Part shown: in pieces, positions 1 through 64,000 of the stretch | How the letters are laid out: the number at the start of each line of letters is the position of its first letter | Position numbering within the stretch: the first letter of the stretch is position 1 | NCBI GenBank assembly: GCA_017992055.1 | Contig: JAGOPK010000001.1 | Span: 972,573 to 1,036,572, forward strand | Direction of reading: 5' to 3' | DNA: 64,000 bases | Source: Burkholderiaceae bacterium | Lineage (GTDB): Bacteria; Pseudomonadota; Gammaproteobacteria; Burkholderiales; Burkholderiaceae_C | Program-made: the position numbers and the translations under genes | The notes under the pieces: model-generated | What the model saw: the letters and a program-made list of their open reading frames with translations, nothing else | Database searches by the model: none | What the model was told of the DNA's origin: nothing

Positions 1-1214
1 CGGAAGGGCGTGGTCTGCAGCCGTGCCGGCAGCGCCTGGTCATCGACGCCGATCTCGGCATCGTCCAGGTAGCAGCCGGGGTCCTCGGCCCAGGCGTCGC
101 CGCTGACCTGCTGGGCGCGCACGCGGGTGTTGCCGTTGCAGATGTCCAGGTGCCGGCACACGCCGCAGCGGCCCTGCACCGGGCGCGGCCGCTGCTTGAG
201 CCCGGCCATCAGCGCATCGCCGGTGTCGGGCCAGATGGCCGAGAACGGCCGCTCGCGCACATTGCCCAGGCTGTGGTGCCACCACATGGTGTCGGCATGC
301 ACATTGCCCAGGTTGTCGATGTTGGCGACGTTGACGCCCGAGGCATTGCCGCCCCAGGCCACCAGGGCCTGGCGCAGCGGCTCGGCCCATTGCGGCCAGC
401 GCGCGGCTACCCACTGCAGCAGGTAGGGGCCGTCGGCATCGTTGTTGCCGGTGACGTAGTCTTCGTCGCGGCCCTCGCTGGCGGCCTGCCAGGCGCGCTC
501 GAACAGCAGGTCCAGCGCGGCGCGCGTGGCCTGGTGCTGGGCATCCTTGCTGCGGTGGATGTTGCCGCGGCCGGCGTAGTTGAGGTGCGAGAAATAGAAC
601 TTGTCCACGCCCTCGGCGCGCATCAGCTCCAGCAGCGCCGGCAGGTCGTGGGCGTTCTGCGCCGTCATCGTGAAGCGCAGCCCGATCTTCACGCCGCGGG
701 CATGCAGCAGGCGCACGGCGGCCAGGCTGCGGTCGAAGGCGCCGTCCAGGCGGCGGAAGCGGTCGTGCGTGGCGCGCAGCCCGTCCAGGCTGATGCCCAC
801 ATAGTCCAGGCCCAGCGCGGCCAGGCGGTCGGCCTCGAAGCGGTCGATCAGCGTGCCATTGGTCGACAGGCCGACATAGAAGCCCTGGGCCTTGGCGCGC
901 GAGGCGATGCTGTGCAGGTCGGGCCGCAGCAGCGGCTCGCCGCCCGACAGGATCAGCACCGGCACGCCGAAGCCGCGCAGGTCGTCCATCACGTCGAAGA
1001 CCTCGGCCGTGCTCAGCTCGCCGGCATAGTCGTGGTCGGCCGACAGCGCATAGCAGTGGGTGCAGCTGAGGTTGCAGCGGCGGATCAGGTTCCAGATCAC
1101 CACCGGGCCGGGGGAGGGGGAGGAGGCGCCGCCGCGCTGCCGCGTGGCCACGGGCCACTGGCCGCTGCGCTCGGCCTGGGCCAGGCTGCGCAGGTACTGG
1201 GAGATGCGGAACAT
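1..1214 (-). CDS. nirJ: NirJ, heme d1 biosynthesis radical SAM protein (3' end outside window)
   Basis: Radical SAM enzyme that removes propionate side chains from didecarboxysiroheme during heme d1 synthesis for cytochrome cd1 nitrite reductase. The N-terminal radical SAM cluster motif CNLSCTHC (CX3CX2C) lies at residues 47-54, followed by an SGGEPLLR motif. A C-terminal cysteine-rich SPASM/twitch-like part (CGVC...C...C) is visible near residues 355-385. About 404 codons are in the window and no stop is reached, so the last residues lie beyond base 1; the family is about 390-400 residues, so little is missing. It is the last gene seen of the nirCFDLGHJ run and follows nirH by 25 bp. Confidence 0.93.
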   Translation of the reverse strand, partial: MFRISQYLRSLAQAERSGQWPVATRQRGGASSPSPGPVVIWNLIRRCNLSCTHCYALSADHDYAGELSTAEVFDVMDDLRGFGVPVLILSGGEPLLRPDLHSIASRAKAQGFYVGLSTNGTLIDRFEADRLAALGLDYVGISLDGLRATHDRFRRLDGAFDRSLAAVRLLHARGVKIGLRFTMTAQNAHDLPALLELMRAEGVDKFYFSHLNYAGRGNIHRSKDAQHQATRAALDLLFERAWQAASEGRDEDYVTGNNDADGPYLLQWVAARWPQWAEPLRQALVAWGGNASGVNVANIDNLGNVHADTMWWHHSLGNVRERPFSAIWPDTGDALMAGLKQRPRPVQGRCGVCRHLDICNGNTRVRAQQVSGDAWAEDPGCYLDDAEIGVDDQALPARLQTTPF

Positions 1215-1239
1215 GTCGGTCCTTCGGTCGCTCAGTCGT

Positions 1240-1746
1240 TCAATCCATGCGGCCCGGATGACGGCCGGCCGGTGCCAGGCGCAGGCCGGTCTTCTTGAGG
1301 ATGGCGCTGGAGTACAGGATGTCGTGGCCGCGGCAGGCCGGTCCCAGCAGCGCCAGGATCTGCTGCGCCTGCTGCTCCACCTGCTCGCGGTTGCGGCCGT
1401 GCAGCATGGCGAACAGGTTGTAGGGCCAGTCCGGCAGATGGCGTGGCCGGCGGTAGCAGTGGCTGACGCCCTGCAGCGCGCCGATGCGCTGGCCCAGCTC
1501 GTCCACCTGGGCGTCGTCCACGTCCCAGACGCTCATGCCGTTGGCCACGAAGCCCAGCCGGTAGTGGTTGGGCACGGCGCCGATGCGGCGCACCAGGCCC
1601 TGCTCCAGCATCTGCGCCAGGCGCTCGCGCACCAGCTCGCCGCTGACGCCCAGCACAGCGCCGACGGCCTCGTAGGGCCGCGGCACCAGGGGCAGGCCCG
1701 ACTGGGTGGCGGCGATCAGCGCCCGGTCGAAGTCGGTCAGTTGCAT
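1240..1746 (-). CDS. nirH: NirH, siroheme decarboxylase subunit (Lrp/AsnC fold)
   Basis: 168-residue Lrp/AsnC-like protein. With NirD, NirL and NirG it forms the siroheme decarboxylase that converts siroheme to 12,18-didecarboxysiroheme, the first dedicated steps toward heme d1. It has an N-terminal winged-helix part (residues 1-60) and a C-terminal ligand-binding part with the family signatures HCYRRP and WPYNLFAMLHGR (roughly residues 95-125). The start was set at the ATG at 1746, where the MQLTDFDRAL start matches the family; upstream sequence in frame belongs to nirG. The gap to nirG is 4 bp, so the genes are probably translated together. Confidence 0.93.
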   Translation of the reverse strand: MQLTDFDRALIAATQSGLPLVPRPYEAVGAVLGVSGELVRERLAQMLEQGLVRRIGAVPNHYRLGFVANGMSVWDVDDAQVDELGQRIGALQGVSHCYRRPRHLPDWPYNLFAMLHGRNREQVEQQAQQILALLGPACRGHDILYSSAILKKTGLRLAPAGRHPGRMD

Positions 1747-1750
1747 GGGC

Positions 1751-2254
1751 TCACTCCGCATCCAGCAGCGGCAGGCGCAGCTCGACGAAGTACTCGCGCT
1801 GCTTGGGAAAGGCCAGCACGCGCAGGCCGGTGGCGGCCTCGATGTCGGCCAGCACCGCATCGGCCTGCGCGGGGGTCTCGGTGGCGACCACGAACCACAG
1901 GTTCAGCGCATGCTCGCGGCGGTAGTTGTGGGCCACCTCGGCATGGGCATTGACCTGCTCGGCCACCTCGGCAAAGCGCGCCTCGGGCACGGCCATGGCC
2001 GCCAGCACGAAGCGGCCACCGGCCTGCTCGATCTGGAACAGCGGGCCGAAGCGTGTCAGCACGCCCTGGGCCAGCAGCTCGTGCAGGCGCTCGATCAGCG
2101 CCTCCTCGCCCATGCCCAGCTGCGCGCCCAGCTCGGCAAACGGCCGGTCGCTGAGCGGCACGCCGCCATGCAGGCGGGCGATCAGCTGGCGGTCGGCGGC
2201 CGACACCGCGGGCGACACGGCGGCAAAGGCGGTGGCGGATTCAGGCCGTGGCAT
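1751..2254 (-). CDS. nirG: NirG, siroheme decarboxylase subunit
   Basis: 167-residue Lrp/AsnC-like protein of the NirDLGH siroheme decarboxylase family. The ADRQLIARLHGGVPLSDRPF segment resembles the N-terminal helix-turn-helix part, and HNYRREHALNLWFVVAT carries the His and Tyr/Arg residues typical of the siroheme-binding half. The ATG at 2254 gives the usual family length. It overlaps the end of nirDL by 14 bp and is followed closely by nirH, so it belongs to the heme d1 operon. The label NirG rather than another paralogue rests on gene order (nirDL-G-H), since the four family members are alike. Confidence 0.88.
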   Translation of the reverse strand: MPRPESATAFAAVSPAVSAADRQLIARLHGGVPLSDRPFAELGAQLGMGEEALIERLHELLAQGVLTRFGPLFQIEQAGGRFVLAAMAVPEARFAEVAEQVNAHAEVAHNYRREHALNLWFVVATETPAQADAVLADIEAATGLRVLAFPKQREYFVELRLPLLDAE

Positions 2255-3344
2255 GGTGGGTCTCCCCGCTGGGGTGGAGGGCGCTGGGCCCGGCGTCGTC
2301 GGCCGCAACGGACTCGCCCGACTCACGGAAGCGCCGCGCGCCGGTCTGCTTGAAGCGCCGGCACGAGAACAGCAGCTGGTGCTCGAAGCCGTCCAGGCCG
2401 GCGGCGCGGCGCGCCGCAGCCAGCGTGGTGCGCACGCTGTCGCGGTCGCGGCCATGCACCATGCAGTACAGGTTGAAGGGCCAGCCGGCCGCGCGCTCGC
2501 GGCGATAGGCCAGGGTCACGCCGGGCTGCTCGCCCAGGGCCTGGCCGAGGCGGTCGATGGCGTCCTCGCCCAGCGCATCGGGCAGGTTGAACACGCCCAT
2601 GGCATTGGCGGCAATGCCCCAGTCGTGGTGGCGCAGCACGGCGCCAAAGCGGCGCAGCGTGCCCTGGTCCTGCCAGCGCTGCAGGGTCTGCAGCAGCTCG
2701 TGCACCGGCCGGCCCAGGCGGTCGGCCCAGGCGTCGTAGGGCAGGGGCTGCAGCGGCAGGCCGGCCTCGGCCAGCGCGGCCAGCGGGTGGTCGCCCACGG
2801 CGACCGCGGGCACGGCGCCGGCGTCGATCGGCTGCTGGCGTGGTGCCCGCGGCCGCGGCCGCGGCGTGGCGCCGGGCTGGCGCAGGTCGAAGCCCAGGTC
2901 GATGTGGTACGCCCGCAGCATGCGCAAACGCAGCGCCTGCAGGCCGGTGGCGGCATCCAGCGCATCCATCGCCGCAGCCACCGCGGCGGCGTCGCGGCCG
3001 GTCATCACGAACCACAGGTTCAGGCGGTGCTCGCGCTGGTAGTTGTGGTTGACGCCGGGATGGGCGCTGATGCAGGCGGCCACCGCCTCCAGCCGCCCCG
3101 GCACCTCGGTGGGCACGGCCAGCGCGGCCAGCAGCGCGGCGCCGCCGGCCTGGCCGTGGAACACGCCGCCGATGCGCGACAGCCGGCCGTCGGCCTGCAG
3201 CCCGCGGCACAGCGCCAGCACCCGGTCCTCGCTCAGCCCGCTGGCCGCGGCCAGGGCCTGGAACGGCCTGCGCTGCAGCGGAAAGCCGTGCTGCCAGGGG
3301 TTGATCAGGTCCAGGGCCGGATCGGCGACTGCCGCGCTGCCCAT
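2241..3344 (-). CDS. nirDL: NirDL fusion, siroheme decarboxylase
   Basis: 367-residue protein made of two Lrp/AsnC-type siroheme decarboxylase modules in tandem. The first (about residues 10-155) carries HNYQREHRLNLWFVMTG; the second (about 185-345) carries AYRRERAAGWPFNLYCMVHG. In Pseudomonas these are separate nirD and nirL genes; single-chain NirDL proteins are known from other denitrifiers. A Pro/Arg-rich linker (about residues 158-172) joins the halves. The start at 3344 lies 3 bp after the TAG stop of nirF. Acts in the cytoplasm on siroheme, which NirE supplies the precursor for. Confidence 0.92.
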   Translation of the reverse strand: MGSAAVADPALDLINPWQHGFPLQRRPFQALAAASGLSEDRVLALCRGLQADGRLSRIGGVFHGQAGGAALLAALAVPTEVPGRLEAVAACISAHPGVNHNYQREHRLNLWFVMTGRDAAAVAAAMDALDAATGLQALRLRMLRAYHIDLGFDLRQPGATPRPRPRAPRQQPIDAGAVPAVAVGDHPLAALAEAGLPLQPLPYDAWADRLGRPVHELLQTLQRWQDQGTLRRFGAVLRHHDWGIAANAMGVFNLPDALGEDAIDRLGQALGEQPGVTLAYRRERAAGWPFNLYCMVHGRDRDSVRTTLAAARRAAGLDGFEHQLLFSCRRFKQTGARRFRESGESVAADDAGPSALHPSGETHHATA

Positions 3345-3347
3345 GGC

Positions 3348-4589
3348 CTAGAACCCCAGCCGCGCGGCACGCGAGGTGAAGAAGATGCCACTGGGCGCCG
3401 GCACGGCCAGCGAGGCCAGCGGCTCCAGGCGGCGGGTGTCGTAGACCTCGACGCTGTTGTCGTCGCGGCAGCTCAGCCAGACGGCCTCGCCGCGCGGCGT
3501 GAACTCCATGTGCAGCACCGCATGGCCGGGCTGCAGCGTGGCCACGACGCGGCGCGTCGGCACGTCGATGACCTGCACGCGGTGGTAGTCGGGCATGGCG
3601 AAGCTGACCCAGACCTGTCGGCCATCGGGCCGCGCCATCACGAACACCGGCTGGCCGGCCACGGCGATGCGGCCCACCTCCTGCCAGGTGGCGGTGTCGA
3701 CCACCAGCACCTCGCGGCGGCCGATGGCCGGCAGATAGGCATGTCGGCCGGCCACGGCCCAGCCGCGCAGATGTGGCATCTTGTACACCGGCAGCGGCGC
3801 CTGGCCGCGGCCGTAACCGGGCAGGATGCGGCGCGCGCGCGGCTCGTCGTCCCACAGGTCGACCATGGCCAGGCCGTCCTCGCCGAACAGACCGGCGATG
3901 TAATAACGCCCATCGGGCGTGACCAGGGCATCGTAGGGCTGGCGGCCGATGCCGGGCAGCCGGGTGATGCGCGGGTGGCGCGGGTCCAGCGACAGGTCGG
4001 CGATCCAGATTGCGTCGGCATCGAACAGGCTGAAGGCGAAGCGGTCGCCGGGCAGGTCGACCAGGCCGACCACGCGCGAGCGCGCCGCCGACGGGTCGCC
4101 GTCGGCGCTGGTGGGGATGTCGGCCAGCAGCTCCAGCGTGCGCGAGTCGAACACCTTGACGCCGCCGGGCGTGTAGTTCTGCGCCGCCAGCAGGCGGCCG
4201 TCGGCATTGATGGCGCCGCCGATGGAGTTGCCGGCCTGCATCACCCGGCCCTCGATGCGCGCGGCCAGCAGGTTGACGCGGCTCAGCGCGCCGTCGCGGC
4301 CGAACACATTGGCATGCAGGCCGTCGCGCGAGAACACCACCGAGGCATGCGACAGATCGCCCAGGCCGCCGACCTCGCCGCGCAGCTGGCGCCGGCTGGT
4401 GTCGACGATGGACAGCGCGCCGCGGGAGCGCTGCACCACCACGCCGAGGTCGCCGGTGCCGGTGTAGAACGGGCCGTCGCCGGGCGTGGCATTCGGTGCA
4501 GGGTTGGGCGCGGCATTGGCGCGGGCCTGCACAGCGGTGCCGGCCGTGGCGGCCAGCGCCGCCAGGCCCATCCAGTCACGGCGTTTCAT
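3348..4589 (-). CDS. nirF: NirF, heme d1 biosynthesis beta-propeller
   Basis: 413-residue periplasmic beta-propeller related to the d1 domain of NirS and required for a late step of heme d1 synthesis. Residues 1-30 form an export signal (MKRRDWMGLAALAATAGTA, with an Arg pair that could be a Tat signal). The rest shows repeated propeller blades (VVVQRSRGALSIVDTSRR, VWVSFAMPDYHRVQVIDVP, AVWLSCRDDNSVEVYDTR). The ATG at 4589 overlaps the TGA stop of nirC in an ATGA, so the two are translationally coupled. The in-frame extension upstream of this ATG looks like shadow of nirC and is not used. Confidence 0.92.
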   Translation of the reverse strand: MKRRDWMGLAALAATAGTAVQARANAAPNPAPNATPGDGPFYTGTGDLGVVVQRSRGALSIVDTSRRQLRGEVGGLGDLSHASVVFSRDGLHANVFGRDGALSRVNLLAARIEGRVMQAGNSIGGAINADGRLLAAQNYTPGGVKVFDSRTLELLADIPTSADGDPSAARSRVVGLVDLPGDRFAFSLFDADAIWIADLSLDPRHPRITRLPGIGRQPYDALVTPDGRYYIAGLFGEDGLAMVDLWDDEPRARRILPGYGRGQAPLPVYKMPHLRGWAVAGRHAYLPAIGRREVLVVDTATWQEVGRIAVAGQPVFVMARPDGRQVWVSFAMPDYHRVQVIDVPTRRVVATLQPGHAVLHMEFTPRGEAVWLSCRDDNSVEVYDTRRLEPLASLAVPAPSGIFFTSRAARLGF

Positions 4590-4948
4590 CGTGGGTCCTC
4601 CTCTGGAAATCCGCCGGCCAGGCGCTCGGCGATCCACTGCGCCTCGGCATCGCTCAGCAGCTGGCGCCAGGGTGGCATCGGCGTGCCGGGCCGGCCGTGC
4701 TGGATGGTGGCAACCATCGAGCCCAGCGGCTTGCCGGCCAGCGCGGCCGGCGTGATGGCCGGGCCCAGGCCGCCGGTCAGGCGCATGCCGTGGCAGGCGC
4801 CGCAGTCCTGGCGCACCAGGCGCACCAGGGCCTGCTGGCGCGCGGGCTGCGGCGCCGGATCGGCGGCCCCGGCGGCAACCGGGGCGATGGCCGTCAGCAG
4901 CAGGATCGGCAACAGCGTTGGCAGCAGGGCGGGGACGGTGCGGCGCAT
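4586..4948 (-). CDS. nirC: NirC, small periplasmic c-type cytochrome
   Basis: 120-residue monoheme cytochrome c of the NirC (c55x) type, an electron carrier tied to NirS or to the last steps of heme d1 maturation. It has a signal peptide (MRRTVPALLPTLLPILLLTA, cleavage near AGA), one CGACH heme site at about residues 55-59, and an MPPW segment that can supply the distal Met ligand. It begins the nirCFDLGHJ run. The ATG at 4948 is the only plausible start in front of the signal peptide. It lies only about 44 bp from the centre of an NNR box at 4986-4999, so the predicted transcript would have almost no leader. Confidence 0.88.
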   Translation of the reverse strand: MRRTVPALLPTLLPILLLTAIAPVAAGAADPAPQPARQQALVRLVRQDCGACHGMRLTGGLGPAITPAALAGKPLGSMVATIQHGRPGTPMPPWRQLLSDAEAQWIAERLAGGFPEEDPR

Positions 4949-4985
4949 GGTGAAGCTATGGTCGCCGTGCGCCCGCCGGGCGTCC

Positions 4986-4999
4986 TTGAACTGGTTCAA
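4986..4999 (-). promoter_or_regulatory. NNR/FNR box upstream of nirC
   Basis: TTGAACTGGTTCAA, an inverted repeat with 7-bp arms CTTGAAC/GTTCAAG when one flanking base is added on each side. This is the pattern bound by Dnr/NnrR-type Crp/Fnr regulators. A GACCAT hexamer lies on the minus strand at 4963-4958, the distance expected for a class II -10 element. The box contains the TGA stop codon (4998-4996) of the gene upstream. Confidence 0.8.
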
Positions 5000-5772
5000 G
5001 AGGACTCGTGCTGCGCTGCCACCGTGCCGTGCTCGAGGTCGATCTGCAGCAGCGCCCCGGCCGTGGCCGCCAGCAGCCGACCATCCGGCCGGGCGCGCAC
5101 CCAGCGCAGCGGCGCCGGCACGGCCAGCGACTGCAGGGCCTGGCCGTCGGCATCCAGCCAGTGCAGCAGCGGCCGCGCCGCATCGGGCACGGCCAGGCCT
5201 GCGCGGCCGTGGCGCTGGCACCAGGTGCCGGCCCGCGGCCGCGGGTCGCCGCCCACCGCCCAGGCGGCGGCGCGGCGCCGTGCGTCCAGGTTGTAGCCCA
5301 GCACCGGCTGGCCGGGCGCCGCACCCACCAGCAGCAGGCCGGCCGCGTCGAGCGTGATGTGGGCCAGCGGATGGGGCAGGCGGGTGCGTCGCAGATGCAG
5401 AAAGCCCGGCACCGGCAGGCCCTCGCCCATGCGGAAGTCGTGCACCAGGCCCTCGTACTGCGGCTCGGCATGGGGGTCCAGCGAGATCTCCCACAGCTCG
5501 GGCAGGGCGGCTGGCGCGACGACCACGCTGCGCCGCGTGGCCGAGGCCAGCAGCTCGCCACCGCCGGGCAGCGGCCAGCGCTTCAGCACCTGGCCACGGT
5601 CGGTGGCCAGCAGCTGCAGCTCGTCGGCGCCGGCTGGGGCCTGCAGGCGCCAGCGGCCGCCGTCGGCCAGCACGCTGTCGACCGCATCCTGCTCGTGCAG
5701 ATCGTGCAGAGCGCGCGGTGCCGCCGGGGCCTGACGCGGCATTGCAGCGGCCAGCGACAGCAGCGCCGGCAC
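4996..5772 (-). CDS. Unrecognised exported protein of the nir cluster, propeller-like
   Basis: 258 residues from a GTG start. I do not recognise a named family. The first part (VPALLSLAAAMPRQAPAAP, preceded in frame by four Arg codons) looks like an export signal, so the true start may be an upstream non-ATG codon overlapping the previous stop. The body has repeated W/V-rich strands (RWRLQAPAG, LWEISLDP, LLHWLDADGQ, LRWVRARPDGRLLAA) like a small beta-propeller, and a YEGLVHDFRMGEGLPVPGF segment. There is no CXXCH site. It sits between the cupredoxin gene and nirC, so a role in nitrite reduction or heme d1 handling is an inference from position only. Confidence 0.6.
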   Translation of the reverse strand: MPALLSLAAAMPRQAPAAPRALHDLHEQDAVDSVLADGGRWRLQAPAGADELQLLATDRGQVLKRWPLPGGGELLASATRRSVVVAPAALPELWEISLDPHAEPQYEGLVHDFRMGEGLPVPGFLHLRRTRLPHPLAHITLDAAGLLLVGAAPGQPVLGYNLDARRRAAAWAVGGDPRPRAGTWCQRHGRAGLAVPDAARPLLHWLDADGQALQSLAVPAPLRWVRARPDGRLLAATAGALLQIDLEHGTVAAQHESS

Positions 5773-5786
5773 AACGCGGCGGCGCC

Positions 5787-6137
5787 TCAGGGCAGCACCT
5801 CGATCAGGCCGCGCATCTCGGGATGCGGGCCGCAGTCGTAGGCATAGCGGCCCGGCTGGTCGAAGCGGCGCTCCCAGTGCTCGCCGGGCAGCAGGCGCTC
5901 GCTTTCCAGGCCGCCCTCGGCGGCAAAGCGCACCGAGTGCGAGCTGCGCTTCTCGTCGTTGATCCAGCGCACCGTGCTGCCGGCGGCGATGCTCAGCGTC
6001 GCCGGCTCGAAGCGGTGGCCGTGGATGCGCACGATGGCCGGCAGGCCGGGCCCGGCCGCTTCAGCCCCGGGCAGCGCGCACAGGCCCAGCAGGCCGACCT
6101 GCAGCGCGTGGCGGCGGGACCGGTGGTGCGCGCGCAT
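5787..6137 (-). CDS. Cupredoxin-domain periplasmic copper protein
   Basis: 116-residue small blue-copper-type protein. An N-terminal signal (MRAHHRSRRHALQVGLLGLCALPGAEA) precedes a plastocyanin/azurin-like domain. The type 1 copper ligands are visible: His in SSHSVRF, then Cys, His and Met in YDCGPHPEMRG near the C-terminus. It is probably an electron donor or carrier between the cytochrome bc1 complex or NirT and NirS, in the way azurin or pseudoazurin works; this is inferred from the fold and the nir location. The start at 6137 gives a complete signal peptide; in-frame sequence upstream overlaps the preceding gene and was not used. Confidence 0.8.
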   Translation of the reverse strand: MRAHHRSRRHALQVGLLGLCALPGAEAAGPGLPAIVRIHGHRFEPATLSIAAGSTVRWINDEKRSSHSVRFAAEGGLESERLLPGEHWERRFDQPGRYAYDCGPHPEMRGLIEVLP

Positions 6138-6144
6138 CACGGAC

Positions 6145-7029
6145 TCACTGCTTGGCGGCGGTGATGTCGGCCTTGGCGTCCAGGCCCAGCGTATAGCCCA
6201 GCGAGACATGGTGGAAGCGCCCGGCGCTGTGGTCGTCGTGGATGGCGAAGCCGAAGTTGACGGTCTTGCCCGGGGCCAGGGTCACATCGCCCTCGCCACC
6301 GGCGAGCTTGCGGGTGAACACCACCACCCACTCGTCGCCCTTCTTCTCGCCCTTGGCCTCCAGCAGGGCCTTGCCGCCGTCCATCACCCGCTTGTCGGCG
6401 ACGTAGCCGTCGGACTTGCCGCCCTTGCTGGTCCATTGCAGCAGGTCGTAGAACTTGCCGCTGGCCAGCGAGCCGCCGACGACGTACTTGGTCTTCTTGT
6501 CGTCCTTGCCATCGGGCATGGTGCGTGCGTCGGTGTGGCAGGTCTCCCAGCAGCCCGACAGGTTGGCGCGCTCGACCTTGTTGTCCTCGAGCATGAAGGC
6601 CAGCTTGACGGCATTGTCCTTGTCCATCTTGTCGGCGCCGCCGGCGGGCTGCTTCCAGGCGAAGCGCAGGTACAGGTTGGCGCCGTCGTGGGCCGCCTGC
6701 AGCTTGACCGGGATGCTGCCGGCCTTGCCCTTGATGGGCGCGGGCTCGTTCTTCTGGCCGCTGGCCAGCTTCTTGCCCATGTCGGCGGCTTCTTCCTGGT
6801 GGCAGCTGGCGCAGCTTTCGCCCTTCTTCAGCGCGCGGGCGCCGCCGTGCTCGCTGCCCTTGGTGATCCACTCGATCGGCGAGGCGCCCGGGTAGAACAG
6901 GGTGATGGACTTGGCGGGCACCTTGGACCAGTCGGGCGCCGCGGCCAGCGCACTGCTGCCGGCGAAGAGGCCGCCGGCGGCGCCCAGAGCGCACGCGGCG
7001 AGGAGGGGAAGTCGGTTCAGGGGCTTCAT
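6145..7029 (-). CDS. Periplasmic cytochrome with ethylbenzene-dehydrogenase-like heme domain
   Basis: 294 residues with a signal peptide (about 1-31). A canonical heme c site CASCH lies at residues 73-77. The remaining sequence (NLYLRFAWKQP, VKLAFMLEDN, VNFGFAIHDDHSAGRFHHVSLGYTLGL) matches the EB_dh/DMSO-reductase heme-binding beta-sandwich type. A second cysteine pair reads CWETCH at 160-165, which is CX3CH rather than CX2CH. In position it stands where Pseudomonas stutzeri has NirB (cytochrome c552) next to NirT, but the fold differs. Likely a periplasmic electron-transfer protein for NirS. Exact function unknown. Confidence 0.7.
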   Translation of the reverse strand: MKPLNRLPLLAACALGAAGGLFAGSSALAAAPDWSKVPAKSITLFYPGASPIEWITKGSEHGGARALKKGESCASCHQEEAADMGKKLASGQKNEPAPIKGKAGSIPVKLQAAHDGANLYLRFAWKQPAGGADKMDKDNAVKLAFMLEDNKVERANLSGCWETCHTDARTMPDGKDDKKTKYVVGGSLASGKFYDLLQWTSKGGKSDGYVADKRVMDGGKALLEAKGEKKGDEWVVVFTRKLAGGEGDVTLAPGKTVNFGFAIHDDHSAGRFHHVSLGYTLGLDAKADITAAKQ

Positions 7030-7095
7030 GGTGTGGCCTGTGTTGGGGTGGCAGGGGAGCGAGGGGGGGGACGCTTGCGCGGCGCGACGGCCGGC

Positions 7096-7698
7096 TCAGT
7101 CCTGTTCCTCGGGCATGTTCTGCGGCTTGTGGTGGGCAATGCCCTTGTGGCAGTCGATGCAGGTCTCGTTGTTCTTCACCGCCAGCTGGTGCGACTTCTG
7201 CGCGCGCGGCTTCTGCGCCTGCGAGTTCATCGACTTGAAGTCGTGGCAGTTGCGGCATTCCAGCGAGTCGTTGGCCTTCATGCGCGCCCACTCGCTCTGC
7301 GCCAGCTGCAGCCGCTTGGCCTCGAACTTCTCGCGCGTATCGATGGAGCCGGTGAGCTTGCCCCAGACCTCGCGCGAGGCCTGGATCTTGCGGATCATCT
7401 TCGGGCCCCATTCCTTGGGCACGTGGCAGTCGGGGCAGGTGGCGCGCACGCCGGTGCGGTTGGTGTAGTGGATGGTGTTTTCCGAATACTCCTTGTAGAC
7501 GTTGTCGCGCATCTCGTGGCAGCTGATGCAGAAGGCCTCCTTGTTGGTGGCCTCCAGCACGGTGTTGAAGCCGCCCCAGAGCACCACGCCGGCGACGATG
7601 CCGATGCCCAGCAGGGCCAGCAGCGAGCGTGGGCTCGGGCGCAGCAGGGCTTGCCAGGTCCGCCTCAGCAGGCCCGGGCGGGAGGGGGTGTCGGCCAT
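7096..7698 (-). CDS. nirT: NirT, membrane-anchored tetraheme cytochrome c (NapC/NirT family)
   Basis: 200-residue quinol-oxidising cytochrome of the NapC/NirT family. One N-terminal transmembrane anchor (about residues 25-45) is followed by four heme c sites: CISCH (57-61), CPDCH, CRNCH and CIDCH. It would take electrons from the quinol pool and pass them to periplasmic carriers for NirS. It lies just downstream of nirS in the same direction, with a 73-bp gap. It is closely similar to the NapC encoded at 25755-26459, sharing long stretches around all four heme sites. The 67-bp gap to the next cytochrome gene shows no terminator. Confidence 0.9.
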   Translation of the reverse strand: MADTPSRPGLLRRTWQALLRPSPRSLLALLGIGIVAGVVLWGGFNTVLEATNKEAFCISCHEMRDNVYKEYSENTIHYTNRTGVRATCPDCHVPKEWGPKMIRKIQASREVWGKLTGSIDTREKFEAKRLQLAQSEWARMKANDSLECRNCHDFKSMNSQAQKPRAQKSHQLAVKNNETCIDCHKGIAHHKPQNMPEEQD

Positions 7699-7771
7699 GC
7701 GGGCCTCCTCACTGGATCGGGAAATCGGGCGCCCGGGCGCCGCCTGGGGCGGCCACCCGGGCGGGCACACA

Positions 7772-9457
7772 TCAGTAGATGTCGTGCTGGGTGTTGTAGA
7801 CGTTGAACTTGCCGGTCGGGGTGACGATGGCCGGATCGGTGATCACCTTCTTCAGCTTCAGGGTCTTGTCGTCGTAGATCACGATCGCCGACTGGTCGGT
7901 CTTGCCGCCCCACAGCGAGATCCACACCTCGTCACCCGCCTGGTTGTATTCGGGGTGGGTGGCGCGGCGCAGCGCCTTGGTCTCGGGCAGGCCGGAGTCC
8001 TTGGCCACGTCCAGCTTCACCGGGGCCTTGTTCAGGTCCTTGAGGTTGTAGACATAGACCGACTCGGCGTTTTCACGCTCGGGGTTCATCGGCAGGTCGG
8101 CCCACAGGTTGCCCGACTTGGGATGGGTCTTGACGAACAGGTTGCCGGCGCCCGGGGTCTTCAGCTCCTGCACCACCTTCCAGTTGTGCTGCTTGAACTT
8201 GGCATGCTTGGGATCGTCCGAGGGCGTGGAGATCAGCGTGATGGCCGCGTCGCCCAGGTGGCCGGTGGCCCACACCGGACCGTACTGCGGGTGCATGAAG
8301 TTGGCGCCGCGGCCCGGGTGCGGGATCTTCTTGGTGTCCACCAGCGCGGCCAGCTTGCCGGTCTTGGTGTCCACCGCGGCGATCTTGTGCGAGGCATTGG
8401 CGGCCACCAGGAAGTAGCGCTTGGACTGGTCCCAGCCGCCGTCGTGCAGGAACTTGGCCGACTCGATGGTGGTGGTCTTCAGGTTCTTGATGTCGCTGTA
8501 GTCGACCAGCATGATCTGGCCGGTCTCCTTGATGTTGACCACCCATTCCGGCTTGGTCATCGACGAGACGATCGAGGCCACGCGCGGCTCGGGGTGGTAC
8601 TCGCCGTCCACCGTGTTGCCCCGCGTCGAGACGATCTTCATCGGCTTGAGCGTCTCGCCGTCCATGATCGAGAACTGGGGCGGCCAGTAGGTGCCGCCGA
8701 TCAGGTACTTGTCCTCGTAGCCCTTGAACTTGGAGGTGTCGACCGAGCGCGCGTCGGCGCCCAGCTTGACCGTGGCCACCGTCTGCGGCGTCTCGTACCA
8801 GAGGTCGATTAGCGTCACCAGGCCGTCGCGGCCGACGGTGTAGACATAGCGGCCCGAGGCCGACAGGCGTGAGATGTGCACCGCATAGCCGGTGTCCAGC
8901 ACCTTCCAGATCTGCTTGGTGTCACCGTCCACCAGGGCCAGCTTGCCGGCGTCGCGCAGCGTGATCGCGAACACGTTCTGCAGGTTGATCTTGTTGCGCT
9001 GCGCCTTGGGCCGCTGGTCCACCGGCACCAGCAGCTTCCAGCTGGCCTCCATGTCCTTCAGGCTGAACTCGGGCGGCACATCCGGCACGTTCTGGATGTA
9101 GCGCGCCATGATGTTGATCTCGTCCTTGGACAGGATGTCGTCGTAATTGACCATGCCGCCCTCGGTGCCCAGGGCGATGATCTTTTCCAGGCGCGCGGTG
9201 CCCAGCTTGAGCGTGCCGCCTTCCTGCACGCTGCCGTCGGCACCCTTCTTCGACCACATCGGCTCCAGGTTCTTGCCGGTGGCGCCCTTGCGCAGCACGC
9301 CGTGGCAGCCCGCGCAGCGTTCGAAATAGATCTTCTTGCCGATCTCCTTCTCCTGCGGGCTCAGTGGCGGTGCCGCGGTCTGCGCCAGGACGCCCTGGGC
9401 CAGGCCGGCCAGCAGCAAAGCGAAGGTCAGACGGGGCAGGGAGCTGTGCTTTCTCAT
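7772..9457 (-). CDS. nirS: NirS, cytochrome cd1 nitrite reductase
   Basis: 561-residue periplasmic enzyme that reduces nitrite to nitric oxide. It has a signal peptide (about 1-25, ending AQG-VLAQ), a cytochrome c domain with CAGCHG at 48-53, and an eight-bladed d1 propeller that fills the rest of the chain (for example ISRLSASGRYVYTVGRDG and the C-terminal FNVYNTQHDIY). Length matches the family. The ATG at 9457 is chosen because it starts the signal peptide; it has a GAAGGA ribosome site upstream. It is the first gene of the minus-strand nir run and lies about 145 bp from the NNR palindrome it shares with nirE. Confidence 0.98.
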   Translation of the reverse strand: MRKHSSLPRLTFALLLAGLAQGVLAQTAAPPLSPQEKEIGKKIYFERCAGCHGVLRKGATGKNLEPMWSKKGADGSVQEGGTLKLGTARLEKIIALGTEGGMVNYDDILSKDEINIMARYIQNVPDVPPEFSLKDMEASWKLLVPVDQRPKAQRNKINLQNVFAITLRDAGKLALVDGDTKQIWKVLDTGYAVHISRLSASGRYVYTVGRDGLVTLIDLWYETPQTVATVKLGADARSVDTSKFKGYEDKYLIGGTYWPPQFSIMDGETLKPMKIVSTRGNTVDGEYHPEPRVASIVSSMTKPEWVVNIKETGQIMLVDYSDIKNLKTTTIESAKFLHDGGWDQSKRYFLVAANASHKIAAVDTKTGKLAALVDTKKIPHPGRGANFMHPQYGPVWATGHLGDAAITLISTPSDDPKHAKFKQHNWKVVQELKTPGAGNLFVKTHPKSGNLWADLPMNPERENAESVYVYNLKDLNKAPVKLDVAKDSGLPETKALRRATHPEYNQAGDEVWISLWGGKTDQSAIVIYDDKTLKLKKVITDPAIVTPTGKFNVYNTQHDIY

Positions 9458-9586
9458 GATGGGTTCAGTCCTTCGTTGGCCGCGGCGGTTGCCGGCTGCC
9501 ACCCTTCTTTAGGTGCCATGCGCGGGCTCGCATTCACAGGCGGCGCTGGATTCGGCGAGCGGCGCAATGGTCCCCCCGACGGTGAT

Positions 9587-9618
9587 CCAGCGTCCTTGAA
9601 CCAGTTCAAGGACGCTGG
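9587..9618. promoter_or_regulatory. Shared NNR box in a 32-bp perfect palindrome between nirS and nirE
   Basis: The core TTGAACCAGTTCAA (9596-9609) is an NNR/Dnr-type site. It is embedded in a longer perfect inverted repeat with arms CCAGCGTCCTTGAAC and GTTCAAGGACGCTGG around a 2-bp centre. Toward nirE a GAACAT hexamer at 9632-9637 sits 32 bp from the box centre, as expected for a class II -10, giving a leader of about 20 nt. Toward nirS the -10 is not clear. The site probably controls both genes. Confidence 0.82.
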
Positions 9619-9664
9619 GCCGGGGCGCATCGAACATGGCCGGGATCAATTTGGAGTCCATCCC

Positions 9665-10552
9665 ATGGCCGTCGTCGACCTGCTGCCGCCCCGGCGCGGC
9701 GAAACCGAACCCGCACCCGGGCCTGCGCACACGCCGGGCCAGCCCGGCCGCGTCACCCTGGTGGGCGCCGGTCCCGGCGACCCCGACCTGCTGACGCTGC
9801 GTGCGCTGCGCGCGCTGCAGTCGGCCACCCTGGTGCTGCACGACCACCTGGTGGCGCCCGAGGTGCTGGCCCTGGTGCCGGCCACGGCCGAGCGCATCTA
9901 CGTGGGCAAGGAGAGCGGCGCGCACACGCTGCAGCAGACGGCCATCACCGAGCTGATGCTGGGCCTGGCGCGCAGCGGCCGGGCGGTGCTGCGGCTCAAG
10001 GGCGGCGACCCCTACATCTTCGGCCGCGGCGGCGAGGAGGCGCAGGCCCTGGCCGCGGCCGGCGTGCCCTTCGAGGTCGTGCCCGGCATCAGCTCGGCCC
10101 AGGCCGCCGCGGCCCTGGCCGGCATGCCGCTGACCCACCGCGACCATGCCGACGCGGTGGTGCTGGCCACCGGCCACCTGCGTGCCGAGCGCCAGCCCGG
10201 GGGGCCGGGCCCGGAGCTGGACCTGGATCTGGACTGGGCCCGGCTGGCACGGCCGCACCAGACGGTGGTGATCTACATGGGCGTGGGCGCGCTGCCGCTG
10301 ATCTGCAGCGGCCTGGTGGCCCATGGCCTGCCGGCCGAGACACCGGCAGCCACCGTCGAGCGCGCTTCGCGCAGCGACCAGCGCATCACCGTCGGCACCC
10401 TGGCCAGCCTGCCGCGGCTGGCCCAGGCCCAGGGCGTGCGCGCGCCAGCGCTGATCTTCGTCGGCGGCGTGGTCGGCCTGCATGCCGAGCTGGCGGCCGG
10501 TGGCCGCAGCCTGCCGGTCGCGGCGGCGACAGCATCACGGGCTGCGGCTTGA
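9665..10552 (+). CDS. nirE: NirE, uroporphyrinogen-III C-methyltransferase
   Basis: 295-residue SAM-dependent enzyme that methylates uroporphyrinogen III at C2 and C7 to give precorrin-2, the entry to siroheme and heme d1. The family signatures are present: VTLVGAGPGDPDLLTLRALR (about 30-49), LRLKGGDPYIFGRGGEE, and VPFEVVPGISSAQAA. It is a stand-alone SUMT, without the CysG oxidase/chelatase part. Its divergence from nirS across an NNR box supports the nirE assignment over a cobalamin cobA. Ribosome site GGAG is at 9652. Its TGA stop lies inside the NNR box of the ccm operon. Confidence 0.93.
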   Translation: MAVVDLLPPRRGETEPAPGPAHTPGQPGRVTLVGAGPGDPDLLTLRALRALQSATLVLHDHLVAPEVLALVPATAERIYVGKESGAHTLQQTAITELMLGLARSGRAVLRLKGGDPYIFGRGGEEAQALAAAGVPFEVVPGISSAQAAAALAGMPLTHRDHADAVVLATGHLRAERQPGGPGPELDLDLDWARLARPHQTVVIYMGVGALPLICSGLVAHGLPAETPAATVERASRSDQRITVGTLASLPRLAQAQGVRAPALIFVGGVVGLHAELAAGGRSLPVAAATASRAAA

Positions 10553-10590
10553 CTTGAGTCAAGACGAAGCATGTCCGGGGTTCGCAGAAT
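10549..10590 (+). promoter_or_regulatory. NNR/FNR-dependent promoter of the ccm operon
   Basis: TTGACTTGAGTCAA at 10549-10562 is a symmetric FNR/NNR-type site (arms CTTGACT/AGTCAAG). A CAGAAT hexamer at 10585-10590 is centred 32 bp from the box centre, the class II -10 position, so transcription should begin near 10597. The distal half-site contains the stop codon of nirE. Confidence 0.75.
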
Positions 10591-10627
10591 GCGCCTGTCC
10601 GATCCCTGGCGGATCGGGCCATGCGCC

Positions 10628-11341
10628 TTGAACCCCACTACCCCTTCCTCCTTCTCCGTTGATCACGCCGACGCCTGGCTGCAGACGCGGCAGCTGGTCG
10701 GCGCGCGCAACGGCCAGCGCCTGTGGGGCCCGCTGTCGCTGCGGCTGGCGCCGGGCGAGGCCCTGCATGTGCAAGGCCCCAATGGCAGCGGCAAGACCAC
10801 GCTGCTGCGCACCCTGGCCGGGCTGCGGCCGCCGGCGCTGGGCCAGGTGCAGTCCTCGCCGGCGCTGCAGGCCGGTGGCCTGTGGTGGCTGGGCCATGCA
10901 CTGCCGCTGGCCGACGCCCTGGACGCGCAGCACAACCTGCTGCACTGGCTGGCGCTGGCCGGCGCCCCGGTCGACGCCCAGGCCGTGGCCCGGCAGCTGC
11001 AGCGCCTGCAGGTGCCGGCCGGGCGGCCGCTGCGCCAGCTGTCGGCCGGCCAGCGGCGCAAGACCGGCCTGGCCGTGCTGGCGCTGGCGCCGCGCCCGCT
11101 GTGGCTGCTGGACGAACCCTTCGATGCACTCGACCAGGCCGGCTGCGACTGGCTGGCCGAGCTGGCCGCGGCGCATTGCGCGGCCGGCGGCGCCCTGGTC
11201 TTCAGCGCCCACCAGGTGCCGCCGGGCGCCCTGGCCCGGGCCCGGGTGCTGAACCTGCAGCCGGCGGCCGCGCCCGCCAGTGCCGAAACGGCCAGCCAAT
11301 CGGCCCGCCAAGCGGCCACGCCGGTCTGGGCCGGGGCATGA
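10628..11341 (+). CDS. ccmA: CcmA, heme exporter ATP-binding subunit
   Basis: 237-residue ABC ATPase of the CcmABCD complex, which releases holo-CcmE during cytochrome c maturation. Walker A GPNGSGKTT lies at 50-58, the signature LSAGQRRK at about 140, and Walker B LWLLDEPFDALD at about 158-169. The TTG at 10628 is chosen as start because the promoter predicted from the NNR box begins transcription near 10597; the in-frame ATGs at 10571 and 10589 would lie before or inside the -10. That choice is inference. The gene ends in an ATGA overlap with ccmB. Confidence 0.88.
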   Translation: MNPTTPSSFSVDHADAWLQTRQLVGARNGQRLWGPLSLRLAPGEALHVQGPNGSGKTTLLRTLAGLRPPALGQVQSSPALQAGGLWWLGHALPLADALDAQHNLLHWLALAGAPVDAQAVARQLQRLQVPAGRPLRQLSAGQRRKTGLAVLALAPRPLWLLDEPFDALDQAGCDWLAELAAAHCAAGGALVFSAHQVPPGALARARVLNLQPAAAPASAETASQSARQAATPVWAGA

Positions 11342-12033
11342 GCATGCTGGCCAACCGTCCCTGGCTGCCGGCGCTGCAGGCCGTGCTGGCGCGCGAATGG
11401 CGCCTGGCCTGGCAGCGCCCGGCCGATCTGGGCCTGCAGGCGGTGTTCTTCATCGTCGTCACCAGCCTGTTTCCGCTGGCCCTGCAGCCCGAGGCCAGGC
11501 TGCTGCAGACACTGGCGCCGGGCGTGCTGTGGGTGGCGGCCTTCCTGGCCGTGCTGCTGGCCAGCGTGCGGCTGTTCGACGAAGACCTGCGCAGCGGCTG
11601 GCTGGACCAGTGGCGCTTGTCCGGCGTGCCGCTGGCCCTGCTGATGGCCGCGCGCATGGCCGTGCAATGGGCGCTGGCGGCGCTGCCGGTGCTGATCGTC
11701 GCGCCGCTGGTGGCGCTGCAGTTTGCGCTGGCGCGCGAGGCCCTGGCCACGCTGCTGCTGGCCCTGGCCCTGGGCACCGGCGTGCTGGCCATGCTGGCGG
11801 CGGTGGCCGCGGCGCTGTCGGCCGGCCTGCGTGGCCAGGCCTCGCTGGCCGTGCTGCTGGTGCTGCCGCTGGCCACGCCGGCCCTGGTGTTCGGCACGCT
11901 GGCCGTGGCCCGCGCCCAGCAGGGCCTGCCGGCGGCGGCCGAGCTGTCGCTGCTGGGGGCCATGGCCGCCTTCAGCGCCGCGCTGGGGCCGTGGATCGGT
12001 GGCGCAGCCCTGCTCGCTGCGGTGGAAAGTTAG
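11338..12033 (+). CDS. ccmB: CcmB, heme exporter membrane subunit
   Basis: 231-residue inner-membrane protein with about six transmembrane segments (for example VFFIVVTSLFPLAL, LWVAAFLAVLLA and LPLATPALVFGTL). It is the channel-like partner of the CcmA ATPase in the CcmABCD complex. The FDEDLRSGWLDQW segment after the second membrane span is typical of the family. The ATG at 11338 overlaps the ccmA stop (ATGA); a second in-frame ATG follows at 11344. Confidence 0.94.
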   Translation: MSMLANRPWLPALQAVLAREWRLAWQRPADLGLQAVFFIVVTSLFPLALQPEARLLQTLAPGVLWVAAFLAVLLASVRLFDEDLRSGWLDQWRLSGVPLALLMAARMAVQWALAALPVLIVAPLVALQFALAREALATLLLALALGTGVLAMLAAVAAALSAGLRGQASLAVLLVLPLATPALVFGTLAVARAQQGLPAAAELSLLGAMAAFSAALGPWIGGAALLAAVES

Positions 12034-12036
12034 CCC

Positions 12037-12840
12037 ATGAGACTCAATCAACTGCTGTTTCACTTTGCCAGCCCGCCGCGGGCCGATGCACTGGCCGCGC
12101 GCCTGCAGCGTCCGCTGCTGTGGCTGGCCCTGGCCCTGGGCCTGCCCGGCCTGTGGCTGGGCTTTGTCGCCACGCCGGCCGATGCGGTGCAGGGCGAGGG
12201 CTACCGGCTGATCTACCTGCATGTGCCGGCGTCCTGGCTGGCCATGTTCTGCTATGCCATGCTGGCGCTGTGGAGCGCCGTCGGCCTGGTCTGGCGCACC
12301 AAGCTGTCGTTCCTGATGGCGCGGGCCCTGCTGCCCAGCGGCCTGGTCTGGGCCGTGCTGAGCCTGGCCACCGGCGCGCTGTGGGGCCGGCCGATGTGGG
12401 GCACCTGGTGGGTCTGGGATGCGCGGCTGACCTCGTCGCTGCTGCTGCTGCTGCTGTACCTGGGCCTGGCCGCGCTGCAGCATGCCCATGAGGACGGCGA
12501 GCGCGGCGAACGCGCGGTGGCCCTGCTGGCCGTGCTGGGCGCGCTGAACCTGCCGGTGATCTATTTTTCGGTGCGCTGGTGGAACACCTTGCACCAGGGC
12601 GCCAGCATCGGCGCCGGCCACAGCAGCATGGACCCGGCGATGCTGGCCGCCCTGCTGCTGTGCTGTTTTGCCGCCTGGGCCTGGACCGCGGCCACGGTGC
12701 TGGCGCGCTTTCGCCTGCTGCTGGCCCAGCGCCTGGCCAGCCAGCGCTGGATGGATGCGCTGCAGGCCGCCCCCGACCTCACCCCGCACGCCGCCGCCGA
12801 GGCGCCATCGCGCGCCGCACAGGAGACCTGCCATGCCTGA
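12037..12840 (+). CDS. ccmC: CcmC, heme delivery protein
   Basis: 267-residue heme-handling membrane protein that loads heme onto CcmE. Six membrane segments are visible, with the conserved tryptophan-rich periplasmic motif (WGTWWVWDARLTS) at about residues 121-133. Conserved periplasmic histidines occur in LHVPASWLAM and in NTLHQGAS. It starts 4 bp after ccmB. The C-terminal tail beyond about residue 245 is Ala/Pro-rich and less conserved. Confidence 0.96.
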   Translation: MRLNQLLFHFASPPRADALAARLQRPLLWLALALGLPGLWLGFVATPADAVQGEGYRLIYLHVPASWLAMFCYAMLALWSAVGLVWRTKLSFLMARALLPSGLVWAVLSLATGALWGRPMWGTWWVWDARLTSSLLLLLLYLGLAALQHAHEDGERGERAVALLAVLGALNLPVIYFSVRWWNTLHQGASIGAGHSSMDPAMLAALLLCCFAAWAWTAATVLARFRLLLAQRLASQRWMDALQAAPDLTPHAAAEAPSRAAQETCHA

Positions 12841-13021
12841 CTGGCTTGCGCCGCTGTTCAACATCCACTGGGCCGACTGGCCGGCGTTCTGGGCCATGGG
12901 CCGCCATGGCGCCTATGTCTGGCCGGCCGTGGCCCTGAGTGCCGTGCTGCTGCTGGCCGAGCGCTGGCAGCTGTCGCGCCAGATCCGCGCCCAGGGCCAG
13001 GCCGGGGAGGAGCGGTCATGA
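12833..13021 (+). CDS. ccmD: CcmD, small membrane subunit of the heme exporter
   Basis: 62-residue protein with one transmembrane helix ([19 protein letters not shown]) followed by a basic cytoplasmic tail ([14 protein letters not shown]). CcmD stabilises the CcmABC complex and helps release heme-loaded CcmE. It overlaps the end of ccmC by 8 bp and its stop overlaps the ccmE start in an ATGA. Identified by size, topology and position between ccmC and ccmE. Confidence 0.88.
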
Positions 13022-13479
13022 AGCCCCGCCACCGCCGCCTGGGCCTGCTGCTGGCCGTGCTGCTGCTGCTGGGCCTGGCCGGCACGCTGGCCGCGCGCGC
13101 GCTGCGCAGCAACCTGGTGTTTTTCGTCACGCCGGCGCAGATCGCCGCCGGCGAGGCCGCCGGTCGCGAGCTGCTGCGCGTGGGCGGCATGGTGCGCGCC
13201 GGCTCGGTGCGGCGCATCGGTGACGGCACCGAGCTGCACTTCGTCATCGCCGACTCGCGCCATGCGGTGCCGGTGGTCTACCGCGGCGTGCTGCCCGACC
13301 TGTTTGCCGAAGGCCAGGGCGCGGTGGCCCAGGGCCGGCTGCAGGCCGATGGCACGCTGCAGGCCAGCGAGGTGCTGGCCAAGCACGACGAGAACTACCG
13401 GCCGCCGGGCATGGATGCCGCGCCCTCGGGCGCGGCCGGCCATCCCGGCGCCCAGGCCGCCACCGGAGCCCGGCCATGA
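13018..13479 (+). CDS. ccmE: CcmE, periplasmic heme chaperone
   Basis: 153-residue protein that carries heme covalently bound to a histidine and hands it to CcmF/CcmH. It has an N-terminal membrane anchor (about 8-28), an OB-fold body ([20 protein letters not shown]) and the heme-attachment motif [12 protein letters not shown] with the binding His at about residue 123. The tail after that is Pro/Ala/Gly-rich and probably disordered. Overlaps both neighbours by ATGA. Confidence 0.96.
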
Positions 13480-15497
13480 CCGGCGAGCTGGGCCACCTGG
13501 CCCTGATGCTGGCCCTGGTGGCGGCGGCGGTGCAGGCCGCCGCCGGCCTGCTGCCCGGCGCACCGCCACGCCTGGCGGTGGCGGCGATGCGCCTGCAGGC
13601 CCTGGCCCTGGCCGGCGCCTTCACCGCACTGTCGCTGGCCTTTGCGCAGCAGGACTTCACGCTGGTCTACGTGGTCCAGCACAGCAATGCCCAGCTGCCC
13701 ATGCTTTACCGGCTGGCCGCGGTGTGGGGCGGCCACGAAGGCTCGATGCTGCTGTGGACCCTGGTGCTGGCCGGCTGGAGCCTGGTCGCCGCGCCGGCGC
13801 TGCAGCGCGGCGATGCGGGGCTGGCGCGCAGCACGCTGGGCGTGCTGGGCCTGGTGTCGCTGGCCATGCTGAGCTTTGTGCTGTTCACCTCCAACCCCTT
13901 CATCCGCCTGCTGCCGGCGGCCCAGGACGGCCAGGACCTGAACCCGATGCTGCAGGACCCCGGCCTGGTGTTCCACCCGCCGCTGCTCTACCTGGGCTAT
14001 GTGGGCACGGCCGTGCCGTTTGCGCTGGTCATCGCGCGGCTGCTGGCGCCGCCGCGGCCGGCCGGCGATGACTGGGTGCAGCTGCTGCGGCCGTTTGCGC
14101 TGTGGGCCTTTGCCTTTCTGACGCTGGGCATCGCACTCGGCAGCTGGTGGGCCTATTACGAGCTGGGCTGGGGCGGCTGGTGGTTCTGGGACCCGGTCGA
14201 AAACGCCTCGCTGATGCCCTGGCTGGCGCTGGCGGCCCTGCTGCATGCGCTGCCGGCGCGGCGCCAGCGTGGCGCCTTCGGCCTGTGGACCGGCGTGCTG
14301 GCGATTGCCGCCTTCGCGCTGAGCCTGATCGGCACCTTCCTCGTGCGCTCGGGCGTGCTGACCTCGGTGCATGCCTTTGCCAGCGATCCGCGGCGCGGCG
14401 TGTGGATGCTGGCCCTGGTGGCGGTGACGCTGCTGGCCTCGACCGCGCTGCTGGGCACGCGCGCCGCCCACCTGGCGCCGGCCCGGCCGCCACGGCCCTG
14501 GACCACGCTGTCGCGCGAGACCGGCCTGGCCCTGGCCGGTGCGCTGCTGGCCGCGGCCTGCGGCTCGGTGCTGCTGGGCACGCTGTATCCGCTGGCCATG
14601 GATGCCTTCGGCGGCGGCAAGATCTCGGTCGGCCCGCCGTACTTCGACGCGGTGATGGCGCCGCTGACCCTGCCCCTGGTGGCGCTGGCCGCGCTGGCGC
14701 CCTGGCTGGGCTGGGGCGAGTGCGAGCCGCGCCAGCTGCTGCGGCGCATGGCCGGCGCCCTGCTGGCCGCGCTGCTGCTGATCGTGGTCCTGCCCTGGGC
14801 CCTGCTGGAGGCCTATGGCCAGCTGCGCATCGGCGTCTGGCTGGCCCTGGCCGTGGCCGGGCTGCTGGCCGCCAGCACCCTGGCCCATCTGCTGCCGCGC
14901 TGGCGGCGCAGCGGCGCCGGCGCCTGGGGCATGGCCCTGGCCCACCTGGGCGTGGCGGTGTTTGCCGTCGGCGTGGCCCTGGTCAACGGCCATGGCAGCG
15001 AGCGCGACCTGCGCCTGGCCCCCGGCGAGCGCGCCACGCTGGGCGGCTGCGCGCTGAGCTTCGACGCGGTGCGGCCGGTGCAGGGCCCCAACTACAGCGC
15101 GCTGCAGGGCCAGTTCACGCTGGACTGCCCGGGCGAGGCGCCCCGCCGCCTGCAGCCCGAGAAGCGCGCCTATCCCGGCGCGGCCATGCCGATGAGCGAG
15201 TCGGCCATCGTGCCCGGCCTGACCCGCGACCTGTACCTGGCGATGGGCGACCATCTGGCCGACAAGCAGGCGCTGACCGGCGGTGGCACCGAGGCCCAGG
15301 CCCTGCAGGCGCCCTGGACGCTGCGCCTGCAGGTCAAGCCCTTCATGCGCTGGGTCTGGGCCGGCACCCTGCTGATGGCCCTGGGCGCCACGCTGGCCGC
15401 CCTCAGCCGGCAGCCGTGGCGGCGCCGCAGCGCCAACCCTGCCACCACCCCGCCCGGCCCCGCCGTGGCCACCACGCTGGCCGGAGACGCCGCATGA
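13476..15497 (+). CDS. ccmF: CcmF, cytochrome c heme lyase core subunit
   Basis: 673-residue polytopic membrane protein, the usual family length, that attaches heme to apocytochromes together with CcmH. The family motifs [11 protein letters not shown] (about residues 85-95) and [15 protein letters not shown] (about 232-246) are present, along with many membrane spans. A C-terminal periplasmic part carries [19 protein letters not shown]-like sequence and ends with a final helix near residue 630. It starts in an ATGA overlap with ccmE and ends in one with ccmG. Confidence 0.97.
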
Positions 15498-16078
15498 ACA
15501 CCACCACCTCGCTGCCCCCGCCCGCCGCCCGCCCGCGCTGGCCGCTGTGGCTGGGCCTGGCGGCCATGGCCGGCCTGCTGCTGCTGCTGGGCCTGGGCCT
15601 GCGCCACGATCCGCGCGAGCTGCCGTCGGTGCTGGTCGGCAAGCCCTTCCCGGCCTTTGCGCTGCCGCTGCTGGATGGCGGCCGCATGCAGCAGGCCGAC
15701 CTGGCCGGCCTGCCGCGCATCATCAATGTCTGGGCCAGCTGGTGCGCCACCTGCCGCGAGGAGCATCCGGCCCTGCTGGCCCTGGCCGCCGAGCTGCGTG
15801 CCGCCGGCCGCTCACAACAGCTGCTGGGCCTGAACTACAAGGACCAGGACGGCGCCGCGCGGCGCTGGCTGGCCGCCGACGGCAATCCGTACTCGGCCAG
15901 CATCGTCGATGCCGACGGCCGGCTGGGCATCGAGCTGGGCGTCTACGGCGTGCCGGAGACCTTTGTCACCGATGCCCAGGGCCGCATCGTGCACAAGCAT
16001 GTGGGCGCGCTGACGCCGCAGGTGGTGCGCGACACCCTGCTGCCGCTGCTGGCCCTGCCGGCCGGGGCACGGCGATGA
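15494..16078 (+). CDS. ccmG: CcmG/DsbE thiol-disulfide oxidoreductase
   Basis: 194-residue membrane-anchored thioredoxin-fold protein that keeps the cysteines of apocytochrome c heme sites reduced. The anchor is at about 17-36. The active site is WCATC, with Cys at 84 and 87, within NVWASWCATCREEHP. The GVYGVPETFVTD segment includes the cis-Pro loop characteristic of CcmG. Coupled by ATGA overlaps on both sides. Confidence 0.95.
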   Translation: MNTTTSLPPPAARPRWPLWLGLAAMAGLLLLLGLGLRHDPRELPSVLVGKPFPAFALPLLDGGRMQQADLAGLPRIINVWASWCATCREEHPALLALAAELRAAGRSQQLLGLNYKDQDGAARRWLAADGNPYSASIVDADGRLGIELGVYGVPETFVTDAQGRIVHKHVGALTPQVVRDTLLPLLALPAGARR

Positions 16079-16467
16079 AGCGCGCCCTGCTGCCCGCGCT
16101 GGCCATCGCCTGCAGCCAGGCCCTGGCCCAGGCACCGACGCCGCCGCTGGACGAGGTCCAGCTGCGCCAGTTCCTGCGCGAGCTGCGCTGCGTGGTGTGC
16201 CAGAACGAGAGCCTGGCCGATTCCACCGCGCCGCTGGCGCTGGACCTGAAGCGCGAGATCACGCAGCGCCTGGCCGCCGGCCAGAGCCCGCAGCAGGTGC
16301 GCGACTGGCTGACCCAGCGCTATGGCGATTTCGTCAGCTACACGCCGCCGCTGAACAGCGCCACCGGCCTGCTGTGGGTCGGCCCGGCCCTGCTGGCCCT
16401 GCTGGGCGTGGGCGTGGTGCTGCGCCTGTCGCGCCGGCGCCCGGCGATCCAAGGAGACGAAGCATGA
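16075..16467 (+). CDS. ccmH: CcmH (CcmL-type), apocytochrome c thiol reductase subunit
   Basis: 130-residue periplasmic protein with a signal peptide (about 1-20), the redox motif RCVVCQNESLADS with Cys at 39 and 42, a three-helix body, and a C-terminal membrane helix (GLLWVGPALLALLGVGVVL). It corresponds to the short, N-terminal half of E. coli CcmH; the TPR half is encoded separately as ccmI. The C-terminal basic tail RLSRRRP is cytoplasmic. Confidence 0.95.
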   Translation: MKRALLPALAIACSQALAQAPTPPLDEVQLRQFLRELRCVVCQNESLADSTAPLALDLKREITQRLAAGQSPQQVRDWLTQRYGDFVSYTPPLNSATGLLWVGPALLALLGVGVVLRLSRRRPAIQGDEA

Positions 16468-17228
16468 ATACGCTGCCCGGCTGGCTGCTGCCTTTTCTGG
16501 GCACGGCGGTGGTGGGCCTGGGCGCCGCCAGCGCCTGGATGACCGCGGCGGCCACACCCGCTGCAACAGCGGCCGCAGGCCCTGCCAGCCCGGGACCGAC
16601 GCCCCCGGCCGATGGGCGTGGGCGCAGCGGCCGCGCCTGGCGCTGGGGCCTGACCCTGGGCCTGCCGCTGGCCGTGCTGTCGCTGTACGTGGCCCTGGGC
16701 CATCCCCGCGCGCTCGACCCGGCCCAGCGCGCCCGCCCGGCCGATGCCCAGACCATGGTCGACAAGCTGGCCGCGCGCCTGGCCGCCGGCGAGGGCTCGG
16801 CGCAGGATTGGGCCATGCTGGCGCGCTCGTACCGCGTGCTGGATCGCGAGGCCGATGCCGCCGCCGCCTACGAGCGTGCCGAATCGCTGGCCCTGGCCGA
16901 TGCCGACCTGCTGGCCGACTGGGTGGAGGCGCGGCTGCTGTCCGGCGGCCGGCAGTTTGATGCGCGCTCGCTGCAGCTGCTGCAGCAGGGCCTGGCGCTG
17001 GCGCCGCAGCATCCGGGCCTGCTGCTGCTGGACGGCCTGGCCGCCTTGCAGCAGGGCCAGCGGGCGCGGGCGGTGACCCGTTTTGCCACGCTGCGCGAGC
17101 TGCAGCCCGAGGGCAGCCCGGACCGCCAGGCGATGGACAGTGCGCTGGCCGAGCTGGCCGCGGGCCGCGATCCGCGGCGCCTGGGCCAGGCCCAGACCAA
17201 GCCTCAGGAGCCCGCAGCCAGGCCCTGA
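16464..17228 (+). CDS. ccmI: CcmI, apocytochrome c chaperone
   Basis: 254 residues. Two N-terminal membrane helices (about 5-28 and 56-73) flank a Pro/Ala-rich loop. A C-terminal TPR-like domain (DWAMLARSYRVLDREADAAAAYERA and QHPGLLLLDGLAALQQGQ) follows. CcmI binds C-termini of apocytochromes and presents them to the CcmFH lyase. It is the last gene of the ccm operon, and its end overlaps the convergent prepilin-like gene by 25 bp, with no room for a terminator. Confidence 0.9.
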   Translation: MNTLPGWLLPFLGTAVVGLGAASAWMTAAATPAATAAAGPASPGPTPPADGRGRSGRAWRWGLTLGLPLAVLSLYVALGHPRALDPAQRARPADAQTMVDKLAARLAAGEGSAQDWAMLARSYRVLDREADAAAAYERAESLALADADLLADWVEARLLSGGRQFDARSLQLLQQGLALAPQHPGLLLLDGLAALQQGQRARAVTRFATLRELQPEGSPDRQAMDSALAELAAGRDPRRLGQAQTKPQEPAARP

Positions 17229-17596
17229 AATTCGGTCTGCAGGCCCGATTCGGCCTGCATCAGCGTGCAGCTGCGGCCGTCGCGGGCCTCGGCCGCCAGC
17301 AAGGGCTGCGGCGCCACGCTGTAGCCGGCCGGCAGGCCGCCGATCAGCAGGGCCGCCAGGTCCTGGCAGTCGCGCACCGGCTGGCAGGCGAGCCCGCCCT
17401 GGCACAGCGCCTGGTTGACGGCCATGGCCCGCGTGGCGGTGCCGGCCAGCTGCTGCAGCGCCACCTCGCGCGCCTCGTGCTGCAGCTCCACCAGGCGCGG
17501 CAGCAGCGTGCTGGCGCCCACGCCCACCAGCAGGGCGCCGACCACGGGGTCGAGCAGGCTGAAGCCGCGGCGGCGGGGGCGGGGAAGGGACGGCAT
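17204..17596 (-). CDS. Orphan type IV prepilin-like protein
   Basis: 130 residues. A basic leader (MPSLPRPRRRG) is followed by FSLLDPVVGALLVGVGASTL, a prepilin cleavage and hydrophobic helix pattern cut after Gly11. The usual Glu at mature position 5 is replaced by Asp. The rest has four cysteines (ALCQGGLACQPVRDCQ and RSCTLM), which could form disulfides as in minor pilins. No other pilus or type II secretion genes are nearby, so substrate and assembly machine are unknown. It ends inside ccmI on the opposite strand. Confidence 0.7.
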   Translation of the reverse strand: MPSLPRPRRRGFSLLDPVVGALLVGVGASTLLPRLVELQHEAREVALQQLAGTATRAMAVNQALCQGGLACQPVRDCQDLAALLIGGLPAGYSVAPQPLLAAEARDGRSCTLMQAESGLQTEFQGLAAGS

Positions 17597-17650
17597 GCCG
17601 GCATTCTGGGCCGGCGCCGCCCAGCCGCCCAGCCCCAGATCAGGCGGGCT

Positions 17651-18940
17651 TCAGGCCGATTTCAGGCGCCACAGCGAGGTGACTTCGCGCGCGCGCGCCG
17701 CATGCAGCGCATCGCCGGCGTCCTGGGCCTTGGCATGGCGCGGGCGGATGTCCTGGCGGCCGGCCACCACCAGGCCGGCCTCGGCAATCCAGGCCAGCAG
17801 CTGCTCGCGGCTGCGCAGGCCCAGGTGCTCGGCCAGGTCCGACAGGATCAGCCAGCCCTCGCCGCCGGGCAGCAGATGCGCGGCCAGGCCGGACAGGAAG
17901 GCGCGCAGCATGCGGCTGTCGGGGTCGTACAGCGCGGCCTCGATGGGCGCATGCGGACGTGCCGGCAGCCAGGGCGGGTTGCACAGGGCCAGGGCGGCGC
18001 GGCCCTCGGGCCACAGCTGCTCTGGTCCGGTGGCCAGCAGTTCCACCGCCTTGCTGCACTTCAGGCGCTGCAGATTGTCCTGGGCGCAGGCCAGCGCACG
18101 CGGGTCGCAGTCGGTGGCGACGATGCGCTTGACGCCGCGCCGCGCCAGCAGCGCCGCCAGCACGCCGGTGCCGGTGCCCAGGTCGAAGGCCAGGCCGCCC
18201 TGCTGCAGCGCCGCCGGCAGCGGGGCCTGGGCCACCAGGTCCAGGTATTCGCCACGCACCGGGCTGAACACGCCGTAGTGCGGATGGATGCGCGCGCCGC
18301 CCAGGGCGTCGAGCGGCAGGCCCTTGCGCCGCCACTCATGCGCGCCGATCAGGCCCAGCAGCTCGCGCAGCGAGGCCACGCTGGCCTGCGAGGCATCGGC
18401 ACTGCCCGGGCCCCAGGCCTCGCTGCAGGCCTCGCGCACATCGGGCGCGCGGCGCAGCGGGATGCTGTGGTCGGCATCGAAGGGCAGCAGCAGCATGCCC
18501 AGGATGCGCGCCCGCTCGGCCTGGGCCTTGCGGTGCAGGTGGAAAGCGGCGGCCGCGGCCTCGGCGGCGGCCGGGTCGGCGCCGGTCGCTGCGCTGTCGG
18601 CCTCAACCGCCTTGGCCTTGCGCACAAAGGGTCCGCTGGCGGGTGCGGCTGAGGCCCGGGCCAGCGTGGGCGTGGCGGCCTGTGCCGCCGCCTTGGGCTT
18701 GTGCGGCTTGCGCTCGACGCGCCGCGTCAGCGCCTGCAGCAGCAACTTGGCATTGTGGAAGTCGCCGCACCACAGCAGGCCCGTGCCTTCGCAGGCCAGG
18801 CGGTAGGCGGTGTCGGCATTCAGCTGGTCGTCGACCAGCTGCACGCGCTTGGGCGGGCGGGCGCCCGACTCGCTGCGCCAGCGCACGGTGTGGGAGGCGC
18901 CGTCGGCGTCGGTCCAGCTCAGGGTGGGGTGGTCGGTCAT
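17651..18940 (-). CDS. Class I SAM-dependent methyltransferase (HemK/RlmG-like)
   Basis: 429 residues. The C-terminal half holds a Rossmann methyltransferase: motif I LAFDLGTGTGVLAALLARRG (about 247-266), the acidic loop ATDCDPRALACAQDN, and the catalytic-type NPPW in LALCNPPWLP that is typical of N5-glutamine or N2-guanine methyltransferases. The N-terminal half lacks clear motifs and includes a Lys/Ala-rich stretch (RKPHKPKAAAQAATP). The target, RNA base or protein glutamine, cannot be read from the sequence. The ATG at 18940 overlaps the stop of the flavoprotein gene upstream (ATGA). Confidence 0.85.
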   Translation of the reverse strand: MTDHPTLSWTDADGASHTVRWRSESGARPPKRVQLVDDQLNADTAYRLACEGTGLLWCGDFHNAKLLLQALTRRVERKPHKPKAAAQAATPTLARASAAPASGPFVRKAKAVEADSAATGADPAAAEAAAAAFHLHRKAQAERARILGMLLLPFDADHSIPLRRAPDVREACSEAWGPGSADASQASVASLRELLGLIGAHEWRRKGLPLDALGGARIHPHYGVFSPVRGEYLDLVAQAPLPAALQQGGLAFDLGTGTGVLAALLARRGVKRIVATDCDPRALACAQDNLQRLKCSKAVELLATGPEQLWPEGRAALALCNPPWLPARPHAPIEAALYDPDSRMLRAFLSGLAAHLLPGGEGWLILSDLAEHLGLRSREQLLAWIAEAGLVVAGRQDIRPRHAKAQDAGDALHAARAREVTSLWRLKSA

Positions 18941-20220
18941 CGTGGACGGTTCTGTTCGGCCCGCCATTGCAGCACGCCGGCGCCGGCAGCGCGACCGCTG
19001 GCGATGCAGGCGGTGAGCAGATAGCCGCCGGTGGGCGCTTCCCAGTCCAGCATTTCGCCGGCGGCGAACACGCCGGGACAGGCCTTCAGCATCAGCCGCG
19101 GGTCCAGCGCCGACGCGGCAATGCCGCCGGCGGTGCTGATGGCCTCGGCCAGCGGCCGCGGCGCGGCCAGCGGCAGCGGCAAGGCCTTCAGCGCCGTGGC
19201 CAGCGTGGCCGCATCGGCCAGCTGGGCGGGCGTGAGCCGCTCGTGCAGCAGGGCCAGCTTGAGCCCGGCAATGCCCAGCCGGCTCTTCAGGTGCGTGGCC
19301 AGGCTGCGCGGGCCACGCGGCCGCGACACCTCGGCCAGCACCTGGGCCGGCCTGTGGTCGGGCAGCAGGTCCAGCCACAGCGTGGCCTGGCCGTCGCGGT
19401 GGATGGCCTCGCGCAGCGGCGCCGACAGCGCATACACCAGGCTGCCTTCGACACCGGTGTCGGTGAGCACAAATTCGCCCTGGCGGCGCGAGCCGGCATC
19501 GTCGCCGACCCAGGCCACCACCGGCTTCACCGGCTGGCCGGCAAAGCGCTGGCGCAGGTAGTCGCTCCAGCCCGAGCCCGGTGCGCCATCGGCCAGGCGC
19601 GGTGCCAGGTCAAAGCCGCAGTTGGCCGCCTGCAGCGGCGCGATGGCCACGCCGCGCTCGGCCAGCAGCGGCGCCCAGGCACCGTCCGAGCCCAGGCGCG
19701 GCCAGCTGGCGCCGCCCAGGGCCAGCACGGTGGCCGCGGGCCGCAGTAGCAGCTCGCCCGCGGGCGTGGCCAGGCGCAAGGCGCCGTCGTCGCTCCAGCC
19801 CAGCCAGCGGTGGCGGGCATGCAGGCGCACGCCGGCCGCGCGCAGCCGGTGCAGCCAGGCGCGCAGCAGCGGCGCGGCCTTCATGTCGGTGGGGAAGACG
19901 CGGCCGGAGCTGCCGACGAAGGTGTCGATGCCCAGGCCGCCAGCCCAGGCGCGCAGCGCGTCGGCATCGAAGCCACGCAGCAGCGGCTCCAGCCAGGGCC
20001 GGGCGGGGCCGTAGCGCTGCAGAAAAGGCTCCAGCGGCTCGGAATGGGTCAGGTTCAGCCCGCCGCGGCCGGCGAGCAGGAACTTGCGGCCCACCGAGGG
20101 CATGGCGTCGTAGAGGTCGACCTGGGCGCCGCCAGCGGCCAGCACCTCGGCCGCGGCCAGGCCGGCCGGGCCGCCGCCGATCACCGCCACCGAAGTGGCG
20201 CCGTTCAGGGCGGTGCTCAA
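18937..20220 (-). CDS. NAD(P)/FAD-dependent oxidoreductase, HI0933/YhiN family
   Basis: 427-residue flavoprotein. The N-terminal dinucleotide-binding motif VAVIGGGPAGLAAAEVLA (about residues 11-28) and the RGGLNLTHSEP segment (about 52-62) are hallmarks of the HI0933-like family, as is the C-terminal FAD part (FAAGEMLDWEAPTGGYLLTA). Substrate is not known for the family. It sits between the MFS exporter gene and the methyltransferase gene with overlaps on both sides, so the three may share a transcript. Confidence 0.88.
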   Translation of the reverse strand: MSTALNGATSVAVIGGGPAGLAAAEVLAAGGAQVDLYDAMPSVGRKFLLAGRGGLNLTHSEPLEPFLQRYGPARPWLEPLLRGFDADALRAWAGGLGIDTFVGSSGRVFPTDMKAAPLLRAWLHRLRAAGVRLHARHRWLGWSDDGALRLATPAGELLLRPAATVLALGGASWPRLGSDGAWAPLLAERGVAIAPLQAANCGFDLAPRLADGAPGSGWSDYLRQRFAGQPVKPVVAWVGDDAGSRRQGEFVLTDTGVEGSLVYALSAPLREAIHRDGQATLWLDLLPDHRPAQVLAEVSRPRGPRSLATHLKSRLGIAGLKLALLHERLTPAQLADAATLATALKALPLPLAAPRPLAEAISTAGGIAASALDPRLMLKACPGVFAAGEMLDWEAPTGGYLLTACIASGRAAGAGVLQWRAEQNRPR

Positions 20221-21776
20221 TGCGCGCCCCCGGCATCCACCGCGGTGGCCACGCCGGGCTTGGGCCGCTGCGGCCGGCTCAGCCAGACCAGGCCGATCAG
20301 CAGCAGGAACAGCACCGACGACAGGTGGAACAGGTCGGTGGCGGCCATCGTGAAGGCCTGCTGGTCGATCAATCGGTTGATGCTGGCCGAGGCCTGCTCG
20401 GGCGTCAGGCCGCTGGCGGCCAGGCCGGACAGCGATTGCATGGCCGTGGCATTGCCGGCGTTGATGGTTTCGGCGAGGTGGGCATGGTGCATGGCCGCCC
20501 TATCCTCCCACAGCGTGGTGAAGATCGAGGTGCCGATGGCACCGGCGGTGATGCGCACGAAGTTCGACAGGCCCGAGGCCGAGGGCAGCTGCTCGGGCGT
20601 GAGGCCGCTGAAGGTGATGGACTGCAGCGGGATGAAGAAGAACGCCATTGCCGCGCCCTGCAGCAGCGTGGGCACCAGGATGGTGGCGAACGGCGCCTGG
20701 GTGTTGAACTGCGAGCGCATCCACAGCACCGCGGCAAAGCCCAGGAAGGCCACCGTGGCCAGGCGGCGCGGGTCGATGCGGCCGACGTTCTTGCCCACCC
20801 AGGGCGAAAACACGATCGCCAGCAGGCCCACCGGCGCCGTGGCCCAGCCGGCCCAGGTGGCGGTGTAGCCCATCCACTGCTGCAGCCACAGCGGCAGCAG
20901 CACCACATTGCCGAAGAACAGGCCATAGCCCACCGACAGCGCCGCCGTGCCCATGACGAAGTTGCGCCGCGCAAACAGCCGCAGGTTGACGATGGGATGG
21001 GGCTCGGTCAGCTCCCAGACCAGGAAGAAGGCCAGGCCCACCACCGCGGCCAGGGCCAGCAGCACGATCTCGGTGGAGCTGAACCAGTCGTTCTCCTTGC
21101 CCAGGTCGACCATCAGCTGCAGCGCGCCCACCCACAGCACCAGCAGGGCCAGGCCCACGCGGTCCAGCGGCACGCGGCGGGGTCCGGGATCGCGCTTGCG
21201 GTAGATGCTCCAGGTCACGGCGGCGGCGAACAGGCCCACCGGCACATTGATGTAGAAGATCCAGGGCCAGCTGATGTTGTCGGTGATCCAGCCGCCCAGC
21301 AGCGGCCCGGTGACCGGCGCCACCAGGGTGGTCATGGCCCACATGGCCATCGCCGTGCCGGCCTGGGCCGGCGGATAGCTGGCCAGCAGCAGGGTCTGCG
21401 ACAGCGGGATCAGCGGCCCGGCCACCAGGCCCTGCAGCACGCGGAAGAAGATCAGCGACTCGATGGTCGGCGCCAGGCCGCACAGCCAGGAGGCGATGAC
21501 GAACAGCAGCACGCTGGCGGTGAACAGCCGCACCTGGCCGAAGCGCTGCGTCAGCCAGCCGGTCAGCGGCACGGCGATGGCATTGGCCACCGCGAACGAG
21601 GTGATGACCCAGGTGCCCTGGCCCGGGCTGACGCCCAGGTCGCCGGCAATGGCCGGGATGGACACGTTGGCAATCGACGTGTCCAGCACGTTCATGAACG
21701 TGGCCAGCGACAGCGCCAGCGTGCCCAGCACACGCTCGCCGCCCTGCAGCGGCTCGAACCGTGCCGGCTGGCTCAC
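20217..21776 (-). CDS. emrB: EmrB/QacA-type MFS multidrug exporter (DHA2, 14 TM)
   Basis: 519-residue drug:proton antiporter with about 14 membrane segments. The DHA2 signatures are visible: NVLDTSIANVSIPAIAGDLG in helix 1, WVITSFAVANAIAVPLTGWL, and GPLLGGWITDNISWPWIFYI at motif C. It would work with the EmrA-like adaptor and the outer membrane factor encoded next to it to expel hydrophobic toxic compounds across both membranes. It starts at a GTG overlapping the adaptor stop (GTGA). Confidence 0.93.
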   Translation of the reverse strand: MSQPARFEPLQGGERVLGTLALSLATFMNVLDTSIANVSIPAIAGDLGVSPGQGTWVITSFAVANAIAVPLTGWLTQRFGQVRLFTASVLLFVIASWLCGLAPTIESLIFFRVLQGLVAGPLIPLSQTLLLASYPPAQAGTAMAMWAMTTLVAPVTGPLLGGWITDNISWPWIFYINVPVGLFAAAVTWSIYRKRDPGPRRVPLDRVGLALLVLWVGALQLMVDLGKENDWFSSTEIVLLALAAVVGLAFFLVWELTEPHPIVNLRLFARRNFVMGTAALSVGYGLFFGNVVLLPLWLQQWMGYTATWAGWATAPVGLLAIVFSPWVGKNVGRIDPRRLATVAFLGFAAVLWMRSQFNTQAPFATILVPTLLQGAAMAFFFIPLQSITFSGLTPEQLPSASGLSNFVRITAGAIGTSIFTTLWEDRAAMHHAHLAETINAGNATAMQSLSGLAASGLTPEQASASINRLIDQQAFTMAATDLFHLSSVLFLLLIGLVWLSRPQRPKPGVATAVDAGGAH

Positions 21777-23050
21777 GCCGCGCCGCCCAGGTTGCGCTTG
21801 ACGATGGCCTGGATGCGCTGGTCGATCGCGGCGGTCGGCAGGTCCAGCGCCTGGGTGCGGCTGCTGGCGCGCGGGCTGGCCTGGGCATCGAGCACCGGCC
21901 GGCCGTCACCCTGGCCGGCCACGTCGACCACCGCCTGCATCGACAGGCCCACGCGCAGCGGATGCTCGGCCAGCTCCTTGGCGTCCAGCTCGATGCGCAC
22001 CGGCACGCGCTGCACCACCTTGATCCAGTTGCCGGTGGCGTTCTGCGCCGGCAGCAGGGCGAAGCTGGCGCCGGTGCCGGCGCCCACGCCGGCCAGCTTG
22101 CCGTGGTACTCGACCTGGCTGCCGTAGAGGTCGGCGGTCAGCGTCACCGGCTGGCCGATGCGCATGCGGCGCAGCTGCACTTCCTTGAAGTTGGCCTCCA
22201 CCCACACCTGCTCCAGCGGCACCAGGCTCAGCAGCGGCGTGCCCGGGGCGATGCGCTGGCCCACCTGCACCGTGCGCTTGACCACCTGGCCGCTCACCGG
22301 CGCCGGCAGCAGCATGCGCTGCTGGGCCAGCCAGGCCTCGCGCACCGCGGCGGCGGCGCGCTCGATGTTGGGATGGGCGGCCATCGCCGTGCCATCGGTG
22401 AGCACGCGGTTGGCGGCGGCCTGCTGCTGGGCGGCCAGCACCGCGCTGCGCGCCGCCGCCACTTGGCCTTGCGCCGCGGCCTGGGCGCTGCGCGCGGCGG
22501 TCAGCGCCGATTCGGCATGCTGCAGTTCCTCGGCACCGATGGCACCGCTGGCCAGTAGCGGGCGGCGGCGCTGCAGGTCGGAGCTGGCGCGCTGCACCTC
22601 GTTGTCCAGGCGCGTGGCCTCGGCCAGCGCGCGCTGCAGCTCGGCCTCGCGCAGGCGGATGCCAGCGTCCAGCGTGGCATTGTTGGCATACAGGGTGCGC
22701 ACCTCGCGCGCGGTCTGCGCCAGCTGGGCCTCGGCGCGGGCCAGGGCCACGGCGGCATCGGCCGGGTCCAGGCGCACCAGGGGCTGGCCGGCCTGCACGC
22801 GGTCGGTGTCGTCGACCAGCACCGCGGTCACGGTGCCGGCGACCTGGGGCGTGACCTGCACCACCGGCGCCTGCACATAGGCGTTGTCGGTGTGCTCCTG
22901 GTGGCGGCCATGGGTCCACCACCAGGCGCCCCAGCCGGCGCCGGCCAGCAGCACGGCGGCACTGAGGATCAGCAGCGCCGGGCGGCGGCGCGAGGTGGGC
23001 ACGGCCGGGGCCGGGGCGGCGACGGTCGCGGGGGTGGGGCTGTTGCTCAT
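21773..23050 (-). CDS. emrA: EmrA-type HlyD-family membrane fusion protein
   Basis: 425 residues. One membrane helix (about 28-45) is followed by a biotinyl-lipoyl-like half motif (NAYVQAPVVQVTPQVAGTV), a long Ala/Glu/Arg-rich coiled-coil hairpin (about 100-210), and the second lipoyl half with beta-barrel (LLPAPVSGQVVKRTVQVGQR). It is the periplasmic adaptor between the EmrB-like pump and the outer membrane factor. The ATG at 23050 is preferred over the TTG nine bases upstream. Confidence 0.93.
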   Translation of the reverse strand: MSNSPTPATVAAPAPAVPTSRRRPALLILSAAVLLAGAGWGAWWWTHGRHQEHTDNAYVQAPVVQVTPQVAGTVTAVLVDDTDRVQAGQPLVRLDPADAAVALARAEAQLAQTAREVRTLYANNATLDAGIRLREAELQRALAEATRLDNEVQRASSDLQRRRPLLASGAIGAEELQHAESALTAARSAQAAAQGQVAAARSAVLAAQQQAAANRVLTDGTAMAAHPNIERAAAAVREAWLAQQRMLLPAPVSGQVVKRTVQVGQRIAPGTPLLSLVPLEQVWVEANFKEVQLRRMRIGQPVTLTADLYGSQVEYHGKLAGVGAGTGASFALLPAQNATGNWIKVVQRVPVRIELDAKELAEHPLRVGLSMQAVVDVAGQGDGRPVLDAQASPRASSRTQALDLPTAAIDQRIQAIVKRNLGGAA

Positions 23051-23080
23051 GATGTCCAACGGGTTCGGGTGTTCGGGAAT

Positions 23081-24604
23081 TCAGCGCTGGGCGGCCTGGG
23101 CCATCGCGGCCGGCAGGCCCTCGGGGCCGGCCTGCCAGCCGCCGCCCAGGGCCTTGGCCAGTGCCACCTGGGCCTGCAGCACGCGGCCCTGCAGCTCCAG
23201 CTCGTTGCGCTGCTGGGCCAGCAGGCCCAGCTCGGCCTGCAGCAGCGGCGCGCGCGAGCCCAGGCCGGCCTCGGCGCGCTGGCGTGCCAGCGCCTGCTGG
23301 GCCTGGGCGGCCTGGCTGGCCTGCTGCTGGGCCTGCTGCTGGCGCGCCAGGGCCTGCAGGCTGGCGATCTCGTCGGCCACCTCGCGCAGGGCGCGCAGCA
23401 GCGTGCCGTCGTAGCCGGCCACCGCGGCCTGCACCTCGGCCTGGCGCCCGCCCAGCTGGGCACGCAGCCGGCCGCCGTCGAACACCGGCAGGCGCAGCGC
23501 CGGGCCCACGCCATAGGTCAGGGCGCCGGCTTCGACGAAGTTCTGCAGCCCCAGGCTGGACAGGCCGACGAAGGCCGTCAGGTTGAGGTTGGGATAGAAC
23601 TGGGCGCGCGCCACGTCCACCTCGCGCAGCGCGGCCTCGACGCGCCAGCGCTGGGCCACCAGGTCGGCGCGCCGGCCCAGCAGGTCGGCCGGCAGCTGCT
23701 GCGGCAGCGCCTGGCTGGGCGCTTGGGCCGGCGGCAGCGCCGGCGCCAGTGTGGCCAGGGCCTGCGGTGCCTGGCCGCTGAGCTCGGCCAGTGCATGGCG
23801 GCTGCGCTGCACGGCCTCGTCCAGCTGGGCCAGCTCGGCGCGGGCCTGGGCGATGCTGCCATCGGCCTGGCGCAGCTCGATCTCGGTGTCCAGGCCGGCT
23901 TCGCGGCGCTGGCGCACCAGCTGCTGCAGCTGCTGGCGCCGCAGCAGCGTGGCCTCGACCAGGCGCTGCTGGGCCAGCTGGCGTGCCAGCTGCACCCAGG
24001 CGGCGCTGATCTGGCTGGACAGCAGCAGCCGCGCGGCCTGGGCCTCGGCGGCGGCGGCACGGGCCTGGCCGATGGCCGCGGCCAGTGCCGCCTGCTGGCG
24101 GCCGAACAGGTCCAGCTCCCAGCTGAAGCCCAGCGTGGCGCTGTTGTTCCAGCGGATGCTGCCGGCCACCGGCTTGGGCACCAGGCCGTTTTCGGTGAAG
24201 CGCTGGTCGGTGAGGTCCACCGACAGCTGGGCCTGCGGCCCCTGGGCGGCACGGGGGATGCCCAGCGCCGCCTCGGCCTGGTCCAGCCGGGCAGCGGCCA
24301 GGGCCAGCGTGGGCTGGCTGTCCAGGGCGCGTGCGATCAGGGCCGACAGCTGCGCGGCCTCGCCCGGGGCGGCAAAGGCCAGCCAGGCCTGCTCGCCGGG
24401 CCAGGGCAGCTCGGCGGCGGTTTGGGGGCTGTTGGGGCTGGGGTCGGCGAGGCCCAGCTGCTGGGCGCTCAGCGGTTGGGCCAGTGGGCGCCGGGCCTGC
24501 GGGCCGGGGCTGGCGCAGCCGGCCAGCAGGCAGGTCAGGCCGGTCAGGGCCAGCACCGCGGCGGCCAGTCTCAGCGGGGGGGTCTTGTTCGGGGGCAGCA
24601 TCAT
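23081..24604 (-). CDS. NodT/OprM-type outer membrane efflux lipoprotein
   Basis: 507 residues. A lipoprotein signal with lipobox-like LLAGC at about residues 25-29 precedes two outer membrane efflux repeats with long coiled helices, for example VEAALREVDVARAQFYPNLN and the SWELDLFGRQQAAL signature of NodT-type factors. It completes the tripartite pump with the EmrA/EmrB-like proteins. The first of two consecutive ATGs at 24604 overlaps the marR stop (ATGA). The 30-bp gap to emrA shows no terminator. Confidence 0.92.
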   Translation of the reverse strand: MMLPPNKTPPLRLAAAVLALTGLTCLLAGCASPGPQARRPLAQPLSAQQLGLADPSPNSPQTAAELPWPGEQAWLAFAAPGEAAQLSALIARALDSQPTLALAAARLDQAEAALGIPRAAQGPQAQLSVDLTDQRFTENGLVPKPVAGSIRWNNSATLGFSWELDLFGRQQAALAAAIGQARAAAAEAQAARLLLSSQISAAWVQLARQLAQQRLVEATLLRRQQLQQLVRQRREAGLDTEIELRQADGSIAQARAELAQLDEAVQRSRHALAELSGQAPQALATLAPALPPAQAPSQALPQQLPADLLGRRADLVAQRWRVEAALREVDVARAQFYPNLNLTAFVGLSSLGLQNFVEAGALTYGVGPALRLPVFDGGRLRAQLGGRQAEVQAAVAGYDGTLLRALREVADEIASLQALARQQQAQQQASQAAQAQQALARQRAEAGLGSRAPLLQAELGLLAQQRNELELQGRVLQAQVALAKALGGGWQAGPEGLPAAMAQAAQR

Positions 24605-25098
24605 GTCTTGGGCGGGAAGGCGGCAGGGGGGGCGACCGTCGGCAGCTCGGCGGCGTTGGCCAGCAGGCGGTCGAGCAGCTGGGTCAGCATCTGGCGTTCG
24701 GCCTCGCTGAAGCCGCGCTGCAGGTCCTGGTTGACGGTGGCCAGCACCGCCGGCACCTGGGCCACGGCGCTGTGGCCGGCCTGGCTGAGCGCCAGCTGCA
24801 CCACGCGCCGGTCGGTGGCCGAGCGCGTGCGCGCCACCAGGCCCTTGGCCTCCAGCCGGTCGAGCAGGCGGGTCACGGCGCCGGCATCGGTGTCCAGCTC
24901 GCGCGCCAGCTCGGCCGGCGTGGTGGCGCGGCCGATGTGCAGCAGCCACAGCGGCTTCCATTGCGCATCGGTCAGGCCATGGGCGGCCATGCGGGCATCG
25001 GCCTCGCGGCGCAGCAGCGACACCAGGCGCACCAGGCGGTGGCCGACGCTTTGCGCCACGCTGGCGGGAAAGGGGACGGGGGGGCTGGGGTCGGCCAT
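24601..25098 (-). CDS. MarR-family regulator of the efflux operon
   Basis: 165-residue winged-helix repressor. The DNA-binding part reads TTPAELARELDTDAGAVTRL (about residues 57-76) with the wing RSATDRRVVQLALSQAG. It is the first gene of the marR-OMF-emrA-emrB operon and overlaps the next gene. A 40-bp imperfect palindrome lies about 50 bp upstream of its start and is the likely operator, so the gene probably represses its own operon until a ligand binds. Confidence 0.93.
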   Translation of the reverse strand: MADPSPPVPFPASVAQSVGHRLVRLVSLLRREADARMAAHGLTDAQWKPLWLLHIGRATTPAELARELDTDAGAVTRLLDRLEAKGLVARTRSATDRRVVQLALSQAGHSAVAQVPAVLATVNQDLQRGFSEAERQMLTQLLDRLLANAAELPTVAPPAAFPPKT

Positions 25099-25130
25099 GC
25101 GGCGCTCGGGCGGTGGCGGGGGGGGCTGCT

Positions 25131-25170
25131 TGTCAGGTCAATACTTGCTTAGGCAAATTTTGACATGACA
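25131..25170. promoter_or_regulatory. Likely MarR operator, 40-bp imperfect palindrome
   Basis: Inner core TTGCTTAGGCAA (25145-25156) and outer arms TGTCAGGTCAA (25131-25141) and TTGACATGACA (25160-25170, one mismatch) share the same centre at 25150.5. The region is also clearly AT-richer than its surroundings, as expected for a promoter. Placement just upstream of the marR start supports an autoregulatory operator. Confidence 0.7.
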
Positions 25171-25398
25171 CAGGCCAATCCCTGCCGCCACCGGGGTCAT
25201 GCCGGCGTGAATTGCTGCAGCTGGCGGCACCTGAAAGAGGGCCCCGGCATGGGTTCCCTCCACGCCCCCGCCACCGGCCCCCTGGCGGGGGAAGCCGCCG
25301 CAGGCCGGGCTGCGAACAATGGATTCGGCCCGGTCACACCCGACAGGTGCCGGGCCGGTTCATCCCCGTCCGTTCACATCGCTCGAAAGGAGCCCGCC
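25171..25398. other. Intergenic region between marR and the HhH gene
   Basis: 228 bp without a convincing gene. It holds a perfect 9-bp stem, CCCCCGCCA (25265-25273) paired with TGGCGGGGG (25283-25291), without a T run. A good ribosome site AAAGGAG lies at 25387-25393 in front of the next gene. An open frame from 25165 continues into the next gene but has no family-like sequence before 25399. Confidence 0.5.
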
Positions 25399-25746
25399 AT
25401 GATCCGCATGCGTCCATTGATTGCCGCCCTGCTGGGCGCGCTGGCCCTGGCGGCCGGCGGCGCCTGGGCCGCCACCGAGGCCAACCGCGCCAGCCAGGCC
25501 GAGCTGGAGACGGTCAAGGGCATCGGCCCGGCACTGTCGGCCAAGATCCTGGCTGCGCGCCAGCAAGCGCCGTTCAAGGACTGGGCCGATCTGCAGCAGC
25601 GCGTGGCCGGCATCGGTGCCGGCAATGCGGCCCGCATGTCGCAGGCCGGGCTGACGGTGGCCGGCGCGGCCTATGCGCCGGTGGACGTGGCCACGTCGGC
25701 CACCACCGCCGCGGCGCCGGCGAAGAAGCCGCGCGACGCCCGCTAG
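25399..25746 (+). CDS. Exported ComEA-like helix-hairpin-helix protein
   Basis: 115 residues. A signal peptide (MIRMRPLIAALLGALALAAGGAWA) is followed directly by a double helix-hairpin-helix domain (NRASQAELETVKGIGPALS and WADLQQRVAGIGAGNAARM), as in ComEA DNA receptors and small secreted HhH proteins. The C-terminal Ala/Thr/Lys tail is low complexity. Likely binds DNA in the periplasm, perhaps in uptake, but no competence genes are nearby. The ATG at 25399 has a strong ribosome site. It ends 8 bp from the convergent napC. Confidence 0.85.
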   Translation: MIRMRPLIAALLGALALAAGGAWAATEANRASQAELETVKGIGPALSAKILAARQQAPFKDWADLQQRVAGIGAGNAARMSQAGLTVAGAAYAPVDVATSATTAAAPAKKPRDAR

Positions 25747-25754
25747 GCGCGGCC

Positions 25755-26459
25755 TCAGCCGCCGGCCGAAGCAGCCTTGTCTGCGGCCTTGTCTGCAGGC
25801 TTGTCCGCCGAGGCCGGCGCCGAGCTGGGCGGCGGCACCTCGGCCGCGCCGACCTTGGGCGCGCCGATGCTCTGCTCGATGGCCGGCAGCGAGTGGGCAA
25901 TGCCCTTGTGGCAGTCGATGCAGGTCAGGCCCTTGTTGAAGGCTTCCTGGTGCATGGAGGCCGAGCGCCGGTTCTGCTCGGAATAGTCCATGAACTCGAA
26001 GTGGTGGCAGTTGCGGCACTCGCGGCTGTCGGTGCGCTTCATGCGGTCCCACTCGTGCTGGGCCAGCTCGGCACGCTTGGCATTGAACTTCTCCGGCGTG
26101 TCGATGGTGCCCAGCACCTTGTGCAGCACCTCGTTGCTCGCCTGGATCTTGCGGATGATCTTGTGCGTCCACTCCTTGGGCACATGGCAGTCCGGGCAGG
26201 TGGCGCGCACGCCGGTGCGGTTCTGGTAGTGGATGGTGTTGCGGTACTCCACGTAGACGTTGTCGCGCATCTCGTGGCAGGAGATGCAGAACTCCTCGCG
26301 GTTGGTCAGCTCCATCGCGGTGTTGAAGCCGCCCCAGAACAGGATGCCGGTGACAAAGGCGCTGGCCATGATGGCGAAGCGCCGCGTCTTCACCAGGGCC
26401 CAGCCTCGGGCCAGCAGTCCCGGCCTGGCGCCGGCGTCGGATGCTTGTTGGTCGGCCAT
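25755..26459 (-). CDS. napC: NapC, tetraheme quinol dehydrogenase for periplasmic nitrate reductase
   Basis: 234-residue membrane-anchored cytochrome that oxidises quinol and feeds NapAB. One N-terminal transmembrane helix (about 27-47) is followed by four heme c sites, CISCH (58-62), CPDCH, CRNCH and CIDCH. A Pro/Ala/Lys-rich tail follows the last heme. It is the last gene of napDAGHBC. It is very similar to the NirT at 7096-7698, with near-identical segments such as NRTGVRATCPDCHVPKEW. Confidence 0.95.
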   Translation of the reverse strand: MADQQASDAGARPGLLARGWALVKTRRFAIMASAFVTGILFWGGFNTAMELTNREEFCISCHEMRDNVYVEYRNTIHYQNRTGVRATCPDCHVPKEWTHKIIRKIQASNEVLHKVLGTIDTPEKFNAKRAELAQHEWDRMKRTDSRECRNCHHFEFMDYSEQNRRSASMHQEAFNKGLTCIDCHKGIAHSLPAIEQSIGAPKVGAAEVPPPSSAPASADKPADKAADKAASAGG

Positions 26460-26483
26460 GTCGTCCTCCTCGCTGCGCGGTGT

Positions 26484-26954
26484 TTACTGCAGGCCGCGGG
26501 CGCGCTGGAAGGTGTTGTCCACCAGCGGCTTGGCGTCGGTCTGCGGCACATGGCACTGGGTGCAGAAGTAGCGCCGCGGGCTGATGTTGTCCAGCTCGGT
26601 ACCTTCGCGGGTCTTGAAGTGGGTCACGCTGACCTTGGTGGCGCCGCTCTGCTTGGCCTTCTGGAAGGCATGGCAGTCCATGCACTTGTTGAAGTTCTTG
26701 GTGATCTGGTAGTTGGCGATGGTGTGCGGGATCAGCGGCGGCTGCTGCACATAGTCGCGGTCCATCGGCGCGCGGTCACGCTCCTGGTGGCCGCCCAGCG
26801 GCGGGTTGTCCTGGTTCACCGGCGTGCCGCCGCGCAGGCTTTGCAGCTTGACCGGCTCGGCGGCCTGCACCGGCTGGGCCAGGTGCGCGCCGAAGGCGAC
26901 GAGGCCGGCGGCCAGTGCGAGCTTGACGAGGTTCAGGATGGTCAGCGGTCTCAT
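26484..26954 (-). CDS. napB: NapB, diheme subunit of periplasmic nitrate reductase
   Basis: 156-residue periplasmic diheme cytochrome c that passes electrons from NapC to NapA. A signal peptide (about 1-32) precedes two heme sites, CMDCH (91-95) and CTQCH (131-135), with the family segment PPLIPHTIANYQITKNFNKC and the distal His in THFKTREG. The ATG at 26954 starts the signal peptide and lies 2 bp after the end of napH. Confidence 0.96.
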   Translation of the reverse strand: MRPLTILNLVKLALAAGLVAFGAHLAQPVQAAEPVKLQSLRGGTPVNQDNPPLGGHQERDRAPMDRDYVQQPPLIPHTIANYQITKNFNKCMDCHAFQKAKQSGATKVSVTHFKTREGTELDNISPRRYFCTQCHVPQTDAKPLVDNTFQRARGLQ

Positions 26955-26956
26955 GG

Positions 26957-27874
26957 TCAGTCCCTCTTCGAATCGAGGCGGTGGGTGTAGCGGAAGACAT
27001 CGGGGCCGCAGACATCGATGCAGCGGCCGCAGTTGGTGCAGTTGGAATCGGTGATCACCGGGCCGTGGCCCTGCTTGCCCTTCAGCGGCAAGGCGATCAC
27101 CTGGGGTTCGGGGCAGACGGCATAGCAGTCGGCGCAGTCGTTGCAGCGGCTGGAATGGGTGGCGGCCACGCGCAGCAGGCTCTTGCTGCCGATCAGCGCA
27201 TAGGCCGCGCCCACCGGGCAGACCTGGCCGCACCAGCCGCGTGGCGCCACCAGCAGGTCGAACAGGAACACCGCGGCGGTGGCGCCCCAGGCCAGGCTGC
27301 CGCCGAAGATCAGCGCCCGCTGGGTCAGCGAGACCGGGTTCACCGCCTCCCACACGGCCTGGCCGCTGAGCGCGCTGGCCAGCAGCACCGCGGCCAGCAG
27401 CCACCAGCGCAGGCCGCCGCGCGGCGCACGGCCGCTGGTGATCTTGAGCCGGCGGCGCAGCCAGGACGCGCCATCGGTGACGGCATTCACCGGGCAGACC
27501 CAGCTGCAGAACACGCGGCCGCCGACCAGGGCATAGAAGCCGATGACGATGGCCGCGCCCAGCAGGGCGCTGGCCTCGGGCAGGTGGCGCGTGGCCAGCA
27601 CCTGGGCCAGCACGAAGGGATCGGTCAGCGGCAGCACGCCCAGCGTCAGCGACGAGGACAGATTGCCCTTGACGATCCACAGCCCGGCCAGCGGCCCGAG
27701 CAGGAACAGGCCCAGGATGCCGGCCTGCGAGGCCCGGCGCAGCAGCAGGAAGCGGTGCGCCCGCCACCAGCCCTTGGCCTGCACCGCAGCATGGCCCGGC
27801 GCCGGCGAGGCGGCCTCGCGCCGGCCGCCGAAGCTGCGGCTGATGACGCGCGGATCGGTCTGCAGGCCGCTCAT
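26957..27874 (-). CDS. napH: NapH, membrane quinol oxidase/iron-sulfur subunit
   Basis: 305 residues with four membrane helices, two CX3CP motifs at membrane boundaries ([10 protein letters not shown] and [10 protein letters not shown]), and two C-terminal 4Fe-4S ferredoxin motifs, [12 protein letters not shown] and [12 protein letters not shown]. With NapG it gives a second route for quinol electrons to NapAB. It overlaps napG by ATGA. Confidence 0.96.
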
Positions 27875-28704
27875 CGCTGCGCTCCAGAGGCCGGGCCGGC
27901 GCCATCGCCCATCGAGCCCGGATAGGGCAGGGCGCCCGAGCGCAGCCGCGACAGCTCGCCCTCGGCCGGTGCGGCCGGCAGGTTCTGCTGCTGCGGTTGA
28001 TCAAAGCGCGGCCGGGCATCGAGGTTGCCGCTCTCCCAGCCCTTGCGGTAGTGCGCGCCCAGCACGCCACGCGCCAGCGTGGCCGGCAGCACCTTGATCG
28101 CCGCCTGCTCCAGCACGCAGCTCTTTTCGCACTTGCCGCAGCCGGTGCAATCCTGCGCATGCACGGTGGGCAGCAGCATGGCGTGGCGGTCGCTGCGCGG
28201 GTTGCTGACCTTCTCCAGCGTGATGGCCTGGTCGATCACCGGGCACACGCGGTAGCAGACATCGCAGCGCAGGCCCAGGAAGTTCAGGCAGTTCTCCTGG
28301 TCGATCAGCACCGCCACGCCCATCTCGGCCTGGGTGATGTCGGTCAGGTGCGGGTCCAGCGCGCCGGTGGGGCAGGCCTTAACGCAGGGGATGTGCTCGC
28401 ACATCTCGCAGGGAATGTCGCGGGCGATGAAGTAGGGCGTGCCCACGGCCACGCCACGCGCCAGGCCGGCGTCGCCGCTCAGCGTGCCGAGCTTGAGGTT
28501 GCCCGGCGGGCAGTCGCGCACGCACAGGCCGCAGCGCACGCAGGCGCCGAGGAAGCGGTCTTCGTCGAGTGCGCCCGGCGGCCGCAGCGCCTGCGCCGGC
28601 CGGGCCTGCGCCGGACGGCCGACCAGGGCCGCACCGCCGGCGATCAGGCCGGCGGTGCTGGCGCTGGCGGCGCCTTGCAGCAGTTCACGTCGATTCAGGG
28701 CCAT
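27871..28704 (-). CDS. napG: NapG, periplasmic ferredoxin-type protein
   Basis: 277 residues. A twin-arginine-like signal ([20 protein letters not shown]) precedes four 4Fe-4S motifs: [35 protein letters not shown] and [12 protein letters not shown]. It partners NapH in electron transfer to NapAB. The C-terminal region after about residue 225 is Pro/Gln-rich and less conserved. It starts 28 bp after napA. Confidence 0.95.
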
Positions 28705-28732
28705 GGCGGCGGCAGTGCTGGGCTGGTGGTCC

Positions 28733-31291
28733 TCAGGCGCGCACGACCTTCACCGCGCACTTCTTGAAGTCGGTTTCCTTGCTGATCGGGCAGGTGGCGT
28801 CCAGCGTCAGCTTGTTGATCAGCTTGCCTTCGTCGAAGAAGGGCACGAAGACCAGGCCGCGCGGCACCTTGTTGCGGCCCTTGGTCTCCACATGCAGCAG
28901 CAACTCGCCGCGGCGCGAACTCACCTTGACCTGCATGCCGCGCTGGATGCCACGCGCCTTGGCGTCGTCGGGGTGCATGAACAGCTGGGCCTCGGGCACG
29001 GCACGGTGCAGCTCGGGCACGCGCCGCGTCATCGTGCCGGTGTGCCAGTGCTCCAGCACGCGGCCGGTGCACAGCCACAGGTCGAAGTCCTTGTCCGGGG
29101 CCTCGGCGGCGGGCTGGTAGGGCAGGGCGAAGATCACCGCCTTGCCGTCCTTGTGGCCGTAGAAGCGCACGCCCTCGCCCTTCTTCACATAGGGGTCGTA
29201 GCCTTCGCGGAAGCGCCACAGCGTCTCCTTGCCCTCGACCACCGGCCAGCGCAGGCCACGCACCTCGTGGTAGGTGTCGAAGGCCGCCAGGTCGTGGCCG
29301 TGGCCGCGGCCGAACTCGGCATATTCCTCGAACAGGCCCTTCTGCAGGTAGAAGCCCAGTTCCTTGCTCTCGTCGTTGGCGTAACCCGGGATGTACTTGG
29401 CATTGACCTTGGTGAGGTCGGCCACCGGGAACTTGTTGACCTTGCCGTTCTTGTAGAGCACGTCGAACAGGGTCTTGCCACGCAGCGAGGGCTGCTTGGC
29501 GATCAGCTCGGCCGGCCACACTTCCTCGACCTTGAAGCGCTTGCTGAACTCGATGTACTGCCACAGGTCGCTCTTGGCCTGGCCCGGGGCCGAGACCTGC
29601 TGGCGCCAGACCTGGGTGCGGCGCTCGGCATTGCCGAAGGCGCCTTCCTTCTCCACCCACATCGCGCTCGGCAGGATCAGGTCGGCGGCCATCGCGCTGA
29701 CGGTCGGATAGGCATCGCTGACGACGACGAAGCTGGCCGGGTTGCGCCAGCCGGGATAGACCTCGCCGTTGACGTTGGGACCGGCCTGCATGTTGTTGGT
29801 GGTGCTGGTCCAGTAGCACTTGAGCTTGCCGTCCTTCAGCGCGCGGCTCTGCGCCACCGCATGCAGGCCGATCTTGTCGGGGATGGTGCCCTCGGGCAGG
29901 CCCCAGATCTCCTCGGTGTGCTTGCGGTGCTCGGGATTGGTCACCACCATGTCGGCCGGCAGGCGGTGGGCGAAGGTGCCCACCTCGCGCGCCGTGCCGC
30001 AGGCGCTGGGCTGGCCGGTCAGGCTGAAAGGGCTGTTGCCGGGCTGGCTGATCTTGCCGGTCAGCAGGTGGATGTTGTAGACCATGTTGTTGGCCCAGGT
30101 GCCACGCGTGTGCTGGTTGAAGCCCATGGTCCACAGGCTCATCACCTTGACCTTCGGGTCGGCATACAGCTTGGCCAGGTCTTCGAGCTGCTTGACCGGC
30201 ACGCCCGACAGCTTGCTCACCTTCTCGGCCGTGTAGTCGCTGACGAACTTGGCGAAGTCGTCGAAGGTGATCGGCGTGGCGTCGTTGGGGCTGCCCTTGG
30301 GCTTGCCGTCGGCACCGGGATAGCCGTTGGCCTTGGCGTCCTTTTCCAGCGCATGGCCGGGGCGCAGGCCGTAGCCGATGTCGTCCACGCCCTTCTTGAA
30401 GTTGACGTGCTTCTTGACGAAGTCCTGGTTGACCTTGCCGTTCTTGATGATGTAGTGGGCGATGTAGTTCAGGATCGCCAGGTCGGTCTGCGGCGTGAAG
30501 ATGATGGGCAGGTCGGCCAGGTCGAAGCTGCGGTGCTCGAAGGTCGACAGCACCGCCACCTTGCAGCTGGGGTGCGACAGCCGGCGGTCGGTGATGCGGC
30601 TCCACAGCACCGGGTGCATCTCGGCCATGTTGCTGCCCCACAGCACGAAGGCGTCGGCCTGCTCGATGTCGTCATAGCAGCCCATCGGCTCGTCGATGCC
30701 GAAGGTGCGCATGAAGCCGGTCACCGCGCTGGCCATGCAGTGGCGCGCGTTCGGGTCGAGGTTGTTGGAGCGGAAGCCGGCCTTCCACAGCTTGGACGCC
30801 GCATAGCCCTCGAACACCGTCCACTGGCCCGAGCCGAACATGGCGATGCCGGTGGGGCCGTCGGCCTTCAGCGTCTCTTTCCACTTGGCGGCCATCAGGT
30901 CGAAGGCCTGGTCCCAGCTGACCGGCACGAAGTCGCCGTTCTTGTCGTACTGGCCGTTCTTCTGCCGCATCAGCGGCGTGGTCAGCCGGTCCTTGCCGTA
31001 CATGATCTTGGACAGGAAATAGCCCTTGATGCAGTTCAGGCCGCGGTTCACCGGCGCATCGGGGTCACCCTGGGTGGCGACGACCTTGCCGTCCTGCACA
31101 CCGACCATCACCGCGCAGCCGGTGCCGCAGAAGCGGCAGGGCGCCTTGTCCCAGCGCACCGCGCCAGCGGCGCCGGTAGCGCCGGTGCCCGATGCCGCCG
31201 GGGCGGCCTCGGCGACGATGGGGATGCCGGCGGCCGCGGCGGTGGCGGACAGGGCCTGGGACTTGATGAAGTCGCGACGGTTGGCTTGCAT
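28733..31291 (-). CDS. napA: NapA, catalytic subunit of periplasmic nitrate reductase
   Basis: 852-residue molybdenum enzyme that reduces nitrate to nitrite. A twin-arginine signal (NRRDFIKSQ, residues 4-12) precedes a 4Fe-4S site with Cys at 52, 55, 59 and 87 (CRFCGTGC and GLNCIKG). The molybdenum-ligand Cys is at about 185 in NARHCMASA. The C-terminal molybdopterin-dinucleotide-binding part contains [20 protein letters not shown]. The ATG at 31291 starts the Tat signal and has an AGGAGC ribosome site; in-frame sequence further upstream lies across the promoter. Confidence 0.98.
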
Positions 31292-31367
31292 GGAGAGCTC
31301 CTGACAGAGGAGAGGGCGTCGGTTACGGGTTTTCCCGGAATGTTGCGTTGCCAGCAGGGACAAGTCC

Positions 31368-31381
31368 TTGAACTGGTTCAA
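31368..31381 (-). promoter_or_regulatory. NNR/FNR box upstream of napA, inside the napD end
   Basis: TTGAACTGGTTCAA, the same 14-bp sequence as the nirC box. A CAACAT hexamer at 31345-31340 on the minus strand is centred 32 bp from the box centre, giving a start near 31333 and a leader of about 42 nt. The promoter-distal half-site contains the stop codon of napD, so napA has its own promoter within the operon. Confidence 0.78.
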
Positions 31382-31713
31382 GGTGTGGCCGGTGTGCCGG
31401 CCTGCGGCCCGGCCAGTGACTTGAGGCTGGCGCGCCAGTCGGTGTACTGGGTCACGGCCTCGGGCGCGCCGGGCACGTCGGGGCCGCTGTACTCATAGAC
31501 CAGCGAGGTGTTCAGCACCTGCGGCCACAGCGCGATCTCGGCCATCAGCGAGGCCGCGGCGCGTTGCTCGGTGTCTTCGATCACCACCACCAGGCGACCG
31601 TCGGCGGCGCCGACGGGCAGGGCCAGGTCGGTGCCGGGCAGCTCGCGCAGCGCCTGCTCGGTGGCCGGCAGGTGCTCGGGACGGACGCGGACGATGACGC
31701 CTAGGATGCTCAT
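31378..31713 (-). CDS. napD: NapD, NapA-specific Tat chaperone
   Basis: 111-residue cytoplasmic chaperone that binds the NapA twin-arginine signal and holds it until the molybdenum cofactor is loaded. It has the ferredoxin-like NapD fold ([39 protein letters not shown]) with a family-like [10 protein letters not shown] near residue 70. The tail after about residue 80 is longer than in E. coli NapD (87 residues). It is the first gene of napDAGHBC; napE and napF are not present. Confidence 0.9.
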
Positions 31714-32027
31714 GGCGGTGGGGAATGGGGGCGGTTTGGGGCGGGGCGCGACCGGGAAGGACGGCGGATCGGGGCCCGGCCGCGCATCGTCGCGCCGCCG
31801 GGGCTGCACCGCGGCACGGCTGACGCCACGGGTGCATGACAGGCACTGTGCCGGCAGCACGCGGTGCGCGGGTTGACATGCATCAAGCTGATCAAGATCA
31901 AGCGCCAGGAGCCGCCGGCCGGCGCCGGCCGCGCCGTGTTTCTTGAACCCGTTCAAGGAAATTACCCGAGCGAATCCCTAGGCTTCGGGCATCCCAATCC
32001 ACCCACACAGAGATCAGGAGGCCGGCC
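31714..32027. promoter_or_regulatory. Divergent napD-norC control region with three FNR/NNR-type boxes
   Basis: 314 bp with no gene. Box 1, TTGACATGCATCAA (31873-31886), has a CACAGT hexamer at 31850-31845 placed as a -10 toward napD. Box 2, CTGATCAAGATCAA (31888-31901), is one mismatch from the FNR consensus and lies one helical turn and a half from box 1. Box 3, TTGAACCCGTTCAA (31943-31956), has a TAGGCT hexamer at 31979-31984 at the exact -10 distance toward norC. The norC ribosome site AGGAGG is at 32016-32021. Confidence 0.78.
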
Positions 32028-33909
<1,882 letters not shown>

Positions 33910-33914
33910 GGGCG

Positions 33915-34754
33915 ATGGACCTCAGCGAGCTGAATCCGGACCTGGCCGGGCGCCTGGCTGAGGGCCTGGTGCCGGCACCCCTGCCGTACTACGCCGAGCA
34001 GGGCGACGAGTGCGCGCTGTTCGCCCATGCCGCGGCCTGCCAGCTGCCGGTGCTGCTGAAAGGCCCCACCGGCTGCGGCAAGACGCGCTTCGTCGAGCAC
34101 ATGGCCCAGCGCCTGGGCCGGCCGCTGATCACCGTCAGCTGCCACGACGACCTGGGCGCGGCCGACCTGGTCGGCCGCCACCTGATCGCCGGTGGCGATA
34201 CGCTGTGGTGCGACGGGCCGCTGACCCGCGCCGTGCGCCAGGGCGCGATCTGCTACCTCGACGAGGTGGTCGAGGCGCGCAAGGACACCACCGTGGTGCT
34301 GCACCCGCTGGCCGACGACCGGCGCGTGCTGCCGATCGAGCGCACCGGCGAGCAGATCGCCGCCGCGCCGGGCTTCATGCTGGTGGTCTCGTACAACCCG
34401 GGTTACCAGAACGTGCTCAAGGGCCTGAAGCCCAGCACCCGCCAGCGCTTCGTGGCGCTGAGCCTGGGCTATCCGGCGCCCGAGATCGAGGCCGCCATCG
34501 TGGCCCGCGAAGGCGGCGTCGATGCGGCGCTGGCGCAGCGCCTGGTGAGCCTGGGCCAGGCGCTGCGGCGGCTCAACGAGCACGACCTCGAAGAAACCGC
34601 CAGCACCCGGCTGCTGGTGATGGCCGCGCGCCTGGTGGCCACCGGCGCGCCGCTGCGTGCGGCCTGCCAGGCGGCCATCGTGCAGGCGCTGTCCGACGAT
34701 GCCGACACCGTGGCCGCGCTGCACGAGCTGCTGCGCGTGGTGCTCGGTGACTGA
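33915..34754 (+). CDS. norQ: NorQ, AAA+ ATPase for NorB maturation
   Basis: 279-residue MoxR/CbbQ-type AAA+ protein. Walker A GPTGCGKTR is at 50-58 and Walker B AICYLDEVVEA at about 112-122, with a sensor-like VVSYNPGYQ. With NorD it is thought to insert the FeB iron into NorB. The ATG at 33915 is preferred over the GTG at 33906 since GGTGAGGG at 33904-33911 can act as its ribosome site. It follows norB by 5 bp. Confidence 0.95.
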   Translation: MDLSELNPDLAGRLAEGLVPAPLPYYAEQGDECALFAHAAACQLPVLLKGPTGCGKTRFVEHMAQRLGRPLITVSCHDDLGAADLVGRHLIAGGDTLWCDGPLTRAVRQGAICYLDEVVEARKDTTVVLHPLADDRRVLPIERTGEQIAAAPGFMLVVSYNPGYQNVLKGLKPSTRQRFVALSLGYPAPEIEAAIVAREGGVDAALAQRLVSLGQALRRLNEHDLEETASTRLLVMAARLVATGAPLRAACQAAIVQALSDDADTVAALHELLRVVLGD

Positions 34755-35817
34755 TTCCGGTTTTGCGGCGGCGGGTGCGCAGGCCCTGGCCCCGGCTGAC
34801 ATGGTCTCCTCCTCCTCCTGTTCCCGCAAGGGCAGCGGGCTGGGACTGCAAGCTCGCCGCCGCATCTTTCAACTGGGCTTTTTTGCGCTGTTCCTGCTGG
34901 CGCCGGCGCTGGACTGGCTGCGCTTCGACCTGCACGAGACCCAGCTGTGGGTGCTGGGCCAGCGCTGGAGCCTGGGCCTGGACGCCTTCCAGCAGGGCCG
35001 GGCCACGGCCGCCGACACCGCGCTGGCCCTGCTGCTGCGCGGCTTTCTGCCGGCCCTGCTGCTGATCGGCGGCTTCCTGGCCGTGGCCTGGCGCTATGGC
35101 CGGCTGTACTGCGGCTGGCTGTGCCCGCATTTCTCGATGGTCGAGCTGCTCAACGGCCTGCTGCACCGCGCCTGCGGCAAGCACAGCCTGTGGGACCGCC
35201 ACCGCAGCCCGAGTCCTGGCGGCAGTGCGCCGCCGCAGCGCCGCTGGTGGCCGCTGTTTGCGCTGTCGTGTGCGCTGCTGGGCTTCACCTGGGCCATCAC
35301 CCTGCTCAGCTACCTGCTGCCACCGGCCGAAGTCTGGGGCGGCCTGCTGCACGGCACGCTGACGCCCAACCAGGCGCGCTTCCTGGCCATCGCCAGCACC
35401 GTGTTCACGCTGGAGTTCGCCTTCGCCCGCCATCTGTTCTGCCGCTTCGGCTGTGCCGTGGGCCTGTTCCAGAGCCTGGCCTGGATGGCCAATCCACGCG
35501 GCATGGTGGTGGCCTTCCGCCGCGAGGCGGCACGCGACTGCAGGACCTGCGATGCGCCGCGTGGCTCGGCCTGCGACAACGGCTGCCCGATGCGCCTGCA
35601 TCCGCGCGACATCAAGCGCATGATGTTTTCCTGCGTGCAATGCGGCCAGTGCCTGACGCATTGCGAGACCAGCCAGGGCGCGCAGCAGCGCCAGCCGCTG
35701 CTGCAATGGGCCGTCGGCGCCGACGCGGTGCGCGAGACGCTGCGCCAGAAGAAGGCCGAGCTGGCGGCGCGCCAGGCCGACCCATCCCGGGCCGATCCAT
35801 CCCGAGGGAGCCGCTGA
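34747..35817 (+). CDS. Membrane polyferredoxin (CcoG/NapH/NosR-like) in the nor operon
   Basis: 356 residues from a GTG overlapping the norQ end by 8 bp; an ATG at 34801 is the alternative. Four or five membrane helices carry boundary motifs YCGWLCPHFS and FCRFGCAVGLF (CX3C type). The C-terminal part has two cysteine clusters, CRTCDAPRGSACDNGCP and CVQCGQCLTHCE, for 4Fe-4S binding; the first has unusual spacing (CX2CX8CX3CP). The family includes CcoG, RdxA and the NosR C-terminus. Its place between norQ and norD suggests electron or metal delivery during NOR assembly. This role is inferred. Confidence 0.8.
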   Translation: MTDSGFAAAGAQALAPADMVSSSSCSRKGSGLGLQARRRIFQLGFFALFLLAPALDWLRFDLHETQLWVLGQRWSLGLDAFQQGRATAADTALALLLRGFLPALLLIGGFLAVAWRYGRLYCGWLCPHFSMVELLNGLLHRACGKHSLWDRHRSPSPGGSAPPQRRWWPLFALSCALLGFTWAITLLSYLLPPAEVWGGLLHGTLTPNQARFLAIASTVFTLEFAFARHLFCRFGCAVGLFQSLAWMANPRGMVVAFRREAARDCRTCDAPRGSACDNGCPMRLHPRDIKRMMFSCVQCGQCLTHCETSQGAQQRQPLLQWAVGADAVRETLRQKKAELAARQADPSRADPSRGSR

Positions 35818-37670
35818 TGGAAGAGTGGATCGGCGGCCTGTGGCACCGCGCCATCACCCGCGCGGCCGACCGCGAGCATGAGCAGGCCGCGGTCACGCTG
35901 GACGAGGTGCAGCCGCTGCTGGGCCTGCTGTTCCGCGCCGCCGGTGGTGCGGCCACGGTGCGCCTGGCGCCGGCCGGCGATGCCAGCGTGGCCCTGGGCC
36001 GTGGTGCCCGCGGCTGGCTGCAGCGCATCGCCCATGCCGGCACACGCGCGGCCCTGCCCTGGTGGACGCCCGAGGTGCTGGCCCTGCCGCCGCGGCTGGC
36101 GGTGTTTGCCGAACGCGAGCTGAACCGCGACCTCTATGTCTGGCTGGCCGCCCAGGCCGCCTGCTTCCAGCCCGGCGGCGACTGGATCGCCGACAACCAG
36201 GCCGCCACCCAGCAGGCGCTGCAGCGCTTTGCCGGCCTGGCGCCGCGCCACCAGCGCCTGCTGGCCGCGCACCTGGCGCAGCGGCCGGCGGCGTCCAGCT
36301 CGGCGGCCGAGGCCGCGGTGCAGGCCGCGCTGCGTGGCGCCGCAGGCGCGATGCCGGTGCAACCCCGCGAGGTGGCGCCGGTGTGGCTGTGGCTCGACGG
36401 CCAGGCCGCGGCGGACGGCGCGGCCGCCCGCTCCGCGGCCGGCCAGGGTGACCCCGGCGGCCGCCCGCGCGACGGCGCCGCGCCCACGCCCACCGATGCC
36501 CACCGCCGCCGCGCCGAGCGCGTGGACGACCAGCGGGGCCGCGCGCCCTTCATGCTGCCCTTCCGCGCCGAGGCCCTGCTGAGCTGGGCCGAGCTGGTGA
36601 AGCTGGACCGTGCCAGCGACGACGAGGCCAATCCCGATGCGCTGAACGCCGCGCGCGACCTGGAGCGCCTGGCCCTGGCCCGCGACGGCCAGGCCAGCGC
36701 CTCGCGCGTCAAGTTCGACCTGGACCTGCCCAGCGAAGCCGCCGACGACCTGCCGCTGGATGCCGGCGCCGATCTGCAACTGCCCGAGTGGGACTGGCGC
36801 CGCCGCCGCCTGCAGCCGGCGCACTGCGCGGTGCAGTGCCGCATCGCGCGGCCCGGCCAGGCCTTTGTGCCGCCACCGGCGCTGCGCGCCACTGCGCGCC
36901 GCATGCGCCGGCGCCTGGAGGGCCTGCAGGGCGCGCCGCTGTGGCGCCATGGCCAGAGCCAGGGCGAGGCCATCGACCTGGACGCCTGGGTGCGCCATGC
37001 CGGCGGCGGCGCCGCGGCGGCCTGCGACAGCCAGCCGCCGGTCTATGCCCAGCGCCAGGGCGCGGGCCGCAGCCTGGCCACGCTGCTGCTGGCCGACCTG
37101 AGCCTGTCCACCGATGCCCATGTGCCGGCGCCGGCGGCGGCCGGCGGCTCGCAGCGTGTCATCGACGTGGTGCGCGAGGCCTTGTATGTGTTCGGCGAGG
37201 CGCTGGACGCCACCGGCGACGCCTTCGAGATGCTGGGCTTCAGCTCGGTGCGGCGCCAGCATGTGCGGCTGCAGCACCTGAAGGGCTTCAACGAGGCCTG
37301 GGGCGAGGCCGCGCGCAACCGCGTCGGCGCCATCCGCCCGGGCTACTACACGCGCATGGGCGCGGCCATCCGCGCCGCCACGCTGCGCCTGCAGCAGCGG
37401 CCCGAGCGCCAGCGCCTGCTGCTGCTGCTGACCGACGGCAAGCCCAACGACCTGGACCAGTACGAGGGCCGCTACGGCCTGGAGGACACCCGCCATGCGG
37501 TGCAGGCCGCGCGCGAGGCCGGGCTGACGCCGTTCTGCGTGACCATCGACGACCAGGCCCACGACTACCTGCCGATGCTGTTCGGCCAGCGTGGCTGGGT
37601 GCTGGTGCGCCGGCCGGCCGAGCTGGTGTCGCGCCTGGTGCCTTTGCATGCGCGGCTGATGCGCGCCTGA
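35817..37670 (+). CDS. norD: NorD, VWA-domain maturation protein of nitric oxide reductase
   Basis: 617 residues. The C-terminal von Willebrand factor A domain shows an imperfect metal-site motif DLSLSTD (DXSXS, about residues 427-433) and TDGKPND (about 540). The long N-terminal region is helical with a charged, Ala/Gly-rich stretch (about 195-245). NorD works with the NorQ ATPase to activate NorB, as CbbO works with CbbQ. Its ATG shares a base with the stop of the polyferredoxin gene (TGATG). Last gene of the nor operon. Confidence 0.93.
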   Translation: MEEWIGGLWHRAITRAADREHEQAAVTLDEVQPLLGLLFRAAGGAATVRLAPAGDASVALGRGARGWLQRIAHAGTRAALPWWTPEVLALPPRLAVFAERELNRDLYVWLAAQAACFQPGGDWIADNQAATQQALQRFAGLAPRHQRLLAAHLAQRPAASSSAAEAAVQAALRGAAGAMPVQPREVAPVWLWLDGQAAADGAAARSAAGQGDPGGRPRDGAAPTPTDAHRRRAERVDDQRGRAPFMLPFRAEALLSWAELVKLDRASDDEANPDALNAARDLERLALARDGQASASRVKFDLDLPSEAADDLPLDAGADLQLPEWDWRRRRLQPAHCAVQCRIARPGQAFVPPPALRATARRMRRRLEGLQGAPLWRHGQSQGEAIDLDAWVRHAGGGAAAACDSQPPVYAQRQGAGRSLATLLLADLSLSTDAHVPAPAAAGGSQRVIDVVREALYVFGEALDATGDAFEMLGFSSVRRQHVRLQHLKGFNEAWGEAARNRVGAIRPGYYTRMGAAIRAATLRLQQRPERQRLLLLLTDGKPNDLDQYEGRYGLEDTRHAVQAAREAGLTPFCVTIDDQAHDYLPMLFGQRGWVLVRRPAELVSRLVPLHARLMRA

Positions 37671-37698
37671 AGCCGCCGCGGCCCGACCCGGCAGGTTC

Positions 37699-37712
37699 TT
37701 GAGCTTCGTCAA
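37699..37712 (+). promoter_or_regulatory. FNR/NNR-type box upstream of the regulator gene
   Basis: TTGAGCTTCGTCAA, with half-sites CTTGA and TCAAG and a less symmetric centre than the other boxes. Its centre lies about 66 bp before the GTG start of the Crp/Fnr gene, which suggests autoregulation or control by a second FNR-type protein. A CACACT hexamer at 37736-37741 is near the -10 position. Confidence 0.6.
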
Positions 37713-37771
37713 GTCCGGCAGGCCGGCCGCCGGGCCACACTGCCGGCCGACCCATTTCCCGAAAGCCGACC

Positions 37772-38494
37772 GTGGATGCCCGCCCGTTCGATGTGCCGCG
37801 ATATCTGTCGGTGCTGCCGCTGTTCAACGACCTGAGCCGCCCCGAGCTGGAGCGCCTGGCCGAAGGCTGCACGCTGCGCCGGCTGGCGCGTGGCGACATG
37901 GTGTTCCGCGTCGGCGATCCCTGCGAGGCCTTCCATGTCACCGTCATCGGCCAGGTCAAGCTGTTTGCCATCTCGCCGGCCGGCCAGGAGAAGGTGATCG
38001 AGCTGATCGGTCCCGGCCACAGCTTTGCCGAGGCGCTGATGTTCACCGACCGGCCCTGCATCGTGAACGCCCAGGCCCTGGCCGACACCCTGCTGCTGAC
38101 GGTGGCCAAGTCGGCGGTGCTGGCCGAGATCGACCGCGATCCGCGCTTTGCGCTGCGCATGCTGGCCGGGCTGTCGCGCCGCCTGCATGGCCTGGTCAAC
38201 GACGTGCAGGCCTATGCGCTGCACAACGGCATGCAGCGTGTCATCGGCTACCTGCTGCGTGGCCAGCCCGACCTGGACGACGAGGAAGAGGCCGAGCGGG
38301 CCGACAGCGCGCCGGTGCAGGTGACGGTGTCGCTGCCGGCCAGCAAGGCCACCATCGCCTCGCGGCTGTCGATCACGCCCGAGTACTTCTCGCGCGTGCT
38401 GCACGAGCTGGAGGCCGAGGGCCTGATCGTCATCGACAAGCGCGACATCCGCATTGCGGACCCCCTCGCGCTGGCCCGCTTCCAGCCCGGGTGA
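37772..38494 (+). CDS. dnr: Dnr/NnrR-type Crp/Fnr transcriptional regulator
   Basis: 240 residues. An N-terminal cyclic-nucleotide-binding-like beta-roll (YLSVLPLFNDLSRPELERLA to about residue 120), a dimer helix (RMLAGLSRRLHGLVNDVQAY), and a C-terminal winged helix whose recognition segment is SKATIASRLSITPEYFSRVL (about 190-209), with the E-SR pattern of FNR/DNR proteins that read TTGA half-sites. The FNR N-terminal cysteine cluster is absent, which points to a heme- or NO-sensing Dnr/NnrR type. GTG start. It follows norD and likely drives the boxes listed in this window. Confidence 0.88.
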   Translation: MDARPFDVPRYLSVLPLFNDLSRPELERLAEGCTLRRLARGDMVFRVGDPCEAFHVTVIGQVKLFAISPAGQEKVIELIGPGHSFAEALMFTDRPCIVNAQALADTLLLTVAKSAVLAEIDRDPRFALRMLAGLSRRLHGLVNDVQAYALHNGMQRVIGYLLRGQPDLDDEEEAERADSAPVQVTVSLPASKATIASRLSITPEYFSRVLHELEAEGLIVIDKRDIRIADPLALARFQPG

Positions 38495-38520
38495 ATGGAG
38501 CACCCGGCGTCGCGTTGGCA

Positions 38521-38558
38521 CGCGCCGCCACCCGCCGGGCGGGTCGCCGGCCGGCGCG
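38521..38558. terminator. Possible bidirectional hairpin between convergent genes
   Basis: Outer stem CGCGCCG (38521-38527) with CGGCGCG (38552-38558) and inner complementary arms ACCCGCC and GGCGGGT. It lies in the 71-bp gap between the convergent regulator and DsbA-like genes. There is no clear T run on either side, so the call is tentative. Confidence 0.4.
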
Positions 38559-38565
38559 CTCCGGT

Positions 38566-39228
38566 TTACGCTGGCGTCTGGCCGGCCTCGGCGGCGATCT
38601 GGCGCAGCGCCTGCAGATACACCTCGACCGGCTGGCCGCCCGAGATCAGGTAGGCGTCGTTGACCACCACCGCCGGCACGGCGCTGATGCCGGCGCGCTG
38701 GTAGAAGGCCTCGGCCGCGCGCACCTCGTCGGCAAAGCGGCCGGCATCGGCCAGCACCGCGGCCGCGGCCTCGCGGTCCAGGCCGGCCTGCACGGCGCAG
38801 TCCAGCAGCACCGCGGGATCGTTGGGCAGGCGGCCCTGGCCATGGTAGGCGGCCAGCAGCGCACGCTTGAGCTGCAGCTGGGCTTCACCGCCCTGCTCGC
38901 CGGCCCAGTGCAGCAGCCGGTGCGCATCGAAGGTGTTGACGATGTGCGTGCGCTTGCCGACGCCGAACTCGAAGCCCACCGACGCCCCGCGCTGGCGGAT
39001 GGCCTCGCTGTTGGTGGCGATCTGCTCGGCCGTGATGCCGTATTTGCGCTGCAGGTGGGCGACGATCTCCTCTCCCTCGGCCGGCATCTGCGGGTTCAGC
39101 TCGAAGGGCTGCACCCGCAGCTGGGCCTGCAGCTCGGGCGCCAGCTCGCGCAGCGCGCTGTCCAGCGCGGACAGGCCGATGGCGCACCAGGGACAGACCA
39201 CATCGGAAACGAAGTCGATTTTCAGCAT
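38566..39228 (-). CDS. DsbA-family (FrnE-like) thiol oxidoreductase
   Basis: 220 residues with no signal peptide, so probably cytoplasmic. The thioredoxin-fold start MLKIDFVSDVVCPWC carries the CPWC active site at residues 12-15, and AVPAVVVNDAYLISGGQP supplies the cis-Pro loop. FrnE-like proteins of the DsbA/2-hydroxychromene-2-carboxylate isomerase superfamily often act in disulfide isomerisation or stress defence. The substrate is not visible here. Confidence 0.88.
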   Translation of the reverse strand: MLKIDFVSDVVCPWCAIGLSALDSALRELAPELQAQLRVQPFELNPQMPAEGEEIVAHLQRKYGITAEQIATNSEAIRQRGASVGFEFGVGKRTHIVNTFDAHRLLHWAGEQGGEAQLQLKRALLAAYHGQGRLPNDPAVLLDCAVQAGLDREAAAAVLADAGRFADEVRAAEAFYQRAGISAVPAVVVNDAYLISGGQPVEVYLQALRQIAAEAGQTPA

Positions 39229-39294
39229 GGCCGGCAGTGTAGGCAGGCGGCACCATCGCTGCATGACCGGCATGGATTTGGGGAGAATGCCCCG

Positions 39295-40629
39295 ATGATC
39301 CCCGCCACCGGTCTTGACGACGCCTCCGCCCGCGCTCTGCTGCGCCAGCTCTACGACGCCGCGGTGGCCCGGGCCCTGCCGGCGCGGGTGATGGCCGCTC
39401 ACCTGCCGCCGCCGCCCGATCCGGCACGCGGCCGCACCCTGGTGCTGGGCGCCGGCAAGGCCGGCGGCGCGATGGCCGCGGCGCTGGAGGCGCTGTGGCC
39501 GGCCGAGGCGCCGCTGTCGGGCCTGGTGGTCACGCGCTACGGCCATGTGCCGCCGCGCCCGCCGCAGTCGGCGCCGCCGCGCATCGAGGTGGTCGAGGCC
39601 GCCCATCCGGTGCCCGATGCCGCCGGCCTGGCCGCCACCCAGCGCCTGCTGGCGCTGACCGAGGGCCTGGGCGAGAACGACCTGGTGCTGTGCCTGATCT
39701 CCGGCGGCGGCTCGGCCCTGCTGGCGGCGCCGGCACCGGGCATGACCCTGGCCGACGAGCAGGCGCTGAACCGCGCCCTGCTGGCCAGCGGCGCGGCCAT
39801 CGACGAGATGAACACCGTGCGCAAGCACCTCAGCGCGGTCAAGGGCGGGCGGCTGGCGGTGCGCTGCGCGCCGGCGCAGGTGCTGACGCTGCTGATCAGC
39901 GACGTGCCCGGCGACGACCCCGCGGTGATCGCCAGCGGCCCCACGGTGGCCGATGCCAGCACCTGTGCCGATGCGCTGGCCATCCTCGACCGCTACCGCA
40001 TCGCCATTCCGGCGGCGGCGCGCGCCGGCCTGGAGAGCGGCGCCTTCGAGACGCCCAAGCCCGGCGACGCCCGCCTGGCCGGCCATGGGCTGCGCATGAT
40101 CGCCACGCCGCAGCAAAGCCTGCAGGCGGCGGCCGAGCTGGCGCGCAGCCTGGGCCTGGACGCCCACGTCCTGGGCGATGAGATCGAGGGCGAGAGCCGC
40201 AGCGTGGGCCAGGTGCATGCGGCCATCGCGCGCAGCGTGGCCCGCCATGGCCAGCCGTTCGCGCGCACGCCGGGCCGGCCCTGCGTGATCCTGTCCGGCG
40301 GCGAGACCACGGTCACCGTGCGCCATGCCCGGCCGGGCCGCGGCGGCCGGGCCGGCGAATTTCTGCTCGGCACGGCGCTGGCGCTGCAGGGCCAGGCCGG
40401 CGTCTGGGCCCTGGCCGCCGACACCGACGGCATCGACGGCGTGGAGGACAACGCCGGCGCCATCGTCACGCCCGATACCCTGGCACGCGCCCGCCGCAGC
40501 GGCCTGAATGCCGCCGAGCACCTGGACCGCCACGATGCCTACGGCTTCTTCAGCGCGCTGGGCGACCTGGTCGTCACCGGGCCGACCTTCACCAACGTCA
40601 ACGACTTCCGCGCCCTGCTGATCGCCTGA
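39295..40629 (+). CDS. Glycerate 2-kinase / putative hydroxypyruvate reductase (MOFRL family)
   Basis: 444 residues. The N-terminal DUF4147 domain shows RTLVLGAGKAGGAMAAALE (about 44-62) and the nucleotide-binding-like LISGGGSALLAAPAPG (about 139-154). The C-terminal MOFRL domain includes VILSGGETTVTVR and ALAADTDGIDGVEDNAGA. Enzymes of this family, often labelled TtuD hydroxypyruvate reductase, are glycerate 2-kinases. The ATG at 39295 follows a GGGGAGAA ribosome site. It may link to the uronate and galactarate route, which yields glycerate in some bacteria, but it is not near that cluster. Confidence 0.88.
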   Translation: MIPATGLDDASARALLRQLYDAAVARALPARVMAAHLPPPPDPARGRTLVLGAGKAGGAMAAALEALWPAEAPLSGLVVTRYGHVPPRPPQSAPPRIEVVEAAHPVPDAAGLAATQRLLALTEGLGENDLVLCLISGGGSALLAAPAPGMTLADEQALNRALLASGAAIDEMNTVRKHLSAVKGGRLAVRCAPAQVLTLLISDVPGDDPAVIASGPTVADASTCADALAILDRYRIAIPAAARAGLESGAFETPKPGDARLAGHGLRMIATPQQSLQAAAELARSLGLDAHVLGDEIEGESRSVGQVHAAIARSVARHGQPFARTPGRPCVILSGGETTVTVRHARPGRGGRAGEFLLGTALALQGQAGVWALAADTDGIDGVEDNAGAIVTPDTLARARRSGLNAAEHLDRHDAYGFFSALGDLVVTGPTFTNVNDFRALLIA

Positions 40630-40654
40630 GGCGTGGGCCGGCCGCGGGCCTCAG
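40626..40654. terminator. Possible bidirectional hairpin between convergent genes
   Basis: CTGAGGC (40626-40632) and GCCTCAG (40648-40654) can pair across a GC-rich loop, and the stop codons of both convergent genes lie in the stem. No T run is seen, so this may be accidental. Confidence 0.3.
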
Positions 40655-41310
40655 AACTCCACCTCCAGCTCGTCGATGGCCTCGGGCTCGGCCAGCGCGG
40701 CGGCGGTCCAGGCCTGCATCTGCGGCAGCGCCAGGATGGCCGCGCAATAGGCGGCGCTGGCCGGGCGCTGCACCGCCACGTCATAGGTCTGCAGCCGCGT
40801 CACCACCGGCGCATACATGGCATCGGCCAGGCCGGGCCGGGCGCCGAACAGATAGGGCCCGCCATGGCTGGCCAGGCACTGCTCCCAGATGTCCAGCACG
40901 CGCTCGATGTCGGCGCGGGCCCGGCTCCAGACCTTGAAGCCGGGGAAGCGGCCCTTCAGGTTCATCGGCAGGGCCGAGCGCAGCGACGAGAAGCCCGAGT
41001 GCATCTCGCCGCAGATGGCCCGGCAATGGGCGCGCGCGGCGCGGTCGGCGGGCAGCAGGCCGGCCTTGGGCCGGATCTCGTGCAGGTATTCGCCGATGGC
41101 CAGCGTGTCCCAGACCTGGATGCCGTTGTGCTGCAGGCAGGGCACCAGCATGCTGGGCGCCAGCAGCAGCATCTCGGCCCTGGCGCCGGGGTCGTCGGGG
41201 CTGAGCATCAGCTCCTCGACCTCCAGGCCGGCCAGCTGCACCATCAGCCAGCCGCGCAGCGACCAGGACGAGTAGTTCTTGCTGCTGAGCGTGAGCGTGC
41301 TGCGGGCCAT
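40651..41310 (-). CDS. Glutathione S-transferase family protein
   Basis: 219 residues. The N-terminal thioredoxin-like domain begins STLTLSSKNYSSWSLRGWLM, where a Ser in SSWS is the likely glutathione-activating residue, and includes the cis-Pro loop in SMLVPCLQHNG. The C-terminal helical domain follows (PYLFGARPGLADAMYAPVV with the N-capping Asp). The ATG at 41310 is preferred over an upstream in-frame ATG at 41355, which adds a basic segment not seen in the family. It is divergent from phaZ with a 50-bp gap. Confidence 0.88.
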   Translation of the reverse strand: MARSTLTLSSKNYSSWSLRGWLMVQLAGLEVEELMLSPDDPGARAEMLLLAPSMLVPCLQHNGIQVWDTLAIGEYLHEIRPKAGLLPADRAARAHCRAICGEMHSGFSSLRSALPMNLKGRFPGFKVWSRARADIERVLDIWEQCLASHGGPYLFGARPGLADAMYAPVVTRLQTYDVAVQRPASAAYCAAILALPQMQAWTAAALAEPEAIDELEVEF

Positions 41311-41360
41311 GGCCTTCTCGTGTCTGCGGGCGATGGCAGCGCGTTTGCAAGCCATGTGCC

Positions 41361-42641
41361 ATGGTCCGCAACTTGCCTGTGCCCGGCATGCTGTATTCGA
41401 CCTACCAAGCCCTGCAGGACAGCCTGGGCCCCTGGCAGCGCGCCGCCGGCTGGGGCGGGCAATGGCTGGATGCCGGCCAGGCCTGGCTGGAGGCGCTGGA
41501 CCCGGGCCTGTCGCAGCCGCCGCTGTGGCGGGGCCTGGCGGCGGCGTCCGAGGTGTTTGCGCGGCTGCAGCTGACGCACCAGCGCCCCGGCTTCGGCATC
41601 GACCAGGTGCTGGCCGATGGCCGCCCGGTGCCGGTGCACGAGCGCGTGGTGCAGCGCCTGGCCTTCGGCAGCCTGCTGCACTTCCAGCGCGAGGACCTGG
41701 CCGACGCCTCGCGCGAGCCGCTGCCGCGGGTGCTGATCGTGGCGCCGCTGTCGGGGCACTTCGCCACCCTGCTGGCCGACACCGCGCGCACCATGCTGGA
41801 AGACCACGATGTCTACATCACCGACTGGCACAACGCGCGCATGGTGCCGCTGGACCAGGGCCGCTTCGGCCTGGCGGACTATGTCGGCCATCTGATCGGC
41901 TTTCTGGAGCACCTGGGCCCGCACACCCATGTGCTGGCGGTGTGCCAGCCCTGCCCGTCGGTGCTGGCGGCGGCGGCGCTGATGGCCCAGCGCAACCATG
42001 TGGCCCAGCCGCGCAGCATCACGCTGATGGCCGGGCCGGTGGATTGCCGCGTCAATCCCACCGAGGTCAACCGGCTGGCCACCGGCCGGCCCATCGAGTG
42101 GTTCGAGCGCAATCTGGTGCATCGCGTGCCGCTGCGCTATCCCGGTGCACGGCGTCGCGTCTACCCGGGCTTTCTGCAGCTCGGTGCCTTCATGAGCATG
42201 AACCCCGACCGCCACCGCCAGGCCTTCGTCGACCTGTACCGGCAGCGCCTGGGCGGCGAGCACGGGGCGGCCGATGCCACGGCCCGGTTCTACGAGGAGT
42301 ACTTCGCCGTCAACGACCTGCCGGCCGAGTTCTACCTCGAGACGGTGGAGCAGGTGTTCCAGCGCCATGCGCTGGCGCTGGGCGAGCTGGTCCTCGACGG
42401 CGAGCGGGTCGAGCCGGCGGCCATCCGCCGCTGCGCGCTGTTCACCGTCGAGGGCGAGCGCGACGACATCTGCAGCATCGGCCAGACGGTGGCCGCCCAC
42501 GAGCTGACGCCGGGCATCAAGCCCCACCTCAAGCAGCACCATGTGCAGCCGGGCGTGGGCCACTACGGCGTGTTCAGCGGCCGGCGCTGGCGCCAGCAGA
42601 TCTATCCGCGGGTGCGCGAGATGATTCACATGCTGCACTGA
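41361..42641 (+). CDS. phaZ: Intracellular polyhydroxyalkanoate depolymerase
   Basis: 426 residues of the PhaZ1 type that degrades native PHB granules inside the cell. It has the family order: MLYSTYQALQDS near the start, VAPLSGHFATLLADT (about 128-142), and the cysteine nucleophile in VCQPCPS at Cys195, in place of a lipase-box Ser. EWFE, YPGFLQLGAFMSMNPDRH and the C-terminal VGHYGVFSGRRWRQQIYP follow, the last with the catalytic His. The start could also be the ATG at 41388. PHB storage is common in Burkholderiales. Confidence 0.93.
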   Translation: MVRNLPVPGMLYSTYQALQDSLGPWQRAAGWGGQWLDAGQAWLEALDPGLSQPPLWRGLAAASEVFARLQLTHQRPGFGIDQVLADGRPVPVHERVVQRLAFGSLLHFQREDLADASREPLPRVLIVAPLSGHFATLLADTARTMLEDHDVYITDWHNARMVPLDQGRFGLADYVGHLIGFLEHLGPHTHVLAVCQPCPSVLAAAALMAQRNHVAQPRSITLMAGPVDCRVNPTEVNRLATGRPIEWFERNLVHRVPLRYPGARRRVYPGFLQLGAFMSMNPDRHRQAFVDLYRQRLGGEHGAADATARFYEEYFAVNDLPAEFYLETVEQVFQRHALALGELVLDGERVEPAAIRRCALFTVEGERDDICSIGQTVAAHELTPGIKPHLKQHHVQPGVGHYGVFSGRRWRQQIYPRVREMIHMLH

Positions 42642-42694
42642 GGCCGTAGACTGCCCCGCGCCGGGCCGGTGATGCCCGGATCGGAGACCTCGCC

Positions 42695-43135
42695 ATGACC
42701 GAACGAACCGGCGGCTGCCTGTGCGGCGCCGTGCGCTTTCGCCTCAGCGCCGAGCCGGCGGCGGTGCGCATCTGCTGGTGCCGCGACTGCCAGCGCCTGG
42801 CCTCCAACGGCACGGTCAATGCGCTGCTGCCCTCGGCGGCGATCGAGCTGCAGGGTCTGGCGCCAGCGGCCTATGTGAAGACCGCCGACAGCGGCAACCA
42901 GGTCACGCGGCGCTTCTGCCCGCAATGCGGCAGCCAGCTGTTTGCCGATTCCAGCGGCCGGCCGGGCTTGACCGTGGTGCGCCTGGGCACGCTGGACGAT
43001 CCTTCGTCGCTGCGGCCCACGGCCAACATCTGGGCCGCCAGCGCACCGGCCTGGGCCTGCCTGGACGAAGGCCTGGAGCGCGCGGAGCGCCAGCCGGCGC
43101 CGCCGGCCGCGGCGGCCCCGTCGGCGCCGGCCTGA
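42695..43135 (+). CDS. GFA/CENP-V-like zinc protein
   Basis: 146 residues. The cysteine pattern GGCLCGAVRF, CWCRDCQ and RFCPQCGSQLF is the zinc-binding layout of the glutathione-dependent formaldehyde-activating (GFA) family. Most members have no proven role. A Pro/Ala tail follows about residue 130. It is the first of three same-strand genes with small gaps. Confidence 0.9.
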   Translation: MTERTGGCLCGAVRFRLSAEPAAVRICWCRDCQRLASNGTVNALLPSAAIELQGLAPAAYVKTADSGNQVTRRFCPQCGSQLFADSSGRPGLTVVRLGTLDDPSSLRPTANIWAASAPAWACLDEGLERAERQPAPPAAAAPSAPA

Positions 43136-43150
43136 GCGGACCGGACCGCG

Positions 43151-43981
43151 GTGGACACCGCCTCGCGCACGGCCAACCTCGCGCCGGCGGCCACCGACTG
43201 GCGGGCGCTGGCCGCCGAGTTCGGCCACTTCGTCGCCAAGGAGGCGCGGGCCTGCGTGTTTGCCGGTCTGTTCTTCGCCGCGGTGCTGTTCATCCCGCGC
43301 CAGGGCCTGGCGGGCCTGCCGCGCTACGACCTGCTGCTGCTGGTGGCGCTGGCCATCCAGGTCTGGCTGGTGGTCAGCGGACGCGAAAGCCGCGACGAGT
43401 TGCTGGCCATCGGCCTGTTCCACCTGCTGGGCTTCGCGCTGGAGGTGTTCAAGACCTCGGCGGCGATAGGCTCGTGGTCCTACCCCGACGCCGGCCACAG
43501 CAAGCTGTTCGGCGTGCCGCTGTTCGCCGGCTTCATGTACGCCGCGGTCGGCAGCTACATCATCCAGGCCTGGCGGCTGCTGCATCTGCGCATCGAGCAC
43601 CACCCGCCGCACTGGATGGCCGGCATGGTGGCCGCCGCGCTGTACCTGAACTTCTTCAGCCACCACTTCATCGGCGACTACCGCTGGTATCTGGCGGCAC
43701 TGGCGCTGGGCCTGTATGCCCGCGCCACCGTGGTGTTCCGCCCGCAGCACCGCGACCGCCGCATGCCGCTGCCGCTGACCCTGGTGCTGATCGGCTTCTT
43801 CCTCTGGCTGGCCGAGAACGCCGGCACCTTCTTCGGCCTGTGGGCCTATCCGCACCAGCTGGGCGCCTGGGCCGCGGTGCACGTGTCGAAGTGGAGCGCC
43901 TGGTCGCTGCTGGTGCTGATGAGCTTCACCATCGTCACCAACCTCAAGCACGTGAAAGCCACCGTGTCGGTGCCGCGATGA
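43151..43981 (+). CDS. DUF817 family membrane protein
   Basis: 276 residues from a GTG start. About eight membrane helices are visible (for example YDLLLLVALAIQVWLVV, LGLYARATVVF, LTLVLIGFFLWLAENAGTFFGLW). Conserved polar patches SAAIGSWSYPDAGHSKLFGVPLFAGFMYAAVGSY (only fragments cited: GSWSYPD and FSHHFIGDYRW) match DUF817. Function is unknown. It starts 15 bp after the GFA gene. Confidence 0.85.
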   Translation: MDTASRTANLAPAATDWRALAAEFGHFVAKEARACVFAGLFFAAVLFIPRQGLAGLPRYDLLLLVALAIQVWLVVSGRESRDELLAIGLFHLLGFALEVFKTSAAIGSWSYPDAGHSKLFGVPLFAGFMYAAVGSYIIQAWRLLHLRIEHHPPHWMAGMVAAALYLNFFSHHFIGDYRWYLAALALGLYARATVVFRPQHRDRRMPLPLTLVLIGFFLWLAENAGTFFGLWAYPHQLGAWAAVHVSKWSAWSLLVLMSFTIVTNLKHVKATVSVPR

Positions 43982-44018
43982 GGCTCGCGTGCCCGCTGCC
44001 CCTGCCCCGGAGATTTGC

Positions 44019-44579
44019 ATGATCGCTGACGACATCCTGGCCGGCCCGGACACCGTGCTGCAGTTCTGGTTCGGCGAATGCCGGCCCGAGCAGTGGTTCA
44101 AGGTCGATCCGGCCTTCGACGAGCTGCTGCGCCAGCGCTTCGGCGCGCTGCACCGGGCCGCCCACCTGGGCGAGCTGTGGGACTGGCGTGGCGGCGCCGA
44201 GGGCCGGCTGGCCGAGGTCATCGTGCTCGACCAGTTCTCGCGCAACCTGTTCCGCGGCCGGGCCCAGGCCTTTGCCAGCGACGCCATGGCCCTGGCCCTG
44301 GCCCAGGAGGCGGTGGCCGCCGGCCTGGATGCGGCGCTGGCGCCGCAGCAGCGCGTGTTCCTGTACCTGCCCTATATCCACAGCGAGTCGCGCCGCGTGC
44401 ATGTGCAGGCCGAGCGCCTGTATGCGGCGCTGGGCCTGGAGGTGCACCTGGACTACGAGCGCCGCCACAAGGCCATCGTCGACCGCTTTGGACGTTATCC
44501 GCACCGCAACCAGGCCCTGGGCCGCGAGTCCACGGCCGAGGAACTGCAGTTCCTGACCCAGCCCGGCTCGCGCTTCTGA
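44019..44579 (+). CDS. DUF924 family protein
   Basis: 186 residues, helical, soluble. Family features are VLQFWFGECRPEQWFKVDPAFD near the start (only WFGECRPEQWF is diagnostic), IVLDQFSRNLFRG (about 68-80) and FLYLPYIHSES. DUF924 proteins have a TPR-like helical fold and no settled function. The ATG at 44019 is chosen over the GTG at 43989. It ends 10 bp from the convergent lysR-type gene. Confidence 0.88.
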   Translation: MIADDILAGPDTVLQFWFGECRPEQWFKVDPAFDELLRQRFGALHRAAHLGELWDWRGGAEGRLAEVIVLDQFSRNLFRGRAQAFASDAMALALAQEAVAAGLDAALAPQQRVFLYLPYIHSESRRVHVQAERLYAALGLEVHLDYERRHKAIVDRFGRYPHRNQALGRESTAEELQFLTQPGSRF

Positions 44580-44589
44580 GACTGCAGGC

Positions 44590-45489
44590 TCAGCGCGGCG
44601 CGCGCTCGCGCAGCGCCTCCAGCACCTCGATCGCCGCGCGCACCCGCGCCGGCAGCAGCCGGCCCGAGGGATAGACCAGGTGGATGGGCAGCGGCTGCGG
44701 CCGGTGCTGGGGCAGCAGCTCGACCAGCTCGCCACGCTGCAGCGCCGGCTGGGCCAGCAGGTCGGGCATCTGGCACAGGCCCCAGCCATGCAGCGTGGCA
44801 TCGAGCAGGGACTCGGTCTCGCCGATGCGCACGCGGGCCGGCGCGGCCAGTTCCACCGCCAGGCCACGCTGGCGGAACTGCCAGGGCCGGTCCCGGCCGG
44901 TGCTGGGCAGGCGGAACACCACGGCCTGGTGCGCGGCCAGGTCCTCCAGCCGCTGCGGCCGGCCCTGCTGCTGCAGATAGGCCGGGCTGGCGCACAGCAC
45001 CAGGCCCTGCTGGTCGACGCGCCGCGCCACCAGGCTGGAGTCGCGCAGCGGGCCGATGCGCACCGCCAGGTCGATGCCGTCGCGCACCAGGTCCACCTGC
45101 TGGTCGTTCAGGCGCAGGTCCAGGCGCAGCGCCGGATGCTGCTGCAGCAGCCGCTGCAGCAGCGGCATCACGAAGCGCTTGCCGTAATACACCGAGCAGT
45201 CGATGCGCAGCGTGCCGCTGGGCGCGGCGCGGCTGCCGGCGGCCTCGGCCTGCAGGTCGTCGATCTCGGCCAGCAGGCGCTCGCAGCGCGCATACAGGCG
45301 CTCGCCATCGGGCGTCAGCCGCACCTGGCGGGTGCTGCGGTGGAACAGCTTGACGCCCAGCGTGGCCTCCAGCCGGCCCACGGCCTTGGCCAGCGTGGAC
45401 GGGCTCAGGCCCTGCTCGCGCGCGGCAGCGGCAAAGCCGCCATGGCGGGCGGTGGCGGCGAAGGCCAGGTAGGGCTGCAGACCTTGCAT
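44590..45489 (-). CDS. LysR-family transcriptional regulator
   Basis: 299 residues. The N-terminal helix-turn-helix reads GFAAAAREQGLSPSTLAKAV (about 20-39), then ATLGVKLFHRSTRQVRLTPDG. A periplasmic-binding-protein-like effector domain follows (GTLRIDCSVYYGKRFVMPLL). It is divergent from the cupin gene, 118 bp away, which is the usual layout for a LysR protein and its target. The CrgA/AaeR-like subtype is not certain. Effector unknown. Confidence 0.92.
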   Translation of the reverse strand: MQGLQPYLAFAATARHGGFAAAAREQGLSPSTLAKAVGRLEATLGVKLFHRSTRQVRLTPDGERLYARCERLLAEIDDLQAEAAGSRAAPSGTLRIDCSVYYGKRFVMPLLQRLLQQHPALRLDLRLNDQQVDLVRDGIDLAVRIGPLRDSSLVARRVDQQGLVLCASPAYLQQQGRPQRLEDLAAHQAVVFRLPSTGRDRPWQFRQRGLAVELAAPARVRIGETESLLDATLHGWGLCQMPDLLAQPALQRGELVELLPQHRPQPLPIHLVYPSGRLLPARVRAAIEVLEALRERAPR

Positions 45490-45607
45490 GGTATTGGAGC
45501 GGCCGGATTGAAGAAATTTTGTCGGCAATCTTAGGCCGTCAAAGGCTATTCACCAATCAATCCCGGCTGGACACACTGACGGCTCAGCCAACCAAGGAGT
45601 GATGCAG
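45490..45607. promoter_or_regulatory. Divergent lysR-cupin promoter region
   Basis: 118 bp that are clearly more AT-rich than the flanks, including ATTCACCAATCAATC near 45549-45563 and a GAAGAAATTTTG stretch near 45512. An AAGGAG ribosome site at 45594-45599 serves the cupin gene at 45608. A LysR site is likely here, but I cannot fix it with confidence. Confidence 0.5.
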
Positions 45608-45991
45608 ATGACCGCCACCGTGATCGACCAAGCCCGCCCCGCCGCCACGCCGCTGCCGGGCATTGCCCACAGCACCTGGGCCGGCGCCGCCCAGGGACTG
45701 AGCCAGCTGTCGGTGTGGCGCCAGAGCCTGGCGCCCGGCAGCCTGACGCCGCCGCACCGCCACGACTGCGACGAGGTCGTGCTGTGCCTGTCGGGCTGGG
45801 GCGAGGTGCACCAGGACGGCCAGGTGCTGCGCTTCGGTGCCGATTCCACCGTGGTGCTGCCGCGCGGCCGCGTGCACCAGCTGTTCAACGTCGGGCCGAT
45901 GCCGCTGGAGCTGGTCGGCCTGTTTGGCGCCAGCCCGGTGGCCACGGCGCTGCCCGATGGTCAGGCGCTCGACCTGCCCTGGCCCACCTGA
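45608..45991 (+). CDS. Small cupin-domain protein
   Basis: 127 residues forming one conserved-barrel cupin. The metal-site motifs are PPHRHDCDEVVLCLSGWGEV (His, His, Glu) and VVLPRGRVHQLFNVG (His). Cupins of this size are often small sugar-binding, isomerase or sensor proteins. The ATG at 45608 has correct spacing from AAGGAG; the GTG at 45599 and ATG at 45602 are too close. Probably under control of the divergent LysR protein. Confidence 0.85.
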   Translation: MTATVIDQARPAATPLPGIAHSTWAGAAQGLSQLSVWRQSLAPGSLTPPHRHDCDEVVLCLSGWGEVHQDGQVLRFGADSTVVLPRGRVHQLFNVGPMPLELVGLFGASPVATALPDGQALDLPWPT

Positions 45992-46130
45992 CTCGGCGGC
46001 CGTGCACCAGCACCATCTCCGGCGCCGGCCGGGCCCGGCGGCGGCGTGCCCGGGCCGGGACGCCACCGATGGACGCCAGCGGCCGCCGGCGCCTAGGCTG
46101 TGGCCCGATGCCAAGCCTCTGGGAGACACC

Positions 46131-46541
46131 ATGATCGACACCGCCGCGCTGCAGGCCCTGCTGCAACCGCTGTTCCCCGGCCTGATGGGCGTGCGCCTGG
46201 TCGAGGTCACGCCCGAACGCGTGCTGGCCGAGATGACGGTGCGGCCCGAGCTGTGCACCTCGGGCGGCATCCTGCACGGCGGCGCCTACATGGCCTTTGC
46301 CGATACGCTGGGCGCGGTGGGCACCGTGGTCAACCTGGGGCCGGGCAAGCGCACCACCACCACCGACTCCAGCACCAAGTTCATCGCCGGCGCCAAGGTG
46401 GGCAGCGTGGTCAGCGGCGAGAGCCTGGCCTTGCACCGTGGCCGCACCACCCAGGTCTGGCAGACCAGCGTGCGCAATGCCGACGGCAGGCTGTGCGCCG
46501 TGGTCACGCAGACCCAGCTGATCCTGGACGGCGCCGGCTGA
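46131..46541 (+). CDS. PaaI-type hotdog-fold thioesterase
   Basis: 136 residues. The hotdog motif GGILHGGAYMAFADTLGAVG (about 43-62), with the HGG loop and catalytic Asp, is that of PaaI/YbgC-like acyl-CoA thioesterases, as is the TTTDSSTKFIAGAKVGSVV strand pair. The acyl-CoA substrate is not known. A GGGAGA ribosome site precedes the ATG. The 139 bp upstream shows no gene or clear signal. Confidence 0.9.
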   Translation: MIDTAALQALLQPLFPGLMGVRLVEVTPERVLAEMTVRPELCTSGGILHGGAYMAFADTLGAVGTVVNLGPGKRTTTTDSSTKFIAGAKVGSVVSGESLALHRGRTTQVWQTSVRNADGRLCAVVTQTQLILDGAG

Positions 46542-46587
46542 GGCGGTGCGCGGGGCCTGGCCTGGCTTGGCTCAGGGTTGCCACCAT

Positions 46588-46607
46588 CTTGTCTGACATC
46601 TGACAAG
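46588..46607. promoter_or_regulatory. Palindromic operator candidate upstream of the first Bug gene
   Basis: CTTGTCTGACATCTGACAAG, with arms CTTGTC and GACAAG. The inner 18 bases match 15 of 18 positions of the site before udh (56012-56029), so both may bind one regulator of GntR- or IclR-type. It lies 47 bp before the gene start. Confidence 0.6.
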
Positions 46608-46653
46608 ACGGGGACACTGCGCGTCCTCGCCAACCTGTCCGGAGTCTTGATCC

Positions 46654-47604
46654 ATGCACCGCCGCCATCTCCTTGCCGCTGCCGCCGTCCTGCCCTGGGT
46701 GGGCGCCGCGCGTGCTGCCGGTTATCCCGAGCGTCCGGTGGAACTGCTCGTGCCCTACCAGGCCGGCGGTGGCACGGACGCGCTGGCGCGGGCCTTTGCC
46801 GACCATGCGCGCAAGCACTTCGCCCAGCCCTTCGTCGTCAGCAACAAGCCCGGCGCCAGCGGCGCCATCGGCTGGGCCGAGGTGCTCAATGCCAAGGCCG
46901 ACGGCTACAAGATGGCGGTGATGACGGTGGAACTGACCACCTTGCCGCACCTGGGCCTGGCCAAGTTCACGCACGAGGACTTTGCGCCGGTGGCGCGGCT
47001 GAATGCCGATCCGGCGGCCATCACCGTCAAGGCGGAGGCGCCCTGGGCCACGGTGGAAGAGTTCCTGGCCGCCGCGCGCAAGGCGCCGCAGCCGCTGCAG
47101 ATGGGCAACTCGGGCAATGGCTCGATCTGGCACCTGGCCGCGGCCTCGCTGGAAGACAAGACCGGCGTCAAGTTCAACCACATCCCGTTCCAGGGCGCCA
47201 ATCCGGCGGTGCTGGCGCTGATGGGCGGCCACATCGACGCGGTGGCCGTGAGCCCGGCCGAGGTGGGCACCTTTGTGGCCAGCGGCAAGCTGCGCACGCT
47301 GGCGGTGATGGCCGACCAGCGCGCGCCGGGCTTCGACAAGGTGCCGACGCTGAAGGAGCGTGGCATCGACCTGTCGGTGGGCACCTGGCGTGGCCTGGGC
47401 GTGCCCAAGGCCACCCCGCGCGAGGTGGTGCAGGCGCTGAAGGACGTGGCCGCCAAGGTCATGGCCGAGCCCGGCATGCGCGAAGCCATGACCAAGCTGA
47501 ACCTGGGCATTGCCTACGGCGACGATGGGCTGTTCAAGGCCACGCTGCAGCGCGACCACGAGGCCTTCCGCACGCTGATCCCCAAGCTGGGCCTGAAGGG
47601 CTGA
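46654..47604 (+). CDS. Bug-family (TctC-like) periplasmic solute receptor
   Basis: 316 residues. A signal peptide (about 1-22) precedes a Bug fold with the typical first strand and ligand loop YPERPVELLVPYQAGGGTDA (about 24-43), SNKPGASGAIGW, and HIPFQGANPAVLALMGGHID. Bug receptors bind carboxylates and feed tripartite tricarboxylate transporters; no TctAB genes are next to it, so it is an orphan receptor, as is common in Burkholderiales. The operator shared with the udh promoter suggests a link to uronate or aldarate uptake. Confidence 0.9.
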   Translation: MHRRHLLAAAAVLPWVGAARAAGYPERPVELLVPYQAGGGTDALARAFADHARKHFAQPFVVSNKPGASGAIGWAEVLNAKADGYKMAVMTVELTTLPHLGLAKFTHEDFAPVARLNADPAAITVKAEAPWATVEEFLAAARKAPQPLQMGNSGNGSIWHLAAASLEDKTGVKFNHIPFQGANPAVLALMGGHIDAVAVSPAEVGTFVASGKLRTLAVMADQRAPGFDKVPTLKERGIDLSVGTWRGLGVPKATPREVVQALKDVAAKVMAEPGMREAMTKLNLGIAYGDDGLFKATLQRDHEAFRTLIPKLGLKG

Positions 47605-47641
47605 GCCAGCGGCCCGGCGGCGCGGCGGCCCGGGGTGCGGC

Positions 47642-48535
47642 TCAGCCCGCCCGCTCGCTGACCACGCGCAGTTCCCCGTTCACGCGCCTCAGCCCCAGCA
47701 GCGTGCTGCCCTGGCCACGGCGCCAGTGGCCGTCGCGCGACACCTGCCAGCGGAACTGCAGCAGCACCTGGCAGGCGTCGGCGCCGCAGCCGGGCTGGGC
47801 CGTGGTGGCCAGCAGCTGGTAGTCGCGCTCGGGCCAGCGGCGCAGATAGGCGCTCTTGTCGGCCGCCACCAGCGGCCAGGTCAGGCGGCCACGGTCGTAG
47901 TAGTCCACCGCATCGGCATAGAAGCGGCGCATGGCTTCGGCCTGGTCGGCCCGGGCGCCGGCTTCGAACCAGGCGGTGGCGGCGGCCAGCGCCGGCCGGG
48001 TGTCGCCAGCGGCGGGCGCTGGCTCGGGCGCGGCCGCGGGCGCAGGCATGGGCAGGGGCGCAACCGTGGCCGTGGCAGCCGAGGCTGGCGGCAGGGCGGG
48101 CGTGGGCGCGGAGGGCGCGGCCTGGGCCACCTGTGGGGCCGGCAGCGCGGCCGTCGCCGCTGCGGTGGGTGCGGTGGATGTGATGGGAGCCTGGGTGACC
48201 GTCTCGCTGCTGCGCCAGGCGCTCAACAGCAGGCCGCCACCGGCCACGCCCAGGGCCAGCGCCAGCGCCAGCGTGCCCAGGGCCAGGGGCTGGCGCCAGG
48301 TCGGGCGCGCTTCGGTGGGAGGCAGGCCGGCCTGGGCGGAGGGCGACCCGTCGCCGGCGCCCGGCTCGTCGTCATCCAGCGGCAGGGCCTGGGTGGGGCT
48401 GCGCCAGCGGCCCTTGCGCGCATGCTCCAGCGCCTTGGCGGCCTCGGGCCCCACCAGCGGCAGGCCGCAGCCGCTGCAGTACTGGAGGTTCCAGGCCAGC
48501 CATTCGCCGCAGTGCGGGCACTCCACCAACTTCAT
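47642..48535 (-). CDS. Zinc-ribbon membrane protein with SnoaL/NTF2-like C-terminus, unknown
   Basis: 297 residues, no named family recognised. The N-terminal zinc ribbon ECPHCGEWLAWNLQYCSGCG (about 5-24) is followed by an acidic linker, one membrane helix (LALGTLALALALGVAGGGLLL), a long Ala/Pro/Thr-rich periplasmic spacer (about 110-190), and a C-terminal domain (TAWFEAGARADQAEAMRRFYADAVDYYDRG; cited in part: MRRFYADAVDYYDRG) that looks like the NTF2-like fold seen in YARHG/L,D-transpeptidase-linked stress proteins. Convergent with the Bug gene upstream, 37 bp apart. Confidence 0.6.
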   Translation of the reverse strand: MKLVECPHCGEWLAWNLQYCSGCGLPLVGPEAAKALEHARKGRWRSPTQALPLDDDEPGAGDGSPSAQAGLPPTEARPTWRQPLALGTLALALALGVAGGGLLLSAWRSSETVTQAPITSTAPTAAATAALPAPQVAQAAPSAPTPALPPASAATATVAPLPMPAPAAAPEPAPAAGDTRPALAAATAWFEAGARADQAEAMRRFYADAVDYYDRGRLTWPLVAADKSAYLRRWPERDYQLLATTAQPGCGADACQVLLQFRWQVSRDGHWRRGQGSTLLGLRRVNGELRVVSERAG

Positions 48536-48632
48536 GCTACTTCCCGACAAACCTCGGCGCTGTCATGTGCTGTTGCACATTGTTGCGAATTTGTCGATTG
48601 TGCATGGTCGGTGGAGGCGGAGGCCGGCCACC

Positions 48633-48646
48633 GGGGGCGTCCCCCC
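48633..48646 (-). terminator. Weak hairpin after garD
   Basis: GGGGG and CCCCC pair across a 3-base loop in the 126-bp gap between garD and the zinc-ribbon gene. There is no T run. The rest of the gap (48547-48606) is AT-richer and probably holds the promoter of the zinc-ribbon gene. Confidence 0.3.
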
Positions 48647-48661
48647 GCGGGTTGGTGTGTT

Positions 48662-50263
48662 TCAGGTCACCGGCGCCGGATTGAACAGCACCAGGGCGTT
48701 GTGCAGCTTCCACTGCTCGGCCCAGGTCTTGCGGCCCGAGGCCACGTCCAGCATCAGCTCGAACAGCTCCTGGCCCAGCGATTCGATGCTGGCCTCGCCG
48801 TCGGCCACGCGGCCGGCGTTCAGGTCCATCAGGTCGTGCCAGCGCCGCGCCAGCTCGCTGCGCGTGGCCACCTTGATCACCGGGCACTCGGCCAGGCCAT
48901 AGGGCGTGCCGCGGCCGGTGGTGAAGACGTGCAGGTTCATGCCCGCGGCCAGCTGCAGCGTGCCGCAGATGAAGTCGCTGGCCGGCGTGGCGGCATAGAC
49001 CAGGCCGCGCTGGTCCGGCCGCAGCTTGTCGCCGGGGCTCAGCACATGCGAGATCGGCGAGCGCCCGCTCTTGACCACCGAGCCCATGGCCTTCTCGACG
49101 ATGTTCGACAGGCCGCCGGCCTTGTTGCCCGGCGTGGTGTTGGCGCTGCGGTCGACGCGGCCGCGCTCCAGATAGCGGTCGTACCAGGCCAGCTCGCGCA
49201 CGATGGCCTCGGCCACCTCGGGCGTGGCGGCACGCGCGGTGAGCTGGGCCACGGCGTCGCGCACCTCGGTGTTCTCGCTGAACATCACGGTGGCGCCGGC
49301 GCGCACCAGCAGGTCGGCCGCATGGCCCACCACCGGGTTGGCGGTGATGCCGGACAGCGCATCGCTGCCGCCGCATTGCACGCCCACCACCAGCTCGCTG
49401 GCCGGCACGGTCTCGCGGCGGCGGGCATTGAGCCGCTCCAGATGCGGCCGGGCGCGCTCGACGATGGCGTCCAGCATGGCCATGAAGCCGATGTGCTGGG
49501 CGTCCTGCAGGCACACCAGGTCCAGGCCAGCCTCGGCGGCGATGGCGGCGCCGGCATCGCTGTCGGCACGCACCGCGATCACCGGCCGGGGTCGGCTGTC
49601 CGGCGGCAGCAATCGATCCGGCTGCAGCTTCTCGCAGCCCAGGCTGACCACCATCACCTCGCCGCCGAAGTTCGGGTTCAGGCTGATGTGGCGCAGCGTG
49701 CGGATCGGGATCACCGCATCGGGCGCGTCGATGGCCACGCCGCAGCCATAGCTGTGCTCCAGGCCGATCACGCCGTCGACGTTGGGGTACTGCGGCAGCA
49801 GCTGGGTGCGGATGCGCTCCACCGCCTGGGCCACCACGCCGGCCACGCACTGCACCGTGGTGGTGATGGCCAGCAGGTTGCGCGTGCCCACGCTGCCATC
49901 GGCATTGCGGTAGCCCTGGAAGCTGTAACCTGTGAGTGCAGCGTGCCCGGGCCGCGGCGCGGTGCACAGCGGCAGATCGTCGAAGCCGCGCGCCGGCGGC
50001 ATGTCCAGCAGGCGCTCGTGCACCCAGCGGCCGGCGGCAATCGCCTCGCGCGCCGTGCCGATGCTCACGCCGTAGCGGCGCACCGGCGTGCCGGCGGCAA
50101 TGTCCTGCAGCGCGACCTTGTGGCCCTGCGGCACCTTGTCCACCAGCACCGGCCCGCCGGGCCAGTGCGGATCGGTGGCGGTGCCGGCAGGCAGGCCACC
50201 TTCGTTGGCGACGACGGCGACGTTGTCGTCGTCGTGCATGCGGATGAGCAGCGGCGCGGCCAT
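48662..50263 (-). CDS. garD: GarD, galactarate dehydratase
   Basis: 533 residues of the UxaA/GarD family, near the 523 of E. coli GarD. It dehydrates galactarate to 5-keto-4-deoxy-D-glucarate. An N-terminal SAF-type domain ([15 protein letters not shown], about 14-90) precedes the catalytic region with [50 protein letters not shown] and [20 protein letters not shown], and ends in [14 protein letters not shown], all close to GarD. Last gene of the udh-TRAP-lactonase-Bug-garD run; the gap upstream is 13 bp. Confidence 0.93.
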
Positions 50264-50276
50264 GGTCGGCGCCGCC

Positions 50277-51269
50277 TCAATCGGCCTTCAGGCCGGCGCT
50301 CTTGACCACGCCCGACCACTTGGCGCGCTCGCGGTTCTCGAAGGCCGCCAGTTCCTCGGAGGCCATGCCCGAGGGCTCCAGGCCCAGCGCGTCCAGGCGC
50401 TGGCGGATGTCGGGCTGCTGCAGGATGCGCGCAATCTCGGTCTGCAGCCGGGCCACGATCTCCTTGGGCGTGCCGGCCGGCGCATGCACGGTCTGCCAGC
50501 TGACCACGTGGTAGCCGCTGACGCCGGACTCGGCAATCGTCGGCACGCTGTCAAAGCCCTTGACGCGCTTGTCGGCGGTGACGGCCAGCGCGCGCAGCGT
50601 GCCGGCCTTGATGTGCGGCGCCGTGGTCACCAGGGTGTCGATGCCGAAGTCCACCTGGCCGGCGATCACGTCCTGCACCGCCGGGCCGCTGCCGCGGTAG
50701 GGGATGTGCACGATGAAGGTGCCGGCCATCTGCTTCATCAGCTCGCCGCCCATGTGCTGGCTGGTGCCGGTGCCGGCCGAGCTGAAGCTCAGGCGGCCGG
50801 GGTTCTTGCGCGCATGGGCGATCAGCTCCTGGATGGTCTTGAACGGGCTGCTGGCCGGCACCACCACGGCATTGCTGGTGGCGCCGATCATGGTCACCGG
50901 CGCAAAGTCGCGTGCCGCGTTGTACGGGATCTTAGGGTTCAGCGCCGGGTTGATGGCCTGGGTGGCGATGGTGCTGCCGAGGATGGTGTAGCCGTCCGGC
51001 GCGGCCTTGGCCACGCTGTCGGCGCCCAGCACGCCGCCGGCGCCGGCCTTGTTCTCGATCACCACCGGCTGGCCCAGGGCAATGGCCAGCTTGGGCCCGA
51101 CCAGGCGCGCCAGGATGTCGGTGGTGCCGCCGGGGGCGAAGGGCACGACGTAGCGGATGGGCTTGGCCGGCCAGGCCTGGGCCTGGACGGTGAGCGGCAG
51201 CAGCACGGCAGCGATCAGGGCAGCAGCGGCACGCAGGGCCGGGCGGCGGGGCAGGGCGGGCTTCTTCAT
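50277..51269 (-). CDS. Bug-family (TctC-like) solute receptor in the uronate operon
   Basis: 330 residues. A signal peptide ([20 protein letters not shown]...) ends near residue 31. The Bug motifs are [20 protein letters not shown] (about 32-51), [13 protein letters not shown] and [20 protein letters not shown]. It probably binds an aldarate or uronate given its place between the lactonase and garD genes, but no matching membrane subunits are encoded here. The start at 51269 begins the signal; sequence further upstream in frame lies in the next gene. Confidence 0.9.
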
Positions 51270-51294
51270 CGGTCTCTCCTGGGGACAGGCGGCG

Positions 51295-52293
51295 TCAGGC
51301 CGCTCCTTGGGTGTTGACCGCCAGCGTGTACAGCGAGTGGCTGGCGGCCATGAACAAGCGGTTGCGGCGCTCGCCGCCAAAACACAGGTTGGCGCAGCGT
51401 TCGGGCAGGTGGATGTGGGCGATGGGCCGGCCGTCGCGGTCGTAGCAGCGCACGCCGTCCAGCGCGGCGGCGTCGGCGGGCGACAGATCGGCGCGGCCAT
51501 CGCTGCCGAAGCCGGCCCAGAGGCGGCCGTCCACGTCCACCGCGATGCCGTCCAGCGCGCCGGCGCCGTCGGCATCGATGTGCAATCGCTTGTTGACCAG
51601 CTTGCCGCGCGCGCCCAGGTCATAGGCCCAGATCAGCCGGCTGGGCCTGGCGCGGCTGTCCACCACGTACAGCGTCTTCTCGTCGGGCGAAAACGCCAGG
51701 CCGTTGGGCGCGGCCAGGTCGTCGATGGCGCAGCCGATGCGGCCGCTGGCGCCGTCGATGCGGTAGACCGCCGGCGGTCGCTCGGCCACCGCCGGCTCGC
51801 CCTCCCACCAGCCGTGGATGCCGAACGTGGGATCGGTGAACCAGATCGTGCCGTCGCGCTGGCAGACGATGTCGTTGGGCGAATTGAGGCGCGCGCCGTC
51901 GAAGCGGTCGGCCAGCACGGTGATGCGGCCATCGGGCTCGGTGCGCGTGATGCGCCGCGTGTGGTGCTCGCAGGCCAGCAGCCGGCCCTGGGCATCACGC
52001 GCCAGGCCGTTGGCGTGGTTGGACGGCTGGCGGAACACCGTCACCGCGCCGCTGGCCGCGTCCCAGCGCAGCAGGCGGTTGTTGGGGATGTCGCTCCACA
52101 GCAGGCAGCGGTGGTCGCCAAACCACTGCGGGCCTTCGCTCCAGCGGCAGCCGCTGGCCAGCTGCTCGACGCTGCTGCTCATCACGCGCAGCGTGGCAAA
52201 GCTGTCGTGCAGGATCTCCACCGCCGGATCGGGGTAGCGGGCGGCGGGAGTGAAGGGGATCTGCGGCCCCTGGCTCAGCGAAACACGGTCCAT
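51295..52293 (-). CDS. SMP-30/gluconolactonase family sugar lactonase
   Basis: 332-residue six-bladed propeller. Metal-site features of the family are present: the Glu in RWSEGPQWFGDH, the Asn in LNSPNDIVCQRDGTIWFTDP and the Asp in YVVDSRA. Between udh and garD it most likely opens galactaro-lactone, the product of uronate dehydrogenase, to galactarate; that substrate is inferred from context. It starts 1 bp before the end of the dctM-type gene. Confidence 0.9.
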   Translation of the reverse strand: MDRVSLSQGPQIPFTPAARYPDPAVEILHDSFATLRVMSSSVEQLASGCRWSEGPQWFGDHRCLLWSDIPNNRLLRWDAASGAVTVFRQPSNHANGLARDAQGRLLACEHHTRRITRTEPDGRITVLADRFDGARLNSPNDIVCQRDGTIWFTDPTFGIHGWWEGEPAVAERPPAVYRIDGASGRIGCAIDDLAAPNGLAFSPDEKTLYVVDSRARPSRLIWAYDLGARGKLVNKRLHIDADGAGALDGIAVDVDGRLWAGFGSDGRADLSPADAAALDGVRCYDRDGRPIAHIHLPERCANLCFGGERRNRLFMAASHSLYTLAVNTQGAA

Positions 52294-52294
52294 G

Positions 52295-53587
52295 TCAGTT
52301 CAGGATCAGCTTGGGCAGCCACAGCGAAAACGCCGGCACATAGGTCACCAGCAGCAGGCACAGGCCCAGCGCGGTGTAGAACGGCCAGATCGAGCGCATC
52401 ACCTGGCCCACCGAGATGCCACCGATGGCGCAGCCGACAAACTGCACCGTGCCCACCGGTGGCGTGTTCAGGCCCAGCGCGCAGTTGATCAGCATGACCA
52501 CGCCAAACTGCAGCGGGTCCATGCCGAACTGCTGGGCGATGGGCATGAAGATCGGCGTGCAGATCAGGATCGTCGGCGCCATGTCCAGAAAGGTGCCCAG
52601 CACGAACAGCAGGATGTTGATCAGCAGGAAGATCACCCAGGGCTCGGTGGAGAAGGCCTTCATCAGCTCGCCGGTCTTCTGCGGCACCTCGTACAGCGCC
52701 AGGAAGTAGCCGAAGGCCGCCGAGATGCCGATCAGCAGCAGCACCACGCCGGTGGTCTTGCAGGCCTTGGCGCAGGCCTTGAGAAAGTGGCTCCAGCTCA
52801 GCGTGCGGTACACGACGGCGGTGACCAGCAGGGCCCAGGCCACGGCGATGGCCGCTGATTCGGTGGCGGTGAAGGCGCCCGACAGGATGCCGCCCAGGAT
52901 GATGACCACCACCAGCAGCCCCGGCAGCGAGGCCGCAAAGGCCGCCAGCACCGCGCCCCAGCCCGGGAAGGCGCCGCGCGTCGGATAGCCGCGCTGGCGT
53001 GCCACCCACCAGGCCGCGCCCAGGTTGCACAGCGTCAGCAGCAACGCGGGGATCACGCCGGCCAGGATCAGGCCCATCACGCTGACCGAAGCCAGGCCCG
53101 AGGTGGCCAGCGTGAACAGGATCAGGTTGTGAGAGGTGGGCATCAGCGCGCCGACCAGGGCCGCATGGGTGGTGACGTTGACCGCGTAGTCGGCGTCGTA
53201 GCCCTCCTTCTTCATCAGCGGCACCATCACGCTGCCCATGGCCGAGACATCGGCCACCGGGCTGCCGACGATGCCGCCAAACAGCGTGCAGCCCAGCACA
53301 TTGCTCATGCCCAGGCCGCCACGCACATGGCCGACCAGGCTGTTGGCAAAGCGCACGATGCGCTCGGCGATGCCGCCGTACAGCATCAGCTCGCCGGCGA
53401 AGACGAAAAACGGGATGGCCAGGAAGCTGAACACCTGCATGCCGCCGACCATCTTCTGGAACACCACGGCCATCGGCAGGCCGGCGGCCAGGATGGTGGC
53501 AATGGACGACAGGCCGATGGCAAAGGCCACCGGCACGCCCAGCAGCAGCAGGGCGGCAAACGAGAGACAGAGAACCGTCAGTTCCAT
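52295..53587 (-). CDS. TRAP transporter large permease (DctM type)
   Basis: 430 residues with about 12 membrane helices. Family motifs are VPVAFAIGLSS, AIPFFVFAGELMLYGGIAERI (part), FGGIVGSPVADVSAMGSVM and LGLNTPPVGTVQFVGCAIG. It forms the sodium-driven transport channel together with the DctQ-type subunit, which it overlaps by 10 bp. Context points to galacturonate or glucuronate as the cargo. Confidence 0.95.
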   Translation of the reverse strand: MELTVLCLSFAALLLLGVPVAFAIGLSSIATILAAGLPMAVVFQKMVGGMQVFSFLAIPFFVFAGELMLYGGIAERIVRFANSLVGHVRGGLGMSNVLGCTLFGGIVGSPVADVSAMGSVMVPLMKKEGYDADYAVNVTTHAALVGALMPTSHNLILFTLATSGLASVSVMGLILAGVIPALLLTLCNLGAAWWVARQRGYPTRGAFPGWGAVLAAFAASLPGLLVVVIILGGILSGAFTATESAAIAVAWALLVTAVVYRTLSWSHFLKACAKACKTTGVVLLLIGISAAFGYFLALYEVPQKTGELMKAFSTEPWVIFLLINILLFVLGTFLDMAPTILICTPIFMPIAQQFGMDPLQFGVVMLINCALGLNTPPVGTVQFVGCAIGGISVGQVMRSIWPFYTALGLCLLLVTYVPAFSLWLPKLILN

Positions 53588-54069
53588 GCCGGCTCCACGA
53601 CCTGGCCACGCAGGTTGGCGATGATGTGCTCGATGGAAAACAGCACGATCAGCGCGCCGGCCAGCATCAGCGGCACATAGTCGATGCCGTCGGGCACCGG
53701 CAGCATGGGCTTCTTCTCGCCCCATTTGGCGGCGGCCCAGGTCCAGCCGCCGTGCACCATCAGCGCGCCGAACAGGCCCACCAGCGCATGGATGACCAGC
53801 TCGATGCGGCGCTGCCAGGCCTCGGGCAGCAGGGCCACCATCGACTCCAGGCCGATGTGGCCGGCATCGCGCACGCCCACCGCCAGGCCCAGCGCGGTGA
53901 CAAACAGCACCAGCAGCATGGCCAGGGCCTCGGCCCAGGTGGGCGTGTCGTTGAGGATGTAGCGGCCGAACACCTGCCACTGCACGCAGGCCACCACGGC
54001 CAGCAGCAGGGCCACGGCCGCCATCAGGCTGAGCCGGGACAGCCCGGCGCACAGACGGGTGTAGAGCAT
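53578..54069 (-). CDS. TRAP transporter small permease (DctQ type)
   Basis: 163 residues with four membrane helices (LMAAVALLLAVVACVQWQVF, AMLLVLFVTALGLAVG, VIHALVGLFGALMVHGGW, VPLMLAGALIVLFSIEHI) and the family sequence NDTPTWAEALAM. It is the partner of the DctM-type permease. The loop between the last two helices is longer than usual. Confidence 0.93.
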   Translation of the reverse strand: MLYTRLCAGLSRLSLMAAVALLLAVVACVQWQVFGRYILNDTPTWAEALAMLLVLFVTALGLAVGVRDAGHIGLESMVALLPEAWQRRIELVIHALVGLFGALMVHGGWTWAAAKWGEKKPMLPVPDGIDYVPLMLAGALIVLFSIEHIIANLRGQVVEPAWN

Positions 54070-54082
54070 CGCGGCGGCCGTC

Positions 54083-55060
54083 TTACTTGGTCTCTTGAAC
54101 GGCCTTGACCAGGCGCTTCATGTCCGGCGTGGTCATGAACTTGTCGTAGACCGGGCCCATCACGGCCTGGAACGAGGCCTTGTCCACGTCGACGATCTGC
54201 GCGCCCTGGGACTTGACCGTGGCCAGCGACTTGGCCTCCTGCTCGTCCCACTTCTGGCGCTGGAAGGCCACCGATTCCTTGGCCGCCTTGCGCACCATGT
54301 CCTGCTCGGCCTTGGGCAGCTTGTCCCACACCACCTTGGACATCAGCAGCATCTCCGGCGCCATCGAATGCTCGGTCTTGGAGTAGATCTTCACCGCCTC
54401 CACATGCTTGGCCGTGTCGTAGCTGGGGATGTTGTTTTCGGCGGCGTCGATCAGGCCGGTCTTCAGGCCGGTGTAGACCTCGCCATAGGGCATGGGCGTG
54501 GCATTGGCGCCCATGGCGCTGACCAGGGCCACCCACAGCTCGCTTTGCTGCACGCGGATCTTCAGGCCCTTGGCATCGGCCACGGTCTTGATCGGCTTCT
54601 TGGCATAGATGCTGCGCGCGCCCGAGTCGTAGAAGGCCAGGCCGATGAAGCCGGCCGATTCGCAGCTCTTCAGGATCTCGTCGCCCACCGGGCCGTCCAG
54701 CACATGGCGCATGTGCTCGACCGAGCGGAACAGGAAGGGCATGGTCGGCACCTGGGTCAGCGGACACACGCCGTTCATCGGGCTGATGTTCACGCGGGTC
54801 AGGTCCAGCGCGCCGATCTTCACCTGGTCGATGGTCTCCTTCTCGGTGCCCAGCGCGCCCTTGTTGAAGACCTTGATCTTGTGCTTGCCGCCGCTGGCCT
54901 TGTCCAGCAGCTCGCTCATGCGCTTGACGGCCACCACGGTGGGGTAGTCGTCGGCATTGTGGATGTCGGCCGAGCGGAACTCGGCGGCCTGGGCGGCCAG
55001 CGGGGCCACGGCGGCGGCGGCCAGGGTGGTGGCCAGCAGGTGGCGGCGGAACGGGTTCAT
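54083..55060 (-). CDS. TRAP transporter periplasmic receptor (DctP type), likely uronate-binding
   Basis: 325 residues. A signal peptide (about 1-25) precedes a DctP fold. The carboxylate-binding Arg is in [20 protein letters not shown] and the ligand-contact segment is [18 protein letters not shown]. Related receptors with known ligands bind D-glucuronate or D-galacturonate, which fits the adjacent udh gene. The gap of 104 bp to udh shows no terminator. Confidence 0.93.
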
Positions 55061-55164
55061 GGGGTCTCCTGTCGAAACGGCACGTCGGTGGAACGTCTGG
55101 GGCGGTCAGCGCGGGGCCGGCGTCAGTCCGGTTCCGCAGGAAAACGGGGCGGGGGCGGGGCCGT

Positions 55165-56010
55165 TCAGGCCCAGGGCGGGGGTGGGTCGTCGTCGTAGGG
55201 GCCCAGCTGCACGAAGCGGCCGCCCTGGTAGATCACCTTGGGGTCGCTGGCATCCAGCCAGGTGGGCTCGCTGGCCTCGACCTGGGCACGCCAGGCCTCG
55301 CTGGAATCCTGCGGCCGGTAGCCGATGTGGGCCGCCTGGCGGTTGTCCCACCAGACATGGCGGTTGTCGCTCATGCCGAAGACGATGCTGTGGCCGGCCA
55401 CCGGCGTGGTGAGGCTGGCCAGCACCAGGCGCTCCAGGTCGGCGATGCTCAGCCAGGTGGCCAGCATGCGTCGGTTCTCGGGCGCGGGCGTGACGCTGCC
55501 GATGCGCAGGCACACGGTCTGGATGCCGTGGCGGTCCCAGTACAGGCGCGACAGGTCCTCGCCGAAGGCCTTGCTCAGGCCGTACAGGCCATCGGGCCGC
55601 GGCGGTGCCGAGGCATCGATGGTCTGGTCCTGGCGGTAGAAGCCGGTGACGTGGTTGCTGCTGGCAAACACCACGCGCTTGACGCCCTGGCGGCGCGCGG
55701 CCTCGTAGAGATTGAACAGGCCCACGATGTTGGCCTGCAGGATCGGCGCCCAGGCCGCCTCCACCGAGATGCCGCCCAGGTGCACCACCGCATCCACGCC
55801 CTCCAGCAGCTTGTGCATGGCGGCGGCGTCTTCCAGCGCCGCCGGCATCAGCTCCTCGCCTGGCGCGGCCTCGCCCAGCGGGCCGATGTCGGACAGGCGC
55901 AGGTGCGTGCAATGCGCGCGCAGCCGCGGCCGCAGCTGGCGGCCGATGCCGCCGGCGGCACCGGTGAGCAGCAGGCGGTGAAAGCGCAGAGGTGCGGGAG
56001 TGGGGTTCAT
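55165..56010 (-). CDS. udh: Uronate dehydrogenase
   Basis: 281-residue short-chain/extended SDR that oxidises galacturonate or glucuronate to the aldaro-lactone with NAD. The cofactor site LLLTGAAGGIGRQLRPRLR (about 13-31) is followed by the Asp of LRLSDIG that selects NAD, then VVFASSNHVTGFYRQ and the YGLSKAFGEDLSRL catalytic Tyr-Lys. VCLRIGSVTPAPENRRML and HVWWDNRQA also fit the family. It is slightly longer than the 265-270 usual. The ATG at 56010 follows the operator at 56011-56030 directly, so a leader is short or the true start lies a little downstream. Confidence 0.93.
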   Translation of the reverse strand: MNPTPAPLRFHRLLLTGAAGGIGRQLRPRLRAHCTHLRLSDIGPLGEAAPGEELMPAALEDAAAMHKLLEGVDAVVHLGGISVEAAWAPILQANIVGLFNLYEAARRQGVKRVVFASSNHVTGFYRQDQTIDASAPPRPDGLYGLSKAFGEDLSRLYWDRHGIQTVCLRIGSVTPAPENRRMLATWLSIADLERLVLASLTTPVAGHSIVFGMSDNRHVWWDNRQAAHIGYRPQDSSEAWRAQVEASEPTWLDASDPKVIYQGGRFVQLGPYDDDPPPPWA

Positions 56011-56030
56011 GTTGTCTGATATCGTACAAC
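56011..56030. promoter_or_regulatory. Palindromic operator candidate at the udh start
   Basis: GTTGTCTGATATCGTACAAC, with arms GTTGT and ACAAC around a GATATC-like centre. It abuts the udh start codon in the 79-bp gap after the IclR gene. Most similar to the site at 46589-46606. Its form suits a GntR- or IclR-type regulator. Confidence 0.62.
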
Positions 56031-56089
56031 TGTACTGCCGACAGTGGCATTCGGGAAACAACCAGTTCCCGGCCGCCGCCGCGGCCGGC

Positions 56090-56944
56090 TCAGCGCCGTG
56101 CCGGTGCCGGGTCCAGCGGAAATTGCGTGCAGCCCAGGCCCTGCGAGATGCTGCGGCTGGCCGCGGTGAGCATGGCCACCACCTCGGGCGTGCGCGCCTC
56201 GTCGTAGCGGAAGGTGGGAAACGAGACGCTGAGCCCGGCGATGGGCTGGTTCAGCCGGTCGAAGATGGGCACGCCCAGGCAGCGGATGTGCTCGTCGAAC
56301 TCCTCGCGGTCCTCGCCGAAGCCCTGGCCGCGCACACGGTCCAGCTCGGCCAGGTAGGCGTCGCGCTCGACGATGGTCTTGTCGCGAAAGCGCTTGAACT
56401 CGGCGCCATCGAGGATGAGGTCGCGGCGCTCGGGATGCTCCCAGGCCATCAGCACCTTGCCGATGGCCGTGCAGTGCAGCGGCGCACGCCGGCCGACGCG
56501 CGAGTACATGCCCAGCATGTGGCGGCTGTCGACCTTGTGCACATAGATGATCTCGCTGTCGATCAGCATGCCCATGTGCACCGTCTCGCCGGTGCGGTCG
56601 GCCAGCATCTGCATCGGGTGCTTGGCCAGTTCCACCAGGTCGGGATGCTGCAGCGCCTTGGTGCCCAGCTCGAACATCTTCATGTTCAGGCCGTAGCGCT
56701 CGCTGTCGCCGTCCTGGCGCACATAGCCCAGGGTCTTCATGGTCTGCAGAAAGCGGTAGACCGTGGCCTTGGGCATGGCCAGGCGCACCGACAGCTCGGA
56801 CACCCCGGTCTCGGCATGCTCGCCCAGGGCCTGCAGGATGGCAAAGACCTTGAGCACGGCCGCCACCGATTCGGGTTGCCGGCTGTCGAGTGCGTCGTCG
56901 TCCATGGATCGGTGTGCTTGTTGAAATGCTGTTTCAGCACTCAT
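56090..56944 (-). CDS. IclR-family regulator of pectin/uronate genes
   Basis: 284 residues. The winged helix reads GVSELSVRLAMPKATVYRFL (about 54-73), and the effector domain has MGMLIDSEIIYVHKVDS and HCTAIGKVLMAWEHPERRD. KdgR of enterobacteria, the classical pectin regulator, belongs to this family, so a similar role is likely. The ATG at 56944 overlaps the stop of the pectinesterase gene (ATGA), so it is co-translated with pectin genes; an internal ATG at 56905 is less likely. Confidence 0.9.
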   Translation of the reverse strand: MSAETAFQQAHRSMDDDALDSRQPESVAAVLKVFAILQALGEHAETGVSELSVRLAMPKATVYRFLQTMKTLGYVRQDGDSERYGLNMKMFELGTKALQHPDLVELAKHPMQMLADRTGETVHMGMLIDSEIIYVHKVDSRHMLGMYSRVGRRAPLHCTAIGKVLMAWEHPERRDLILDGAEFKRFRDKTIVERDAYLAELDRVRGQGFGEDREEFDEHIRCLGVPIFDRLNQPIAGLSVSFPTFRYDEARTPEVVAMLTAASRSISQGLGCTQFPLDPAPARR

Positions 56945-58410
56945 TGTCGCTGCCCCGACTGCGCTTTCGCGCTCAGGAGGTTGAGATATTCGGCCAGCCA
57001 GGGCTGCGCCGGTGCAGGCCGCTGCCAGCCCCAGCGCGACGGATCGTGGCCGGCGGTCTGCAGGGCCTGCCACAGCGCGTCGCTGTCGGTCATCACGCGG
57101 CGGAAGGCCGGCTGCGTGGGCTGGCTGCTCCAGTCGGCCCAGGGCGCATCGGCACGCAGATGCGGGCCCAGGCGCGAGCGCAGCACCACCATGCGGCCCA
57201 CGGCTTCCAGGCTGGCGGCCGGCAGCAGGCGGCCGTCGGCCGGCAGGCTGGCACCGACGGCCAGGGCCGGCTCGGGCAGGCAGCGCGGGCCATTGGGCTG
57301 ATCGGCCGTGGCCTGGCCATAGGGGCTGCAGCGGGCGCCGGCAAACCACTGGCGCGCCAGGTGCACCTGGCCAGGGCGCTCGGGCGCGGCCAGGCCCTGG
57401 CCGTCGCTGCTGAAGTCGCAGTCGTCGAAGACGAAGCCATAGGTTGCACGCCGCGCCGTGCTGGGCGCGGCCACCCAACCGTTGCTGGCGCCACCGCCGC
57501 CCGGCCGAGCGCCCAGGAAGCGGATCTCCGAGCGCCCGAACCAGGCGATGGCATTGCCGAAGATGAAGTCCACGTCGCCAGCCACCAGGCTGCGGTGCAC
57601 GGCCACGCGGGCCACGGCATCCGGGCCGGGGCTGCGCAGGTACAGCGTGTCCTGCCAGCCCCACAGCTGCACCTGCTCCAGGTGCACGCGGTCGGCGCCT
57701 TCGGTCATCAGGGCCACCGCCTGCTGGGCCGGGCCGGGCTGGTCGAGCTGGAAGCGGTTGGCCACGCTCACGCCGCGCAGCTGGAAGCCGTGGTTGCGCA
57801 CGCGCAGCGTGGCGGTGCAGCCGGTGCCGATGCGCGGATTGCGCGCGCAGGCGCGCAGCGGCTCGGCGATGTCGGGGTGCTGGTCGGTGGCATCGAACAC
57901 CGCGCCATGGCGGCGCAGCAGCTCGGCACCGGTCATCTGGCTGTGCAGGCCGGCCTCGATGCGCACGGCCTCGGGCGTGGCGCCCAGGCCCCACAGCGTG
58001 ACCGGCAGCGGCGTCGACGGCACCACCACCAGCTCGTTGTAGCGGCCCGGCGCGATGGCGATGTAGAGCCGCGGCGTGCCGGCATGGCGGCCGGCCAGCG
58101 CATCCTGGTGGGCCTGCCCTAAGGCGGCCTGCACGGTGGCGAAGATGCGCTGCCCGTCGGCGCGCGCCGGGTCGACCTCGTAGTGCCAGCGCGCCGGCCG
58201 TGCATCGCCGGTGATCACCGCATCGGCCAGCGGGTCCCAGCCGTCGCGCTGCAGCGCGTCCAGCGGGCCGGCGGCGGCCAGCACCTCGCGGCGCTGATAG
58301 GCCTGTGCCTGGGCGTCGCTGAGCTGGGGACGCTGCGCACCGGCGCCCGCCGCGGCCAGCAGCAGCGTCCAGGCCAGGGTGCGTAGCGGCAACGGCAGCG
58401 ACAGCGGCAT
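56941..58410 (-). CDS. pemA: Secreted pectin methylesterase (CE8)
   Basis: 489 residues. A signal peptide (MPLSLPLPLRTLAWTLLLAA, cleaved near AGAQ) precedes a parallel beta-helix with the pectinesterase motifs GWQDTLYLRS and AGDVDFIFGNAIAWFG, which carry the two catalytic Asp, and the Arg of QHLARQWFAGARC-like VHLARQWFAGARC. It removes methyl esters from pectin outside the cytoplasm so that lyases can act. No pectate lyase or polygalacturonase is in the window. Confidence 0.92.
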   Translation of the reverse strand: MPLSLPLPLRTLAWTLLLAAAGAGAQRPQLSDAQAQAYQRREVLAAAGPLDALQRDGWDPLADAVITGDARPARWHYEVDPARADGQRIFATVQAALGQAHQDALAGRHAGTPRLYIAIAPGRYNELVVVPSTPLPVTLWGLGATPEAVRIEAGLHSQMTGAELLRRHGAVFDATDQHPDIAEPLRACARNPRIGTGCTATLRVRNHGFQLRGVSVANRFQLDQPGPAQQAVALMTEGADRVHLEQVQLWGWQDTLYLRSPGPDAVARVAVHRSLVAGDVDFIFGNAIAWFGRSEIRFLGARPGGGGASNGWVAAPSTARRATYGFVFDDCDFSSDGQGLAAPERPGQVHLARQWFAGARCSPYGQATADQPNGPRCLPEPALAVGASLPADGRLLPAASLEAVGRMVVLRSRLGPHLRADAPWADWSSQPTQPAFRRVMTDSDALWQALQTAGHDPSRWGWQRPAPAQPWLAEYLNLLSAKAQSGQRQ

Positions 58411-58415
58411 GGCGC

Positions 58416-59579
58416 TCAGAGGTCGACCAGGAACAGCCCGGGCTCGCCGGCCTTGTCGCAGCTGAACAGCACCTGCTTGTCGTCGGGCGTGAAGCTGGGA
58501 TGCGGGTGCGTGACCTGGCGGTCGCCCTTGTAGACGCCCCAGCTGCTGTCGTGGCGGGCCAGCTTGCGGGTGGTGCCGGCCTTCAGGTCGAACACATGCA
58601 GATAGGGGTCGCCGGTGAGCATGGCATTGCTGGCCGTGCTGTCGTTGCTGACCTGGCCGCAGCCGTCGCCGACGATCAGCGTGCCGTCGTGGTTGCTCAT
58701 CAGGTGCGAGCAGGGCGGCATCTGCGTCAGCACCTTGTTCTCCAGCGTCACCGGGTCCAGGCTGCAGATGAAGCGCTCGGGCGCATCGTGGCGGTAGCTC
58801 ACATAGATCATCGCGCTGCCATCGGGCACCCAGAACTCGTGGGTGCAGCTCTCGCCGTTGGCGTGCTCCTTGCCGCAGCGGCGGTTGCTGCCGTCTTCGT
58901 TGATGAACCACATGCGCGCATCGATCAGGTCGTGCGGGCCCTCGTGGCAATAGGCCACCGTCTGGTCGTCGAAGGGCCGGTACTGCGGATGGCCCAGCCA
59001 GCCCTTCTGCTCCAGGATCAGGTTCTGCCGGCCCTGGTGGGGGCCGCTCAGGTCGACGCTGAACAGCCGGCAGCGCGGCTGCTTGTGGAACATCTGATTG
59101 AACTTGCTCCAGTCCGACAGCGGAAACCAGTCCTCGGCCGCGATCTCGATGCCGACCATCTTGGTGCAATCGCTGTTGCTGACCCAGGTGCCATAGCCCA
59201 CCCAGCCCTCGGGCACGACATAGACTACCTCTTCCTGCAGCGTGGCCAGGTCCAGCCGGATCAGCGCTCGCTTGGCGCGCACGAAGTACAGGTGCCGGTC
59301 GTCGGGGCTCATGAAGCCGCCGAAGGTGTTTTCATCCGGCTGGTCGGTCAGCTGCAGGCAGTCGCCGCTCTTCAGGTCCAGCAGGTGGTAGTTCCAGTCG
59401 GTGCCGGGGCCGAACTCGCCGCCGAAGATCAGCTTGGAGCCGTCGTTGCTGAAGCACTTCTGGTAGAAGTAGTTGCGGTGGCAGGTGATGTCGGGCGGCG
59501 TCAGCCGCGTCACGCGGGCGCCGGTGTCGGGGTCGGTGCTGACGGCAAAGGGCAGGCGGCGGACGGTGTGCTTGGGCAT
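58416..59579 (-). CDS. ogl: Oligogalacturonate lyase (PL22)
   Basis: 387 residues, the family length of about 388. A cytoplasmic seven-bladed propeller that splits short oligogalacturonides to 4-deoxy-5-keto-uronate. Family hallmarks include DITCHRNYFYQKCFSNDGSK, WNYHLLDLKSG, CHEGPHDLIDARMWFINEDG and CTHEFWVPDG; the conserved His residues in these segments bind the metal. It lies 5 bp upstream of pemA and 12 bp downstream of the receptor gene. Confidence 0.95.
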   Translation of the reverse strand: MPKHTVRRLPFAVSTDPDTGARVTRLTPPDITCHRNYFYQKCFSNDGSKLIFGGEFGPGTDWNYHLLDLKSGDCLQLTDQPDENTFGGFMSPDDRHLYFVRAKRALIRLDLATLQEEVVYVVPEGWVGYGTWVSNSDCTKMVGIEIAAEDWFPLSDWSKFNQMFHKQPRCRLFSVDLSGPHQGRQNLILEQKGWLGHPQYRPFDDQTVAYCHEGPHDLIDARMWFINEDGSNRRCGKEHANGESCTHEFWVPDGSAMIYVSYRHDAPERFICSLDPVTLENKVLTQMPPCSHLMSNHDGTLIVGDGCGQVSNDSTASNAMLTGDPYLHVFDLKAGTTRKLARHDSSWGVYKGDRQVTHPHPSFTPDDKQVLFSCDKAGEPGLFLVDL

Positions 59580-59591
59580 GGTGGGGGGCGA

Positions 59592-60901
59592 TCAGTGGAT
59601 GCGCTTGAGCAGGGCATTGCCGTGGCTCAGCAGGCGTTCGGCGGCCTCGGCGGTGTGGAGCTTGTTGTAGGCCACGCGCTCGAACACGTCGCGCAGGAAC
59701 TTGCGCATGCGTGCGTCTTCCAGCACCGGCGAGGGCAAGGGGATCTGGCCCGACTGGCGCTGGGCCTGGATCTGGCGGAAGGCCTGCAGCTCCAGCGGGC
59801 TGAGCTTCTTGTCGGCCATGGCCACCTCCAGCGCGCTGCGCGCCGAGGGCAGGCCACGCACCAGGCCGAGGGTGCGTGCGGCATCGGGGTCGCTGACCAG
59901 AAAGCCGATGAAGCGCGCCGCCCATTCGGCATGGCGCGTGCGCTTGCTGGCCGAGAACAGCATTGCCGGACGGCCAAATACGCCGGAGGAGCGTGCTCCC
60001 GGCAGCATCAGCGGGTTGCCGATGGTCAGGCGCTGCTGCTTGTCCAGCGTGCTCTGGCGCAGGCGGATGGTCGAGTCCCAGGTGTAGTTGCCGGCCCAGC
60101 GGCCGGTCACCCAGTCGGGCTGCTGCTCGGTGGGCTTGTCGGCGCCGCCCAGGCTGGCGCGGTAGCGCAGCGGCGTGGCCACATGCTCGGACGCCAGGCG
60201 CTGGAAGCAGGCCACCCAGTCGTGCAAGGCCTCGCGGGTCATCGCCACGCGGGGCTCTGTGGGGTGCAGATAGGCCATGCCATGGCGCTGGTGCACCCAG
60301 CTCTGCGACAGCAGCAGCATGTCGTAGATCTCGCCGTCCAGCGGATAGGCGCGTTCGCCCAGGCGCTGGCGGAACAGCGGCCCGGCGGCGAACAGCGCGT
60401 CCCAGCTGTCGGGCACCGGCAGGCCGGCGCGCTCGAAGGCCGCCGCATTCCACAGGAACAGCCGCGCCGAATAGGACGGCGGCAGGCCGTTCAGCTTGCC
60501 CTGCAGCGTGCACAGCGCACGGTCCTCGTCGCTGAACTGGGCCAGCTCGGCGGCCGGCAGATGGCGGCCCAGGTCGAGGAAGCCCGAGCCGTCCTTGCTG
60601 AACATGGCCAGCCAGGCCCAGTTGATCTGCATGATGTCGGGCTCGGTGCCCCCGACCATCTGCATCGTCAGCTTCTCCAGGTAGCCGTTGAAGCCCATGT
60701 ACTCGGCCTTGATCTTCACGCCCGGATGGCGCGATTCGAACAAGGCAATGGCTTCCAGCGTGCGCTTGTGGCGCTCGCCGCCGCCCCACCAGCCAAAGCG
60801 CAGCTGCACCGGTGCGGGGCTCTGGGCGCGCAGGCCCAGCGGCGCAGCCAGGCCGGCGGCCAGCAGGCTGCGGCGTGACATCACGGTTTGCTGCATCGTG
60901 C

Positions 60902-60905
<4 letters not shown>
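59592..60905 (-). CDS. togB: Oligogalacturonide ABC receptor (TogB-like, family 1 SBP)
   Basis: 437 residues. A twin-arginine-like signal (MSRRSLLAAGLAAPLGLRAQ, starting at about residue 9) precedes a family 1 sugar-binding protein (LRFGWWGGGERHKRTLEAI, VKIKAEYMGFNGYLEKLTMQ). The WGGGERH start and EPDIMQINWAWL resemble TogB. The GTG at 60905 overlaps the stop of the ATPase gene; the ATG at 60896 is the other option. Specificity for oligogalacturonides is inferred from the neighbours. Confidence 0.86.
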
Positions 60906-62053
<1,148 letters not shown>

Positions 62054-62061
62054 GGGAGAAA

Positions 62062-62970
62062 TCAGCCTTTGATGCCAGACGACGTGGCGCTTTCGATGAA
62101 GTGGCGCTGCGCGGCAAAGAACACGGCCACCGAGGGGATCAGGGCCACCACCGAGATGGCGATGGCACTGGACCATTCGACCTCCTCGGTGGCGCCTATG
62201 CTCATCTTCAGCGCCAGCGACACCGGGTACTTTTCCACCGTGCTCAGGTAGATCAGCGGGCTCATGAAGTCGTTCATGGTCCAGATGAACTGGAACACGA
62301 CCACCGAGACGATGGCCGGCTTGAGCATGGGCACGACGATGTGCCACAGCAGCTGCAGCGCATTGCAGCCGTCGATGACCGCGGCCTCCTCCATGTCGCG
62401 CGGGATGCCGCGCAGAAACTGCACCAGCATGAACACGAAGAAGGTGTCGGTGGCAAAGGCCGAGGGCACGATGATGGGCAGGTAGCTGTCCAGCCAGCCG
62501 AACTCGCGGAACATCAGGTACTGCGGGATGCGCAGGATCACATGCGGCAGCATCATCGTCGCCACCATGATGCCGAACAGCCACTTCTTGCCCCAGAACT
62601 CGAAGCGCGCAAAGGCATAGGCCACCAGCACGCAGCTGATGACCGTGACCACGATGCGCGGCACGGCGATCAGAAAGCTGTTGAGGAAGTAGGTGGCGAA
62701 GGTGAACTCGGTGCTGGTCTTCCAGCCCTTCACATACGACTCGAAGTTCCAGGTGGAGGGCCAGAAGCCGGCCGAGCCGAAGATCTCGGCATTGCTCTTG
62801 AAGGACGCCCCCACCAGCCAGACGATGGGGTAGAGCATCAGCACCGACACCGCGCCCAGCACCAGGTAGCGCAGCGCCAGCTGCAGCTGCTCCTTGCGGC
62901 GGGTGCGGGCGGCTTCGCGACGGCCCAGGTCGAGGGCGGCCGCGTCCAGCGAATCCAGCGTGGCGCTCAC
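62062..62970 (-). CDS. togN: ABC sugar permease (MalG/TogN type)
   Basis: 302 residues with six membrane helices and the MalG-type EAA loop EEAAVIDGCNALQLLWHIVVP (only EEAAVIDGCNALQLLW cited as motif) at about 210-225. The C-terminus RHFIESATSSGIKG, ending in KG, is typical of this subfamily. It overlaps the upstream permease gene by 4 bp. Start at 62970 gives the normal length. Confidence 0.9.
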   Translation of the reverse strand: MSATLDSLDAAALDLGRREAARTRRKEQLQLALRYLVLGAVSVLMLYPIVWLVGASFKSNAEIFGSAGFWPSTWNFESYVKGWKTSTEFTFATYFLNSFLIAVPRIVVTVISCVLVAYAFARFEFWGKKWLFGIMVATMMLPHVILRIPQYLMFREFGWLDSYLPIIVPSAFATDTFFVFMLVQFLRGIPRDMEEAAVIDGCNALQLLWHIVVPMLKPAIVSVVVFQFIWTMNDFMSPLIYLSTVEKYPVSLALKMSIGATEEVEWSSAIAISVVALIPSVAVFFAAQRHFIESATSSGIKG

Positions 62971-63854
62971 TTGGCACGCTCCTTCTCGCCGGCATAGAAC
63001 ACCCAGTAGCGGGAACTCCAGAAGCTGATCGCGCTGAAGGCGCCGACCACGGCAAACAGCACCCAGCTCATGGCCGCGCCATAGCCCAGGTTGAAGTAGC
63101 GGAAGCTCTCTTCATAGATGTACAGGCTGAGCAGGTAGGTGCTTTGCAGCGGCCCGCCCTCGGTGACCATGTAGGGGCCGTTGAACTCCTGGAAGCCGTG
63201 CACCAGCTGCATGATCAGGTTGAAGAAGATCACCGGCGTGATCAGCGGCACCGTGATGCGGATGAACTGCTGCCACTTGCTGGCGCCATCGAGCTCGGCG
63301 GCCTCGTACAGGCTGGTCGGCACGTTCTGCAGCGCGGCCAGGAAGATCACCATCGACGAGCCGAACTGCCAGGTGAACAGCAGCACGATGGTCCACATCG
63401 CATGGCTTTCGTCGGCCAGCCACATCACCGGCTCCAGGCCCACCGAAATAAGCACCTGGTTGACCAGGCCGTGGCGGGCAAAGATGAAGCGCCACAGCAC
63501 CGCCACCGCGATGGAGCCGCCCAGGATGGACGGCAGGTAGAAGGCCGCGCGGAAGAAGCCGATGCCGCGCAGCTTGTAGTTCAGCACATGGGCCACCAGC
63601 AGCGCGAAGCCCACGCGCAGCGGCACGGCCAGGGCCACGAACCACAGCGTGGCGCCCATGCTGCTGCGGAAGGTGGGGTCATGCAGCGCCAGCTGGGCAT
63701 AGTTGTCCAGGCCTACGAACTGCGGCGGCCTGAACACCTCGTACTGCGAGAAGCTGAGCGCAAAGCTCATCACGAACGGGAACAGCTTGAAGCCCAGCAC
63801 GCCCAGCACAAAGGGCAGGGCGAACAGGAAGCCGACTTTTCTGTTCTCGTACAT
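62967..63854 (-). CDS. togM: ABC sugar permease (MalF/TogM type)
   Basis: 295 residues with six membrane helices. The EAA loop is YEAAELDGASKWQQFIRITV (about 186-205). It starts with MYENRKVGFLFALPFVLGVL, a usual form for MalF-type permeases in this family. It is encoded 12 bp after kduD and overlaps the next permease gene. Confidence 0.9.
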   Translation of the reverse strand: MYENRKVGFLFALPFVLGVLGFKLFPFVMSFALSFSQYEVFRPPQFVGLDNYAQLALHDPTFRSSMGATLWFVALAVPLRVGFALLVAHVLNYKLRGIGFFRAAFYLPSILGGSIAVAVLWRFIFARHGLVNQVLISVGLEPVMWLADESHAMWTIVLLFTWQFGSSMVIFLAALQNVPTSLYEAAELDGASKWQQFIRITVPLITPVIFFNLIMQLVHGFQEFNGPYMVTEGGPLQSTYLLSLYIYEESFRYFNLGYGAAMSWVLFAVVGAFSAISFWSSRYWVFYAGEKERAK

Positions 63855-63866
63855 GACCAGGCGGGA

Positions 63867-64000
63867 TCAGCGTGCCAGCCAGCCACCATCGACAGCGATG
63901 GTGTAGCCGTTGACGTAGTCGGATGCCTGTGAGGCCAGGAACACCACCGGGCCGGCCAGGTCGTCCGGCGTGCCCCAGCGGCCGGCCGGGATGCGTTCCA
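63867..64000 (-). CDS. kduD: KduD, 2-dehydro-3-deoxy-D-gluconate 5-dehydrogenase (C-terminal end only)
   Basis: Only the last 43 codons are in the window; the gene continues beyond base 64000. The readable end contains [20 protein letters not shown] and [18 protein letters not shown] before the TGA, the C-terminal pattern of classical SDRs and very close to KduD. KduD reduces 2,5-diketo-3-deoxygluconate made from the oligogalacturonate lyase product. It heads the visible tog-ogl-pemA-iclR run. Confidence 0.85.

Follow-up and report, generated by a model that had tools for sequence, protein, structure and literature searches.

Genes and boxes of the window

The window, which is the whole stretch of 64,000 nt analysed here, carries seven exact copies of TTGA-N6-TCAA, where dinucleotide shuffles expect 0.10. 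These boxes and the genes that flank them are listed below.

4586..4948, minus strand: small c-type cytochrome gene in the nirC position (Cytochrome_CBB3); its ATG lies 37 nt from the box edge
4986..4999, minus strand: FNR/DNR-type box TTGAACCAGTTCAA before the nirC-position cytochrome gene; the distal half-site carries the stop of 4996..5772 (minus strand)
4996..5772, minus strand: gene with no family match; TGA stop 4998-4996 inside the box
9596..9609, no strand assigned: box in the divergent nirS-nirE gap, inside a longer perfect inverted repeat
9665..10552, plus strand: nirE-type uroporphyrinogen-III C-methyltransferase (SUMT) gene; TGA stop 10550-10552 inside the box
10549..10562, plus strand: box TTGACTTGAGTCAA before ccmA; nirE stop in the distal half-site
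10571..11341, plus strand: ccmA (TIGR01189, 154 bits, cutoff 131.6)
28733..31291, minus strand: napA
31368..31381, minus strand: box TTGAACCAGTTCAA before napA; napD stop in the distal half-site
31378..31713, minus strand: napD (NapD match); TGA stop 31380-31378 inside the box
31873..31886, no strand assigned: box in the divergent napD-norC gap
31943..31956, no strand assigned: second box in the divergent napD-norC gap
37699..37712, plus strand: box 28 nt beyond the separate stop of norD and before a crp/fnr-family regulator gene
37772-38494, plus strand: CRP/FNR-family regulator gene (cNMP_binding and HTH_Crp_2 domains)

The original prediction placed the TGA stop of the preceding gene inside the promoter-distal TTGA at 4986-4999, 10549-10562 and 31368-31381, and both the coordinates and the ends of the upstream frames agree with it. 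Its count of three boxes in eight was right about the three stop-bearing boxes (called fused below, the others split) and wrong about the total, which is seven for exact boxes. A site with one mismatch, for example at 31888-31901, may be the eighth box of that count. The relevant fraction is three of four, since only four of the seven boxes sit between genes of the same direction: the boxes at 9596, 31873 and 31943 have no same-direction upstream stop because their gaps are divergent, and the box at 37699..37712 is the fourth same-direction box and the sole unfused one. The exact phase said to be common to the three overlaps is indeed present, but it is forced by the letters of the half-site and adds no coincidence of its own, since TTGA contains just one TGA and TCAA, in the forward reading, contains no stop, which leaves one way for a half-site to carry an upstream stop.

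The gaps between the genes at the fused junctions measure 47, 75 (to a TTG start; 18 to the first ATG) and 86 nt, against 101 nt at the unfused norD-crp/fnr junction. The distance from box to start is 90 nt for napA and 51 nt for nirC, the latter with a start read by eye, as the gene caller had put the start inside the box; for ccmA it varies with the start codon chosen among ATG 10571, ATG 10589 and TTG 10628, the last being the choice of the caller. The whole genome from which the window comes holds 52 boxes, compared with 24 for a reversed control, and 50 of the 52 could be placed, 20 of them between same-direction genes and four in genes. Seven of these 20 are fused, namely the three of the window and four others (L004, L289, L298 and L299); the gene downstream of L289 presumably resembles moaA.

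Boxes on upstream stop codons in related loci

Three sets of loci were compared. Set A comprises nir and nap loci from 200 same-family genomes plus the window (81 sources), and takes in 23 of 24 napA loci and, for nirS, 57 of 58 genomes; in both cases the one omitted belongs to the window's own genome, L046 being the napA locus of the window itself. Set B contains the best 80 NorB loci among the matches listed, on named genome contigs, some of which it shares with set A, and set C covers 47 of 65 NorB-bearing genomes drawn from 398 genomes across the phylum, from which G000, G091, G190 and 15 genomes with matches 37-40% identical were left out. Genes were called with a purpose-written simple codon-usage caller, which fixes start codons only roughly, and the counts include related genomes, which are not independent cases; boxes with identical flanks were counted once in the junction counts, and the spacing scan was not deduplicated.

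At called TGA stops, the arrangement TTGA(stop)-N6-TCAA occurs 12, 5 and 4 times in sets A, B (best 80) and C, respectively, whereas the other 30 spacings between 0 and 30 together give 15, 23 and 6 cases, a total of 44 and a mean of 1.5 per spacing; the largest pooled count at any spacing other than 6 is 6, at a spacing of 29. After removal of identical contexts, 109 boxes lie at same-direction junctions, and 19 of them, from 11 groups of downstream proteins, have the stop in the reported position, while no other stop offset holds more than four. None of the 109 falls in the final 60 nt of the upstream gene; elsewhere, boxes lying in genes make up 17 of 138 in set A. A further junction count of 101 distinct boxes, made on the sets plus 14 further nap loci, places 17 on the stop (15 of 98 without the window), where uniform placement expects 1.2. 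In this count no box falls within the final portion of the upstream coding sequence, where 51 TTGA half-sites lie. The window's nirC case is absent from the 17 because of the start called inside its box, and one fused site with the next start 6 nt on (L056), which is probably not a promoter, belongs to the 12 of set A and to the 19, not to the 17. In related genomes the overlap exceeds position-based chance in the junction count, but not the supply of TTGA at stops, and each of the three sets shows a peak at a spacing of 6. The placement of the overlap is not due to chance.

Two of the three gene pairs of the window were sought by tblastn in the window, L046 and sets A to C, with the best hit per locus. 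Hits to nirE and ccmA lie within 3 kb of each other in no other locus, and hits resembling the gene at 4996..5772 and nirC are found close together in six other loci, at 31-42% identity. Pfam and NCBIfam gave no family for the product of 4996..5772 (minus strand); at E<=0.001 it is matched in 58 of 200 family genomes, counting its own, and at E<=1e-40 a search of 399 family genomes gave no relative in the 398 that are not its own.

Gap length, TTGA supply and routes to fusion

The overlap is nearly confined to short gaps. Fused boxes account for 7/9 junctions with gaps of 40-70 nt, 8/21 at 70-100 nt, 1/28 at 100-130 nt and 1/55 at 130-300 nt, that is 15/30 at 40-100 nt versus 2/83 at 100-300 nt; a recount with its own limits gave 7/9, 8/20, 2/28 and 0/44 for the same four classes. 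In contrast to the upstream stop, the box holds its place relative to the downstream gene: before norC the distance from box to start has a median of 76 nt (interquartile range 72-87 nt) and the stop offset a wide interquartile range of -134 to -36, and before crp/fnr genes the median distance to the start is 80 nt (interquartile range 73-95 nt). Sixteen of the 19 fused boxes lie 48-112 nt from the called start, and unfused same-direction boxes have a median of 79 nt. Because the box stays at this distance from the start, it merges with the stop where the gap is short. Because of this confinement to short gaps, the suggestion of a compact means of putting a promoter inside an operon is apt as a description. 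Nothing points to selection for the overlap itself.

We consider it likely that these are ordinary FNR/DNR-family boxes, serving as predicted internal promoters, which merged with the stop codon in short gaps without any need for selection of the overlap. According to this model, the boxes at the three sites of the window would bind an FNR/DNR-type activator, as known members of the family do, and drive a predicted internal promoter of the next gene while having the three bases TGA in common with the stop. The box sits nearly fixed relative to the downstream start while the end of the upstream gene moves, and once the gap has shrunk to about 45-100 nt the box would meet the gene end; an in-frame meeting that spares the box from readthrough would be one in which the TTGA of the box serves as the stop. 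Fusion would come about mainly by deletion in the spacer, or by a box arising where a TTGA stop already stood, and not through selection for coupling. The binding protein, the promoter activity at the boxes and its induction are themselves predicted from what is known of the family. Activators of class II are positioned near -41.5, and with an ATG 51 nt from the box start nirC would have almost no leader if its transcript began 41.5 nt from the box centre. No sigma-70-type promoter match was found in 31200-31500, the single stretch scanned.

How the two signals came to meet can be followed at norD-crp/fnr, where the fused state is seen in 3 of 25 loci. On the tree of NorD, well-supported branches force three changes of state, which may include losses, e.g. 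one gain and two losses. Where the tail could be read (19 rows), the NorD proteins of fused loci have tails of 32-33 aa versus 31-33 aa in the others, while the gaps measure 62-70 nt in the fused and 78-267 nt in the other loci, which points to fusion via a shorter spacer rather than a longer protein. Of the pair Ideonella alba and I. aquatica (L188, L193), one is fused and the other split, and what distinguishes them is a 12-nt indel lying between two copies of TTGATGCG; a duplication could here have split a fused site; the next nearest relatives in these data are split (L325 at -21, L181 and L186 at -27).

An alternative route, in which the box is older and the upstream frame lost its stop and ran on to the TGA of the box, which then acted as a stop-codon trap, finds its support at napD-napA. 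Ten close loci were compared there: four are fused (the window, L047, L050 and L053, the last as read from its 20-kb locus L316), two are split, with napD ending 33-37 nt before the box (L049, L172), two have a box that is degenerate by eye (L048, L054), and in the remaining two (L051, L052) no box was found. The napA box is therefore kept, intact or degenerate, in 8/10 close NapA loci, while the napD ends differ and the NapD tails vary, and the fused L047 and the split L049 are sisters with moderate support (82/85). Extension of the frame into an existing box is thus possible at napD-napA. At norD-crp/fnr, however, the fused proteins are no longer than the others, so extension was not the route there, and as an account of the overlap we regard frame capture as rather unlikely.

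Whether merging in short gaps suffices depends on how often TTGA is supplied at gene ends. Sites with spacings of 4, 5, 7, 8, 9 and 10 are too rare in promoter-like places (0-2 each) for a comparison, and TTGA half-sites were therefore taken as the control. In gaps of 36-100 nt, 15/29 boxes lie on the stop compared with 55/98 TTGA half-sites without a box (p=0.68). Over all gaps, uncollapsed, boxes are lower (17/101 vs 75/250, p=0.011), but this deficit vanishes once related junctions are collapsed, the mean fractions then being 0.245 (36 box clusters) vs 0.236 (139 clusters) over all gaps (p 0.83) and 0.57 (16 box clusters) vs 0.45 (59) in short gaps (p 0.58), with p values that use rounded counts. 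A looser count gave 19/109 boxes and 226/777 half-sites on the stop, the boxes being among the latter, and a count matched on distance to the start gave 16/100 boxes and 73/302 half-sites. The second idea of the original prediction, that a TGA end readily gives rise to a TTGA box, is borne out by the gap-matched comparison and agrees with the collapsed one. The boxes on stops match the TTGA supply because box and stop both need TGA, which is the main stop (897/1115 called stops in set A, 1038/1286 in set B (best 80) and 375/558 in set C).

As the number of fusions is in line with the TTGA supply at stops, selection for the overlap is unneeded. Such selection, whether it coupled termination of the first gene to the promoter of the second or locked the stop as TGA, might be read from two same-genus genome pairs at norD-crp/fnr in which the fused state is kept despite a changed box spacer (G638/G062, loci L333 and L116; G774/G653, loci L337 and L336, the latter having the same context as L165). 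Yet there is no excess over the TTGA supply, gap-matched or collapsed, and the state switched at least three times among 25 norD loci; we hold selection to be very improbable and dropped it as unneeded after these comparisons. The still less probable reading that a TTGA gene end merely happens to be followed by TCAA six bases on, with no regulatory meaning, draws on the frequency of TTGA ends (154/897 TGA stops in set A, 151/1038 in set B (best 80)) and on the reversed control, whose 24 sites against 52 boxes mean that some genome-wide boxes must be chance; it fails to explain why a spacing of exactly 6 stands out in three locus sets and why fused boxes resemble non-overlapping ones in their distance to the start. 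That the inverted repeat acts in RNA as a gene-end hairpin (attenuator or terminator) rather than as a DNA site is scarcely credible and was dropped, since, although the sites are palindromes and a strong fold is predicted at 9596 (z -4.5) and one somewhat above shuffles at 37699 (z -2.2), the predicted folding of the three stop-bearing sites is at most slightly stronger than that of shuffles (z 0.1, -1.7 and -1.9), and no terminator-like site was found in 31200-31500, the single stretch scanned.

Relation to known systems and implications

Overlapping gene ends are well known in the form of ATGA stop-start overlaps, which resemble the present case in that two signals have bases in common because genes are packed closely. 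They differ from it in the partner of the stop codon, which here is a predicted DNA binding site instead of a start codon. In the part of their paper available to us, Rodionov et al. (2005; PMC1274295) give DNR/FNR boxes of denitrification operons as TTGATnnnnATCAA, and the boxes of the window are like these in having TTGA and TCAA half-sites six bases apart before denitrification genes; unlike them, many structural-gene boxes here have AC/GT beside the half-sites (TTGAACnnGTTCAA). The words 'stop codon' are absent from the main text of PMC1274295, and a regulator box carrying the upstream stop is not described in the accessible parts of PMC1274295, PMC7763554 and PMC8553145. The original prediction names no description of the overlap, and we found none in the open-access literature. 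The boxes are of a known kind, their recurrent fusion with stops is a variant for which no description was found, and its cause is ordinary.

A striking overlap of this type can follow from two signals with three common letters, without selection for the overlap. For internal FNR/DNR promoters in packed operons this provides a testable rule, as in gaps of 40-100 nt 15/30 boxes begin at the upstream TGA. Moreover, site finders restricted to the space between annotated genes may overlook stop-fused boxes, and a change of the stop codon at a fused site would also damage the predicted promoter. Because the half-sites of the CRP/FNR superfamily contain TGA (TTGA, TGTGA), we suggest, tentatively and as something that may well not hold, that its sites are in general end points of gap contraction, at which selection on the binding site would from then on keep the stop as TGA. 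If this were general, the regulator would shape the choice of stop codon and the spacing of operons near CRP/FNR promoters.

Stop codons within boxes beyond the window

The upstream stop lies inside the promoter-distal TTGA half-site of four additional boxes (exact TTGA-N6-TCAA palindromes, predicted FNR/DNR-type sites) in the organism's own genome beyond the window, at loci L004, L289, L298 and L299, each extracted with the box placed at the locus centre. The gene downstream of the L289 box is presumably similar to moaA. At the norD-crp/fnr loci of Ideonella aquatica (L193) and Ideonella alba (L188), a 12-nt slip between the copies of a direct repeat unites or parts the stop and the box.

L193:15107-15132, direct repeat TTGATGCG, spanning the surroundings of the norD stop and the box; compared with L188:15107-15120

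Genes and repeat around the nir boxes

4996-5772 (-), gene upstream of the box at 4986-4999 (-)
4586-4948 (-), nirC-position gene
9587-9618, perfect inverted repeat of 32 bases (arms 14, centre 4) containing the nirS-nirE box

The protein of 4996-5772 had no match in Pfam or NCBIfam and no relative at E<=1e-40 in 398 other genomes (399 family genomes searched); weak relatives were found in 57 other genomes when 200 family genomes were searched, and a second, weak match lies on the same contig, about 840 bases ahead of the window start. Since only 37 nt separate the box edge from the start of the nirC-position gene (4948), a hypothetical class II promoter there would yield a nearly leaderless mRNA. 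The predicted RNA fold of the nirS-nirE repeat is much stronger than that of shuffled sequences (z -4.5).

Box types and downstream genes

Across the nir/nap loci of 200 family genomes plus the window, 80 NorB loci (best of those listed) and 47 NorB loci of the phylum, half-sites flanked by AC/GT (TTGAACnnGTTCAA) were the most frequent box form before structural genes (norC, nirS-type, nirE, napA), and boxes with CG or TG adjoining the half-sites were the most frequent before crp/fnr regulator genes. Two regulators may underlie these two box types.
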